Source of the DNA: Undaria pinnatifida
Taxonomy: Eukaryota > Sar > Phaeophyceae > Laminariales > Alariaceae
DNA: 64,000 nt
Direction: 5' to 3'
Assembly (NCBI GenBank): GCA_012845835.1
Contig: JABAKD010000026.1
Coordinates: 9,224,558 to 9,288,557, forward strand
Made by a program: the position numbers and the translations under genes. Of this stretch, positions 1 to 64,000 are shown piece after piece (within the stretch, counting starts at the first letter, position 1; every line of letters starts with the position of its first letter). The notes below the pieces were generated by a model. It was not told the origin of the DNA, did no database searches, and worked only from the letters and a program-made list of their open reading frames with translations.

Positions 1-91
1 AAAATGCCAATACTTACCATTATAGTGGACAAAAAATAAGACACCTCCCAATAAAAACTCACTCATATAGTATATTACGAGTACCAACAAC

Positions 92-143
92 GCAGCTTGC
101 AAAGATGAGTATTGACCTGAAATTCGTCAAACTCGCGGCTGAC
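92..143 (+). repeat. Divergent copy of the VPM terminal module M
   Basis: The stretch from CAGCTTGCAAAGATGAGT onward matches the first part of the M module found intact at 49.2 and 61.5 kb, then drifts with small indels. Only the middle of M is recognisable, and the trinucleotide array starts shortly after it. Assignment rests on about 50 bases, so a chance partial match cannot be excluded. Confidence 0.45.
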
Positions 144-158
144 GTCCTTGAAAATTTG

Positions 159-1606
159 TTATGAAATAGTAGTAAAAGCAGCAGCAGTACGACGCGTAGT
201 AGCCGTAGTAATAGTAGTAGTAGCAGTAGTAGTAATAGTTGAAGGGGTAACAGTTACAGTAGCTGCAGTAGTATCAGCAGTTGTAGCAACAGCTGGAGCA
301 GTAGCACAATGGTAGCAGCGGCAGCAGGAGGAGTAGCAGTCGAGGAATAGTACCAGCAGCAGCAGCAGTAGTAGAAGGAGCAGCAGCAGTAGTAGTAGTG
401 GTAGTAGAATAATTGGTAGTAGTAATGGCCGTAGTAGGAACAGTACTAAAAGTTGCAGTGGCAGTAGCAGTAGCAGTAAGAGTAGCAGGAGTAGTAGTCG
501 TAGTAGTAGTCGTAGCAGTAGTAGCAGTCGTAATGGTCGTAGTAGTAATAGTGGTAGAAGCAATTGTAGTAGTAGAAGCAGTAGTAGCGGAACTAGTAGG
601 AGTAGTAATCGTAGTACAAGTCGCAGTTGTAGCAGTGTAGCAGTCGCAGATTTTGTAGTATTAATAGTAGCAGTATTGGTAGGAGTAGTGGTGGTAGGAG
701 TACAGTAGTAAAAGCACCAGTTGTAGCAGTAGTAGCTGTAGTAGCAGTGGAAGAAGTAGATTTGATAGTAGAAGTAGCAACAGGAGCAGCAGTAGCAGAA
801 CCAGCAATAGCAGCAGTAGCAGCCGCAATTAGCAATAAATAGCAATTTGCGGTGGCAGTAGAAGCAGCTGCAGTAGTAGTAGGAGCAGCAGCAGCAGAAG
901 TAGTAGTAGTAGCGGTAATAGCAATGATAGTAGCGGTATTAGTTGTAGTAGCAGCGGCAGTAGGAGTAGTAGTAGTGGGTGTAGTAGTAGTAGTAGTAGC
1001 AGCAGCAGTAGTAGTAGCAGTAGCAGAAGTATCAGCAGTTGTAGCTGCAGTAGCAGTATTAGTAGTAGTAGTAGTAGTAGCAGCAGCAGTAGTAGCAGAG
1101 GCATAGTAGTAGCAGCGGTAGTAGTAGCAGTAGCATATCAGTAGCAGAAGCAGTAGAAGTAGTTGTTAAGTTGTAGCGGTGGTAGTAGTAGCCGTAGTGG
1201 TACTTGTAGTAGTAGCAATTAAAATAGTCGTAGTAGGAGCAGCAGTAGTAGCAGCAGTAGTAGCAGCAGTAGTTGCAGGAGTAGTTGCAGTATAAGAAGT
1301 AGCAGTAGCAGCGGCTGTTGTTGAAGCAGTAGTAGAAGTAGTAGTAGGAGTAGAAGCAGTAGTAGTGTAGTAGTAATAGTAGTCGTGGTATTAGTAGCAG
1401 TAGCAGTAGCAGCAGTAGCAGCAGTTGTATCAGCAGTAGCAGCAGTAGTCGTAGCAACAGTAGTTCCGGTAATAATAATGGCATTAGCTGTACTAAGAGT
1501 AGCAGTAGTAGTAGCAGCAGTAGCAATAGCAGCAGTAGTAGCGGTAGTAGTAGCGGTAGCAACAGCAGCAGCAGTAAGTAGGAGTAGTAGTAGGGGAAAT
1601 AGTACA
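159..1606. repeat. Impure trinucleotide array (AGT/AGC/GGT type)
   Basis: About 1.45 kb made almost wholly of GTA, GCA, GGT, ATA and AGA triplets in mixed order. Triplet phase is kept over hundreds of bases, so long stop-free frames appear on both strands: valine/alanine-rich on plus, leucine-rich on minus. These frames follow from the composition and I do not regard them as genes. There is no start context, domain or non-repeat sequence in them. Confidence 0.95.
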
Positions 1607-2440
1607 GTAGTATGACTTATTTCTGCCCCAACATAGGCCACGCTTGCGTTACCGGCGTGTACCTTTTCGACTTGCGACACCGCCGGGATTTCACGCCACC
1701 CACATCCCGAAGGGGAACCTTGCAGTATGTCACAATTGCCAATAGTAAAATGCGCAAATATATAAGATGACGCGTGCTACCATCTCTTAGCTACGATATG
1801 GGTGGCACATTGTAGTCAAGCCATGTCCAACTGACAGGGCTCCTTGACTGGCGAAGAACCGCATATCGTGGGAGTATCATCTACTCGAGTTGTACTCGGC
1901 TATTTTTCGTGTGCCTACTCAGTGGCATAGTTTGTCCGGTTAAGCGTACCGTTTTACTCAAACGTTTATTAAGGAGTTGCTGTGAGGGATCCTTGTCGAT
2001 ATGATCTTCAGAAGGTCTATCGCGAGACCACAGCTGACCGCAGTATATCCCAGATAGATAGTAGATTCTCTTATTGTTATCGAGCAATGCTTGCTGATTT
2101 AGGTTAGGATACAAGAGTGATCGAGAGGGGGGGAGGAGACAAGGGGGGGGATTGGAAGCTTGGCTCTGGCCAAGCTCCAAATACCTGCTCTCGTACTGGC
2201 AAGGTATCAAAAGCTTCAAGCCACGGAATTCCTGAGTGCATGCTGCTAACTGCCTACGTCGGCCTCTTATATAAGGCCACGTGTGTGACTCATTGCATAC
2301 TTGAAGTGGGAGTACGGACTAACTCACAATAAACCAATCACCTCCAGTCCTAGTGTTTTCCTGAGAACAATCCTGTTCATATGCGAGTGATATAGATAGT
2401 CAATATGTACCAATTGGTATGAAATTCGGACCCAGTAAAA
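1607..2440. other. Unique intergenic DNA, no gene seen
   Basis: No convincing coding frame. A TATATAA box at 2268-2274 lies inside a small hairpin (GGCCT...AGGCC) and is followed by AATAAA at 2328-2333. The pair could be a compact promoter/poly(A) arrangement, but nothing else supports a transcript. Confidence 0.5.
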
Positions 2441-2444
2441 AGAC

Positions 2445-2590
2445 GAGACAAAGCACCGGGTATACCCTCCCGCGCCCCTCCCTCCCTTCCAAGCCGACTA
2501 AACATAACTATGCCACAGGTTTAAACTCCTTTTCCCCGCCCCACTACATGCCACAGGTTTAAACAAATGAAAATTATCATATAATACTGC
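2445..2590. repeat. Fragment of C-tract repeat family (51-52 kb family)
   Basis: Contains two copies of the string GCCACAGGTTTA next to 'gactaaacataa' and C-rich tracts, then an 'ataatactgc' stretch. The same word order recurs in the cluster at 51.2-52.3 kb. It lies directly upstream of the first long VPM copy. Confidence 0.6.
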
Positions 2591-3034
2591 AATATCTGTT
2601 GCGTTAAACCTGCCACTACTTCGTCCAGACCAAAGTATTTAATAAGCAGGCTAATCACATATACTAAACCTTCTTGTAACCTTTTATTTTGAGGCTTCAA
2701 CCCTAGCCTCGCGAAGTGTTTCTGTTCAACCCACATAGTGTAGAAAAGTAATGAATACACCCATAGTCAAACTATGACCAGTAACGGTATTATAACTAGA
2801 GTATGATACCACTACAACCCATAGTTGTCAAGGTTGGTTGTTGCATGTCTATCTCCAGGGATAAATATGCCATTAACCATACTCGACAAAAGCCGTGAGG
2901 GGAAACGTTGAAATCACCAAACGTCCCTCGCAACTTTTTTAGACCCCGGAAGCAGTTTTCTTGGCATATATCAATACGTTTTGCGGATATGCACAACAGC
3001 CCCCCCCCCCAACCACTGCAACCTAATATGTATT

Positions 3035-3480
3035 TGAAAACACCACTCTGAAACAACACGATAACGAAGTCTAAAACATCACCCAAAACATACACGTATA
3101 GCAACCACCACGCGAATACAAATTCGTGTTCAAAACCCCCACTCTGAAACAACACGATAACGAAGCCTAGAACATCAACCCGAAAAGAGCCGTGTAACAA
3201 CATCCACGCGGACAGAAAAAAAAAAAATTGAAAACACCATTCTGAAACAACACGATAACGAAGTCTAGAACATCACCCAAAACATACACGTATAGCAACA
3301 ACCACGCAAACACAAAATAATACGTGTTCAAAACACCACTCTGAAACAACACGATAACGAAGCCTAGAACATCAACTAAAACAACCGCGCGGACCCAAAA
3401 TAACACGTATTCGAAAACACCACTCTGAAACAACACGATAACGAAGTCTACAACGTCAACCAAGAATGCCCACACACTAA
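3035..3480 (+). repeat. ~100-bp tandem repeat (VNTR) of VPM copy 1, about 5 units
   Basis: Units start near 3039, 3137, 3233, 3332 and 3416; the spacing is 97-99 bp with one shortened unit. The core contains 'ACACCACTCTGAAACAACAC', 'GATAACGAAGTCTAGAACATC' split over the unit, and usually an ACACGTGT-like palindrome. The same array has about 6 units in copy 2 and 4 in copy 3. Confidence 0.9.
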
Positions 3481-6107
3481 AACCACATTCACGTCTACAT
3501 ACGGAACCCAGTCAAAAGATAGAACCGATGTACCCTGAATTCCAAATTGGGGTCCCTACGACTCGGAAACATCGCATAGTCTACATATAGTCTTTGCACA
3601 CACCTAAAATACGTCAAAACTGTTCGTTGCCAAATAACAGGCTCATTCATCAAGAACGCAAGAACAAACAGAACAAGAGACGAGGTAATCGTAGCAGCGC
3701 CCATCATTATAGCATTCGACCGCCATATCACCTCCTTTGCAATTGGTTTTAGGCATCAGCGAACTGGGTCCAACGCATGCCCGTAGTGTTTTAGGTGGAG
3801 TGAGGAGCGGTAGTAAAAATGAAGTGCGCTGCTCGATAACCTGTTCCTGACCGTCGGTATACTGAACAATCTTCGGGCCCCGTCTCCTCTGTATCAGGCG
3901 TTTGCGGAATTTTATTTGTCATTTTCAAGCAAGCGGTTGCGTTGACGTATACTACCTGGCTTGATGTAAAGGAAAGGAACACCACTCAGTGATCATCTAC
4001 TACACGCTTGGGCATGTTTTCATGAGCACCACTAACAAGAGCACCAGACATGGACGCGACATCGACAGGACCACAACATCTTCGACAACAGTGGGGAGAA
4101 AACAGGGGCGTATAATCGTACACTAGATAATAGCAATGTGAAAAATAAGTACAGAAAGTTATGTTAACACTGCGGTAGACCACACTACCAACCTATTACG
4201 CAGGGTATTTCGTGCTTCGGGCCTTTTGCATGATCGCCTGACAACCTCTACCAAACGAAGTAGCATATGCGTAACAAAGTAAAGTCACCCTCGCGTTTAA
4301 TAGTGGTGACATCGCATGCCCACGTCACCTCGATTGGTGTATTTATAAAACGTATCTCTGTCTTGGATTTGGCGACCTCAGAGCCCCACATTGGCACGGC
4401 AAAAATCATTGGCGTGAAATCGTATATGTGAGACAATAATACTGTGAAAAGGAGATACAGAGAGGTATGCTAAAATTGCGGTAAACCGCACTACTAACTT
4501 ATTACGTAAGGTATTCCGTACATACCGTCTGCATGATCGCCTCCCAACCCATGCCAAGCGAAGTATGACTAACGAAGTAACGTAATTGAGCGGGTGTACA
4601 CTAAGCGTTCCTTTCAAAACAATAACGATTCGCATCTCTCCCTGTCGTTCTCGATGGCGGTGAAATTGCATGACCATCACCTCGCCTGTTGTATTTGGCA
4701 ATATGCATCTCTTTCTCATAATTAGCGATGTCAGAAAATAATGATATCTACATGACTGTACCTATCAATTGAAATATTCTAGCTTTCGATCCATGTACAA
4801 CAACAACTTATGAAGCTATTAACACGTTGTTTACCACACCTAAGAGCTGGGTTGCATACTACATGTAACATCAAACCTTCTAGAAAAATAAACATTACCA
4901 GGCGGGTGATATAAAGGGGTGTCTTCTTGCTGCAACCGTCAGATTCGTCCCCTTCAAGGGTTTATAGTTTCCGCGCACATATTGAAATGCTCGCCCCCCC
5001 GCCCCCGGCCCCCCCCGATCCCTCTTGTTTAAGCGCACCACCTGAAATCAAAATCTGCCAGAGTGGTAAACACTACCAGCCAGCTGATATCATCTCATTA
5101 TCCATCTAGCCATCCATGCCGTAGCTCCAACTCATCTCCCCCCCCCCCCCCCCTTTGTTCTCCGCCCAGTTCGTTCAAACGCCCCACATACAATCGAAAT
5201 CGGCCAGAGTAATAAACACTAATAAGCCATTAATATCACGTCATTATCTTTCTAGCCATCTATGACGTAGCTTTCATTCATCCCCCCTCCCCCCCTCCAA
5301 CGCCCCCCCCTTCCCCACACCCCGCACGATCGCCTAGACCCAGCACCGCGCGTATAGTAGGCCCCTACATATACGATTAATACGCGCGATCGGAGGATCA
5401 CACACAATGTTGCGAACATCGGTGTCGACCAAGTCCTTGACTATAATATTTTATGTGACTTAAACCTCTTGAAAACCCTCCCCCCCCTCCCCGCGTTTTT
5501 TTTTTTTTTTCCCGCTTCCTTTTGCTTAAACGCCCCACCTACTATCGGAATCCGCCAGAGTAGTGAACACTTCCACGCCCTGGATATCGCCTCGTTATCG
5601 TTTCAGAGCCGTCCATGCCGCTGCTGCAAATCCCACCCACCCCCGTCCCCAACGCCCCCTCCTTCCCCACCACCCACACCATCGCCTAGACCTAGCACCA
5701 CGCGTACAGCAAACCCCTACATCCATGCGACCTAAAGCCCTCCCCCCCCGCCCCCGCCCCCCCCCCGCCACATTCCCCCCCCTCCCTCACAAGAAATATT
5801 TATAGTTTCCACGCACAAATTGACCTGCCCCACCCGTCCTCCCCCCCCCTCCCCCCTTCCTGCCCCCCTTATGATCAAAATCAGGCCCCCACGTCCTTGA
5901 AAACTCCGCCCTCCCCTCACCGGTTATTCGATTTACAGGATTCACTTGATAAACTGATGCATTTCCTTCCACAGCTGTCAGATTTTGTCCCCCTCAGAAA
6001 CGGGTTTTATAGTTTCCGCGCACAGACTGCCTAACATCACCCTGTTGACCCTGATAGCTAAACTGTAGTTGCAAGGGGAGTCGCCGACCTATATCCTTAA
6101 TGAGGAC

Positions 6108-6215
6108 ACACAACCCGTAATACGCGCGATCGGAGTATCACACACAGCTTGCAAATATGAGTTTCGACAAAATATTCGATCTCACAGCTGGAGTGTATTT
6201 CAATTTTTGTAAAAT
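6108..6215 (+). repeat. VPM terminal module M (copy 1)
   Basis: Ends the first long VPM copy. Plus-strand reading from ATG at 6157 begins MSFDKIFDLTAGVYF, and the minus strand is also open (VETHICKLCVILRSR). About fifteen copies or partial copies of this module occur in the window. Confidence 0.85.
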
Positions 6216-6225
6216 GTACTTGCCG

Positions 6226-8430
6226 AATCCTGGATCGCACGACAGCTGTTCTAGACACTCTATTGATCCCGAATCTCACTATTCCGATTCCGAATCGCAC
6301 AACAAATGAAATATATCAGAAACCAGACATTAAGGTGTTAGCAGACAGAGACGGTTAGTCTATAGCCCATGCAGATAGCAGATATCTAGTGGAACACTTG
6401 TTGCTGTTGTCTCACATAAACTCTTGTAAAAAATTTAGAGTCCGTGGTCACACAAAGGTGCTGGAGCCGTGGGAAGATACGAAAAACCAAATGAAATCAA
6501 AATTCGTCCGGGAAATACTACGCTTTCCCGCCTAAAACGCACGATACGAAGGCACACAAGTGAAAAAGTCCAATGTGCAAACTGAACTCACATGGCCGCG
6601 GGTATCCACTCAACTACAGCATGGAGTTACCCCGTTCCCGCAACTACCCAACTCGCGGCTATCAACTACAGCGGTTGGGCTGCCTGCACCGTACGATACG
6701 CGCGGTTTTCGTAAGCACAGACTAGCGCACCTGCTGTCTAGAGTGCTGTCGGAGTGACGACTCGCGGGAATACAGTGAAAAAAGAACATTCGAACAAAAA
6801 ACCACGATACAAATATCGACGATCGCCCCGCCTTCCCGAGTTATTTAACAGGTTGCAGCGCAGCTACTGCGCCCGTGCCTGAAAATTGAAAAATGCGGGG
6901 GGTCGTTCCCCATGAAGGGTATACAACTCTTACCAACTCTACAAAAATCAGTGACGTGTGAGTAACATGTTGTACTACTGACTCGTAAAAAAACCAGCAA
7001 AAAGGACGATCGCTGCTCTCGCGATAATGGTGTGCGTGCGGGTAGTGGGTCTTCGTGTGCTACCCTCCGCCTGTGGTTCTCCATGGCCTCCTCATCGCCT
7101 TAGCTCACTCGGCCCGCTCCATCGCACTTGCTCTTCTTGACACTCAATTCCAATCGGTTCCCCTTCTCTCCCGTCCCGAAAAAACAAACTGCTCCACACA
7201 TCTTGCGGTGCTGATCTGAAAAACAAAAATTCTCGTTCAAGGAGAGTTCAATCCGTCTCTTCCCGGCCCGTCGACGGCCAGTTGCCCTCCTCCTTCGTCG
7301 TCAAATGCAGCCTCGTGCCGGCGCCGTTCCTTCCACGAAAAGTGAGACTGCGCCGGAGCGTGGCTCGTGGTGGCGCCTGCCTCCGCGCACGAGCATCCCG
7401 ATTAAGCATTGCTGCAAGGCCGCTGCTGCCTGAAAAGACGCGCGAATCGTAGTTAACCATGCCTAGCGCACCACGTACGACCCAACTCTACCCGCACGCT
7501 TAAGCCTCGCGGCCACACGCAGCAGCGAGAAGGTATCACTCCTTGAGGGTGAGTCCGGCCTTACACCCGCCAGAGAGCCCCCCCCCACTCGCCACAAGCC
7601 TGCTATGGCATGCAAGGACACTATACATAACACGCCAGGTTTATTGTGAGGTGTGCAACTCACAAAGCGAGGAGAGTAGTAATATGTAGGTGCTACTGCT
7701 ACAATTACACGCGCGTCAGGACAGAAAGTGGTATACATAAACGCCGAGGCACACTTGCACCCTTGGTTCGCCGCATGATTGATAGCGACAAAATGGTGTT
7801 TACAAAGGGACGGTACCTACCGTGTAACACGTATGATGACACGTCAGACAATCTTCGACGACGAGTTTCTCTACACGCCGGAGAGCGAGACACCCAGCAC
7901 TTATACGCGTGCTACGACAGAGGTATCACATTTCTACTGAAACGATTTCTGAATGACGGCGCACTGAAATCAATATTGCTTTAGTCTCTTTTTGCAAAAC
8001 TTCCCTTTGTTTAGCTGCCATAGGCATTGGGCCGTTCATCGGGTAGAACGATTCATTTTGTCCAAATCCGCTGATGCGTGAGATGTAGAGCTCTTTAAGT
8101 CATTAGCGTCCCAAACAAAGAGTGAACCACCACAGTAGCATGCGTTTTGTATTTTGAAAAGAAATACCAATGGGATGTTTCTGGAGCACAGATTGACTTT
8201 GTGGATGCTCTCTTCCCTTTACAATAGAATCAGGATTATGCAGACATCGCGGGAGGAAGTTATCTGGCGTGATATTTGTCGTTACACACGATGCACCCCC
8301 AATCACCTGGAGCCTCGAACTACCACGGGAGAGTATAGCAAACGCTCTTCACCACACTATACTAAACCTTGCTCTGAATAATACCGCGCTACAACGGGAC
8401 CCCTACAATCCACCATCGTACGTTTCCGCC
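6226..8430. other. Mostly unique DNA, no firm gene
   Basis: No repeat family seen elsewhere in the window. A GC-richer patch at 7100-7600 holds a short minus-strand frame listed separately. Other open frames are short and overlap on both strands. Confidence 0.5.
7248..7460 (-). CDS. Weak candidate short ORF or first exon, 70 aa
   Basis: Starts with ATG at 7460 in a locally GC-rich patch. The predicted product is arginine-, alanine- and serine-rich (MVNYDSRVFSGSSGLAAML at the start), like an organelle-targeting leader, but I recognise no domain. Downstream on the same strand a pyrimidine-rich tract ending in TTTTTCAG could be a 3' splice site, so a spliced gene is conceivable. No partner exon can be shown. 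A chance frame in GC-rich DNA is the leading alternative. Confidence 0.18.
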   Translation of the reverse strand: MVNYDSRVFSGSSGLAAMLNRDARARRQAPPRATLRRSLTFRGRNGAGTRLHLTTKEEGNWPSTGREETD

Positions 8431-8433
8431 CGC

Positions 8434-8541
8434 TTAGCTGGCTGGCTGCCTTCCTTCCTGCCTTCCTGACTGATTTCCTGCGTGCCTGCTTGCTTGCCTG
8501 CCTGCCTGTCTGCCTGTCTGCGTGCCTGCCTGCCTGCCTGA

Positions 8542-8576
<35 letters not shown>

Positions 8577-8725
8577 CGTGCCTGCGTGCCTGCGTGCCTG
8601 CGTGCCTGCCTGCCTGCGTGCCTGCCTGCCTGCCTGCCCTCCTGCCTGCCTGCTTGCCTGCCTGCCTGCCTGCCTGCCTGCCTGCGTGCCTGCCTGCCTG
8701 CCTGCCTGCCTGCCTGCGTGCCTGT

Positions 8726-8756
<31 letters not shown>

Positions 8757-8796
8757 CCGGCCTGCCTGCCTGCCTGCCTGCTTGTCTGCCTGCCTG

Positions 8797-8857
<61 letters not shown>

Positions 8858-8965
8858 TGTCTGCCTGCCTGCCTGCCTGCTTGCCTGCCTGCCTGCCTGC
8901 CTGTCTGCCTGCCTGCCTGTCTGCCTGCCTGCCTGCCTGACTGTCTGCCTGCCTGCCTGCCTTTT
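8434..8965. repeat. CCTG/CAGG tetranucleotide microsatellite (~530 bp)
   Basis: Nearly uninterrupted (CCTG)n with scattered G, T or A substitutions of single bases. Because the 4-bp unit contains no stop in any frame, several stop-free frames run through both strands, giving ACLP-type (plus) and GRQA-type (minus) peptides. These are compositional and are not annotated as genes. Confidence 0.97.
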
Positions 8966-9199
8966 TGCCGTCGCATTTCTCTCTGCAGCGGCAGTATCAT
9001 TTGTTTGCCAGCGTCCTAAATAGCCGGGTTTCACAAACCCGGGGCCCACACGTGGACGAGGCTGCCACGTAAACTCGTGAGAAGTGATGCGTCGTTATTA
9101 ATCTTGGGTTTGCGGTCATTTCGTGGATGTTGTTGGTGGGATGCCCGTGTGACACGATGTAAATAATTAGTAAATTCCTTGGTTTTCTCCCGGCGCAAG

Positions 9200-9860
9200 G
9201 CCTACCTTCGCGCCGTTCACGCTTGCAAGCCCCGTATGTCGCTCTAACCCTAATTCCAAGTATGGCAACCATATCCACGAAGGTTACATGGAAAGCAGAA
9301 AATTGAGAATTTATCTGCCAAGATGCCTTCAACCACTTACATTACAGCATATCTAGTTGGAACAAGGACGCTGGTCCAGCCTGGGTATCACATTTGGGGA
9401 AATGTGTGATTGACATCGCATTCGGTACAACGACCCCGAAATCTCGTAGTATTTTGTCTGGATTCTTAATGCCCGTTTTGCACGAATTTAATTTGTCGTG
9501 TTTTAACGCAACATGGTATGTACTAGCCTTCTCTCACGCCATTCACGCTTGCAAGCCCCGTATACCACTCTAACCTTAAGTCCATTGATGGCAACCATAT
9601 CTACGAAGGTTATATGGAAAGCAGAACATTGAGCACTTATCTGTCAAGATGCCTTCGACTGCTTTCGGTACAGCTTATCTAGTCGGAATAAGAGGGCTGG
9701 TCGAGGCTGGATATCACATTTGGGAACAGGTGCGATTGACATTGCATGCGGTTCAACGAACCCGATATCTCGCAGTATTTACTCTGGCTTTTTACTGCTC
9801 CTTTTTCTCGAATGTAGAGTGCCGCGTTTTAACGCAGCATAATATGTACAAGCCGTTCAA
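9200..9860 (+). repeat. Tandem duplication, two ~326-bp copies
   Basis: Copy one (about 9200-9531) and copy two (about 9532-9860) share TTCACGCTTGCAAGCCCCGT, 'GGCAACCATATC', 'CAAGATGCCTTC' and 'GGTATCACATTTGGG'-type blocks at a constant 326-bp offset. By eye they are roughly 75-80% identical. A 145-codon frame crosses copy two (9649-10086) but has no recognisable domain, and copy one does not keep it open. Confidence 0.85.
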
Positions 9861-12690
9861 AAATTCGACGTGTATGGCACCGCTATCGTTTTTCGCTGCA
9901 ATCAAGTCCGACCCGGGGTCAAAGAGCATGACCTCTCGTTCTCGAGCAGTGCGTGCTGCCAGCGTATTTTCTTCAAAGGAATCTTCAAAGGAATGTTATG
10001 ATCGACTGCCCTCAATGCAGTGCAGTCGATGGAAGTCACGGCTTAGAGGGGGTGCGACGTTCTGGTCTGACTTAAACTCCCCATGAACCTCAATGTGCAA
10101 TGTATGCCGGTAGTTATAATATGCCGGTGCCCTGCCACATTGAGACTCTCGCATATCAACACCTTATAGCGCTTAGGCGAGACCGCAGTTATTAACAAGT
10201 GTAGCGTCACTGTAGTAGACGAAAACGTGCACATATGATCAAAACTCACTGGTGCCGTCGGTTGTGCGGAGAACTCCGGCCAGCAAGACTGCGGCAATAG
10301 CGCTAGCTCCACCGTTGAGTTGCATGGTGACGGCCTTCGAGCTTCAGACCTGATTGTCGAGTATGGTACAACAATGAAAAAAATAACGTTTGTTACAATT
10401 TGTTTGGCATTCGTCGCCCTTTCAGTAACCGTCGTGTCCTCATTTACTTCCTACTCCGATTTCAACAAACCGTGTTCGCTCTATAAAGTATGAAGTTGTT
10501 CCCTAATAGCACACGCCTCCTTTGGATTGACACTCGTGACCGGTCGATAAAACCCGTAATTTTCAACGTACATTTTTCCACATAATCTTTCTCTCGACTA
10601 CAGTATTCCACAATTTGCTGAGAAAGCAAGGTTCATCAGGAACACCTAAAACATTTCACGGCGAGCGCTACACTGGATTATTTATAACAATCGGTGCTCA
10701 AGGCGATGCCACAACACGGTGCAAGTATTGGTGGGATTTACCTTCGTATGTGCTATCTTTTAACCGGCCTTCACACGGCAGCCTTGACAAAATGAAGGTC
10801 GGTAGACATCGTGCAACGTTCGACGACAGGCGGAACAATCGCACGGACCGCGGCAGTAGATGCGGTAGATACATTTTTGGAATTTTCCAGTGTCCTGGTT
10901 AAGGTAGTCGCCTTCGCGCTTGGCACTGGGCTTGATATTTTGTATGTTTAAGTGAATTTCTAGGTCATCGTCAATCTGTTTGATCAAAACTACAAACGCG
11001 TACCACCCGAGATCCTTGAGAGGTAGAGGTTACTGAGAACTCAAACACGTATGTATGTGCACCGGGCGACGAGCGATGATCGGTGGTACTGCATCGCGGA
11101 AGTTGGTGCCGTAGGCAGGCCTCAAGGAGGTCTGGTTTTCACTGCTGATGTGGTCACCGCCTTCACCGTCTTTGTTCGTAGTAGTACTCTCCATATCCTT
11201 TATCTTCGAGATGTCTCTAGATACGTATAAACAATCCCCTGTTATTGACGGGGTCGTAATTTAAAGATTTACAAGGTGTGGCCGGTAGTCGCAACAAACG
11301 TGCCCAGGGGGCACGCTCATGCTATCTACAAATCGTTACCTGGTGCTTGCGGTTGTACTGCTGTATACGTATGCTCCATCGGAGTAAGGGTGGGCAGCAC
11401 AAACGGAGCCCTTTTCCTGCATCACGGTGTTGCTTCAAGGTCAATGCGTAGCATACAGGCACAGTTGCCAGCCTTCCATCTCTATTACGCCCGCACTTGT
11501 CTTTTTGATCGCCAATCATTGACCGCATCGCAACTGGGCCAGACAAAATGACACTTGACACACCAAGGGCAAGAAACACACCATTATATGTGCTTTAATC
11601 TGCCATTCATTGGCTACACGTTGGACGCATATCACGATGATCAAACGGACGAGTGCTTCGAAGCAAAAACGTTCACCTATTAGTCGAATTGATTTATGTA
11701 TTAAATAGCGTCGGCGAAAGAATGTGGGTCCGGAAGAGAGGCGCTGGCTCGTGTCGGGTTGAAGGACGGCCGTCAACTTCGACAACGAGGTTGAAAATCA
11801 TTAAGGGTAATGAAACGATGACTTTTTGGAAGGAAACATGTAGAATGTTATGCGCTGCCTCACTTGAATATCACGTACACTGGCCCGTGAATTGTCGAAC
11901 CGCAAGTTGTGTATACTATTTATTTAGTCTATACGTCCAGCGAACTGGCATATTGTCATATGACAATACCTCCAAACCTTGATAGGTTGAGGAAAATGAA
12001 ACTGCAACCAACCCAAATAGTTGTCTTTGGGCTGAGAACGGTTGATGATTCGAGAGGAGGAAGCAGAGGGGTGATCGCTGTAGGGCTGATGCTGTGGCTG
12101 GGTGAGGAGGAGGAAAGCTTGCCCCCAGAAATAAAGTGTAGTACCCCATTGAAAGGTCCCAGCACATCGCTCGGGCCTCTTGAAGGACGGCCGTCAAGCA
12201 ACTGCCAGTGTTGGATATATTTTTTATTACCAGTATGTAGACTAGTACAGTGCGTGACACCGAACAGCCAGTTAGGTAATTTGAAATTCACCCCGATAAT
12301 TGCAGGAATGTATACAGTTCGGGCTGCATTGCTGCAGACAGCGTAGAAAGACTCACTCTAAAACACCGGATCCAGCATTCCTAATCATGTTAGTATAGGC
12401 GTCTTGTACTGCAACGTAAGTCCAAGAGGTGTTGTGACGGGTCAACCAGACCGTCCGCGATCGCGTTCGCTTGCTCTGTGTACGTAGAGTATACAGGGTA
12501 TATCGTACGATGGGTGTTTAGATGCGACGAGAGCCAAACTTCAACAATATGAATGCTGTGGCTTATCCACGCAATAACCAACGCACTAGGCTTCCACGTA
12601 GAAAATGTTCACTGTAGCCGCCCCGACCAATCCTCGCGGTGTCGAGAGATGGTCGACTTCTCCTCAAAAAGGCGGTGTTGCCTGTGGTTC
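9861..12690. other. Unique DNA, no supportable gene
   Basis: Only short frames overlapping on both strands. I see no domain, RNA gene or repeat shared with other parts of the window. Confidence 0.5.
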
Positions 12691-12702
12691 CGAAAGTTAT
12701 GG

Positions 12703-12780
12703 TATTGTTGTTGCTGTTGTTGTGGTTGTTGTTGCTGTTGTTGATCTTGGTGATGTTGCTGTTGCTGTTGCTATTCTTCT
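12703..12780. repeat. Impure (TTG)n/(CTG)n microsatellite
   Basis: Runs of TTG, CTG and GTT triplets. Plus-strand frames here read as valine, leucine or cysteine runs, which is compositional. Confidence 0.9.
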
Positions 12781-12789
12781 TCCAACCAA

Positions 12790-15500
12790 TTCGTGAAGAC
12801 AACATCGCTCGCTGTCGCCAGACAAAATCCAGAAGGTCAGGTGGGGAGATGGAAGAAAAACGCAGATCAGACATGAAAATACACAACGCCTGGGGCGGGT
12901 CTTTAACCACCCCCCGTCCCTGGGTGTGTTCTGTTCACCTTAAGTCTTAGATGTATTCCTTGTTTATTAAAGAATGTCGCATTTTAAACACGCAGTATCC
13001 TGACGTCCAACTACGGGGTGCTCCAGAGACACGGGTATTTTAGCGTCGTCTTCCATCCGCAGAAGGCCGGGATATGTTTCAGATTGGCAGTCCGTACCTT
13101 TTTAACAGAGGTCTACACCTCGACTTTGAGATGGTGAAATGGTCGACAGTCGTCGAAATTCAGACGACACATACTGAGACTGAAGAACACCCTCAAACGG
13201 AGATTTTGCACTATTACTTCTTGAGGACGCTACATCTCACGAGGAAGCCAGGCATGCCAAATGGAGGAACGCCCATTATGACATGTGTGACGGTTCGAGT
13301 GCAGCGGGAAAGCAGTTTGCTGCAGGCAGTCATAAAAAAAAACCTGAGGTGATTTCGAGACGTTTAGATGACAAGCCGGTATCATAGCAAAACGAATCTT
13401 TGTTGAGTAATCGAAGATTTGATTTGCTTGCGAGTTAGTACGTATTACCGTGGCTACAGCACGTATAAAAAACCTTTACAACGCCAAGGTGGGATAGTTG
13501 CGTGTTGTTTGAAACACTATGTATGCGTATCCGAGAAAGGTGTGCACAGTGAAACAATCGTCGCCGTTTGAGGTATTCGTGTATCAGGCTAGAACAAGTC
13601 AATAATTAGGCCGAACATACTCTGAATTATTCGAGTGATGCAACAATAGGTTTAATTCGAGTCACCAATGGTATGGATGGTACCGTTGTCGGGTTTTCTA
13701 TTGAGCCGTGCATGTCGTTGTTCCTGATTCGCACAACAAACGACGATCGAAGCCAATTCTATGTCTACAAGTTTTTGTGTCGTCCTGTAGAATCGCCTGG
13801 TACCACATATACGGACTCATCGCCGCCGATATATCTTATGTGGAATGCTGGAGCCGCGCGACCGTTGTATCGGCCAGCTTGCCGAGTTCAGTATCGACCA
13901 CGCGGGTAGAAACATATCACGTTCATTTTTTAGTACGCGTAAAAACTGCGAGTCTTCGTTGCAATTTGGATGCTAGAGTACAAGGGCACTACCTAAGAAT
14001 CTATCATCAAACTCCGCTGCCGGTATGGACGGTGGCGTGGCCGTAAACAATTATTTGGATGACCTGTCGACATTTTCCAGCAAAACAAATGTCGAGCGCG
14101 AATGAGAAATTCAAGTATCCGTATCGGGCAACCTCGGAAACCTCCGGATCTACCCAGCATCTCCTCCACGACCTCAAGCCGTACATGTCAGCATATTTCG
14201 TGTAGTATGAATTGCGACAGCACTGGCGTCACACATGCGGAGAAAATGGGTGTCGCGACCCCCTTCTTTCCCCCCCCCCCGGTGCTATTTCGGATCAGGT
14301 GCAAGAGAATCGTGTGCACGTCGAAGCCAAGGATTGCGTAGCCTCTTTTGCACCCTTGCTCTGAGGGAATTGAATCCAGGCATCGTTCGTCGATGTGACC
14401 ACTAAAGAAAAGTGTTGATTTCCAGTAGCGGCCACCGGGTATTTTAGGGGTAACGGGAAGGAAGATTGCCGTTTTTTGCTGGGGTGTGCATTTAGTCTAT
14501 ATGTTGTTGAGACGTTTGACGCAGTAAAACATCAGACAAACAACACCAGGTATGGGTTAGGAACAATACTGCACCGTGGACTACAGTAGCGAATAAAGAG
14601 GGTATATTGCAAGCATTGAAGAGGACACATGTAGAGCTGTCAACAACCTCTGGTGTGTCATAGGCAAACAAAAACATAACCAGCACGACGGGTTGATTGG
14701 ACTCCACTATAATGAACGTGAGCAAAATGCAGGCTATCTGAGCACCTTTGAGTAAGTAAGTCATGACGCAACATCCAACGATCGTTGGCAAACTCCGAAC
14801 AACAGCCTTTAGACGCACCGTTTCGAACGCCTAAAATCGCACTAAACTCACAGAACGTGGGCAGAGCCGAAGATTTTGTCGGTATTTCACGTGTCGAAAG
14901 GTGCTCATAAAAATACTTTTGCCAACCTTTTGCTCTGTCGAAGAAACGAGAGTGTCCCGTCAACCCGCGAAAAAAAACGAGTTTGATAGCCCCCAACAGT
15001 CGCGTCGATGACACGAGATAGAGAGTGACTCGCAGAGCGAAATCAGCTAAGACCGCACAAGCTCCTGAGATCCGAGAGCCGGGCAAGAAATTCGGCAAGT
15101 CATCAGGGTTTTTGCTTTTCTCCCAAAGAAGCTCCCGCAAATGTGTTTCGCCTAGGGTAAACACACAGGAAAAACTTGACGTGGTCGATTAGTCATGGAA
15201 TAATGCCGATCGGATGGGCCGATACTAACGTAATTGTCACACTGAATACTCGTTTAGAATTACCTGTGTGGGTTTCCAGTACGAACGTGTTGTTACAAAC
15301 AGACCCACCGGAAAGAATGAACACAACGTGGTCGTTGTGGTGGCATAGTACCGATTGCTGGGTACGTTACTAAGCGAATCACCACCTTTGACAGATATTT
15401 AGGTGTGGTGTGGTCAGGGTTCGTTGTTTTTTCACTCACTTTCTCACACATTTCCACGGCGGATGGATGGGCAAACCGACGGGAAGCAGACGCAGGGGTC
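12790..15500. other. Unique DNA, no supportable gene
   Basis: No repeat family or domain recognised. A short poly(C) run lies at 14270-14280. The longest frame (minus, 14658-15164) lacks an early ATG and is listed among the rejected items. Confidence 0.5.
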
Positions 15501-15900
15501 GATCCGTGAGGGTTCAATCTCGATCGCACGGTCCGTTTTGAAACGGAATAAGTACACATAGTAACGCTTGGCTTTCGTGGTAGGTTTCCCATGGGAGCGG
15601 GCCGTTAGAAACGGGACCACGCGTAAGCATGTGTAGGTGGTAATGGAACAGTGATGGCATTATCCCGATTGCACGTGCCGTTATAAACGGATAAACTACT
15701 TTTACTAAACGACAAGAAAACATGGTGAGTCCCGACATAATCGGGCTGCATAAAACGGAGCGTTTGTGTTAAAGCACGCGCAGGTAACGTAGCCGATAAG
15801 CACTGACTTTCTTGATCGCACGGAACGTTAAAAGTGCAATCGTTCAAAGTAACAATCGCTTGGCAGGTTCCCGGTGTGAACCGGCCGTTAAAAACGTAAA
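15500..15900. repeat. Diverged tandem cluster with CCGTT-loop-AACGG hairpins
   Basis: Short inverted repeats recur: CCGTTTTGAAACGG (15533-15546), CCGTTAGAAACGG (15602-15614), CCGTTATAAACGG (15678-15690) and CCGTTAAAAACG (15885-15896). Flanking words also repeat, such as 'CGATCGCACGG', 'AACGCTTGGC' / 'ATCGCTTGGC' and 'AGGTTTCCC' / 'AGGTTCCC'. This looks like an old tandem array in which the hairpin is better kept than its surroundings. Confidence 0.6.
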
Positions 15901-18900
15901 ACCACCCGAAATGATGTTAACGAACGACGGCCTTCAGCCGTAAGGCCTAGAGTCATGTGGTGAGACAAACATGCATGCATATGCTACACGCGATACGGAC
16001 TATAGAAGAACGCGGATGCATAACTCATAATGACTGACCTCCAGCGGTCCGCTCGAGGACGGATAAGCGCTCGCCAGAGTCTCAGAGACGCCAGGTGGCT
16101 TCGGGTGCACAGGTGCACAAGGTTGGTGTCTCTCAAAAACGAAATATAGATGGTGAGTGATTGCTTACCTCCAGGACCGATAGCCTGTGGTCGGAAGAAG
16201 TGTAAGGGGTTTGGTTGGTGTTCACGTTGTTGGCCAAAGCGTACCACGAAATCACCAAGAGGGGGCGTCATCATACGCATCCCCTGTTATTACGAAACGC
16301 CTGTATACTGTCATCGTGAAACTTTTAACTGCCACACACGATTCGTAACACCTCCCCTAGCATTTTGCGAGTGAAGAGGGCACTATTCTATAATAACAAC
16401 CTTGACTATAACCAAGGGTAAAAAGCCGCAAAGCATCTTTAAAGAGAAAATGGCCTCGGGGATTTACAGACAGAAGGAGATCGCAGGGGCTTTCAGAGGG
16501 AAATCCCTGATAAAAACCCTCACCCCCGCTTCCTCACTGCGCATTTGACTGCCTGGCCACTATTGAATGGCTATCGCCCCTCTACACTTGTTCAGCGATA
16601 AATACGTGCAGTGTCCCTTAACGGCCAAGCATATAATACGCTAACGTTGCGTCCTCCAAACAATCCAACGTAAATAAAAAATAAAACAATATATATCGAC
16701 CCACCGCCTGGCACGGAACGTAAACTCCCATACACATACAACCAAGGACATCAGCATATGACGCGCTGTTGCCTCAAAATCCATCCAGTTTACACAAAGT
16801 TGACGTGGTCACCCCCGTTTAGTGACACAAAACAAATCAATTTAAATGGTCAAAACAAAACAGACCACAGGGCTAATTTTTAACACACGATTCGTAACAA
16901 TAATGCACATGTGCAGGCGGGCTGAAAAGAAATCCTCGACCGTGCATGCCAATCGAAGCGGAAACAAACTTGCCGTTTTCGGATTTTTCAGAGTAAGGAC
17001 ATGGACGGTTTTCTCTGGTTTTCTTACGAACAAAAGAGGAGGTGGGGGGGTGCCACACTCGCGTAGCTCGTACGAATGGGGGACAACCGGGCCACGACCC
17101 CCCATTCCCGCCATTTCACATCGGATCTTGCACAAGGGAGGCATATGCACGCCGGGGACAGTTGCATCTTATCCTTCGCCCCACCCTTGTTTTGGGGGGA
17201 GTATGTTCTAGCATATTTCGTAAAAATGACAACCCGAGTGTACTACTGTAATGCGCTAGGGGGCCATCGCTCAAGGGGACCACAAGCGGAACTTGCGCTA
17301 TGCGACCGCCGCAATAAGAGACCACCAACATGATTAGGTCGTCGGGCGCGACGAGTTGGTGGCTCGCCGAAGCAAAACGTCACCTGACACATATTTCGTA
17401 TAAATACCCGCGCAAGGGCATCGCCACGTTAGTAGACGGCAAACGAAATTTCGGCATCAAGACTGCATCTGCCAGGAAAAGTCCAACGTTGTTCAAATAC
17501 TTCGTATCCACGAAAAAATGTGTTTTCCTGGTGACCAAAGGATGCGAAACAGCTAACAAAAACACAGATAAGTGCGAACACGTGCAAATCTATCAAGGGC
17601 GCGGCAGCACCCAAGCGTCCCCTCGTCTCCGCTTTTTCATCGACTCAAACATCTAAAGGTTTTATCGGAACATAAAAAAGCATTGGCTATGCTGACACGT
17701 TGGGTTTAGAACTTCATCCGGTTTGGGGATTACGGTTGGGGCATAGTGCCCAGGAGAGTTTCATCCACAGATGCTGTGAGCCTCTTCAGATTGGTCTTCT
17801 GCAGGTTCTCAGCAGCGGTCCACACCTAGACTTTGAGGCGCTGCAGAGGTCGAAATTTGTGGTGCACAAACGAGGCTAAAACCAATCCCCAATTAAACGT
17901 GTGCACTTCACTAGCGGGCAGCTACAGTTTCTCAAAAGAAACAACGGCCCGCGAAATGGAGAGACGATCTTGGTGGGTTTATGACGGGGTCGGGTGCGCC
18001 AGGCAGCAGTCGTAGCCAGTCAGAAGCGACACAAGAGATACTCGTTATTATGCGAAATTGTGAGCCAGCGACATCAACAGCTCCGGAAATTGCTTCAATT
18101 TTGCTATTCACGCGCGTGAGCCTAATATGATGGATACATCACCGATGATGAAACATTCATCAAAAAACGTTTGCTGCTCGCCAGGCCGGATGGTTTAACT
18201 CTTATCGAGTCGTATCCGAAAATCCTGTTGCAAGCACCACTTCATTCTCGTGAGGGGTAGGAAGTTATGGAATCCAAAATAGGACTAAACCCATCTGAGA
18301 GCTCTGAATTATGGCTCTTTGCAGCATTTTTTCTGACCGATCGAATTATGGAAATATTTGCGGTTGACATTTTTTTTTTTTTTTTTTTTACGCGCGTGAA
18401 CTCCTTGCACTAATCGCTCCGAATCACGTGTCAACATGTCAGCACAAAATTCGTAAAAAATGCACTGCGAAAAAACAGATTTTGTGTCTGTCATCCTGGT
18501 ACCCTTATTCTGTACTAGGGTCTTCTGCGCGACGTATCTCTTGACAGAGAAGTATTCTCACAGACCAATCTGCTGGATGGATTGCATATCGGAGGATAGA
18601 AAAGTACAAAAGGAATCTGATCGCTGGATATTACAAACTCTCTCCGTGGCAAGGTGGGCAAGAATTAGGGCGGCTCGGTAGCCACCGTATCACGAAACAC
18701 CCGGTTTTCCGATCGTGGGAATGATCAGAACCAACATTATTCTCCATGTGCAGTGTACACCGATCTTACTGTTGGCGAAACATGTATAGATCAACATCTA
18801 TGGCCTACATCGGGGTACCATAAACAGTGGCATCATTGCTGAACCTACAAAGGACGATAATTTATTGTCCCACAATGGATGGGTTATACCTTTAGCGTCG

Positions 18901-18929
18901 GACATCCCGGTTGAAGGGATACTGATTTC
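15901..18929. other. Mostly unique DNA; poly(T) at 18370-18389
   Basis: No strong gene. It contains a 20-base T run and several overlapping short frames. The frame at 17330-17656 is listed separately as the least bad candidate. No repeat from elsewhere in the window is recognised until the second VPM copy begins. Confidence 0.5.
17330..17656 (+). CDS. Weak candidate ORF, 108 aa, unrecognised
   Basis: ATG start and a continuous frame of 108 codons. The product is basic and lysine/serine-rich with four cysteines, and the text has a fairly protein-like composition. I see no signal peptide, membrane segment or known motif. There is no TATA box or poly(A) signal in a telling position, and other frames overlap it. 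Frames of this size occur by chance in unique DNA. Confidence 0.2.
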   Translation: MIRSSGATSWWLAEAKRHLTHISYKYPRKGIATLVDGKRNFGIKTASARKSPTLFKYFVSTKKCVFLVTKGCETANKNTDKCEHVQIYQGRGSTQASPRLRFFIDSNI

Positions 18930-19054
18930 CCTTGGAACGCTTTTTTTCCCATAACATCCTCCCGAAGCAGGTTTCTCGGAGTACATAAATGAGTTCTGCA
19001 AATATACACAACAGCCCCCCCTCCCAACCACTGTAAACCAGTATTTTTTCAATA

Positions 19055-19640
19055 ACAGAACTCTGAAACCACACGATAACGCAGTCTACATCATCAACCA
19101 AAACGTACACGTGTAGCAACAACCACGTGGACACAAAATGTTATGTATTCGAAAACACCACTCTTAAACAATACGATAACGAAGTCTAGAACATCAACCA
19201 AAACATACACGTGTAGCAACAACCACGAGGACACAAAATCATGTGTATTCGAAAACACCACTCTAAAACAATACGATAACGAAGTCTAAACATCAACAAA
19301 AACATACACGTGTAGCGACTACCACGAGCACACAAAATGTTATGTATTCGAAAACACCACTCTAAAACAATGCGATAACGAAGTCTGGAACGTCAACCGA
19401 AACATACACGTGTAGCAACAACCACGAGGACACAAAATAATATATTTTCGAAACACCACTCTGAAACAACACGATAACGGTGTCCAGAACATCAACAAAA
19501 ACATACACGTGTAGCAACAACCACGAGGACACAAAATAATATGTATTCGAAAACACCACTCTGAAACAACACGATAACGGATTCCAGAACATCAGCCAAC
19601 AATACACGTGTAGCAACAACCACGCGGACGCAAATTCTCA
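19055..19640 (+). repeat. ~100-bp VNTR of VPM copy 2, about 6 units
   Basis: Units begin near 19056, 19155, 19255, 19354, 19453 and 19553, a period of 99-100 bp. Each carries a TTCGAA-like palindrome before the start and ACACGTGT in the middle. The minus strand stays open across several units (repeating 'LLHVYV', 'VIVLFQSGV'). Unit lengths that are not all multiples of three argue against a real product. Confidence 0.92.
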
Positions 19641-20570
19641 AATCATAAGAATGACCGCACACTAAGACCACATACACGTTCACATACGAAACCCAGTCAA
19701 ACTATGGAACCCATATACCCTGGATTCCAAATTGAGGCCCCTACGAATCGGAAACATCGCATAGTTTACATATTGTCTTTACACACACCAAAAATGCTTC
19801 AAACCTGCTCGTTGCCAAATAACAGGTTCATCAAGAACGTAAGAACAACCAGAACGAGAGACGGGGTAAGCACAACAGCGCATATCATTATAGCATTCAC
19901 CCACCACATCACCTCCTTTGAAATTGGTTTTGGGCATCAGAGAACTGGGTTCAACGTATGCCCGTAGTGTCTTAGGCGGAGTGAGGAGCGGTAGTAAAAA
20001 TCAAGTGCGCTACTCGATAACCTGTTCCTGACCGTCGGTATACTGAACAATCTTCGGGCCGCGTCTCCTCCGTATCAGGTGTGAGAGGATTTTGTCGTTT
20101 TCAAGCAAGCGGTTGCGTTGACATATGCTACGTGGCTTGATGTAAAGGAAAGGAACGCCAATCAGCGATCATCTACTACACGCTAGGGCATGTTTTTATG
20201 AGCACCATAAACAAGAGCACCACACATGGACGCGACATCTACAGCACCACAACATTTTTGACGACATTGGGGAGAAAACAGGGCGCATAATCGTATACTA
20301 GATTATAATGTCAAAAAGAAGTACAGACAGGTATGTTAACACTGCGGTAGACCACACTACCAACCTACTGCGCAGGGTATTTCGTGCCTCCCGCCGTTTA
20401 CCTGATCGCCTGACAACCTCTACCAAACGCAGTAGCATATGCCTAACGATGTAAAGTAACCCCCGCGTTCAATAGTGGTGACATCGCATGCCCACGTCAC
20501 CTCGCTTGCTGTATTTGTATCATGTATCTCGATCTTAGAATTGGCGACCTAAGAGCCCCACATCGGCACG

Positions 20571-20744
20571 GAAAGGAACGCTTGGTGTACACGCGCTTAA
20601 TAACGTTTCTTCGTTAGTTATACTTCGCTTGGCATAGGTTGGGAGGCGATCATGCAGACGGTAAGTAAGTACGAAATACCCTACTCAATAAGTTGGTTGT
20701 GTGGTTTACCGCAATTTTAACATATCTGCCTGTGCTTCCTTTTC
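20571..20744 (-). other. Inverted 174-bp segment inside VPM copy 2
   Basis: Read on the minus strand, this segment aligns with plus-strand 59408-59576 (copy 3) and 4446-4615 (copy 1) along its whole length. It is bounded by GAAAGGAA and TTCCTTTTC, and the same short inverted repeats bound the non-inverted versions. Sequence on both sides resumes in normal orientation. Confidence 0.85.
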
Positions 20745-22165
20745 ATATATGTAATAATGACGATTCGCATTTCTCCCTCTCGTGCTCAATGGCGGTGACA
20801 TTGCATGACCACATCACCTCGCCTGTTGCGTTTATCAATATTTATCTCTTTCTTATAATTAGCAATATCAGAAAATAATGGTAACTGCATGATTGTGCCT
20901 AACGATTGAAATATTTTATCTTTCGATCCATGTACAATAACAAATTATGATGCTTTAACACGTCGTTCAAACGCCCCACTAACAATCAAAATCGGCAAGA
21001 AAAATAAACACTTTTTCGCAATTGATATCGCGTCAATATATTTCTAGCCATCCATGACGTAGCTTTCATTCATGCTCCCCCCCATCCCCCCCCCCTCCAA
21101 CGCCCGTTCCTTCCCCACCACCCGCATGATAGCCTAGACCTAGCACCAAGCGTATAGCAAGCCGCTACATATATGATTAATACGCGCGATCGGAGTATCA
21201 TACACAATCTTGAAAATATGAGTTTCGCCCAAATCTTTGATCTCACAGCTGGAGTGTATTAAGGTATTACTCCGGAGTAAAAAAATATTATGCGACCTAA
21301 ACCTTTTAAAAAACGCTCCCCCCCCTCCCTTTGTGTTCCCCCCGCTCGCTCTTACTTAAATGCCCCACCTAATATCGAAATTAGCTAGAAGTAATAAACA
21401 CTTCCACGCCCTGAATAAAACCTCATTATCGTTTTAGAGTCGTCCATGCCGCCGCTGCAATTCCCACACACCCCCGCCCTCAACGCCCCTCCCGTCCCCA
21501 CCACCCGCACCATCGCCTAGACCTAGCACCACGCGTATAGCAAACCCCTACATCTATGCGACCTAAAGCCCTTTGCCCCTCCCCCCCCCCCCCCCATCCC
21601 CCATCCCCCACCTCCCCATCCCCGCACCCCACCCCCACCCCCTATAACACTCCGCCCTCTACTCACTGGTTGTACTACTTACAGGATATGCATGATAAAT
21701 TGGTGCATTCTTTCCAAAACTGTCAGATTTATCCCCTTGAATGATTTATAGTTTCCACGCACAAATTGAGCTGCCTCACCCGTCCCCCCCCTCTCCCCAC
21801 ACCCACTTCCGCTCCCGTTTGATGAAACCCAGGCCCCCACGTCCTTAACAACTCCGCCCTCCTCTCACCGGTTATACGACTCGCAGGTTACACTTGACAA
21901 ATCGATGCATTTCCTTCCATAGCTGTCAGGTTTTGTCCCCCTCAGAAACGGGTTTTCTAGTTTCGTCGCACATTCTGACTAACATTACCCTGTTGACGCT
22001 GCTAGCTACACTGTAGTTGCAAGGGGAGTCGCCGACCTATATCCGTAATGAGGACACACAACCCGTAATACGCGCGATCCGAGTATCACACACAGCTTGC
22101 AAATATGAGTTTCTACAAAATATTCGATCTCACAGCTGGGGTGCACTTTTTTTTTCATGTAATGG

Positions 22166-23104
22166 TAGGTCTTTTGCACACGCGGTTACACAGGTTGTAG
22201 TAGTACGTTGACCGCCGTTTAAGCATCAATTGTGCTGAGCACAACAACAATCAGTTTGAAATTGCGCACCGGAAAGCTTATAAGCCCGACACATGAAGGT
22301 CGAAGGTATTACGAGTATGTATATTCGATAAACAGATATGCACAGAACATTAGCACCAGATACCTACAGTGGGTTACAACAGCATCATCACCGTTTTCTT
22401 TTGTGGGCCGTCCCTACAGCGGTAGTACCTTCATTTATTTCCGACACACCCGATCAAGTACATTGCACTATTGCTACACGCTCTACCGTAAGAATGCGAG
22501 CGAGAACACGGTGATGCAAAATGCAAAACCATCAGTCTCTTGAGTCACCCGTCCTCCGGAGGGGAACCTTGTACATAGACTATTGTTGCATCCAAGAACA
22601 AATCCTCTCTGGTAGGGCGAGGTTTCAGACTTACTCGTGAAACGGAGTAGTTTTGGAAGGGCATACTCTAAAATCAGGCACACTTGTTCCATTTGAGCTA
22701 ATAATAACAGGTGATACTGTAATCAAGTAAAAACGACACGCTACGAGCGGTGTTCGGCCGTGAGAAATCACAAACATTTGGCAGCGTAGCCTCTAAAAAC
22801 ATCTCAATTGTTTGGTTTTCACGGTGGTATACGATATGCGATAGGCACCGCGAGCTCCTCGCCAGCTTTGAAACCTCTCGACTACTATCATCCTCACCAA
22901 ACCTCTTGCTCGGCACGAAGTGCTTTTGCGGTGCCAAACCTTTGCTCACCTCGACTGTTGGTACATTTCTGAGACCTGAGACTGAGAAACGAGGTTGCGA
23001 AATATGCGCAACAACACTTTTCAGCATTTCCTTCTTCCTGCAACACTTGGTTATTAACGCGCCATCACATTGCGCATCACACCAACATATTTACCAGGTA
23101 TACG
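22166..23104. other. Unique DNA between VPM blocks
   Basis: No gene supported. The segment 23018-23060 ('CCTTCTTCCTGCAACACTTGG' region) has a relative at about 24402-24450 on the far side of the next VPM block. Confidence 0.5.
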
Positions 23105-24300
23105 AAGTATTGTAAAAATGGAAATGCACTCCAGCTGTGAGATCGAACACTATGTCGAAACTCATCTTTGCAAGCTGTGTGTGATGCTCCGATCGCGCGT
23201 ATTACTGGGTGTGTGTCCTTATTAAGGACACAGGTCGGCGGCTCGCCGTGGAACTACAGTGTAGCTTGTACCAGGGTCAACAAGGGGATGCCACTCAGTG
23301 TGTGCGCGGGAACCATAAAACCCATTTTCGAGGGGGACAAAAGGGGACTGCTGTGGACGGAAACGCATCAGTTTGTCAAGTGCATCGTGTAAGTCGTGTA
23401 CCAGGAATACTATAAAAAAACTACTCCATCTGTGAGATCGAATACTTTGTCGAAACACATCTTCGCAAGCTGTGTGTGATACTCCGATCGCGCGTATTAC
23501 GGGTTGTGTGTCCTCATTAAGGATATAGGTCGGCGACTCCGCTTGCAACTACAGTGTAGCTATCAGGGTCAACAGGGTGATCTTAGTCAGTCTGTGCGCG
23601 GAAACTATAAAACTCGTTTCTGAGGGGGACTAAATCGGCCAGCTATGGAAGGAAACGCATCAGTTTATCAAGTGAATCCTGTAAGTCGAACAACCGGTGA
23701 GGGGAGGGCGGAATTGGTAAGGACGTGGGGGCCTGGTTTGATCAAACGGGAGCGGGGGTGGGGGTGGGGGGGGAGGGGGGGGGGCGGGTGGGGCAGCTCA
23801 ATTTGTGCGTGGCAACTATAAATCATTCAAGGCAAAAAATCTGGCGGTTTTGGAAAGAATGCACCAGTTTATCATAGGGGGGGGGGGGATTGGGGCGGGG
23901 GTGGGGCGGGTGGGGCAGCTCATTCTGTGCGTGGAAACTACACACTATTTTGAGGGGATGAATGTGACGGTTTTGGAAAGAATGCACCGGTTCATCATGT
24001 ATATCCTGTAAGTCGTACAACCAGTGCGTAGAGGGCGGAGTGTTCGAGGGGGTGGGGGTGGGGTGGGGGAATGGGGAGGAGGGGGGTGGGGGAGGGGGTG
24101 ATGAAGGGGCTTTAGGTCGCATAGATGTAGGGTTGTGCTATACGCGTGGTGCTAGGTCTAGGCGATGGTGCGGGTGGTGGGAAAGGAGGGGGCGTTTGGG
24201 GCGGGGGGGACCAGGTACATATAGGTTTTAGATTTCCAAGATGAGTTGAACAAAATCTTCGATCTTACAGCTGGAAAGTAATTTTTTATAATATACTGGA
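23105..24300 (-). mobile_element. VPM block in reverse orientation with M modules at both ends
   Basis: The plus strand is G-rich, with repeated (G)n tracts and the reverse complements of the P modules. M modules lie at 23112-23222 and 23412-23525 on the minus strand, whereas one at 24232-24295 is on the plus strand. The block therefore ends in outward-facing M copies. No V part is present. It probably reflects two nested or head-to-head insertions. Confidence 0.7.
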
Positions 24301-24829
24301 GTATATTTTAATACTATGCTGAGAACTGCCATCATTCAGAGAGCACCAAAAACGAGCTACTGCTTGATGCATTCCTGAGAACTACTGACAAAGCGAACTG
24401 ATTTTCAACATTTAGGCTATTTCCCTTCTTCCGGCAACACTTGGCATTGCCTAGATGATGCTATTCGTGTTGTTCTGTGTCAGATATGGAAACACGAGCG
24501 AGCGCCGTCACATTGTCGTACATAGTAAGGATGGTACCCAATAAAATATATTTATGTTTTCCAATCCAAATCATGGGCACCGCCATTGCATGGCTGGTAC
24601 GTCTCGTATGAAGGTGAAATTATCGCCCGGTTTGATCCCACTCAAAAATATAATAGTGGATACATCTTCTGGAGAGGTGCAACGCAAACTTCGTCACAGA
24701 CCTGGCTCCTGGTACATCCCGCGAACTAGCCGTGGAGTTTACATCCCGCGAACTAGCCACGGTGTTATAGGAATGGCTGGATTGACCACAAAATAGGTCG
24801 GAGATTGTTTGTACTCCCGAAAGTATCAT
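24301..24829. other. Unique DNA with a short direct repeat
   Basis: The phrase CATCCCGCGAACTAGCC occurs twice at 24715-24765. No gene seen. Confidence 0.5.
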
Positions 24830-25555
24830 AAAATGCTCGTGCTCGTCTGGAGGAAAGCGTCTCGGCAGCTACAAAAGTACATGCTAATCAACTCTTAATA
24901 CGAGGGAGGCCACTTGTGCGATACTGCGTACTGGAAGAAACCTCCGTGGCAGTATAGTCCGAAGTGGTCCAACGCAAAGCTCGGCGCGACCTGGGCTCTG
25001 GTACAGCCCGCTAACTGGACACGGGACTGTAGGAAGTCCACATATCAGGTGAAGGAGAGTGCGTATGTTATAAGTCTTAGTTTGGGTATGCTATCGGTTA
25101 ACTTTTTGCAAGTGGTCAAACGGACAATTACCCCACTAATACCTTAACAAATGGCGCCGTCGACAGACCATGCGTTTTTCGGGTCGTGGGTTTGATTCCC
25201 ACCATCCACACTAATAAACTCCTCGGACTTTCCCATGTCGAACTTGAAAAATGTTCTCCCCGGTATACCCAGGAAATGAATTCGCTTGGATATTAAGAGG
25301 TCCGTCCGTATATCCGGCAGACTGGGTATCCCGCCGTTTCAAGGGGGAGGGGGTGTTATAAGGCTTAGTTTGGGTAAGCTATTGGTCAACCTTTCGCAAG
25401 TGGTCAAGCGGACTACTACCACACAATTTCCTTAACACGTACACCTGAACGTCTCCATGAAATGCTTGTGCTCCTTTGAAGCAAAGCGTCTCGGCACCGT
25501 CAGCAGGACGTGCCAGTCACTATTTTATTACAAGCGAGGCGTATTGTGCGATATT
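24830..25555 (+). repeat. Two interleaved pairs of direct repeats
   Basis: About 24830-24930 resembles 25455-25555 (shared 'AAATGCTYGTGCTC', 'AAAGCGTCTCGGCA' and 'TTGTGCGATA'). About 25070-25150 resembles 25355-25435 (shared 'CTTAGTTTGGGTA', 'GCAAGTGGTCAA' and 'CGGAC'). The two pairs have different offsets (~625 and ~285 bp), so they reflect separate duplications or a shuffled repeat. Confidence 0.75.
25100..25205 (+). other. tRNA-like segment (possible SINE head), weak
   Basis: GTGGTCAAACGG at 25112-25123 resembles a tRNA D-arm/A box. GTGGG-TTTGATT-CCCAC at 25186-25202 forms a 5-bp stem with a 7-base loop, as in a T-arm/B box. I cannot fold a full acceptor stem and anticodon arm, and the spacing is longer than in an ordinary tRNA. 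The D-arm-like part is repeated at about 25393-25404. This could be a tRNA-derived repeat or chance. Confidence 0.22.
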
Positions 25556-26219
25556 ATAGTGTTTGCGAGAAATGGCTTTTCGAAAAAGTGCTTTCCTTCC
25601 ACTAAAATACTGAATCCCCTTCCCATCCTGATTTTGTGTTGTTTCAGTTGAAAATATAAACATAATGCAAGCTACGCCGCCAAAATTGAGAGGGGGGTTG
25701 GGGATGTCCACCAACAAGGCAAAAAAACGAATAGGATAGAAGGACAACAAAAGAGCTAAAAAGCAACGTACCACGTACAGCTGGCGACGGCAGCCAAGTA
25801 ACGACGAAGGCGGCCGGGTCCACCGCAGTGCCACCGCCACTATTCCACCACAGCCAGAAACAGCACAGATAGCGACAGCAAGCGGCAACTGGCGGCAGCA
25901 CCTGCTTCAGCATCAACAACACGCAGAGCACCATCACCATCAACGGCAACAGCAGGAAGAGTTTTTATGTTTGCTTCTTCAACTTTGGGATCCCAGCTTC
26001 GCGTTCTTGTCGTCGTGGTGGATAAAACATTATGTACACGAGCTGTGTCGTCCTGGTGTCTCAGTGTATAATACGGGAATGACGCACGAGCATGAGTACG
26101 AGTCTGACCCACTCCCCACGACAACAAGCGGGCGAAAGCGCACCGTCGTAACAGCGGCCCGCTGTCACACCCGAACACGGCTCATCCACGGCATACTCTA
26201 GCTACACCTCTCAAGTCTG
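25556..26219. other. Intergenic DNA with CAG/CAA-type low complexity
   Basis: Between 25800 and 25960 the sequence is rich in GGCAAC, CAGCA and CCACC triplet-like words. Overlapping frames on both strands reflect this. No gene is supported. Confidence 0.45.
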
Positions 26220-27510
26220 TGTGCACTCAGCGGCTGTTTCGCTTACAACGATTCCGTCAGCGCGGCGGCGGGTCCGGCGCCTAACGTGATCCACCTGAGC
26301 AGACTCCCACGTCTTATCCTGACGGTTTTGGACCGCACTGGCGTCGTGGGACACCAGCGTCTGGCCCACCTACACCTCGCCTACTGCAACTTGGCCACCG
26401 ACCGGCAAAAGCACGCGAACGACATTGTTCGCGCACGCCACGCCCTCACCGTTTCTCGTGTCAACCGCCGAAACTCCGCCCTTACCGACGTGATGCACCC
26501 AGCACCTAACTTCGTTACTGGCAGTTGGGCATGGGTCCACAACTCTGCCTCCACCCTCCGCCAGCGTGTGAAGGGGAACACCGACGCCAAGGTACTCAAG
26601 GACAAGCTCGCGCTCTAACTGGACGGGACCGTACAAGATCCTAGCAGTCGGTCCCTGCTGCGCCGCCCGGACCCCGGACGGTTCGCCGCGCGAGGGCAAC
26701 CTCCTCTATTTGGATCTCCCTTGCGACCTACCCGGTTCGGACGCTCGTCGGCGCGTGGCCATCGAACGCTGCAACCTTGCCCCAACCCCCACGACAGCAG
26801 AGACATGTCCAAATATCTACCGGCGGGGCTGACCTAGTACGCGCTCAACAATTTTTCCAAGAAGTCCACGCCATACAACATCACTCCAGACGACGTTTCA
26901 ACCCCCCTCCAATGACTATAGGTGGAGAAGATCACTGGATATCAGTCGGTACGGGGGAGAGGTGGCGTCATCGTGGTGCTGTACAAGACGTATTGGGTAA
27001 AAATCTCCGAACCTTCCTGGGAGCGGGAAATTGACCTCCGCCTCTCCCGCCCCCACCCCTTGCCTTCTTGGGCCGGAACCCCGGATCAACACCGCCAAAG
27101 CAACCGCCTCTAAAGCCGAATGCGGATCGGGGCGGCACAGCGCGAGCTCTCCGTTAACAACAGGGAACGTTCCCTGGCGCCGGGCTACGCTTGTGTTACC
27201 CGCGCCCATTGGCTCCGCCTCTACCACAACACCGTGCTTTCTAAGGGAGCCCACGTTTGGCACAAGAGAGACGATGGGCTATGGTCGCCTAGAAAATTCA
27301 GCGCAAGCACTACCGGGGACAAGGCATACCTGGTCCGCTTTCTGGAGGACCCGCGACCGATTAAACTTCCTCTTCCCCCGGGGCGCTACACAACTTCGAC
27401 GAAAGCCGTACGAGGCGCTTGGTGCCTGCAAGTTCACATCGCCAGTGCGCTTCCTCGAGGGATACAACGTAACGTAGATGAATCTCGAGGCGTGGCCGTG
27501 GCCAGCTGAC
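26220..27510 (+). mobile_element. Fossil of a Ty3/gypsy-type LTR element (3' part of pol)
   Basis: A GC-rich stretch unlike its neighbours. Separate short windows of the translation resemble the C-terminal end of integrase and the tail that follows it in Ty3/gypsy-type pol polyproteins. The reverse transcriptase, RNase H and gag parts are not seen. The element is broken, with about four interruptions, and no flanking LTR pair was recognised. It looks old. Family assignment rests on recognition of its wording, not on a search. Confidence 0.65.
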
Positions 27511-28369
27511 TTTCAAGCCGCCTCCGCACCTCGATAGTTCTCCATTTATGTTTTGGGGTTATGAGGTTTGGGTCTTTGTCTTTGGTTTGTTTGTGGTGTT
27601 CTGAGAGTCTTGGTTAGGGTTTGGGGCTGTCCTTTGCATCTTTTCCTTCATCGTTCCGTCCTCCCGAATCCCCTGCTCAATGCCGGCCCAGGGTTCGGGG
27701 AAAATGCGACTATTTGAGGCGCAAGACTATCGCTTTTCCGTCGTCGTTCAATTTTGCCGTGCCGACGCCCTCCTCAGCTCAAACCCGGGGGGCGACCAGG
27801 GTACCCTGTTCGCGCGTAACGTGGTACAGGTCTATGTACCGGCCTGTGTGTCATCTTTTATCTTTTCTATGTTGTATTTGTTCTATTTTGTTTCCGAACA
27901 CTTCCCCCCCTCGCGGGGCTGTAGGTGTTGCCACCTTCCATGCCGGATATTTGTCGTTTCCTCGTCTAACCCCTCGCCATGCCGATGGCCTGCGGAAATT
28001 TTCGCATGACTTCTCCCTTGTGTTAGCGCCATATACCCTCCATTACGACGAAGGCTCGCTTCTCCATAGCATCTTTTCTTTGATTGGTTTGCCGTAGAGC
28101 CTTTCCTGCCCCCCCCCGTCACACCGGCGGTATGCGGCAGGTTCTAAAGACTTTTCTGCCGCCCACCCGCCACACCGGCGGCACGTTTGCTTTGTTGTAG
28201 GGTCTGCGTTTCCTTCAACTGCTTTTCTTCGCGTGTTTCTGGCTCCATAGCCAGACCGTTAGAGGTATGGGAGTGGGTTTTGAGGAGCCGCATGTTCGAC
28301 TCATGGTCTATCGTAGCACCGCAGTTTCCCCGAACCTTTCATATTTCTGCAAATGCGGCTCATCAGGGT
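27511..28369. other. Downstream of the LTR-element fossil; possible 3' remainder
   Basis: A G/T-rich leader (27540-27620) is followed by a GC-rich patch (27640-27830) of unlike base use that may still belong to the fossil element or to another one. A two-unit direct repeat with 'CACACCGGCGG' lies at 28094-28185. No host gene is supported. Confidence 0.4.
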
Positions 28370-28371
28370 GG

Positions 28372-28636
28372 GATATTGCTAAGATGAGGCCTTGAAAGGC
28401 CTGTTACTATTCGAATTGAGATATTTTGGATGGGTTTCGTATGATAAGGTTGGCGTTTTATATTCGGGAAATTTAGGAAATAGATCGGAGGCACGTGCCT
28501 CCGATCTCAGAAAGTCATTCGCGGCTCTGGTGGAATGTAATAAAGCTACGTCTCTGCGAAGGCTAAGAAAGAGAGTACTCCCCGAGGACCTGCCCAATTG
28601 GCAGACCAGCAGGGGATCCTCTGTGTCCCCCCCCCT
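28372..28636 (+). repeat. Four-hairpin repeat, copy 1 (possible structured RNA or SINE)
   Basis: Shares most of its sequence with 62905-63172. Hairpins in order: AGGCCTT/AAGGCCT (28387-28402), a perfect 26-base palindrome (28482-28507; arm AGATCGGAGGCAC), CTGCC/GGCAG (28590-28604), and GGGG/CCCC closing near 28612-28630. AATAAA lies at 28539-28544 between the second and third hairpins. There is no coding frame common to both copies. It could be a small RNA-derived repeat or a duplicated 3' end of a transcript. Confidence 0.7.
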
Positions 28637-29159
28637 ATACTCTTACACTGTTGTGATGTGTCGATACGGCATTGCTGTGGGCACAATTACCAGGAAGCTG
28701 ATGGTGGTGCGTGCGTTCCAGGCATGGAATATACTCCGTGATTAGTGAATGGAAGTGCGTCGGACAAACACGAGGCGTGCTGTAGGCCAATGAAATATGT
28801 GGAGAGCCAAAAAAGTACCGCAATTTTTTTTGCCAAACCCTACCTTCGCTACGGGCTGGAGCTCAAGTAAAAAAACACAGTTTCCCTCCCACGAATAATA
28901 CCGCTCGCAATACCTAGTAAAAGAGTGTACATTTGGTATCATCGCGACCGCCATCACCAGTGGAAGAGGGTGACATGACCCAAAACAAAATGCCGGCCTC
29001 GCGCTGCCTCTAGTAGCGAAACTCGCATCGACCAATGACAGGCCGTCAGTATTTTCCATGATATTCAGGATTTTTCCCAGCGGGGGCCAACCAAATATTT
29101 GCGCCCGCATTTTGCACGATCCGATTGGACGTACTCCAAGGCATATATATCACACCCCG
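28637..29159. other. Unique DNA, no gene seen
   Basis: No repeat family or domain recognised. Confidence 0.5.
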
Positions 29160-30120
29160 GACAATAATAGCCTATTGAATATGCCTACTGAATGTCAATA
29201 GGTTTGGGGTATTGCATATCGATACCTGTTCGACACCTTCGATGGGTATGCGAATTTGTTGCTCCATACCCATTGCTTGGACAAATTGGTCTAGAGAAAT
29301 TGATACAATAGGCTATAATTGTTAGGACAGGGGTGTGAATCTGTCTATCGATACCAACTATTGTGACCAATAGGTACGTGAAATGGTCAATCGATATATA
29401 TATATATATATCTTGTTTTGTGCAGTAGGTATAAAGCCCTGCACAGTAGTCTACCACGTTTTGAGTACGCCTGTTGGTCTGTCCACAAGTTGGTGTGTCG
29501 AATATCGATTAATTGAATATCGATAAGTATTATTATTATGTTTGCGCAACGAAAATTTAGCGTAGATGCCGTTCTGATGTAAATCGAACATCCTTCTATC
29601 AACAAGTAGTATCTATGAAATCGAACAACCCCTTTTAAAAGCGGTGGTATCTTCTTCCAACCATTTCCCCATTTTTTTCCTTTCCCAACATCTTCTTTAA
29701 TCCACTGCTCCCTTTCCTTACATATCGATCGAAATCCTGACAAGTCTATCGATTTATTTAAACTGATTTATACCAGGTATTATTGTAAATCTACTGTTGA
29801 GAATCAAAAGGCAAGAAGTAGGTTAAGGTACACATTACTGCCAGCATCCAAGGCATTCATTCAAACGATAGCCCGGGGCAAACGGCACGAATAGGTATGT
29901 TCTAAGCAGTGCACAAGGGTATACATTAACTAGCAGTTGGTATCGATCGGAACCCTCGTAAAAGTCTCTATTAAATTGTCCGTAGGTATCGATCGATACC
30001 CTTGAGAACATATTATATTGGGCAATAGGCATCAATCGATACCCGTGCAGGCCTATTACGTTGAGAAATAGGTATCGGTCGATATCATCGCACACCTATT
30101 GCTTTAACCAATAGACTAGT
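29160..30120. repeat. Diffuse TATCGATA / CAATAGG motif array, left part
   Basis: Irregular units of roughly 40-60 bp combining CAATAGG (or CCTATTG) with TATCGATCGATACC-like palindromes, for example at 29205-29220, 29335-29350, 29940-29950, 29983-29998, 30030-30045 and 30065-30080. A (TA)n run lies at 29395-29411. No gene. Confidence 0.75.
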
Positions 30121-30219
30121 GGTACTCCCGAAATATGCCAGTTGCCGGCCGGTATGGCGGACAAAAACTAATTGGCGCTGTATCCTCTGTATTAAGTACT
30201 AAAAGAACAAAATAATAAC

Positions 30220-30650
30220 AGTACGACAATGCCCCCGTACGTACTGTAGTAAAGGTATCATCCTCTGTATGTAAGTTTTGCAAAAAAAAAGTGATAACAC
30301 GGCAGCAGCACGACAGTGCAGCAATACTCGTAGTACGTACGGTAGTAAAGGACAGAGGAATGCAGCAGTGGGAACGGTGGTACTCCCAAGCACCAGTGGG
30401 AGGCCGGTATTGTACAAACAAAAAAAAGGGTTCATTTTCCACAGGACGCAAAAAGACCCCCACGTACAGAACGGCCCACCCACCCACCACGGACGACGCA
30501 GTGCACCCTCCACCCACCCACCGACCAAACCTTTACTACGTACAGCAGAACAGCAGTGCAGCAGTACGTACATTATAACGGCAGTGCAGCAGCAGTACGT
30601 ACAGCACAGCAGTACAGCCGTGCAGCAGTACGTACAGCAGTTTACACCTG
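30220..30650. repeat. Repeats around GTACGTAC / CAGTGCAGCAGTACGTAC
   Basis: The palindrome GTACGTAC (or a shortened form) recurs at about 30236, 30335, 30535, 30568, 30597 and 30629. In the right half it is linked to CAGTGCAGCA to form a ~20-30-bp unit. 'GTAGTAAAGG' accompanies the two left copies. This is low-complexity DNA without a gene. Confidence 0.7.
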
Positions 30651-30894
30651 GTACGCGGCTGGGCGGGATTCGCCATTGTTAGGTCAAGCGAAAAGCGCTC
30701 GCGTTGCCGATTCTGCGCATGGCGAGCGGCGACGGCTGGACGCTGCTGTGATTGCTCCTGGTGTTGCTTGTTGTGCTTGCCGTTGACGCAGGCGCACTTG
30801 TGGTCTCGTGTCCATGGCTCTGCCCATGGCTCAAGTGGCCATAAAGCAATTCGAAAGTTCAATATAATTGGAGTTCAAAAAAAAAATTAGCAGG

Positions 30895-31115
30895 CAGCGA
30901 CGAAGAAAAAGCGGGGAGGGGGCAAGCGAGCCATCCCCGGGAGGGCAATTTCCACCCTCCCCCCTCTCCGAGGTTGGGGCACCGACGCCCGTTCTTTCGC
31001 CGGCATGTCGTAGTGCTGCTGCGCGGATGGGACGTGGCGGCACCGCGAGGCCGCCCGAGGCCGAGTGGAGCTCGGGAGTCGCCGCTTTTTGCGGGGGTTT
31101 TTTAACCGAGATAAT
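30895..31115. other. GC-rich island of unlike base composition
   Basis: Sharp GC-rich patch between AT-richer repeats, with stop-free frames on both strands up to 152 codons. I recognise no domain, and frames on opposite strands are equally open, which is expected from composition. It could be part of a mobile element or an exon; nothing decides between them. Confidence 0.35.
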
Positions 31116-31254
31116 TTCAAAGATCCAAAACGTCACGACCAACTTCACGACCACCTTAGCGTATTATATAATAAGGAATATTGACTGGTGGCGAAAAAAA
31201 CGTATTGTTGGAACGATGGCCTGTTGGGAGATAATTTCATTTTTTTTTAGTGCC

Positions 31255-32110
31255 CAAGATACCTATCGATATACACCTTCGCAAGCATATCGGTTGCACA
31301 AAAGGCTATTGTGGCCATTGCCCTAACCCTATTGTTGCCTACACTACCTATCGATAGACCCCGAGGCCGAGCTATTGTGCCTGACGATAGGCATCGATCC
31401 TCATAGTTGCGGACCTATTGTTGACCCAATAGCCTATTCGATACGGTATCATCCAGGGTACAAGAAGGAACTGAACGGCACACAAACAGGTCGCTCTCAA
31501 ACACTGTATGCTTGAGCTTCGCATTGAATACGCATATACACAGTAATCACCACCTTATTGTTGAGACCACCCCCCTTAAGCTTCTTAGGGCACAACACGC
31601 CGTTTTCGGGGATTCTCCGCTGGGCTGGAGAGGCGTGCGGCGTGGATGATGGATGTCGAACTAGAGTTGATAGTATCTAGATCTATACGGGCTGTCTTCG
31701 AGCGCCTTTGCTCTATAACACTGAAACAATGAAAAAGGTCGACCCACCGATGCCTATCATCCAACACAATAAAACGTGTCATTACCTATCGTCCCAAAGA
31801 ATAGCATTGTGAAAGATCTATCGATACCTATTTTCCGAACAGCAGGTTATGTCTCTCAGCGCCAACTTCCTATCGCCCAAACCGTACCGTCCTAAAAATG
31901 TCTATCGATATCTACTTGTTTTGTGGATATGTTCAGATAAAGAGGTACAATAGGCTATTGGCCAAACAGTAGATAATTGAAGATGCCAATCAATACCCAT
32001 TGTCGGCCCCAATAGGCAACGAAAAGTTCTCATCGATACCTATCGCGGGCAACAATAGGTCTCCATTTGGAATAGGATACTATCGATTGCCTATTGACCT
32101 GGAACCTATA
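31255..32110. repeat. Diffuse TATCGATA / CAATAGG motif array, right part
   Basis: Same motif set as 29160-30120: CTATCGATA at 31264, 31347, 31819 and 31908, CATCGATACC near 32033, and CCTATTG/CAATAGG repeatedly between. The 1.1 kb that separates the two parts holds other repeats and a GC-rich island, as if inserted into one older array. Confidence 0.75.
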
Positions 32111-35100
32111 GGGTGTGACTATACAAGGTCATGTCCGTAGAAGTTTTCCCGCAAAATATCGAAGATCTGACCTGCCTGTGTTCACAATTGAGCAGAGTCT
32201 CGCGAAATAACAGGATACTACACCAAAAACAAGTAATTTGAAGGAAAAACACATCTTACTCATCATGTTTACGCACAAAAGTCCAAATGTCCACGTCAGT
32301 TTTGAGAGATTGACTCTAATGTTTTGCACACGCGTTCTACATGCCCATCCCGAGGTCTGACCTCCGGAGTTTATCTTTTTACTTTTCGCCGAAAACAATT
32401 GGGCTAAGGTGTCCACATTTTCTGAAAAATAATAACTGACGAAAAATCAGGCGGACAAAGTTAAACTCATCGGGCGAGGTCTTCACAAGGGCACATATAA
32501 GACATGTGCGAAATTTCACGGTCTAAATCGAAAGAACGGCATGGACATTCGCCGGGGAATCAATTTGGGGGTTTTGACGCGAACCAGCCTGTAAATCACT
32601 TTTTGGCCTATTTTGTGAACAGTCCTGCTGCACATCTTGCCTTCGGGGAGGTCTTTGGAGTTTACTAAGACGAACGTGTTTTGCAAACACGCTGCGTTCT
32701 GGAAAAACCCCCACGAAATATCGAACACCTTGATGCTGAAGGCTTGCTAGAAGCATTGCGTTCCAGAAGTTTGCCAAGGAGAAAACGCAGAGCTACGAAG
32801 GACATGCAGGTACATCGTATGGTGGACTGACATTCCTGATATATAGACTAGCGACTTTGGTGGCATCACAGATAGTAGTCAGAATCGGGGTCATCACAGT
32901 ACGGGGGACTACAACCTGCAACAACGGCAAGCTATCACAGCGTGTTGCAGTAGTACGAGAGATACGTATCGTGCCATTTTGACATCGAGCATAATCTCAC
33001 CCACAGATCGGCACAACCTGGCACAACCCAAAGACTCCCCTCGGAGCTGCTGTAGTAACGAGGAGGTCAGAGGTGGAGGAGGCGGGGAATTCCCCTAAAT
33101 CGGCGGAAAAGCGTACGCTTCTCGATTGGTGTAGCCCGCCGCTTAATGGTGCCTACAGAACCCCAAGCAACGTGTCTACAGTCACAGCAGCATGTTAGCA
33201 GAGAGCGGCGAATGCTGTGTCTAAGGCGCCTTGTATCCTCGATTCGTACCTACCTGATTTTACACCGAGCTTCGGCGGTGATGGTGGTGCTGGTGTTGAC
33301 AACCTTGACGCTAACACTGTTCGATGATATTCAAGTTGTCTGAAGCTCACACACTCTCTGTTCCGAGCTTTACTGCAGCAGCGGCGATATTCAGGGAAAT
33401 CGGCGTCGGTCTGGGTCAGTTGTGTTGGTACAAGGGCGAGAGACGAGGCCAGAGAGAATAAGAAGAAATACTCTCGTTTGGCGGTCGGACGTCGAATGGC
33501 CCAAACACGTGTGATTACACCGCATTAGGAAATCCCGACGGCTGCATACCGTGACTGGCAAATTTAGAACGGAGCAGAAAATATTCTACTTTACATTGCC
33601 CAGTCAAAATATCATTTTTTATCTTGCATCCTGTGGCAGCTAATCAGCGCATATTACGTCTACCTTGCATTAGCGAATTACATACGAAGCGTACCATGCA
33701 CGACCAATCACATATCTTTACCCACCACGAAGCCCCCATTGCGCGGCATGCTGGCGTGAAAGAAGACAAGAACAAGAGCAGTGCAAAGAGAAACCAGAGA
33801 GCAGGGAGCAGAGAGCGAGCAGATAAACAGAGAGCAAAAGCAGAGAGCAAAGAAGAGGGAGCAGAGAGAGGGCCGTTTCAAATCACATGGTGCAGGATAT
33901 CAGGCGACCTGCAGGTCGGCAGCGGGAACTGGACCGACTTCAACACGATAGAGCGGCCTCTTGCAAGCACGCGTGCTACCACGGCTGCTGTGAACGCCTC
34001 ATGGGCGCTTGGTCCAGGCTCCATGACTGGAGGGCAAGCGCACGCCATGTCTACAGTCAACCGTTGATATGGTCATGGTCGGCATGCGCCGGCTTGTGGT
34101 TTGCGGGTTCTACTCCAATGATCCCTTGCAATCAAAACATCAAGAAGATACCGGACCGCAAGGTTCACTGATGGCGGACGCGAGGACACGTCTTCGTGTG
34201 TGTGCAGCTGGGAGCTCTTCGACAGCTGCATCAAGGCGCACCCGCGTCGATCCTGCGAGATTCCGGAGTACGTGAATTGTTGACTAGGAGAACTACTTGT
34301 ACTCAAGTTCCAAGTATTCAAGGCCGTTCTTGTTTTGTACGCTGATATGTATACCAGGTACAATACTGCAGAATACCGTACAAGACCCCCAAAAGTTGAA
34401 ACAGAAAACCGCCCCAGATAGGGTTTTCTATTTGAGGGAGGGCGCGTTCTACAACAGGCCTTCAACCTCGGAGTATCGGCTGCCAGGATTCTTTTATTTC
34501 TCTATGTGCAAGACCGCCGATTGTCGACCTGGTTACCCTGTTTCTTGTTGGTGTCCTGTTACCTGTACGGTACAGAAGTGGAACACCTACCAGAGGCCTT
34601 CGGACAAGTAGTCGGTCAGGGGGTTGGTCGGGAGCGGTATTACACTACAACGTACGAACAACTGCCCCGTAGTGCGTGCTCACCACAGCAGCCAGGAATA
34701 TCGGGTGTTTCGACCTTCTCTATACCAGGTATGCCCTGAAATGCCCCGCGCGCAACGAATGTACCGGTACTGCTGTAGATGGTGGTCGCCCCTTTCGTAA
34801 CAATAACGTAGAGCAAGTCAACCCTAATCAGACATGTTTCCACGATTTTAGATCCGACAATAAAAGGAATATGACATCGCCCCTCCGAAGCATTGTTTTC
34901 GTCAGGGTAGTCCGTAGGCTGCAGGACCTATACTATAGCCAGGCCGCCAGGCGAAAGGCGTTGTCTGGGGGGCGTGGGTTGCATGCTACCCTGTCCTGTG
35001 CCCTACGAGTATTGCACAAGGATACACGGCCAAGCTACGTGTTTGGGCACTAGGATACAACGTACCAGAGGCTGCTGGGATGCACGGTTCGATGTAGACA

Positions 35101-35129
35101 TCTTTAGTTCCACATTTTATTTTATTCAT
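32111..35129. other. Mostly unique DNA, no supportable gene
   Basis: A purine-rich GAGCA/GAGAGC run lies at 33770-33875. Several frames of 60-150 codons overlap on both strands without domains. No RNA gene recognised. Confidence 0.5.
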
Positions 35130-35605
35130 TCATTTTTTCTTTACCAAAACCGTCAGATTCATTTCCTTAAAAGGATTTATAGCTTCCACGCACAAATATC
35201 CCGCCCGTCCGCCCCCCCCCCCCTCCTTCCCCCCCCCCCTCCAATCCCGCTCGCTTATTATCAAAACCAGGCCCCCACGTCCTTAAAAACTCCGCCTCCC
35301 CCTCACCGGTTATTCGACTTACAGGATTCACTTGATAAACGGATACATTTTCTTCCACAGCTGTCAGATTTGGCCCCCCTCAGAAACGGGTTTTATAGTT
35401 TCCGCGCACAGACTGACTAACATCACCCTGTTGACCCTGATAGTTACACTGTAGTTGTAAGGGGAATCGCCGACCTATATCCTTAATGAGAACACACAAC
35501 CCGTAATACGCGCGATCGGAGTATCACACACAGCTTGCAAAGATGAGTTTCGACGAAATCTTCGATCTCGCAGATGGAGTGTATTTTCATATTTTTAAAT
35601 ATATC
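35130..35605 (+). mobile_element. VPM repeat, 5'-truncated copy (P + M, ~0.47 kb)
   Basis: Starts near the 'ACCGTCAGATT' word of a P module, continues through one poly(C) tract and a second P module, and ends with M (35497-35602; ATG at 35543 begins MSFDEIFDLADGVYF). No V part. The left edge follows a T-rich stretch. Confidence 0.8.
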
Positions 35606-35634
35606 TGGTACCTTTCATGTACGTTGTTTTATTT

Positions 35635-36165
35635 TCTTGTTTTGGAAACAATCAGCAGTACCAACCTCGGTACTTGTACGTATCCGAAGGGAACACGCCT
35701 TATGCTTCAGCCAAGTACCAAGCACGGCTGTACAGGATGTAGTGTCCCGATATTTTCTTGTCTACTTTGTATGATCTGCTGTATCCAGCCACACCCCATG
35801 CTTGATGAGTAGTGCCAGGCTCCGTGCTGCTGAGGGCGTTTCGCGCATGACATTGCTGGTATTTCGTGTATGATATGGAAAAGTGCTTGGGGCTGCTGCG
35901 TGGCAACTCCTGATGTAGGTTGTGGCTCATGACTGACCACGCCCCGTTGCTTTGCTGGTGGCTAGCTGCTGATGTACGCTTTGCTGATCGCAGTTGATAT
36001 ATATCGCTCTTGGTTTGGAAACGATTTGCAGTACCAACCTCGGTACTTGTACAACCCCGATACTTGTACTTATCTGATTAGGCCACGCCATATCCTTCAT
36101 GTAAGTACAAAGCTCGGCTGTACGGCAGTGTAACGTGTCCCGATGTCATTTTAATTATTTTACAT
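35635..36165 (+). repeat. Direct repeat pair (~130 bp each)
   Basis: About 35640-35770 and 36015-36160 share 'TTTGGAAAC', 'GCAGTACCAACCTCGGTACT', 'GCTCGGCTGTAC'/'GCACGGCTGTAC' and 'GTGTCCCGAT'. They lie just left of the large minisatellite. Confidence 0.8.
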
Positions 36166-36169
36166 TGTT

Positions 36170-39100
36170 ATTATTGCTTTGTTGATCGCGGGTGACTTAC
36201 CGCTCTGGTCGACGCGGCTGTATGGTCCAGACGTGCTTTCGGCTCTGCTGCCCATTGTTGATATACGGACGTGCTGGCTATGTTACATGTGTCTGCGCGG
36301 CGGTGCCTGAGAGAGGTTTCCTGTGCTGATTGCTGTTGATACACAGCTGCGCTAGAGAAGCTTTCCCGTTCGCTGATCGCAGTTGATAGACCGTGCTGGT
36401 GATATACAGCTGCGCCGGATATGTTTTGCTTTGCAGATCGCGGTTGATACACCGCCCAGGTCGACACCATACCGCAGCGCCAGACATGATTTCGCATTGA
36501 TCACGGTTGGTAGAGTGCGCTGGTGATATACAGCTGCGCCAGAGATGCTTTTGCTTTGCTAATAGCGGTTAATACACCGCCCAGGTCGACACGGCTGTGT
36601 CGTCCAGAAGCGCTTTCGTTTTAGTTTATGATTGCTGGTGATATACAGCTCTCGTGGTTGACACACCGCCCAGGTCGATACGGCTGTGTCGACCAGGAGT
36701 GCTTTCGCGTCATTTGTGATTGCTGTTGATTTACAGCTCTCGCGGTTGATACACCGCCCTGGTCGACACGGCGGTATCATCCAGAAGCGCTTTTGCTTAA
36801 CTTTTCGATTGCTGTTGGTATACAGCTATAGCGCGCTAGTGATATACAGCTGCGCCACAGATACTTTTGCTTTGCTGCTCGCGATTGAGACACCGCCAAG
36901 GTCGACACGGCTGTGTCGACCAGAAGTGCTTTCGCTTTCGTTTATGATTGCTTATGGTATATAGCTTTCGCGGTTGGTATACCGCCCTGGTCGACACGAC
37001 TGTGTCGTCCAGAAATGCTTTCGCGCTACCCTTTGACATATGTTGATATGCAGCTATACCGCGCTGGTGATATACAGCTGCGCCGGATATGCTCTTGCGT
37101 TGCTGATTGAGGTTAATACACCGCACTGGTCGACACGCTGTGTCGTCCAGAAGTGCTTTCACTTTAACTTTCGATTGCTGTTGATATACAGCTCAAATAT
37201 GCTTTTGCTTTGCTGATTGCGGTTGCCATGAATACCGCGCTTTAAACATACATTTGCGCCAGATATGTTTTTGCTTTGCTGATTGCGGTTGATACCGCCC
37301 TGGTCGACATGGCTGTGTCGTCCAGAGGTGCTTTCGCTTTCGATTTTGATGGCTGTTGATATACAGCTACACCGCGCTGGTGATATGCAGCTGCACCAGA
37401 GTTGTTTTGGCTTTGTTGATCGCGGTTGATACATGGCCTAGGTCGGCACATCTGTGTCGTCCAGAAACGCTTTTGCTGAACTTTTCGATTGCTGCTGATA
37501 TACAGCTACACCGCGCTTGTGATATACAGCTGCGCCACAGATACTTTGCTTCGCTGATCGCGGTTGATGCACCGCCCACGTCGACACGGCTGAGTCGATC
37601 AGCAATGCTTCCGCTTTCGTTTATGACTGCTTACGGTGTATAGCTCTCGCGGTTGGTATACCGCCCTGGTCGACACGACTGTGTCGTCCAGGAATGCTGT
37701 CGCTTTACCCTTTGACATATGTTGATATGCAGCTATACAACGCTGGTGATATGCAGCTGCGCCGGACATGCTCTTGCGTTGCTGATTGAGGTTGGAATAC
37801 CGCACTGGTCGACATGCTGTGTCGTCCAGAAGTGCTTTCACTTTAACTTTCGATTGCTGTTGATATACAGCTCAAATATGCTTTTGCTTTGCTGATCGCG
37901 GTTGATATATTACTTTGATCGACATGGCTGTGTCGTCTAGAAGCGCTTTCGATTTCATTCTTATGGCTGTTGATTTACACCTTCACCGCGCCGGTGATAT
38001 ACGGCTGCGCCAGAGATGCTTTTGCTATGTTGATCGCGGTTGATACACCGCCAAGGTCGACACGGCTGTGTCGTCCATAAGCGCTTTGGCTGTCGCTTGT
38101 GATTGCTGTCGATATACAGCTATACCGTGCTGGTGATACAAAGCTTCGCCACAGATACTTTGCCTTGCTGATCGCGGTTGATACGCCGCCCCCGGCGACA
38201 CGTCTGTGTCGTTCAAAAGTGATTTCGCTTCAGTTCTGATTGCCGTTGATAGTACAGATCTCGCGAGTTTTAGGCCGCCCTGGTCGACACGGCTTCGTCG
38301 TCCAGGAGTAATTTTGATTTATGAATAGTTATATTTTTTGCTGTTGATATGCGGCAACGCCGCGCTGGTGATATGCAGCTGCACCAGACATATTTCGGCT
38401 TTGCTGATCGCGGTTGACACATAGCCCAGGTCGACACCACTGTGTCGTCCAGAAGCGTTTTTGTCTGTCTCTAATGATTGCTGTTGATATACAGCTATAC
38501 CGCGCTTGTGATATACAGCTGCGCCACAGATACTCTGCTTTGCTGATCGCGGTTGATACACCACCCACGTCGACACAGCTGTGTCGTTCATAAGTGTTTT
38601 CGCTTCAGTTTTTATTGCCGTTGATAGTACAGATCTCGCGATTTTTAGGCCGCCCTGGTCGACACGGCTTTGTCGTCCAGGAGTAATTTCGCTTTAGGTA
38701 TATTTTTTGCTGTTGATATACGGCAACGCCGCGCTGGTGATATACAGCTGCGCCAGAGATGACTTCGCTTTGCTGATCGCGGTGGATACACCGCCCAGGT
38801 CGACACGGCTGTGTCGTCCAGAAGTGCTTCCGCTTCAGGTTTGATTGCTGTTGATATTCAGCCTCGCGGTTGATATACCGCCCCGGTCGACACGACTGTT
38901 TGGTCCAGAAGCGCTTTCGCTTGAGTTTTCGATTGCTGTTGACATACAGCTCCACCGCGCAGGTGATATGCAGCTGCACCAGACATGTTTCGGCTTTGCT
39001 GATCGCGGTTGACACATGGCCCAGGTCGACACGGCTGTGTCGTCCATAAGCGCTTTGGCTGCCGCTTATGATTGCTGTTGATATACACCTATACCGTGCT

Positions 39101-42100
39101 GGTGATATACAGCTGCGCCACAGATACTTTGCTTTGCTGATCGCGGTTGATACACCGCCCACGTCGACACGGCTGTGTCGATCAGAAATGCTTTTGCTTC
39201 AGTTTTTATTGCCGTTGATAATCCAGATCTCGCGATTTTTAGGCCGCCCTGGTCGACACGGCTTCGTCGTCCAGGAGTAATTTCGCTTTAGTTGTAATTT
39301 TTGCTGTTGATATACGGCAACGCCCCGCTGGTGATATACAGCTGCGCCAGAGATGACTTCGCTTTGCTGATCGCGGTGGATACACCGACCAGATCGACAC
39401 GGCTGTGTTGACCAGAAGTGCTTTCGCTTTAGGTTTGATTGCAGTTGATATTCAGCCTCGCGGTTGATATACCGCCCCGGTCGACACGATTGTTTGGTCC
39501 AGAAGCGCTTTCCCTTGAGTTTTCGATTGCTGTTGATGTACAGCTATACCGCGTAGATGATATTCAGTAGCGCCAGAGATGTTTTGGCTTTGCGGTTTGC
39601 AATTGAGGCACTGCCCAGGTCGACACGGTCTGTGTCGACTAAAAGTGTTTTTGCTTTCGTTTATGATTGCTGTTCATATACAGCTTTCGCGGTTGATATA
39701 TCGCCCTGGTCGACACGGCCGTGACGTCCAAATCGCTTTCAATTTTAATGGCTGTTGACATACAGCTATACCACGCTGGTGATATACCGCTGCGCCGGGT
39801 ATGCTCCTGAATTGCTCATTGCGGTCGACACACCGCACTTGTCCACACGCTGTGTCGTCCGAAATCGCTTTCGCAATAATGTTTTATTGCTGTTTATGTA
39901 CAGCTCAGATATGCTTTCGCTTTCCTGATCGGCGTTGATATACCGCGCTGGTGATATACGCTTGCGCCAGATATGTTTTTACTTCACTGATCGCGGTTGA
40001 TACCGCCCTGGTCGACATGACTGTGTCGTCAAAAAATGCTTTCGCTTTCGACTTTGATGGCTGTTGATATACAGCTACAACGCGCTGGTGATAAACAGCT
40101 GCGCCAGACATATATTTAGTTTGCTGATCGCGGTTGATACACCGCCCACGTCGACACGGCTGTGTCGTCCGGAAGCGCTTTCGTGTTAGTTTTGGATTGC
40201 TCCTGATATACAGTTATACCGCGCTGCTGATATACAGCTGCGCCACAAATACTTTGCTTAGCTGATCGCAGTTATACACAGATCAAGTCGACACGGCTGT
40301 GTCGACCAATGGTGTGCTTTCGCCTCATTTGTGCTTGCTGTTGATATACAGCTCTCGTGGTTGATATATTGCCCTGGTCGACATGACTGTGTCGTCCAGA
40401 AGCGCTTTCGATTTCATTTTGATGGCTGTTGATATACAGCTACACCGCGCTGGTGATATACGGCTGCGCCAGAGATGCTTTTGCTTTGTTGATCGCGGTT
40501 AATACACCGCCAAGGTCGACACGGCTGTGTCGACCAGAAGTGCTTTCGCTTTTGTTTTTGATTGCTGTTGATACACAGCTCTCGCGGTTGACATACCGCC
40601 CTGTTCGACACGACTGTGTCGTCCAGACGTGCTTTCGCTTTGGTTTTGATCGCTGTTGATATGAAGCTATGCCGCGCTCATGATATACAGCTGCGCCGGA
40701 TATGCTCTCGCTTTGCTGATAGCGGTTGATATACCGCCTTGGTCAACGCGGCTATGTCGTCCAGAAGTACTTCACTTTAGATTTCGATTGCTGTTTACAT
40801 AAAGCTCAGATATGCTTTCGCTTTGCTGATCACGGTTGATATACAGCTGCGCCAGATACGTTTTTTCTTTGTCTATTGCGGTTGATACCGCCCTGGTCGA
40901 CATGGCTGTGGCGTCGAGAGGTGCTTTCGCTTTCAATTTCGATGCTGTTGTATGCAGCTTCGCCGCGCTGGTGACATGTATCTGCACCAGATATGCCTTA
41001 GCTCTGCTGTTCGCGGTTTATATACCCCGCTGGTGATATACAGCTGCGCCAGGTATGCTTTTGGTTTGCTGATTGTGGCCGACATACTGCTCTAGTCGAC
41101 GCGCCTGCATTTTCTAGTAGTGCTTTCGCTTTAGGTTTTGATTGCTGCTGATATACAGCTACACCACGCCGGTGACATACATCTGCGCCAGATATGTTTC
41201 TGTTTTGCTGATCACGGTTGATATACCGCTGTGCTTGACACGGCGGTGTCGTCCAGAACGGCTCGGTTTTAGATTTTGATTCCTGTTGACGTACAGCTAT
41301 ACCGCGCTGGTGACATACATCTGCGCCAGTTACATTTCTTGTGGCTGATCGCGGTTGGTATACCGCTCTGGTCGACACGGCTGTGTCGTCCAAACGGCAT
41401 CGCTTTGAGCTTTCGATGGCTGTTGATATACAGCTGCGCCAGATATGCTATCGCTGTGTTGATTGCAGTTGATGTTCCGCGCTGTTGTTATACAGCTGCG
41501 CTCTGGCTGACACGGGTGTGTCGTCCAGAACGGCTTCGCTTTGAGTTTTTGATAGCTGCTGACATATAGCTATACTGCGCTGGTGACATACATCTGCGAC
41601 AGATATGTTTTTTGCTGCTGATCGCGGTTGATCTACCGCCCTGGTCGACACGGCTGCGTCGTCCAGAACGGCTTCGCTTCAAGCTTTTGATGGCCGTTGA
41701 TATACAGATGCGCCAAGTATGCTTCCGCTGTGCTGAATGCGGTTGATGTTCCGCGCTGTTGATATGCAGTTGCGCCAGATACTATTTCCCTTTGCTGATC
41801 GCGGTTGGTATACCGTGCTGTTGATAGACAGCTATGCCGGATATGCTTTTGCTTTGCTGATCGCGGTTGATACACCGCGCTGGTCGGCACGGCCGTGTCG
41901 TCCAGCGGTGCTTTCGCTTAGTATTGTCATTGCTGTTGATATACGGCTGCGCCAGATATGTTTTTGCTTTGCTGATCGTGGTTGATATACCGCGCTGGTG
42001 ATATACAGCTGCGCCAAATATGTTTTTGCTTAGCTGAACGCGATTGATATACCGCGCTGGTGACATACCGTTGGTCCATTTATGCTTTTGCTTTGCTGGT

Positions 42101-43660
42101 CACGGTTGATATACTGCCCTCGCTGACACGGCTGCGTCGCAAAGCAGTGCTTTCGCTTTAAGGTTCGATTGCTGTTGATACACAGCTATACCTCGTAGCT
42201 CGTGATATACAGCTGTGCCATATAGTGCTAGATATGCTTCGCTCCGCTGATCGCAGTTGATATACCGCGCTGGTGATATGCAGTTGCGCCAAATAGACTT
42301 TTGCTTGGCGGATCTCGCAGTTGATAAACCGCCCTGGTCGACACGGCTGCATCGTCCAGAGATGCCTTTGCTTTAGGTTTTGATTGCTGTTGATTGGCAG
42401 CTATCCCGCGCTAGGGATATGCAGCTGCGCCAGATATGCTCTTGTTTTGCTGATCGCGGTGGATACACCACTCTGGTCTACACGGTTATGTCGTCCAAAA
42501 GAGATTTCGCTTCAGTTTTCTGATTGCTGCTGATATCTGGCTCGCCAGACGTTATTTTGCTTTGCTGATCGCGGTTAATATACAGTTGCACCAAATGCGA
42601 TTTTGTGTTGCTGGTTGCTATTGATTTACGGCCTTGGTGATAACAGCTGCGTCATATGTGCCTTTTTTTTGCTGGTCGCGGTAAATATACCGCTCTGGCA
42701 GTCACGACCGTGTCGTCCATCAGTGCTGTCGCTTTGGTGTCCTGGCCGCTGTTGATATATATTATAAAAAATGAAAATACACTCCAGCTTTGAGATCGAA
42801 GATTTCGTCGAAACTCATCTTTGCAAGCTGTGTGTGATACTCCGATCGCGCGCATTACGAGTTGTGTGTATAGCTGCGACAGTATGTTTTCGCTTGGCTA
42901 ATCGGGGTTGATACACCGCACGTTTGATATGCAGCTGTGCCAGATATACTTTTTTCTGTGGATCGTGGTTGATATACCGCTCTGCTCGACTCGTCGGTGT
43001 GGCCCAGAAGTGCTTTCGCTTTGCTGATCGCAGATGGTATACGACTGTGTTAGTCGTGTTCTCGCGTTGCCGATTGGTTTTGCGGCAGTGGGGACATACA
43101 CACATCATGGCCGGATGGGCCAAACGTGCTTTCTCTCTGCTGATCGCCATGGATGTACGGCTGTGCCGAATATGCTTTCGCGCTGCTGACCGCGGTTATA
43201 TCGCTCTGGTCAACACGACTGTGTCGTCCAGCAGCGTTTTCGCTTTGCTGCTCGGGGTTGATATGCGGCTGTGCCTGTTGTATTTTCGCATTGCTAAAAT
43301 TGCGGGCACGGTTGTACCTGAGGGTGTTGGTTTTGCCGATCGATGTTGATATACAGGGCTCGCAGATATCCTCGCTTTGCGGATCGCGGGGATATACCGC
43401 TCTGGACGACACGGTTGTGGCGTATTGAAGGGCCTTCGCTTTTCTGTTTTTTGACATACGCCTGGGCGGGTGTATTTTGCTTTGACGATACGCGTCTAGG
43501 CGATCTCGCTGGGCCGATCGCGATTGATGTACCGCCCTGGTCGACTGATCGCGGTTAACGTACCGCCCTGGTCGACACGGCTGCGTCGTCCAGCAGTGCA
43601 TCTGCTTCCTTGCCCGTGGTTGATACACGGCTGGGTTAGCTGTATTTTGCTTTGCTGATT
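36170..43660. repeat. Large minisatellite, ~138-bp unit, about 50 units
   Basis: Unit order: 'GCTGTTGATATACAGCT', 'ACCGCGCTGGTGATATACAG', 'CTGCGCCAGATATGCTTT', 'GCTTTGCTGATCGCGGTTGA', 'CACCGCCCTGGTCGACACGG', 'CTGTGTCGTCCAGAAGTGCT', then a T-rich linker. Three diverged copies of a ~24-bp GTTGATATAC subrepeat sit in each unit. The hairpin CGACACGGCTGTGTCG is kept in most units. Longer-range repetition is visible: 36.83-37.22 kb matches 37.50-37.90 kb, and 38631 matches 39225. Minus-strand frames of 60-190 codons are by-products. It could be a centromeric or subtelomeric satellite. Confidence 0.95.
42765..42870 (-). mobile_element. M-only VPM fragment inserted in the minisatellite
   Basis: On the minus strand this is the M module with its A/T-rich tail, truncated at 'acacacaa'. 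Removing it restores a normal minisatellite unit: left flank GCTGTTGATATA, right flank ATAGCTGCGAC, against the usual GTTGATATACAGCTGCGCC. No minisatellite sequence appears lost. Confidence 0.88.
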
Positions 43661-46030
43661 AGTGAGGCCGCTCATTGACATGGTGGTATTACGGTTGCCA
43701 TCGGTTTCTATTGCTTCGCTCCTGTCTAGCAATATATCGATTCCATTGGTACGGCGGTGCCAGCAGTTTTTTTTCCGCTGACCTCGGTACGTTGAGCTGC
43801 AACCTCGCTGGTCGCTGGTTGGGTGTGAAAGGTATACTACCATCGCTGGATCGGTTTTGCCGGAGATGTTATCTTGCCAGTTAGTTGCTGAGGTTGCACA
43901 GATGGTTCGGCGGTCTCCATTGCCGCCGCTGACTTTCGGATCGCGGCTTAGATACAGTTGTGGCTGACATGGGTCAGCGTTGCGACCGCTGTACCTCTTG
44001 TTGCTGTTGATATACACTTCATGCTGACGCAGTTTGATCAGAGGCGACTGCGTGTTTCGCGGGTTGCGGGGTTACACAGCTGGGGTTGATGTGCTGACAA
44101 CGTCGTTGCAGTCGATACGCCATATGTCTTGACGGATGCCGACGCCGCTTCTCCCTTGTCCTCTCACCGACGCGCGCGGGTTACGGTTTAATAATGGGCG
44201 GGGTTACCATGTTGCAGGTTAACCCGATTCTGCTGCGAGAGATCGAGACTTTGCGAAATAAGACCGGAACGGACTCATGGTCTAACTTCGCTGGTTGATG
44301 GTTGGTTGAGGTTGACACACGTGTCTTGCTGGTTGCTGTGTTCATCCAGATGTTGACGATTATCTTCGTTGCCGCTACTGCTTAACGGATCGCGGTTGAG
44401 AGACATTTGTGGCTGACATGGGTCAGGGTGGCGACCGCTATACCTACCGCTATACCGACCGCTGTACCGCTCTTTACTGTGAATATACAATTCATGCTGA
44501 TGCAGTTTCATCAGGGATGGTTGCACTTTTCGCTTGTTGCGGTGGTTACACATCTGTCGTTGATGCGCAGATCAAACAGTTATCACTGGCGCGGCTGCAC
44601 CAGATGCTTTGATTTGCGGATTGCTGTGGGTACTAACCCCTTTCGGACTTCGTAGGGCAACGTCGACGAAATATAACTGGCAATTTCAGGGTCAGCCACA
44701 CGATGTTACACGGGCTGCTAGCTCAAGGGGTGGGGATTTTAATGAGCTACTCCAACGAAAGGAGCTGCCCGATACGCGCGGAGCATGAAACATCGTGTGC
44801 TGCGCACTCATGCTATGACAATGACCGCCTTTCTTACTTGTTCTATCGCTATGCGTGGGCACCGAAAGGGTTAATGTCGGTGTTAATGTGGTCGCTGACA
44901 CACGGCTGTGTGGATATGCAACCATCAATGGCACTGTTGTGCCAGAGATGGTTCCACTTTGCTGATCACTGTCGATATACAGATGTGCCAAAAGTGCTTT
45001 CGATTTGCGGGTCGCTGCTAACATACAGCTATTGCCCACACGGATGTGTTGTCGCTGTTGCCTCGCTAGCCGCCGTTGATGGTCGTTGATCATTGTCGCT
45101 GTTGATATACAGCGGTTGATGGCATTGCTGTCATATTGGCTGTTGCATCGCTGGTTGCTGTTATACGACGATCTCCGGCGCGGGCTGTTGGCTGTTGCTT
45201 CGCTGATCGATGTTGGTATACAACAATCTCCGGCGCGGCCGTGCCGGAGCTGCTTTGTACGACTGCTGACGTGGCTGGGGTATGGTTGCTGTGGCTTCGC
45301 TAGTCGGTGTCGGTATACAGCAGTCACAGGCACGGTTGTGCCAGAGACTCTACTTTGCTGACCTCGGCGTGGCAGTGCCAGAGGCTTCTGGCTCGCGGAT
45401 CTCGGCACGGCGGTGCCGGAGGCTTCGGTTTTGCTGATCTCTATGGGTATACAGCTATGACTGGCACGGCGGTATAATCTCTGGGCCGCTGCAGTTGATT
45501 TGCTTCTTGATGATGATAGTTTCTGGGCGCTGTCAATAATACAACTATCGATGACACGACTGTGTCCATACATAGTGGCCGCTGCTTCGTGGATTAAAGT
45601 TATTATACCATCATCGCCAGCACGGCGGTGCCGGAGATGCTTTTGCCTAGCTGATTGCTGGTGTTAAACAGCTACTTACGCCTGTCTTTGTCGCCGTTGT
45701 TGCTTCGCAGGTCGCGGTTGACATACAGTTATGGCTGACATGGGATCAGAATTGCGACCGCTATACCGCTTGTTACTCTGTTAATATGCATGTAATGCCT
45801 ACGCAGTTTTATCAGAGGTGATAGTGTGTATCGCTGGTGGCAGTGGTTACACATCTATGGTTGATGTGCCAACAACGTGGTTGCAGTCGACACTGCATAC
45901 ATTTCAACGGATACCGAGACCGGTGCCCCCATATCTTCCTATCTACCTTCCTATCTACGCGCGGGGGCTACGGGTTGATAATGGGCGGGTGTCGCGGTGT
46001 GGCGGGTAAACTCGCTGCTGCTGCGAGGAC
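43661..46030. repeat. Diverged extension of the minisatellite with three longer units
   Basis: The 138-bp rhythm fades. A longer unit containing GGCTGACATGGGTCAG, 'GCGACCGCT', 'CTGATGCAGTTT' and 'GGTTACACA' occurs at about 43933-44130, 44393-44590 and 45713-45900. The first and third continue with a shared 'GGGCGGG' and 'CTGCTGCGAG' tail. Between them GGCACGGCGGTGCCGGAG-type words repeat. A 293-codon minus-strand frame (44692-45573) arises from these repeats. Confidence 0.75.
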
Positions 46031-46044
46031 TCGAGACGCTAAAC

Positions 46045-46389
46045 ATGGATCGTCCGCAAACCCTTACAGCTACCTTTCGACGGCTCCATGCCCGGGTCCC
46101 TCTCCACGTGATATGGGCGTACAAGAACCGGCAGGGGTGTACGCCGCGACGGGTGGGTGGGCGCAGCGCTGGCCCAGCAACCCCCCCCCCGATCTGGGCG
46201 CCGCGGAGAAAAGAACGCAACGCCCATGCGCCAGGGGAGTTGGAGGTCGGGACGGGGTCGGGGTCGCCGGGGAGGCGGCGACCGCGGCCTACTCGCTTCC
46301 CCTGCCATTCCTCCGCCCGTCCCCGGTCCGCCCGGGTGATAGCTGAGCGGGCTGACTATAAATCTCTGTTGCAGGCCCTGGTTAGCTAG
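46045..46389 (+). CDS. Weak candidate ORF in GC-rich patch, 114 aa
   Basis: ATG start and a continuous frame ending at 46389, in a patch richer in GC than its neighbours. The product is proline-, arginine- and alanine-rich without a recognisable domain. The opposite strand is equally open here, so composition alone may explain it. It borders the fading minisatellite and has no clear promoter. Confidence 0.18.
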   Translation: MDRPQTLTATFRRLHARVPLHVIWAYKNRQGCTPRRVGGRSAGPATPPPIWAPRRKERNAHAPGELEVGTGSGSPGRRRPRPTRFPCHSSARPRSARVIAERADYKSLLQALVS

Positions 46390-47812
46390 ATGTAGTATTG
46401 CAGACACATGCGTGACTCGTGGCAGCTTTTCCTATTTCGTTACATCTTAATTTCGTTGTTAGGTACACGTAGGTAGGAGTGGCCCGGAGTCGCGCTGTTA
46501 GTGTCTGTGCTACCGTCAGTTTTCCTCCATGGATTGGCTGGACACACAGCATCACTTCGACGTCCGCTTATTTGTTTAGTAGAACAAGGGACGTGAAATT
46601 ATTGCCCCCCGTTTCTAACGTACGATGCTGCGTGTTGACATTTAGGTAGTCTCGTAACATCATTCGCGATAGGTGGACGCGGATGAATGGCTCCGGCACC
46701 TAAATCATCGCCAGAATGGCGTGCGGCTTATTCTACCCTCAATTCCACAGCTTTCCGCCGACGAACATCGGTGGGTGGACACATGGGCGATTCTCAACCC
46801 CTCGCCCACATTGCCTGTTTGGGAAGACGTATTTAGGGACCCGATGCAATGGCCGCTCCGACGGTGACCGAGGCATACCCCGGCGTGAGACACCGGCGCG
46901 GGGGGAAGCGTGTTTGTGCCGGGTTTCGTGCGCAAACACAAAGCGGTTCGAGACGAACTTGTCCTGCAGAAACACCAACTCCGTGACGAGCTCTCATTAT
47001 GCTGGTGTTTGGAACATGGAACAAGCAGTACAGAGGTACCATGTATGTTTTACGGTGACCGCTGCTGCTCTTGCGGAGAGCACTTATCAAACCAGTGACG
47101 GTGCTTCCAAGCGGAAGGCAAACGTAGTCTAATCTTAATTTATTTACCACGCCTGCCGGTCCTTCGCCTCGTGCACGCCACTGTATGCAAAAAAATTATA
47201 AGAACTTTGGGTGAGACGGCGACCCCAGTCCGGTAGCCGGTGCAGAGTATAAGAAGCAATGGAAGTATGGATAGGCCCACCGGCTGGGGGAGGGGGCCTC
47301 ACCTAATCCAATACTTACTTTAAATGATCGGTGAAGCCGCAGAAGAATACTACAGTAAAATCGGGTTTCCAGAAAATGAGGCATCGATGGTACGGAGGTG
47401 GCTCCATGATTTGGAACCGGTTAATTACTTGGAGAATTTAGGCCATATCGATCATTATGCCTATTTCCCACGAACCCAAAGCCAGAGAACATACGTTTAA
47501 AGACAAATACTGACCATCCCACCCACCCAGCTTATGCATGCAGTAGTTTCTTGTTTTACAGCCTTTGCGGACCGGAGAAGTCTGCGAGGGACCTTGCCAC
47601 ACTCAGCCCCGTGCGGAAGCAACCAGGGATGTCTTCAAATTGATCCGATATTACAACAAAGCTGTTGGTTCCGGCCTATTTGAGACTTTATGAGGCACAG
47701 TACCGGAGCCACAGCCATTTCCTTCAACCTCCGCCCAACAAGCAAGAACAAGAGGAAGCAGAGATTATTTCGGAACACCCTAGACATCCTGCGTGCTGAG
47801 TAGTTTCTGCGC
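46390..47812. other. Unique DNA; degenerate PLE-end relic near 47270-47320
   Basis: Overlapping frames around 46673-47132 show no domain. At 47285-47320 'GGGGGCCTCACCTAATCCAA' resembles the end sequence of the PLE fragment at 47.9 kb ('GGAGGCCTCATCTAATCCAA'), so a small further relic is likely. Confidence 0.45.
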
Positions 47813-48325
47813 CGTGTGTTATTTCATTGTTTTTTATTTTATTTTATTTTCCAGGATTACTGCCGCGCTGAGCGCTTACCCCGGGCGAGACCCTCCTGCT
47901 TCGGGGCAGGAGGCCTCATCTAATCCAACACTTATTACTCTGCAGTCTATCATGCCAGGGTGCTTGACCTTCTCCTTCGATACATCTCTTAACTCCCTTA
48001 GTGATCAAACATCAATACTTGTCACGTACATCCGGGAGATGCACTCTGTTAATAGTCGGCTTTGTCGGCGTGTGTTATTTCATTGTTTTTTATTTTATTT
48101 TATTTTCCAGGATTACTGCCGCGCTGAGCGCTTACCCCGGGCGAGACCCTCCTGCTTCGGGGCAGGAGGCCTCATCTAATCCAACACTTATTACTCTGCA
48201 GTCTATCATGCCAGGGTGCTTGACCTTCTCCTTCGATACATCTCTTAACTCCCTTAGTGATCAAACATCAATACTTGTCACGTACATCCGGGAGATGCAC
48301 TCTGTTAATAGTCGGCTTTGTCGGC
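47813..48325. repeat. Exact 256-bp tandem duplication at the PLE fragment's 3' end
   Basis: 47813-48068 and 48069-48324 are identical by eye. The unit carries a perfect 8-bp-arm hairpin (CCTCCTGC / GCAGGAGG), a TTTTATTTTA run, and the outer part of the PLE 3' region shared with 55560-55700. Identity implies a recent event or homogenisation. Confidence 0.95.
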
Positions 48326-49017
48326 GAGTTTAAAAAAATGTTTTGAGGAAATTGTGGAGTTTGCTCCGCAAATGATCCTTGGCATAACCATGTCGAATCA
48401 TTTCCATCATCAACCAAGCTGCTGCTACCTGGAAGAGATCTTTTTTCGGGCACCTCATCGCAAATCGACAAAGTTAGCAATGGAGGGTCGCATACAAACA
48501 CTTTGAATAATCGCGTTCCAATGTGGGGGTATCTACGGTACTGCTTCAGTGTCTTCTATGTGGTCCCGTGTATCATTCATTCCAATTTGCGACACTCCAG
48601 GCGTACTTTGAAGTATTTCCACACCTAGGAATGGACTGTTTGCCCTCCTTGTTCTTTGGTGATAGATACAGGGTTCGCAACCTGCTCACCCTCGTCATCT
48701 CGGATGTGTTCCGGATTCATTCCACCATACATCCCCCCCTCCCCGCCTCCTTCCCGCGTAATAATTCGTTCAAAAGTAGGACATTTCCTGTTTGCCGATG
48801 CTACCGTTAGTATCTCTTGGTGCTACTGCCGTACACTGTTAAAAAAACTTTAAAGGGTAAAGAGCTTCAATGATATTTCTCATATCGAGCAAAATCTACT
48901 TATCAGAATTTTTAGGACATTGAGTTCATGCATGGACGCAAAATCGTTCGCAAAATCGGGTGCGGGTGCATTGCCCACGAATAGCCGGATGATTGCTAAT
49001 ATGCCACACCTCCAACA
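47945..49017 (-). mobile_element. Penelope-like element fragment, minus strand (3' part)
   Basis: Its reverse complement aligns with 54.8-55.7 kb of the larger PLE copy, with many substitutions and indels. It covers part of the reverse-transcriptase region, the C-terminal region and the 3' non-coding end; the 5' two thirds are missing. The truncated edge lies against a (TA)n run at 49018-49034. Frames are interrupted throughout. The end region is tandemly duplicated (separate entry). Confidence 0.85.
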
Positions 49018-49036
49018 TAATATATATATATATATC

Positions 49037-49305
49037 GATAAAAGGATGCATTTCCCATCACAGCTGTCAGATTTTGTCCCCCTCAGAAACGGGTTTTATA
49101 GTTTCCGCGCACAGACTGACTAAAATCATCCTGTTGACCCTGATGGCTACACTGTAGTTGTAAGGGGAGTCGCCGACCTATATCCTTAATGAGGACACAC
49201 AACTCGTAATGCGCGCGATCGGAGTATCACACACAGCTTGCAAAGATGAGTTTCGACGAAATCTTCGATCTCACAGCTGGAGTGTATTTTCATTTTTTAT
49301 AATAT
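49037..49305 (+). mobile_element. VPM repeat, short 5'-truncated copy (one P module + M)
   Basis: Begins at 'ATAAAAGGATGCATTTCC' inside a P module and ends with M (49198-49305; ATG at 49245 begins MSFDEIFDLTAGVYF). TATATATATCG occurs on both sides and may be a target-site duplication, or a coincidence within the (TA)n run. Confidence 0.8.
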
Positions 49306-49475
49306 ATATATCGTGCACGTACACGTCGATCTAAAATTTCAATCTGCACCCCACCGCAAAAGCGCGATAGGTACCAGCAAGAATTTTTCAGTTGCTGGGG
49401 TGTTCGATGTCTTGCGCGTGCAATGTTTTTGCGACGCCTTGCCGCAACGTATGAGCTCCATTGCAATAATATGTA
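49306..49475 (+). repeat. Segment shared with 61566-61737 (left half of a split flank)
   Basis: From ATATCGTGCACGTACACGTC to the GCAATAATATGTA at 49463-49475 this follows 61566-61737 closely. Its continuation is found only after the next VPM insertion, at 50589. No gene. Confidence 0.85.
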
Positions 49476-50588
49476 CTCATCTCGCCCCCTCCCCCCCCCC
49501 CCCCTTTGTTCCCCGCCCAGTTGTTCAAACGCCCCACTAATAATCGAAATAGGCCGGAGTTTTAAACACTTCTAAGCTATTGATATCAAGTAATTATTTT
49601 GCTAACTATCCATGACGTAGTATTCATTCATCCCCCCTCCCCCCGTCCAACGCCCCCTTCTTCCCCACACCCCGCACGATCGCCTAGACCCAGCACCGCG
49701 CGTATAGCAAGCCCCTACATATATGATTAATACGCGCGATCGGAGGATCACACACAATGTTGCGAACATCAGTGTCAACCAAATCCTTGATCTCATAGCT
49801 GGAGTGTATTTTAATATTATATGTGACCTAAACCTCTTGAACCCCCCCTCCCCCCCCCCCCGCCCCATTTTTTTTTTTCTTCCCTCGCTTCCTCTTGCTT
49901 AAACGCCCCACCTAATAACGAAATCCGCCAGAGTGATAAACACTTCCACGACATGGATATCGCCTCGTTATTGTTTCAGAGCCGTCCATGCCGCTGCTGC
50001 AATTCCCACCCACCCTCGCCCCCGACGCCCCCTCCTTCCCCACCACCCGTACCATCGCCTAGACCACGCACCACGCGTATAGCAAACCTCTACATCTATG
50101 CGGCCTGAAGCCCTCCTCCCCCGCCCCCGCCCCCCTCCGCCGCATTCCTCCGCCCTCCCCCACAAGGAATATTTATAGTTTCCACGCACAAATTGACCTG
50201 CCCCATCCGTCCCTTCCCCCCCCTCCCCCCCTTCCGCCCCCCTTTTGACCAAAATCAGGCCCCCACGTCCTTTAAAACTTCGCCCTCCCCTCACCGGATA
50301 TTCGACTTACAGGATTCACTTGACAAACGGATGCATTTCCTTCCACAGCTGTCCGATTTTGTCCCCCTCAGAAACGGGTTTTATAGTTTCCGCGCACAGA
50401 CTGCCTAACGTCACCCTGTTGACCCTGATAGCTACACTGTAGTTGCAAGGGGAGTCGCCGACCTACATCCTTAATGAGGACACACAACCCGTGATACGCG
50501 CCTTCGGAGTATCACACACAGCTTGCAAAGATGAGTTTCGACAATATCTTCGATCTCACAGAGTGCATTTTAATTTTTAATATATGTA
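49476..50588 (+). mobile_element. VPM repeat inserted with 7-bp target duplication (P + M)
   Basis: Starts in a poly(C) tract, carries several P modules and an internal variant M (49726-49825), and ends with a terminal M (50484-50575) shortened by a small deletion, plus an A/T-rich tail. ATATGTA lies at 49469-49475 and again at 50582-50588. The uninterrupted target, with GTAGGTA in place of ATATGTA, is present at 61721-61750. This marks a real insertion with a fixed M end and a truncated other end. Confidence 0.85.
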
Positions 50589-50715
50589 TTGTATGGCATC
50601 ACGACTCACCCAACAGCAGTAATGTGGAGCGGATTTTGAGGTCAACTTACTGAGTACTGTATATGAATTAGTCTGCGCCCATCGTAACGTTAAGCCATAT
50701 TCAGTGGACATTTCA
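50589..50715 (+). repeat. Segment shared with 61738-61885 (right half of a split flank)
   Basis: TATGGCATCACGACTCACCC through the 'GCCATATTCAGT' region matches the sequence that directly continues the 61.6-kb counterpart, which itself has an extra ~25-bp internal duplication. No gene. Confidence 0.85.
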
Positions 50716-50719
50716 CCCA

Positions 50720-51000
50720 AACAGACGCAATTTCTGCTCTTGCGGTGGACTATCTACAAGTATCCACGCCCAAGTCCTCTCGAGTGTTTTGGCTGTGAAG
50801 GTTTCTCTTACCCAACCATGCAGGTGGGAAGTCATTCATTCATACTTCCATATTATATACGTGTGTTCGCGATCAAGATCCTTCAAGTCGATCGTTTTGG
50901 CTGTGAAGATTATATCTCACCCAGCAGTCCGCATGGGGAATCACTCGTTCTTTATGCCATATAACATTTATCGAGTCCCTTACGGATACTATCGTGACGT
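50720..51000 (+). repeat. Two-unit diverged repeat (~100 bp)
   Basis: 'CGTTTTGGCTGTGAAGATTA' and 'TGTTTTGGCTGTGAAGGTTT' head two similar ~100-bp stretches that also share 'CTCACCCA'/'CTTACCCA' and 'CATTC'/'CACTCGTTC' words. No gene. Confidence 0.55.
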
Positions 51001-51059
51001 GTGAAGAGTGGGTATATATATAATACGAATGGAAGTTCTACAAAGGCTGACAAAGTCAT

Positions 51060-52330
51060 AAAAAAGGGGGGCGGGAGGAAACCCGCTTCCAACCCCCCAC
51101 CTCCACCGCCCCAACACCCCCCCGCCCCCCTTTTTTGTTTTATTTTTTCTTCCCCCTCAACCCCCCCCCCCCCCTCCCGTTTGTCCCCCCGCTTTTTTAT
51201 TCCTTATTTACCCTCCTCACCGATTAAACAGAAATATGCCACATGCCTCAACACACATAAGAAGTATAGAATAATACTGCGGCCTTGTATACTCTCACCA
51301 CAAACTCACAACCCCCCCCCAGTAGATAAACAAGAGACAACGCATCGGATTCACCCCCCCGGCGCTCCTTCCTCCCTCCCTCCTTAGCCGATTGAACATA
51401 ATTACGCCTCAAGTTACATGTTTACCCTCCCCCGCTGCCTGACCGATTAAACATAATTTGCCACAGGTTTACTCACGTGAAACGTATGTTATAACACTGC
51501 GACCTTGTTGGAACCCGCAACCCCCCCTCCTCCCCCCAACGATGAAACAGAAACGATGAAACAGAAAAGTATGCGATTACACTGCGACCTTGTGTACCCC
51601 CACATAATTTAATTACCCCCCCTCGCTAACCTCCATCAACTTACGGTTAAATAGAAATGACCAAGGCTACGGTAGGGGGGGTACCCCCATTTTCACTGAT
51701 GTGTTTGTACCCCACGGATGAAGATGGTTTAGGCACTTGTTTTGGCGCAGCTTAGATCACCTTTGCTTTGCAGATTGATTTCGTCAATGTAAAACATGAA
51801 GAAAACGTAAGATCGCATAGGAACAAAGGGGTTACTCGCAAGAGTGACCCCTAGCCACTGAAATAAAAGTCCCTAAAGGGGACCCCCCTCCCGTAGCCTG
51901 GGTCAAATACCCTCAAGAAAATTAAGCCTTCCCCCTCCCTCTCCCTCTTCAGGTTACAGGTTTACCCTCCCCCGCTGCCTGACCAATTAAACATAATTTT
52001 GCCACAGCACACATGAAAACTATGTTACAACACTGCGACTTTGTATACCCTCGCGATAAACTGTTGTAACCCTCCCCCCCCCCCCCCCCGCAAAGATGAA
52101 ACAAAACGATGAGACAGAGACGGTGAAACAGAAACGACGAAACAGAAAAGTATGCCATTATACTGCGACCTTGTGTACCCCCACGCCAATTTAATCCCCC
52201 CCTCCCCCCCTCCTCCCCCTCTAACCCTCAACGGCTTACGATTAAATAGAAAATACACTCATAATTTATGCGCCCCCCCCCCCCCCCCCCCTCTCCCCCC
52301 CCCCCGTCCCGCTTTCATCTACCACACCAT
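51060..52330 (+). repeat. C-tract-linked repeat family cluster
   Basis: Repeated order: 'GATTAAACATAAT', 'GCCACAG', 'TTATAACACTGCGACCTTG', a C tract, 'GATGAAACAGAAACGA', 'AAAGTATGC', 'CACTGCGACCTTGTGTACCC', a C tract, 'TTACGATTAAATAGAAA'. Two long copies lie at about 51415-51660 and 51950-52260, with older pieces at 51210-51400. A relative precedes VPM copy 1 at 2445-2590. Poly(C) tracts reach about 20 bases. Confidence 0.8.
51658..51905. mobile_element. MITE-like element (248 bp) with terminal inverted repeats
   Basis: The left end (51658-51687) and the reverse complement of the right end (51878-51905) share TGACCMAGGCTACGGK followed by a G run and then CCCC. The interior is non-coding and contains two hairpins: GGGGTTACTC/GAGTGACCCC and GTCCC/GGGAC. 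The related C-tract copy at 52241-52260 reads TTAAATAGAAAATACACTC, without the element, at the matching spot. The target duplication is ambiguous because the site is A-rich. Confidence 0.8.
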
Positions 52331-52460
52331 GAACTTTACGACACACCATATTACACTTGGACGACCTGGTCTTTGGAAACCTGAAGACCTGATCACACAC
52401 CATCAGGAACTTGAAGACGCGTAACCACAAACAGTCAGTCATTTGTACCCCCGATCAATC

Positions 52461-52971
52461 ATGCCACGGATACGGGGTAAACGTAGACCCCCACGACCAT
52501 TTAAATGGGACGATGCATCTCCCTCAGGGATAATGCGAAATGCATTTGTACGAACTAGACAGGCAGTGATGTCTAACCATCCTTCGCTGAAAGGATTTGG
52601 AGGATTCGAAATGCTTGGTTGGCAAAGGGTAAGGGGAAAAGGGCGATTTGCCACCAGGAGCACTTTGTCAGCAAAAGAGTGGGAAAACATTTCATAAATG
52701 GCGAAATGTTCCCGGCCCAGGTGCAAGACGCCCAGTCGCTGACAAGGACGCATGTTCTATTTACGCTACAGTCCATTTGAAAAACAAGAAAACATACGTT
52801 GGACGAACGACCAAGAGCCCGTACGTTAGATTTCAGGAACATACTTCCACAACAGACGCTCTGGGTAGGGAAATCATGGTGGATCAAAACAAATTTGTAG
52901 TTGTTCTCCTTGAAATAGTTCCCCAGTTTGTAGGGGGTGTAGAGAACTCGGGGACACCACTCCATTGGTGA
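52461..52971 (+). pseudogene. PLE N-terminal part with GIY-YIG endonuclease
   Basis: From the ATG at 52461 the sequence reads a basic leader (MPRIRGKRRPPRPFKW). In the next frame a GIY-YIG module follows, with SIYATV, then TYVGR about ten residues on, then RFQEH. These match the GIY, YIG and Arg/His positions of the fold, which nicks DNA in PLE integration. The module lies ahead of the reverse transcriptase, whereas canonical Penelope elements carry it at the C-terminus. The two pieces are not in one frame. Confidence 0.8.
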
Positions 52972-52998
52972 CAAAGAGAAAACTCATGGATAAACCGA

Positions 52999-54032
52999 TT
53001 GCACACACGCACAAAAGGATACAATACACGTAGGGAAATCGCCAAGCCACAACTCCCGCAGATACCAACACATGGCTTTGGGATTAGACGCGTCAAACGC
53101 TCTAGGCACAAATCTCGTATTACAAAGATAACGCACAATAGACGGGTGTTTCTGTCTAGGGATTGGCAGCGTAGGATAAATTACTTTGCCGGACTTGTTA
53201 CTCATAGACCACACTTGGTGGATTCGTACATCTTGCACCTGGCCCCCAGAAACATGCTCCGCATGATCAAGTACAAAGGACAAAACATCATTCCCGGTAA
53301 CGTCCGAAAGGCTTTCAATGTACTCAGGAACCGCTACTTGATCTCGTTCGCGGCGCCTTCGGTCCAACCAGTGAAAGTACCCAAGTTAATCGTCATGGGA
53401 TTCACTAGTGAGATTGCCAACGTAGTCCCCCTGCGCGGATTACTGATGCGGCCAAATATAGGCTACCCGCTGAATGCGTTGGGTTTTGGGAGAGTATTAT
53501 GGAAACAATTCCATGTTTCAAGTATGGTGAGACCTTGGATAACTTCTTCCTCAATGCCAGCGCTGTAGCACGCGACATCAACCAGAATTTTCAGTGTATC
53601 TGCGGGAATTCTAGATGGTCTAAGATTGCCGTATGTATTAAGGATGGTTCCCTTTGTGCATTAACAACAGATGCAGAGTGCCTTAAGCAAGCCTTAAGCA
53701 GAAAGATGCTGAAGCCATACTGAAACTACAGGCCGGATTTAGATTAGATTATGCGGAGGAGAAGCATACAGCCCCATTTTATGTGCAAATGGTCACGGCC
53801 ATCGGGGAACATGTAGCCGAGATCTGCAGCAACTCAACAATCAACTACGTGGATACTTTAGACTGGAGGAACACGCTATTTGAAGAAATACGTAGGTGTT
53901 TAGAGTACGGAAAAGATGCTGCTGAAACACGTCCAGTAACAGGCAGCATCGACATTTCGGCAGCCAGATGCGCATTCAAACAGGCGCATAAAGTGTGGTC
54001 ATCACCAAAGTGGACAAAACAACAAACTGCCT
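52999..54032 (+). pseudogene. PLE middle region with CxC motif
   Basis: Open stretches in more than one frame. The first (52999-53568) is a basic region. The second (53499-53723) contains FQCICGNSRW, a CxC motif of the kind reported between endonuclease and reverse transcriptase in Chlamys/Naiad PLEs. The third (to 54032) leads into the RT region. The function of the CxC motif is thought to be zinc binding. Confidence 0.65.
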
Positions 54033-55566
54033 GAGCGTCATGTGGAAAGCCTGTTCTGTGAGAGTAGCCGCAGCAGAGTTGAGTGGTCCAGGATATACAC
54101 GAGTTGAGAGTGAAATGTTCCCAGACCTCATAGAGAAAATTACGACGAGGCAAATTACCTATCTGCTGAAGGGACATTTACCGATACCAATAGTCATGGT
54201 CAAAATCCAAGACGCTCAAAATCCACACAAGCACAAGTATGTCAAAAAGTACTCTACGCAGAAACCGGTTAGATACCTTATGCCCAAATTACACAAAGCG
54301 ATCCCAGCTTTCCAGGGTATCACAGCGTGTTGTGGCACAACCACAGAAGGCGTAGCTAAGATAGTGAATGCAGTACGCGTTGGCATCAGACCAGTACAAG
54401 ATGCTGTGTGCCGTGAATATGTATCCGTATTGGTTTGGTTGCAAACAAGTGTTGGATTACGTCTGGTGGGGCTGAGATAGTAGATGTTATGAAAGATTTG
54501 GATCACAAACCAGCGATGGCAAAAAACGGACTGCCTCACCACCAGGAAACGTTCGATTTTGTAGCCATGTATGCTAACATTCCAGTCAAACGTCTTAAAC
54601 GTATCATGGGCGAGTTACTGGACTTTGTATTCACGTACCAAGAAGCAAAAGAGGGTTTCAAATCGATGTACATTAAGTATGGGTTCAAATATGATGAAAA
54701 GGAACCGAAGATCAACGAAATACACTGGTCTCTCAACCCTCCTGTAAATACTAATGAAACGACCAACAACAAAAAGGAATTTATAGTTGGTCAAGCTAAA
54801 CTGTGTGAATGGATCAAGTTCGTATTAGACGAAGGGTTTGTACAATTTGGAGGAGCGGTGTATCAGCAATCATCGGGCATATTCATGGGCACTGCGCCCG
54901 CACCCAATTTTCCGAACGATTTTGCGTTCATGCATGACCTCAATTTCCGAAAAATTATGATGAATAGATATTTACTCGATACGACAAACAACATTGAACC
55001 TCTTTACCCTTTAGAGTTTATTGAACAATACGGCAGTAACACGAAGAGATTCATAAATAACATACTTACGGTAGCACCAGGCTTACCAAGTAGGAAGGGT
55101 CCTACGTTTGAACAAATATTAAGCTGCAAGAAGGGGAGGGGTGTGTGTGTTGGAATGTATCCGGAACACATCCTGAATGACGAGGGTGAGCAGGTTGCGA
55201 ACCCTGTATCTATCACGAAAGAACAAAGAGGGCAAACAGGGCATTTCCTGGATATGGAAATGTACTGCTGGAGTGTCGGAAATTCGAATGTTTGATAAAC
55301 GGGACCACATGGAGGCACTGAAGCAGTAGTACCGTAGGTACCCCCACATTGAAACACGATTATAAAAAAAGTCTTTGTACGCGACCGTCCATTGCCAACT
55401 TTGTCGATTTGCAATTAGGTGCTCGGAAATCCATTTCTTCCAGGTAGCAGCAGCTAAGTTGATGACGGACATGATTCGACATGTATGCCATGAAACGCTT
55501 GCGGAGCAACCTCCAAAGTTTCCGCTAAACATTTTTCAAAAACTCACCGATAAAGCCGACTATTAA
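53995..55566 (+). pseudogene. PLE reverse transcriptase and C-terminal region
   Basis: Recognisable RT landmarks: VDKTTNCLSV and YLMPKLHKAIPA (PLE RT start), FDFVAMYANIP (motif A region, one Asp present), VYQQSSGIFMGTAPAPN (motif B region) and KRFINNILTVA where the YxDD-like box should stand, without a visible acidic pair. The longest open stretch is 54435-55295. A C-terminal piece (55375-55566) with LMTDMIRH matches the minus-strand fragment at 48.3-48.5 kb. Catalytic activity is unlikely. Confidence 0.8.
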
Positions 55567-55700
55567 AGGAGTGCATGACCCAGTTGCACGTGAGAAGTAT
55601 TGGCGGTTGGTCACTGAGGGAGTTTGAGATGTATCGAAAGGGAAGGCCAGGCACCCTGGCATGATAGACTGCTGAGTGATGAGTGGGTACGTCTTGGTAC

Positions 55701-56519
55701 GTTACATGATTTCTAAGAATGAGCGATTGACTTGCAGAAGTTATATATAGAATTTCTGGGGATGGCCACTTCGCCTGTCACTCAAACGTTTATTGTTACA
55801 AAGTGTCATATAGAGAGATGCACAACCACCGTTTATGGGAATAGATAGATACATTTTGTTTTTTTGAGGGGGGAGGGTGTCTTCGTGAATAAGTGGAAAC
55901 GTAGTCACGTAGGCAGAGCCGTAGACACGATAGTATGAGAGTGTAATGCACCGTCGTACCTGAGTAAACAATGTGTGCAGGCATGTGAATTCGAGTTAAC
56001 CGGAAAAGGTGTGTAGATTACGTATGCTACTTTTGGATGTGTGTGGGTTGGGAACCGGGTACATATGAGTATGGGAGTGTGTATGGACTGTGCATGCCGA
56101 GTACTGGGTGTTTGTGGGTTGAAAAGAGGGTGTATATAAGCATGGAAGTGTTCAACCTACGTCCGTATGTTGCAAAGTCTGTATTAATACGTTCCCGAAG
56201 GCGTTACGATGCATCTGAGAATTACAAAAAGCGTTATTCACAAACAGTGTTTGCTTTAATATTGTTATGCATGGGTTATTTTGTCCCCTCGACGACGTCG
56301 ATTGAGGAATCAAAATTATAACCAAGAATTTCAGTTATACCAACGCAAAACATACATTCATGACGTACACATCAAACACGCTACCTAGGACCGGAATATT
56401 TCAGGAAATGAACAACGCCAACAATCATGCCAATACATGGTATATAAACGGAAACAACGAACGTTACTGAGTCAAAATCACGCCTGAATGCTAGAGCTAG
56501 TCGTCGGTTTGATTTATCC
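55701..56519. other. Unique DNA with a weak two-unit G/T repeat
   Basis: 'GTGTGTGGGTTGGGAACCGGG' region and 'GTTTGTGGGTTGAAAAGAGGG' region at 56038-56130 look like a diverged pair. No gene seen. Confidence 0.5.
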
Positions 56520-57515
56520 CCAATCATGTCATACATCGCCTAGACCTAGTACCACACGTATATCAAGCCTCTACATAAATGATTAATACGCGCGATAGGA
56601 GTATCATACACAATCTTGTAAAGATGCGTTTCGACCAAATCTTTCATGTCACAGCAGGAGTATTTTTTGCGACCTAAACCTCTTGAAACCCCTTTTCCCC
56701 ACACCCCCCTTTTTTTCCCCCCGCTCACTGTTGCCCAAACGCCCCATATTGAAATCCGCCAGAGCAATAAACACTTTCACGCACTGGATATCACTTCATT
56801 ATCTTTCGAGAGCCATCCATGCTGCTGCTGGAATTCACCCCCCATTCCCCCTCCCCTCCCGCCCCTCCCCTCTCGCCCCCAACGCCCCATCCTTTCCCAC
56901 CACCCGCACCATCCCCTAGACCTAGCACCACACGTATAGCATACTCCTAGATTATCGTGACCTAACCCCCCCGATCCCCCAACCCCCACCCCACACACAC
57001 CCTTCCCCCCCCCCCCCCACACTCCCACCACCCCACCCCACCCCCTCGAACACTCCGCCCTTTGCTCACTGGTTGTACGACCTACAGTATATACATGATA
57101 AACAGCTGCATTTTTCCAAAACCGTCACATTTTGTACCCTTAAAGGATGTGTAATTTCCACGCACAGATTGAGCTGCCCCCGCCCCCCCCCCCCACCCCC
57201 TTCATGATAAACTGGTGCGCTCTTTCCAAAACCGTCAGATTTACCCCCTTGGACGATTTATAGTTTCCACGCAAAACTTAAACTGCCCCACCCGTTTCCC
57301 CTCCCCCCCCCCCCTTCCCCGCTCCCTCGTGATCAAAACCAGGCCCCCACGTCCTTCAACACTCTGCCCTTCCCTCACCGGTTATTCGGCTTGCAGGTTT
57401 CACCTGATAAACTGATGCATTTCCTTCCACGAGTTTCATAGTTTCCGTACACAGACTGACTAACATCACCCTGTTGACCCTGATAGCTTCACTGTAGTTG
57501 TAAGGGGAGCCGCCG
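56520..57515 (+). mobile_element. VPM repeat, P modules without terminal M
   Basis: Carries an internal M variant (56578-56672), then P modules and long C tracts. It stops at GTAAGGGGAGCCGCCG (57499-57514), just before the point where a terminal M would begin. The next VPM copy starts a few tens of bases later, so this copy may have been cut by that insertion. Confidence 0.7.
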
Positions 57516-60500
57516 AAACCTTCCACAGCTCTTCACATGTCACCCGCCAACATGTCGGGATCCAGCGATCGCAGTGATTAAACACCTACGACTTCGTCCA
57601 TATCAATGTACTCAATAGGCAGACTACCTATATATAAACGCTTTCTTGTAACCCCCCCCCCCCTTTCTTTTTTTAGAACCCTAGCCTTACTCCGTATTTG
57701 GATTCAACCCACACCGTGTAGCAAAATAATAATAGGCACATAGTCAACCTATGAAGAGTAACGGTATAATAAGTGTATTATGATACCGCTACAACCCACA
57801 GTTGTCAAGGCTGGTTATTACATGTTTGTCTTCAGGGATAAAATATGCATTTAACCATATTTGACAAAAGCCGCGAGGGGGAACCTTGAGCTTCCCAAAT
57901 ACCCTCGTAACTTGGTTTTTAGCCCCCCGAAGCAGTTTTCTCGGCGTACATAAATACGTTTTGCAGATATACACAACAGACCCCCCCCCCCCTCCCCCAA
58001 CCAATGTAAACCAATATGTATTTGAAAACACCACTCTGAAACAACATGATAACGAAGTCTAGAACGTGAACCAAAATGTACACGAGAAGCAACAACCATG
58101 AGGAAACAACCCAATATGTATTCGAAGACACCACTCTGATGAAATACGATAACGAACTCTAGAACATCAACCAAAACGTACACGTGTAGCAACAACCACG
58201 CGGACACAAAATAATATGTATTCGAAAACACCATTCCGAAACAACCCAACAATGAAGTCTGGAACATCAACCAAAACATATACGTGTAGCAACAACCACG
58301 CGGAAAGACCACTTTGAAACTATACGATAACGAAGTGTAGAACATCAACCAGACACACTAAAACCACGTATACGTCCACATACGAAACCCAGTCAAAATT
58401 TGGGACCCATATACCCTGGATCCCAAATTGAGGCCCCTATGAATCAGAAACATACATAGTCTACATAAAGTCTTTACAAAAACCTAAAGAGCGTCAAAAC
58501 TGCTCGTTGCCAAGTGACAGGTTCATCAAGAACGCAAGAACAAACAGAACGAGAGACGGGGTAATCGCAGCAGCGCAAATCGTTATAGCATTCGCCCACC
58601 ACATCACCTCCTTTGGAATTGGTTTTGGGCATCAGCGAACTGGGTCCAATGCATGCCCGTAGTGTCTTTGGTGGCGTGAGGAGCGGTAGTAAATATCAAG
58701 TGCGCTGCTCGATAACCTGTTCCTGACCGTCGGTATACTGAACAATCTTCGGGCCGCGTCTCCTCTGTGTCAGGTGTGTAAGGAATTTCTTTGTCATTTC
58801 CAAGCAAGCGGTTGCATTGGCATATACTACCTGGCTTGATGTAAAGAAAAGGAACACCACTCAGCAATCATCTACTACACGTTAGGGCATGTTTTTATGA
58901 GCACCACTAACAAGAGCACCAGATATGGACGCGACATCTACAGGACCACAGCATCTTCGACGACAGTGGGAAGAAAACAGGACGTATAATCGTACACTAT
59001 ATAAAAATAATGTGAAAAAGAAGTACAGACAGATATGTTGACACTGCGGTAAACTACACGACCAACTTACTACGCAGGGTATTTCGTGCCTCCATCCGTT
59101 TGCATGATTGCCTGTCAACCACTACCATACCACACGCAGTAGCATATGCCTAACGAAGTGAAGTCACCCTCGCGTTCAACAGTGGTGACATCGCATGCCC
59201 ACGTGAGACAACCTCTACGAACGCAGTAGCATATGCCTAACGAAGTAAAGTCACCCTCGCGTGAAATAGTGGTGACATCTCATGCCCACCTCGCTTGCTG
59301 TATTTGTACGGTGTATCTCTGTCTTAGGATTGGCGACCTCAGAGCCCCACATCGGCACGGTAAAAATCATGGGCGTGAAATCGTACATTTGAGACGCTAA
59401 TAATTTGGAAAGGAAGCACAGGCAGATGTGTTTAAATTGCGGTGAACCACACTACCAACTCATTACGTAGGGTATTTCGTACATACCGTCTGCATGATTT
59501 CCTCCCAACCTATTCCAAGCAAAGTATGACTAACGAAGTAACGTAATTGAGCGCGTGTACACCAAGCATTCCTTTCAAAACGCTGACGATTCGCATTTCT
59601 CCTCTCGTGCTTAGTGGCGGTGACATTGCATGACCACATCATCTCGCCTGTTGTATTTGGCAATACGTATCTCTTTCTCATAGTTTCTATCTTTGGATCC
59701 ATGTACAATGACAAATTACGAAGATTTAACACGTTGTTTACTACACACCCAAACACTGGGTTTCATACTGCATCTAACATCAAACCTTCTAGAATAGTAA
59801 ACATTACCCGGCAGATGATATAAAGGGATGTCTTCTCGCTACAACCGTCAGATTTATCTCCTTCAAGGAATTATAGTTTCCGCACACATATTGAAATGTG
59901 CCGCCCGCCCCCCCCACCCCTCCTCCAATCCCTCTTGTTCAAACGCCCCACCCCTTCCCCGTCCCCCCTCCCCCGATTCCACTTGTTCAAACGCCCCACC
60001 TAAAATCAAAATCTACAGAGTGGTAAACACTACCAGCCAGCTGATATCATCTCATTATCTTCCTTGCCATCCATGCCGTAGCTCCAATCCATTCCCTCCC
60101 CCCTGCCCCCCTCATTCCTTTACTTTTACCGCCCAGTTTGTTCAAACGCCCCACTTGAAATCGAAATCGACCACCGTAATAAACATCTCTACGCAGTTGA
60201 TATCACGTCATTGTCTTTATAACCATCCATGACGTAGTTTTCATTCTTCCCCCCCCCCTCCAACCCCCCCCTTCAACGCCCCCTCCTTCCCCACCACCCG
60301 CACGATCGCCTACACCCATCACCACGCGTACAACAAGCCCCTACATACATCGGATCTCACAGCCGGTGTGTAATTGAATATTATGTGACCTAAACCTCTT
60401 AAAAAACCTTCCCCCACTCCCCCTCTTCCCGCCCACCCCTTTTTTGTTTTTTTTTTCTCGCTCTTCCTTGCTCAAATGCCCCACCTAATATCGAAATCCG

Positions 60501-61562
60501 CCAGAGTAATAAGCACTTCCACGCACTGGATATCACCTCATTATCTTTATAGAGCCATCCATGCCGCTGCTTCCCACCTCTCCCCTCCCCCGCCCCCAAC
60601 GCCCCCTCCTTCCCCAACACCCGCACCATCGCCTAGACCTGGCACCACACGTATAGCAAACGCCTACATCTGTGCCACATAAAACCTTCCCTTCGCCCCC
60701 CCCCCACCCCACCCCCCCCCTCCCTCTCCCCCACCCCCCACCTCAACGCCCCCTCCTTCCCCACCACCCGCACCATTGTCTAGACATAGCACCACACGTA
60801 TAGCAAACCCCCACCTAAAGCCCTTGCCTCCCCCCCCCCGCCCCCTCCCACCTCCCCCCCCCCCTCTCCCACCCCCCACCTCCCCACCCCCCCCACCCCA
60901 CCCCACCCCCACCCCCGGAAACACTTCGCCCTCTACTCACTGGTTGTACGACTTACAGGATGTACATGATAAACTGGTGCATTATTTCCAAAACCGTCAC
61001 GTTTATCCCCTTAAAAGAATGTATAGTTTTCACGCACAGATTGAGCTGCCCCACCCGCCCCCCCCTCTGATGATAAACTGGTGTTTTTATTTTATTTTGT
61101 AAAACCGTCAGATTTATCCTCTTCTTGAAGGATTTACAGTTTTTACGCACAAATTGAGCTGACCCGCCAGTCCCCCCTCCCCCCTTCCCCCCCCACACCC
61201 CCCCCACTCCCGCTCTTTTTTGATCAAAACCAGGCCCCCACGTCCCTAAAAACTCCGCCCTCCCCTCACCGGTTAATCGAATTACAGGATCCACTTGACA
61301 AACGGATGCATTTCCTTCCACAGCTGTCAGATTTTGTCCCCCTCAGAAACGGGTTTTTTAGTTTCCGCGCACAGACTGACTAACGTCACCCTGTTGACCC
61401 TGATAGCTACACTGTAGTTGCAAGGGGAGTCGCCGACCTACATCCTTAATGAGGACACACAACCCGTGATACGCGCGATCGGAGTATCACACACAGCTTG
61501 CAAAGATGAGTTTCGACAAAATATTTGATCTTACAGCTGGAGTGTACGTTCATTTTTTATAA
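57516..61562 (+). mobile_element. VPM composite repeat, long copy 3 (longest, ~4.0 kb)
   Basis: Homology to copy 1 starts by about 57577 ('GATTAAACACCTACGACTTC' against 'TTAAACCTGCCACTACTTC'). Parts: 5' region, VNTR (58015-58350), single-copy part (58350-59820) with the invariant 48-bp block at 58708-58755, P modules with many C tracts (59825-61450) and M (61455-61562). An extra ~60-bp duplication around 59200-59270 repeats 'CGCAGTAGCATATGCCTAAC'. A short minus-strand frame (58604-58867) is shared in part with copy 1 but is not evidently selected. Confidence 0.75.
58015..58350 (+). repeat. ~100-bp VNTR of VPM copy 3, about 4 units
   Basis: Units begin near 58027, 58128, 58227 and 58309, the last one shortened. 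Same core words as in copies 1 and 2. Confidence 0.9.
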
Positions 61563-61885
61563 TAATATATATCGTGCACGTACACGTCGATTTAAGATTT
61601 TAATCTGCACCCCACCGCGACAGCGCGATAGGTACCAGCAAGAACTTTTCAGATGCTCGGGATGAGCAATATCTTACACGTACAATGTTTCTGCGGCGCC
61701 TTGCCGCAACGTATGAGCTCCAGTGCAATAGTAGGTATAGTATGGCATCACGACTCACCCAACAGCAGTACGATATCACGATTCACCCAACAGCAGTAAT
61801 GTGGAGCGATGTTTGGGATACGTTAACAGAATATACGAATTAGTCTGCGCCGAACGTGACGTGAGGCCATATTCAGTTCAGGCGC
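61563..61885 (+). repeat. Uninterrupted flank shared with 49306-49475 and 50589-50715
   Basis: Contains both halves of the segment that is split at the 49-50 kb locus by a 1.1-kb VPM insertion. The target position reads GTAGGTA at 61731-61737. An internal ~25-bp duplication repeats 'CACCCAACAGCAGTA'. Confidence 0.88.
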
Positions 61886-62904
61886 CAACCGCCTGCTGCC
61901 GTAATTTTTTTTTGTTTTTTTTTGTTACATGTGATCGAATTGCGGTAATATTGCTGACGTTCCAACCGTCAGCAATCCAACGCGTTTGTCTGCGGGTCCT
62001 TGTGTTTAAACACACTATGTACGTTTCAACCAACAGCAATCAAGCGCACGTTCCTGCGGGTCCTTGTACTACGTACGATTTATACAAGTAAGTTTCCGGC
62101 ACCAAAGAGTTTTTGTTTTTCACCTGATGAACTGCCCCAATGAGATACGAGATGACATACGTACTCGAAATATCGTTGTGCACACACGCCCAGGCCGCCG
62201 AGAGTACGACCAGATATTATATTTTTCACGATTACGAGCATCATCGTATTTCTGCCTCGATCGGGGGGAGAGTCCGATGTGTCTCGTTGCCGTGATCTGT
62301 GATGCGCATGTGCTTGATCATGATGTTGGATTTGTTGATATTTCCCCGCATTTTTATGTTCGTTTTTCGCAGAAGCAACACAACTCGCTGGAATCGTTTC
62401 CAAACGCACACAAACGATCTCGGCCCAGCAGTATCGGGGGTTGAGGAGACAAATAGCAACCAGTATCTCCACATTATACCGGTCAAGGCGAGGCCCGTTG
62501 TCGACGTTTCCGCGCTCGCTTCCTGTGCCTCATATGGAGCGCTTCGCCTTCGATGTTGATTCTTGCTCTTGCTAATTCCCCCATTTGCCGTCTAGCGATG
62601 AACTTGAGAATCACGAAGTATCTGGTCCAGTGAACGACCGCTGTCCAGTTGTAAACAACAGCCCTGTCTGCTCGCGTGCTCTACGAGTCTGCCACCACCG
62701 TCTCGTGCGGTGTCCACTTGGTATCTCCACAAGCGCGATCAACCAACCAATGCATTGCTGCTGTATGCTACGCACGTACTCCGACAAACAAAACTATGAA
62801 CCATAACGCCGAATTCTCTCTATGACCAATAAACAATATATTATTCTCATCGGTTGCCGATTCCAAAATAATATTTCTCATAACGCACTGCGTTGTCATC
62901 AGTA
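61886..62904. other. Mostly unique DNA; poly(T) near 61907-61925
   Basis: A short direct repeat ('CAACCGTCAGCAATCCAACGCG' region and 'CAACCAACAGCAATCAAGCGCA' region) lies at 61960-62060. One candidate frame is listed separately. Otherwise no gene seen. Confidence 0.45.
62127..62444 (+). CDS. Weak candidate ORF, 105 aa, unrecognised
   Basis: ATG at 62127 and a continuous frame to 62444. The text has a protein-like mix (for example CLVAVICDAHVLDHDVGFVD), without low complexity. I recognise no family, and no start context or splice sites are decisive. The minus strand is also open over much of it. Confidence 0.22.
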   Translation: MNCPNEIRDDIRTRNIVVHTRPGRREYDQILYFSRLRASSYFCLDRGESPMCLVAVICDAHVLDHDVGFVDISPHFYVRFSQKQHNSLESFPNAHKRSRPSSIGG

Positions 62905-63172
62905 TGCCTGTGTTAAGATACGGCCTCGAAAGGCCTGTCATTATCCGAATTTGAGATCATTTGGATGGGTTTCGTATGATAAGGTTGGCGGTTTATATTC
63001 GGGGAAGTTAGGAATTAGATCGGAGGCACGTGCCTCCGATCTCAGAAGCTATCCCGGGCTCTGGTGGAAACGAATAAAGCTACATATCTACGAAGGAACG
63101 AACGTGAGTACTCTTCGAGGACCTGCTCAATTGGCAGACCTGCAGGGGGCACTCTGTGTCCCCCACCTTTAA
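62905..63172 (+). repeat. Four-hairpin repeat, copy 2
   Basis: Counterpart of 28372-28636. Hairpins: GGCCT/AGGCC (62922-62935), the same perfect 26-base palindrome (63017-63042), CTGCT/GGCAG with one U-G pair (63123-63137), and GGGGG/CCCCC (63145-63164). AATAAA at 63073-63078 is conserved. Substitutions between copies keep all four stems. Confidence 0.7.
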
Positions 63173-63370
63173 TTTAACATGTGGCGTCGACGAGCGTGAT
63201 ATGCTATTGTGGCAGCTTTCCTCAAATCTCTCCGATTTTTTTTTCGTGGCGATTTTTCTTTTGCTTTCCATCGAGCCCACAACCCTTGTTCCTTCTCGGG
63301 TGGCTTCTCAACGGAAGGAGCGCCCTTCCTCCTACAACGGCCACCACAACAGCAGTGAGATGGCAGGGGC

Positions 63371-63580
63371 CCCTCCTGTTGGTCGCCGCGCACGCACCAC
63401 ACGGACGACACCCTCCAAGTACGTGCGGACGAGACTGCTCTGCGGAGCATACTCCTCGTCTCGAATTTTGGTCCCTCCTGTTGGTTGCTGGGCACGCACC
63501 ACACAGAGGACACCTTCCGAGTACGGGCGGACGACACTGCTCTTCGGAGCACACTCCTCGTCCCGGCCTTTGGTCGCATC
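63371..63580. repeat. Two-unit tandem repeat, 102-bp period
   Basis: CCCTCCTGTTGGT starts units at 63371 and 63473, and the second unit runs to about 63575. The period is a multiple of three, and frames stay open on both strands. No domain recognised, so the coding status is open. Confidence 0.75.
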
Positions 63581-64000
63581 AGTTCACCGCCAGCTGGTCA
63601 TAGACCACTCCGCAGTGGAACTGCCCGAGCCCCACCCATCAGACTTGTTTGCTCCGCGCTCTGCCAGCATGTTGCACAGCACATCTCCGCGAGTTGCCAG
63701 CACAGGCCCCAAGATCGGCCATCGACTCGTACTTTTTTTTCGCGCTTTGGGGCTCGGAGGCATGTGCACGGCACGCCACGGAAAGCATACTGGAATCAAT
63801 CCTTCGAATGACCTTCGACGGGGACTTCGCTTGCTGAGAGAGCCCATCGACCAGCATACACCTTTGCTGTCGGAGCCAGACCGCCCTTCGCGGGACCCCC
63901 TTCGACTACGGGCACCGTGCTCTAGGAGCTCATGTCGGGACTCCTTCCTTGTGATCCTACCTGAAAAGGAACAGGCGGTGCTCGTGGAATGTTTGGGCTT
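63581..64000. other. Window end, no supportable gene
   Basis: Moderately GC-rich unique sequence. Frames are short or overlap on both strands. A gene entering from beyond the window cannot be excluded. Confidence 0.4.

Follow-up and report, generated by a model that had tools for sequence, protein, structure and literature searches.

The VPM repeats of Undaria pinnatifida are best explained as the long non-coding 3' tail of a Penelope-like retrotransposon and its ORF-deleted derivatives

The window, by which we mean the whole 64-kb stretch of Undaria pinnatifida DNA analysed here, holds repeated modules termed V, P, and M (VPM), a head module X, and a decayed coding element that carries the same tail. 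The features are as follows.

2410-6215, plus strand: ORF-less (class 1) copy with part of X, V, P, and M, 5'-truncated inside X (89-93% to ten other copies)
about 18958-22158, plus strand: divergent V-P-M copy whose 5' truncation falls in V (88% for M, 77-80% for V, middle, and P)
23108-23405, minus strand: M fragment adjoining the P-M copy at 23412-24209
23412-24209, minus strand: P-M copy, 5'-truncated in P
35137-35602, plus strand: M copy whose 5' truncation lies close to the P/M border (88%)
42759-42869, minus strand: final 110 bp of M (92%)
48185-49015, minus strand: inverted piece of another coding copy, from the reverse transcriptase (RT) region (80% DNA identity to 54847-55685)
49037-49305, plus strand: upstream 5'-truncated M of the coding copy, a pseudo-LTR-like partial unit (96-100% identical in 28 other rows)
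49306-49475, plus strand: first part of the coding copy's head (5' end), before the nested insertion (90% to 61565-61737)
49478-50587, plus strand: 5'-truncated P-M insertion nested in that head, with a target duplication of ~7 bp (ATATGTA)
50591-52451, plus strand: rest of the head and 5'UTR of the coding copy (71-83% to locus L054)
52452-53565, plus strand: ORF remnants in several frames, with a GIY-YIG endonuclease (PF01541) within 52633-52968
53992-55292, plus strand: ORF remnants with an RT-like segment at 54417-55292 (RT assigned by motifs, not by a library match)
55293-56500, plus strand: 3'UTR after the ORF, found in 37 other places
56535-57516, plus strand: P-like stretch with M', a partial M internal to the coding copy
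57578-61564, plus strand: the coding copy's V-P-M tail (compared with the first copy, M is 88% identical and V, middle, and P are 76-78% identical)
61565-61880, plus strand: head of a next unit, beginning straight after M as a tandem remnant (90% to 49306-49475, 76-93% to 50579-50705)

The original prediction had described three long and several shorter copies that share M and differ in their starts. While the shared 3' module and the internal starts stood, the third long copy turned out not to be a separate insertion. The first two, placed at 2590-6225 and 18930-22165, are real copies with revised boundaries (2410-6215 and about 18958-22158). Of seven loci compared with the first, six show homology from 2410 onwards and the seventh, L007, from 2465. 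Likewise, the claim that none has a long reading frame holds for these two copies, where there is no ORF of at least 150 aa, but not for the third, which has a 165-aa, TTG-start frame on the minus strand (57851-58348). The supposed third copy at 57516-61562 is the tail of a coding copy: at 36 of the 38 places where the genome search located it, window included, the 3'UTR that follows the ORF runs on into M'-V. This count derives from 106 rows that represent 39 places, 38 with 3'UTR sequence and one with V-side rows only, and an M'-V row is absent at two of the 38 (C21:6020288 and C30:10902222). We dropped an independent nested insertion at 57516, since the M'-V junction (~57516 in the window) recurs elsewhere, namely in L056 and L057.

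The interval 49037-61564 is a single decayed coding copy, consisting of M, head, ORF remnants, 3'UTR, P, M', V, P, and M. The general order of coding copies is head, ORF (endonuclease, then RT), 3'UTR, P, M', V, P, and M, with the terminal M directly observed in the window copy only, and their non-coding 3' tail (VPM) is roughly 4 kb. The GIY-YIG domain (PF01541) scores 25.9 bits in the window copy and 23.5-24.3 bits in L054, against a Pfam cut-off of 22.6. When all 68 endonuclease rows and all 147 RT rows were used, 46 of the 68 had an RT-like row on the same strand, 1.4-2.2 kb further downstream, and none had one upstream only; moreover, one open frame of 1100 aa in C22 carries both the endonuclease and the RT-like segment. 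Locus L059 contains FMGTAPAPDLANDFAFMHE and RFIDDIL, which we take to be RT motifs, and the window copy reads FINN at the FIDD position of L059. By these motifs, the ORF segment downstream of the endonuclease is a putative reverse transcriptase. It gave no match in Pfam, NCBIfam, and PADLOC at E values up to 10, none among PDB sequences, and only one weak match in PHROGs (function unknown, E 0.094), and its predicted structure had a pLDDT of 33, which made the model unusable.

The complete unit exceeds VPM, since V is preceded by head X and, further upstream, by a truncated M. Longer copies extend upstream through X into a second, 5'-truncated M, giving the arrangement [truncated P/M]-X-V-P-M, and the unit of the ORF-less lineage, to which 2410-6215 belongs, is X-V-P-M of about 4.8 kb. 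In genome searches, which mostly scored the best candidates, ten further copies had start points scattered over more than 1.2 kb and lost homology outside the unit. Nine of these ten share the 3' terminus ...GATCTCACAGCTGGAGTGTATTT..TATAATA; the exception is e9, where the unit match stops in P and the 3' motif occurs only internally, within an inserted stretch. With a 439-bp probe of M and downstream sequence, 28 of the 40 main rows (three extra short rows excluded) broke off where M ends, at query positions 268-290, while the remaining 12, two of them in the window, continued from M into a next unit's head of the type at 49306-49475. Among ten copies fetched by V alone, a truncated M is fused directly to the unit start in three (e2, e5, and e8), and in e3 an M lies upstream of the unit via a different junction. 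The upstream M/P is cut at differing points among copies, and in 26 of 30 head loci (L054-L057 being uninformative) the upstream distance from the start of the M/X probe to the 5' edge was estimated, with values between about 0 and 983 bp. This is the partial-tandem, or "pseudo-LTR", layout of Penelope-like elements (PLEs), described as the product of a 5'-truncated second unit (PMC8969392). Two heads 5.2 kb apart in C61 and the head that follows M at 61565 fit this layout as well.

Of the signs that the original prediction had named as support, a common 3' terminus and dispersed starts were seen in most of these copies, but the duplications it had envisaged were weak. Over 15 copies, the mean match was 5.2 against 4.0 for mispaired ends, not clearly above controls, and four copies had no duplication of at least five bases. 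The target-site duplications of the family are short and mostly unresolvable, with one clear case: the filled site of the insertion at 49478-50587 has a related unfilled site at 61727-61770, and ~7 bp (ATATGTA) are duplicated. The 5' flanks are 72.5% A+T versus 53.3% nearby (25 loci, p = 4e-6), as calculated on loci separate from those whose flanks suggested the idea and with an 8-base measure fixed after the flanks of these 25 loci had been viewed; the test omitted L029 and L032 (the e2 and e5 loci), L055 (a duplicate of L054), and L056 and L057 (where homology runs off the locus). AT-rich insertion has been reported for two PLEs (PMC11167929). Within the repeat itself, M is 88% conserved between the coding-copy tail of the window and the first copy, as against 76-78% for V, middle, and P. 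Folding of 43 copies of M gave an alifold value of -18.7 against -11.3 (s.d. 3.8) for 30 shuffles, which is not convincing as RNA structure.

Three features point to a PLE: units in partial tandem, a GIY-YIG endonuclease encoded by the coding relative, and insertion at AT-rich sites. VPM is best explained as the long non-coding 3' tail of such a retrotransposon along with ORF-deleted derivatives. That it belongs to a PLE family with an N-terminal GIY-YIG endonuclease (a Chlamys-like order), including a proposed trans-mobilised ORF-less lineage, we regard as highly probable. Primate SVA elements, which are LINE-1-driven and have a poly-A tail, offered the original analogy, and the Undaria elements do resemble them in the VNTR, the composite non-coding body, the 5' truncation, and, presumably, movement in trans; indeed, SVA-type elements, too, would be expected to be 5'-truncated, to hold a VNTR, and to end alike. 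However, the same tail is carried by an element that encodes a GIY-YIG endonuclease, a truncated copy of the unit's own 3' end precedes units, and that end is TATAATA with no long poly-A (tail sharing having been compared with the GIY-YIG element only). We abandoned the analogy once the coding relative showed this endonuclease and the same tail; a free-standing composite driven by a LINE is very improbable, and the likely partner is instead the PLE that shares the tail. What survives of the earlier proposal is a retroposon whose copies end alike and begin at scattered points, and whose ORF-less form probably uses another element's machinery.

M flanks X-V-P in several copies, which might also recall an LTR-type or retrozyme-like element; M would then be a genuine terminal repeat, and decay would account for the scattered 5' ends. 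An LTR would show a fixed outer edge, whereas the upstream M/P is variably cut and the ladder of 5' edges argues strongly against it, and relaxed Rfam searches of the window, L054, and L029 found no hammerhead ribozyme; we dropped this reading on account of that scattered edge and the missing hammerhead, and rate it as remote. More remote again is a tandem repeat of satellite type that unequal exchange or segmental duplication, and not retrotransposition, would have spread. Here, L054 and L055 do form a segmental duplication that includes the flanks (99.4%), and two heads in C61 are separated by 5.2 kb, but the 40 V places are spread across many contigs, and dispersed copies with unrelated flanks refute this as the main process. 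The scattered 5' ends and lost outer homology of the ten copies examined, the single M endpoint in 28 of 40 rows, and the filled/empty pair also count against it.

Among known systems, Chlamys-type PLEs, a clade reportedly defined by Craig et al. in 2021, have the endonuclease N-terminal to the RT. The original prediction knew of no described family with the VPM layout, yet the PLE partial tandem parallels it, and PLEs of Chlamys type are reported from the brown alga Ectocarpus (PMC12477816). The Undaria family shares with them a brown-algal host, a GIY-YIG domain and RT-like segment in one ORF, and the N-terminal endonuclease measured here, and by this domain order it is a candidate member of the Chlamys type. 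It may differ from them in its ~4-kb C-rich, VNTR-bearing tail and its ORF-less lineage. MRC1 of Chlamydomonas is a non-autonomous element presumed to depend on PLEs, and it and the retrozymes are short or ribozyme-bearing. Animal retrozymes, named in PMC8969392, belong to the same group. Both resemble our ORF-less form in lacking an ORF and in a presumed dependence on PLE proteins, while the Undaria unit measures about 4.8 kb and yielded no ribozyme. Penelope/Poseidon elements (PMC3846280, PMC11167929) likewise form partial tandems that include a 5'-truncated copy and prefer AT-rich targets; their target duplications vary or are absent, which the mostly unresolvable ones in Undaria may match. 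In contrast, GIY-YIG is C-terminal there (PMC11167929) and N-terminal in the Undaria family, rotifer pseudo-LTRs are given as about 0.2 kb, and some of these elements are said to carry the hammerhead that we did not find. The Undaria family is a fresh addition to an established class and no new class of element.

Copies such as 2410-6215 are best read, from their structure, as non-autonomous PLEs moved in trans and not as LINE-driven SVA analogues. Among the matches listed, none of 40 V copies adjoins an RT match, and an RT row lies near none of 25 class-1 heads and 3 of 15 class-2 heads. One could still regard the ORF-less copies as dead deletion products carried along by other events, given that the case for trans-movement is structural. 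We find this very unlikely, if the least so of the alternatives weighed, since the ten class-1 copies differ in 5' ends and flanks, as fits independent insertions of ORF-less units, and listed RT is near no class-1 head. As for how the ORF-less form would probably move in trans, the partner's protein may recognise the common 3' end, with M as the signal, of an RNA bearing tandem units, nick an AT-rich site, and prime reverse transcription at the nick. Reverse transcription would often pass from one unit into the next and halt at random. The product would be either a unit preceded by a 5'-truncated partial one or a unit that is itself 5'-truncated. It is conceivable, though we lean slightly against it, that ORF-less X-V-P-M represents a dedicated, recently active, multi-kilobase, ribozyme-free non-autonomous PLE lineage of kelp, with a tandem (dimer) RNA as template and the conserved M as the sole part that the partner protein has to recognise. 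Our literature search found no comparably long VNTR-bearing non-autonomous PLE.

In the Undaria assembly, 36.1% is listed as unknown repeats (PMC7058681), and with the present assignment an unexplained C-rich kelp repeat becomes an identifiable retrotransposon family with a probable partner. PLE transposition is called poorly understood in PMC11167929. With its near-identical 3' ends (96-100% identity of M in 28 rows), its coding and ORF-less forms, and an end conserved among diverged bodies, the family lends itself naturally to the question of which end of the RNA is recognised by a PLE protein.

Comparison of the window with itself confirmed its repeated modules, and in the 511-Mb assembly (68 contigs) a 1-kb probe from V, the VNTR module, matched 40 places among the matches listed, the window copy included and the other 39 at 86–95% identity; nine of the 40 begin within the probe, at positions 85–441. 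Comparison of the copies revealed that homology extends 5′ of the start originally assigned, with the ORF-less copy 1 starting at window position 2410 and the other copies starting at a series of points farther upstream still. In three V-P-M copies fetched from elsewhere in the genome (e2, e5, and e8), the unit is preceded by another M (the 3′ module), which has lost 5′ sequence but runs to its usual 3′ end (TATAATATA), where it adjoins X, a head region containing two tandem sub-repeats; V, P, and M follow. Judged from this sequence order, the class-1 unit is therefore X-V-P-M, at ~4.8 kb. Copy e3 also has M upstream, via a different junction. Upstream of e5, an open frame of 1620 aa at L012:5139–9998 (minus strand) carries domains of Copia type (RVT_2, 144.6 bits). 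A probe across the M–X junction found 40 places among the matches listed, partly the same copies as found otherwise, of which 25 are class 1 and 15 belong to a second class that departs after position 512. The original prediction of VPM as a 5′-truncating family holds in that the element family is real, but VPM is its tail only, to which longer copies add X and an upstream M.

Other repeats in the window are a satellite-like array at 36565–42187 (138/227-bp units of GTTGATACACCGCC and GTCGACACGGCTGTGTCG motifs, with similar motifs to ~45441), a 1.4-kb GTA/AGT trinucleotide array at 196–1612 (a similar one lies near another VPM copy, in locus L006), ~130 consecutive CTGC repeats at 8438–8962, and a 256-bp unit duplicated in tandem at 47813–48326 with a 100% match.

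Five class-2 heads were fetched. Two of them (L054 and L055) lead to an ORF encoding a GIY-YIG endonuclease; in L056, L057, and L058, X passes to V without this ORF. The coding element is present in the window as a decayed copy ending at 61564, arranged as follows.

49037–49305: truncated M of the coding copy
From 49306: head of the coding copy, broken by a nested P-M insertion at 49478–50587
52452–55292: ORF remnants of the coding copy
After 55292, to 61564: 3′UTR, P, M′ (an internal partial M), V, P, and M of the coding copy, in this order
Directly after 61564: start of another head

Searches of the genome gave 68 endonuclease rows and, at the protein level, 147 rows for the segment resembling a reverse transcriptase (RT), with open frames of up to 1100 aa. 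With all rows used, 46 of the 68 endonuclease rows are followed on the same strand by an RT-like row, at a distance of 1.4–2.2 kb downstream, and in no case does an RT-like row lie solely upstream; for the best 27 of the 68, a downstream RT-like row accompanies 22. One copy on contig C22, with the L054 head ~3 kb upstream of its RT-like row, has the endonuclease and the RT-like segment in a single 1100-aa open frame. Here, the RT-like segment contains FMGTAPAPDLANDFAFMHE and RFIDDIL, which we take to be RT motifs, and library, PDB, and fold searches gave no confirmation of RT identity. The window copy has FINN, and on that account looks inactive. The 99.4% identity of L054 and L055, which lie 14.8 kb apart on C22, includes their flanks and marks a recent segmental duplication. 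Near L054 the RT row is uninterrupted (1100-aa frame), and the one near L055 contains stops. In eight further places (e.g., C30:693670 and C37:1606037), the match to the endonuclease query covers residues 1–31 alone, at 84–87% identity, and these are perhaps another class of deletion derivatives keeping the ORF start.

When the 2.7 kb following the window ORF served as a tail probe, 106 rows in 39 places were obtained, 38 of which contain 3′UTR sequence. This 3′UTR runs on into M′-V on the same strand in 36 of the 38, the window among them, the exceptions being C21:6020288 (ending at position 694) and C30:10902222, so that V is normally part of the tail of coding copies. Set against the 147 RT rows, none of the 40 V copies closest to copy 1 and none of the 25 class-1 heads has an RT row nearby, as compared with three of the 15 class-2 heads, all of these counts being incomplete, as the searches scored best candidates only. 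Between copy 1 and the tail of the coding copy, identity is 88% in M and 76–78% in V, the middle part, and P, a pattern that would fit selective maintenance of M as a recognition signal.

The 5′ edges lie at widely differing points in the upstream M or in P (26 loci giving an estimate, of 30 fetched from the matches to the M–X probe), and a common 3′ motif ends nine of the ten copies fetched with both ends, e9 being the exception. Similarly, with the window M as probe, 28 of 40 rows end at the end of M (96–100% identity), and the other 12 continue past it into a head. The eight bases preceding the 5′ edge are 72.5% A+T versus 53.3% in the nearby flank (25 loci, p = 4e-6), the loci being other than those that prompted the idea and the eight-base measure having been chosen once the flanks were visible. 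The nested insertion at 49478–50587 has ATATGTA at both flanks, and a related unfilled sequence is found at 61727–61770. Over 15 copies, target duplications did not clearly exceed mispaired controls, a result that may reflect the element's own TATAATA end.

Taken as a whole, the family is best described as Penelope-like, comprising both coding copies and a lineage without the ORF, the latter probably moving in trans, judging from its sequence. An N-terminal endonuclease is a feature of the Chlamys clade of Penelope-like elements (PLEs), and that of the Undaria element is N-terminal as well. By contrast, the endonuclease is C-terminal in the PLEs treated in PMC11167929, which also describes them as arranged in tandem or partial tandem and as cutting DNA at AT-rich sites. 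Other accounts describe PLEs as 5′-truncated on insertion, with a second tandem copy, usually 5′-truncated too, forming a pseudo-LTR (PMC8969392), and report a partial tandem and insertions with short target duplications, along with one without any, via microhomology (PMC3846280). For Ectocarpus, PMC12477816 reports three Chlamys-type families as the first in their supergroup, and we found no kelp PLE among the papers listed from the literature searched, which mostly misses subscription journals. The Undaria family is unusual in how long its tail is, in the VNTR composition of that tail, and in the size of its ORF-less unit.
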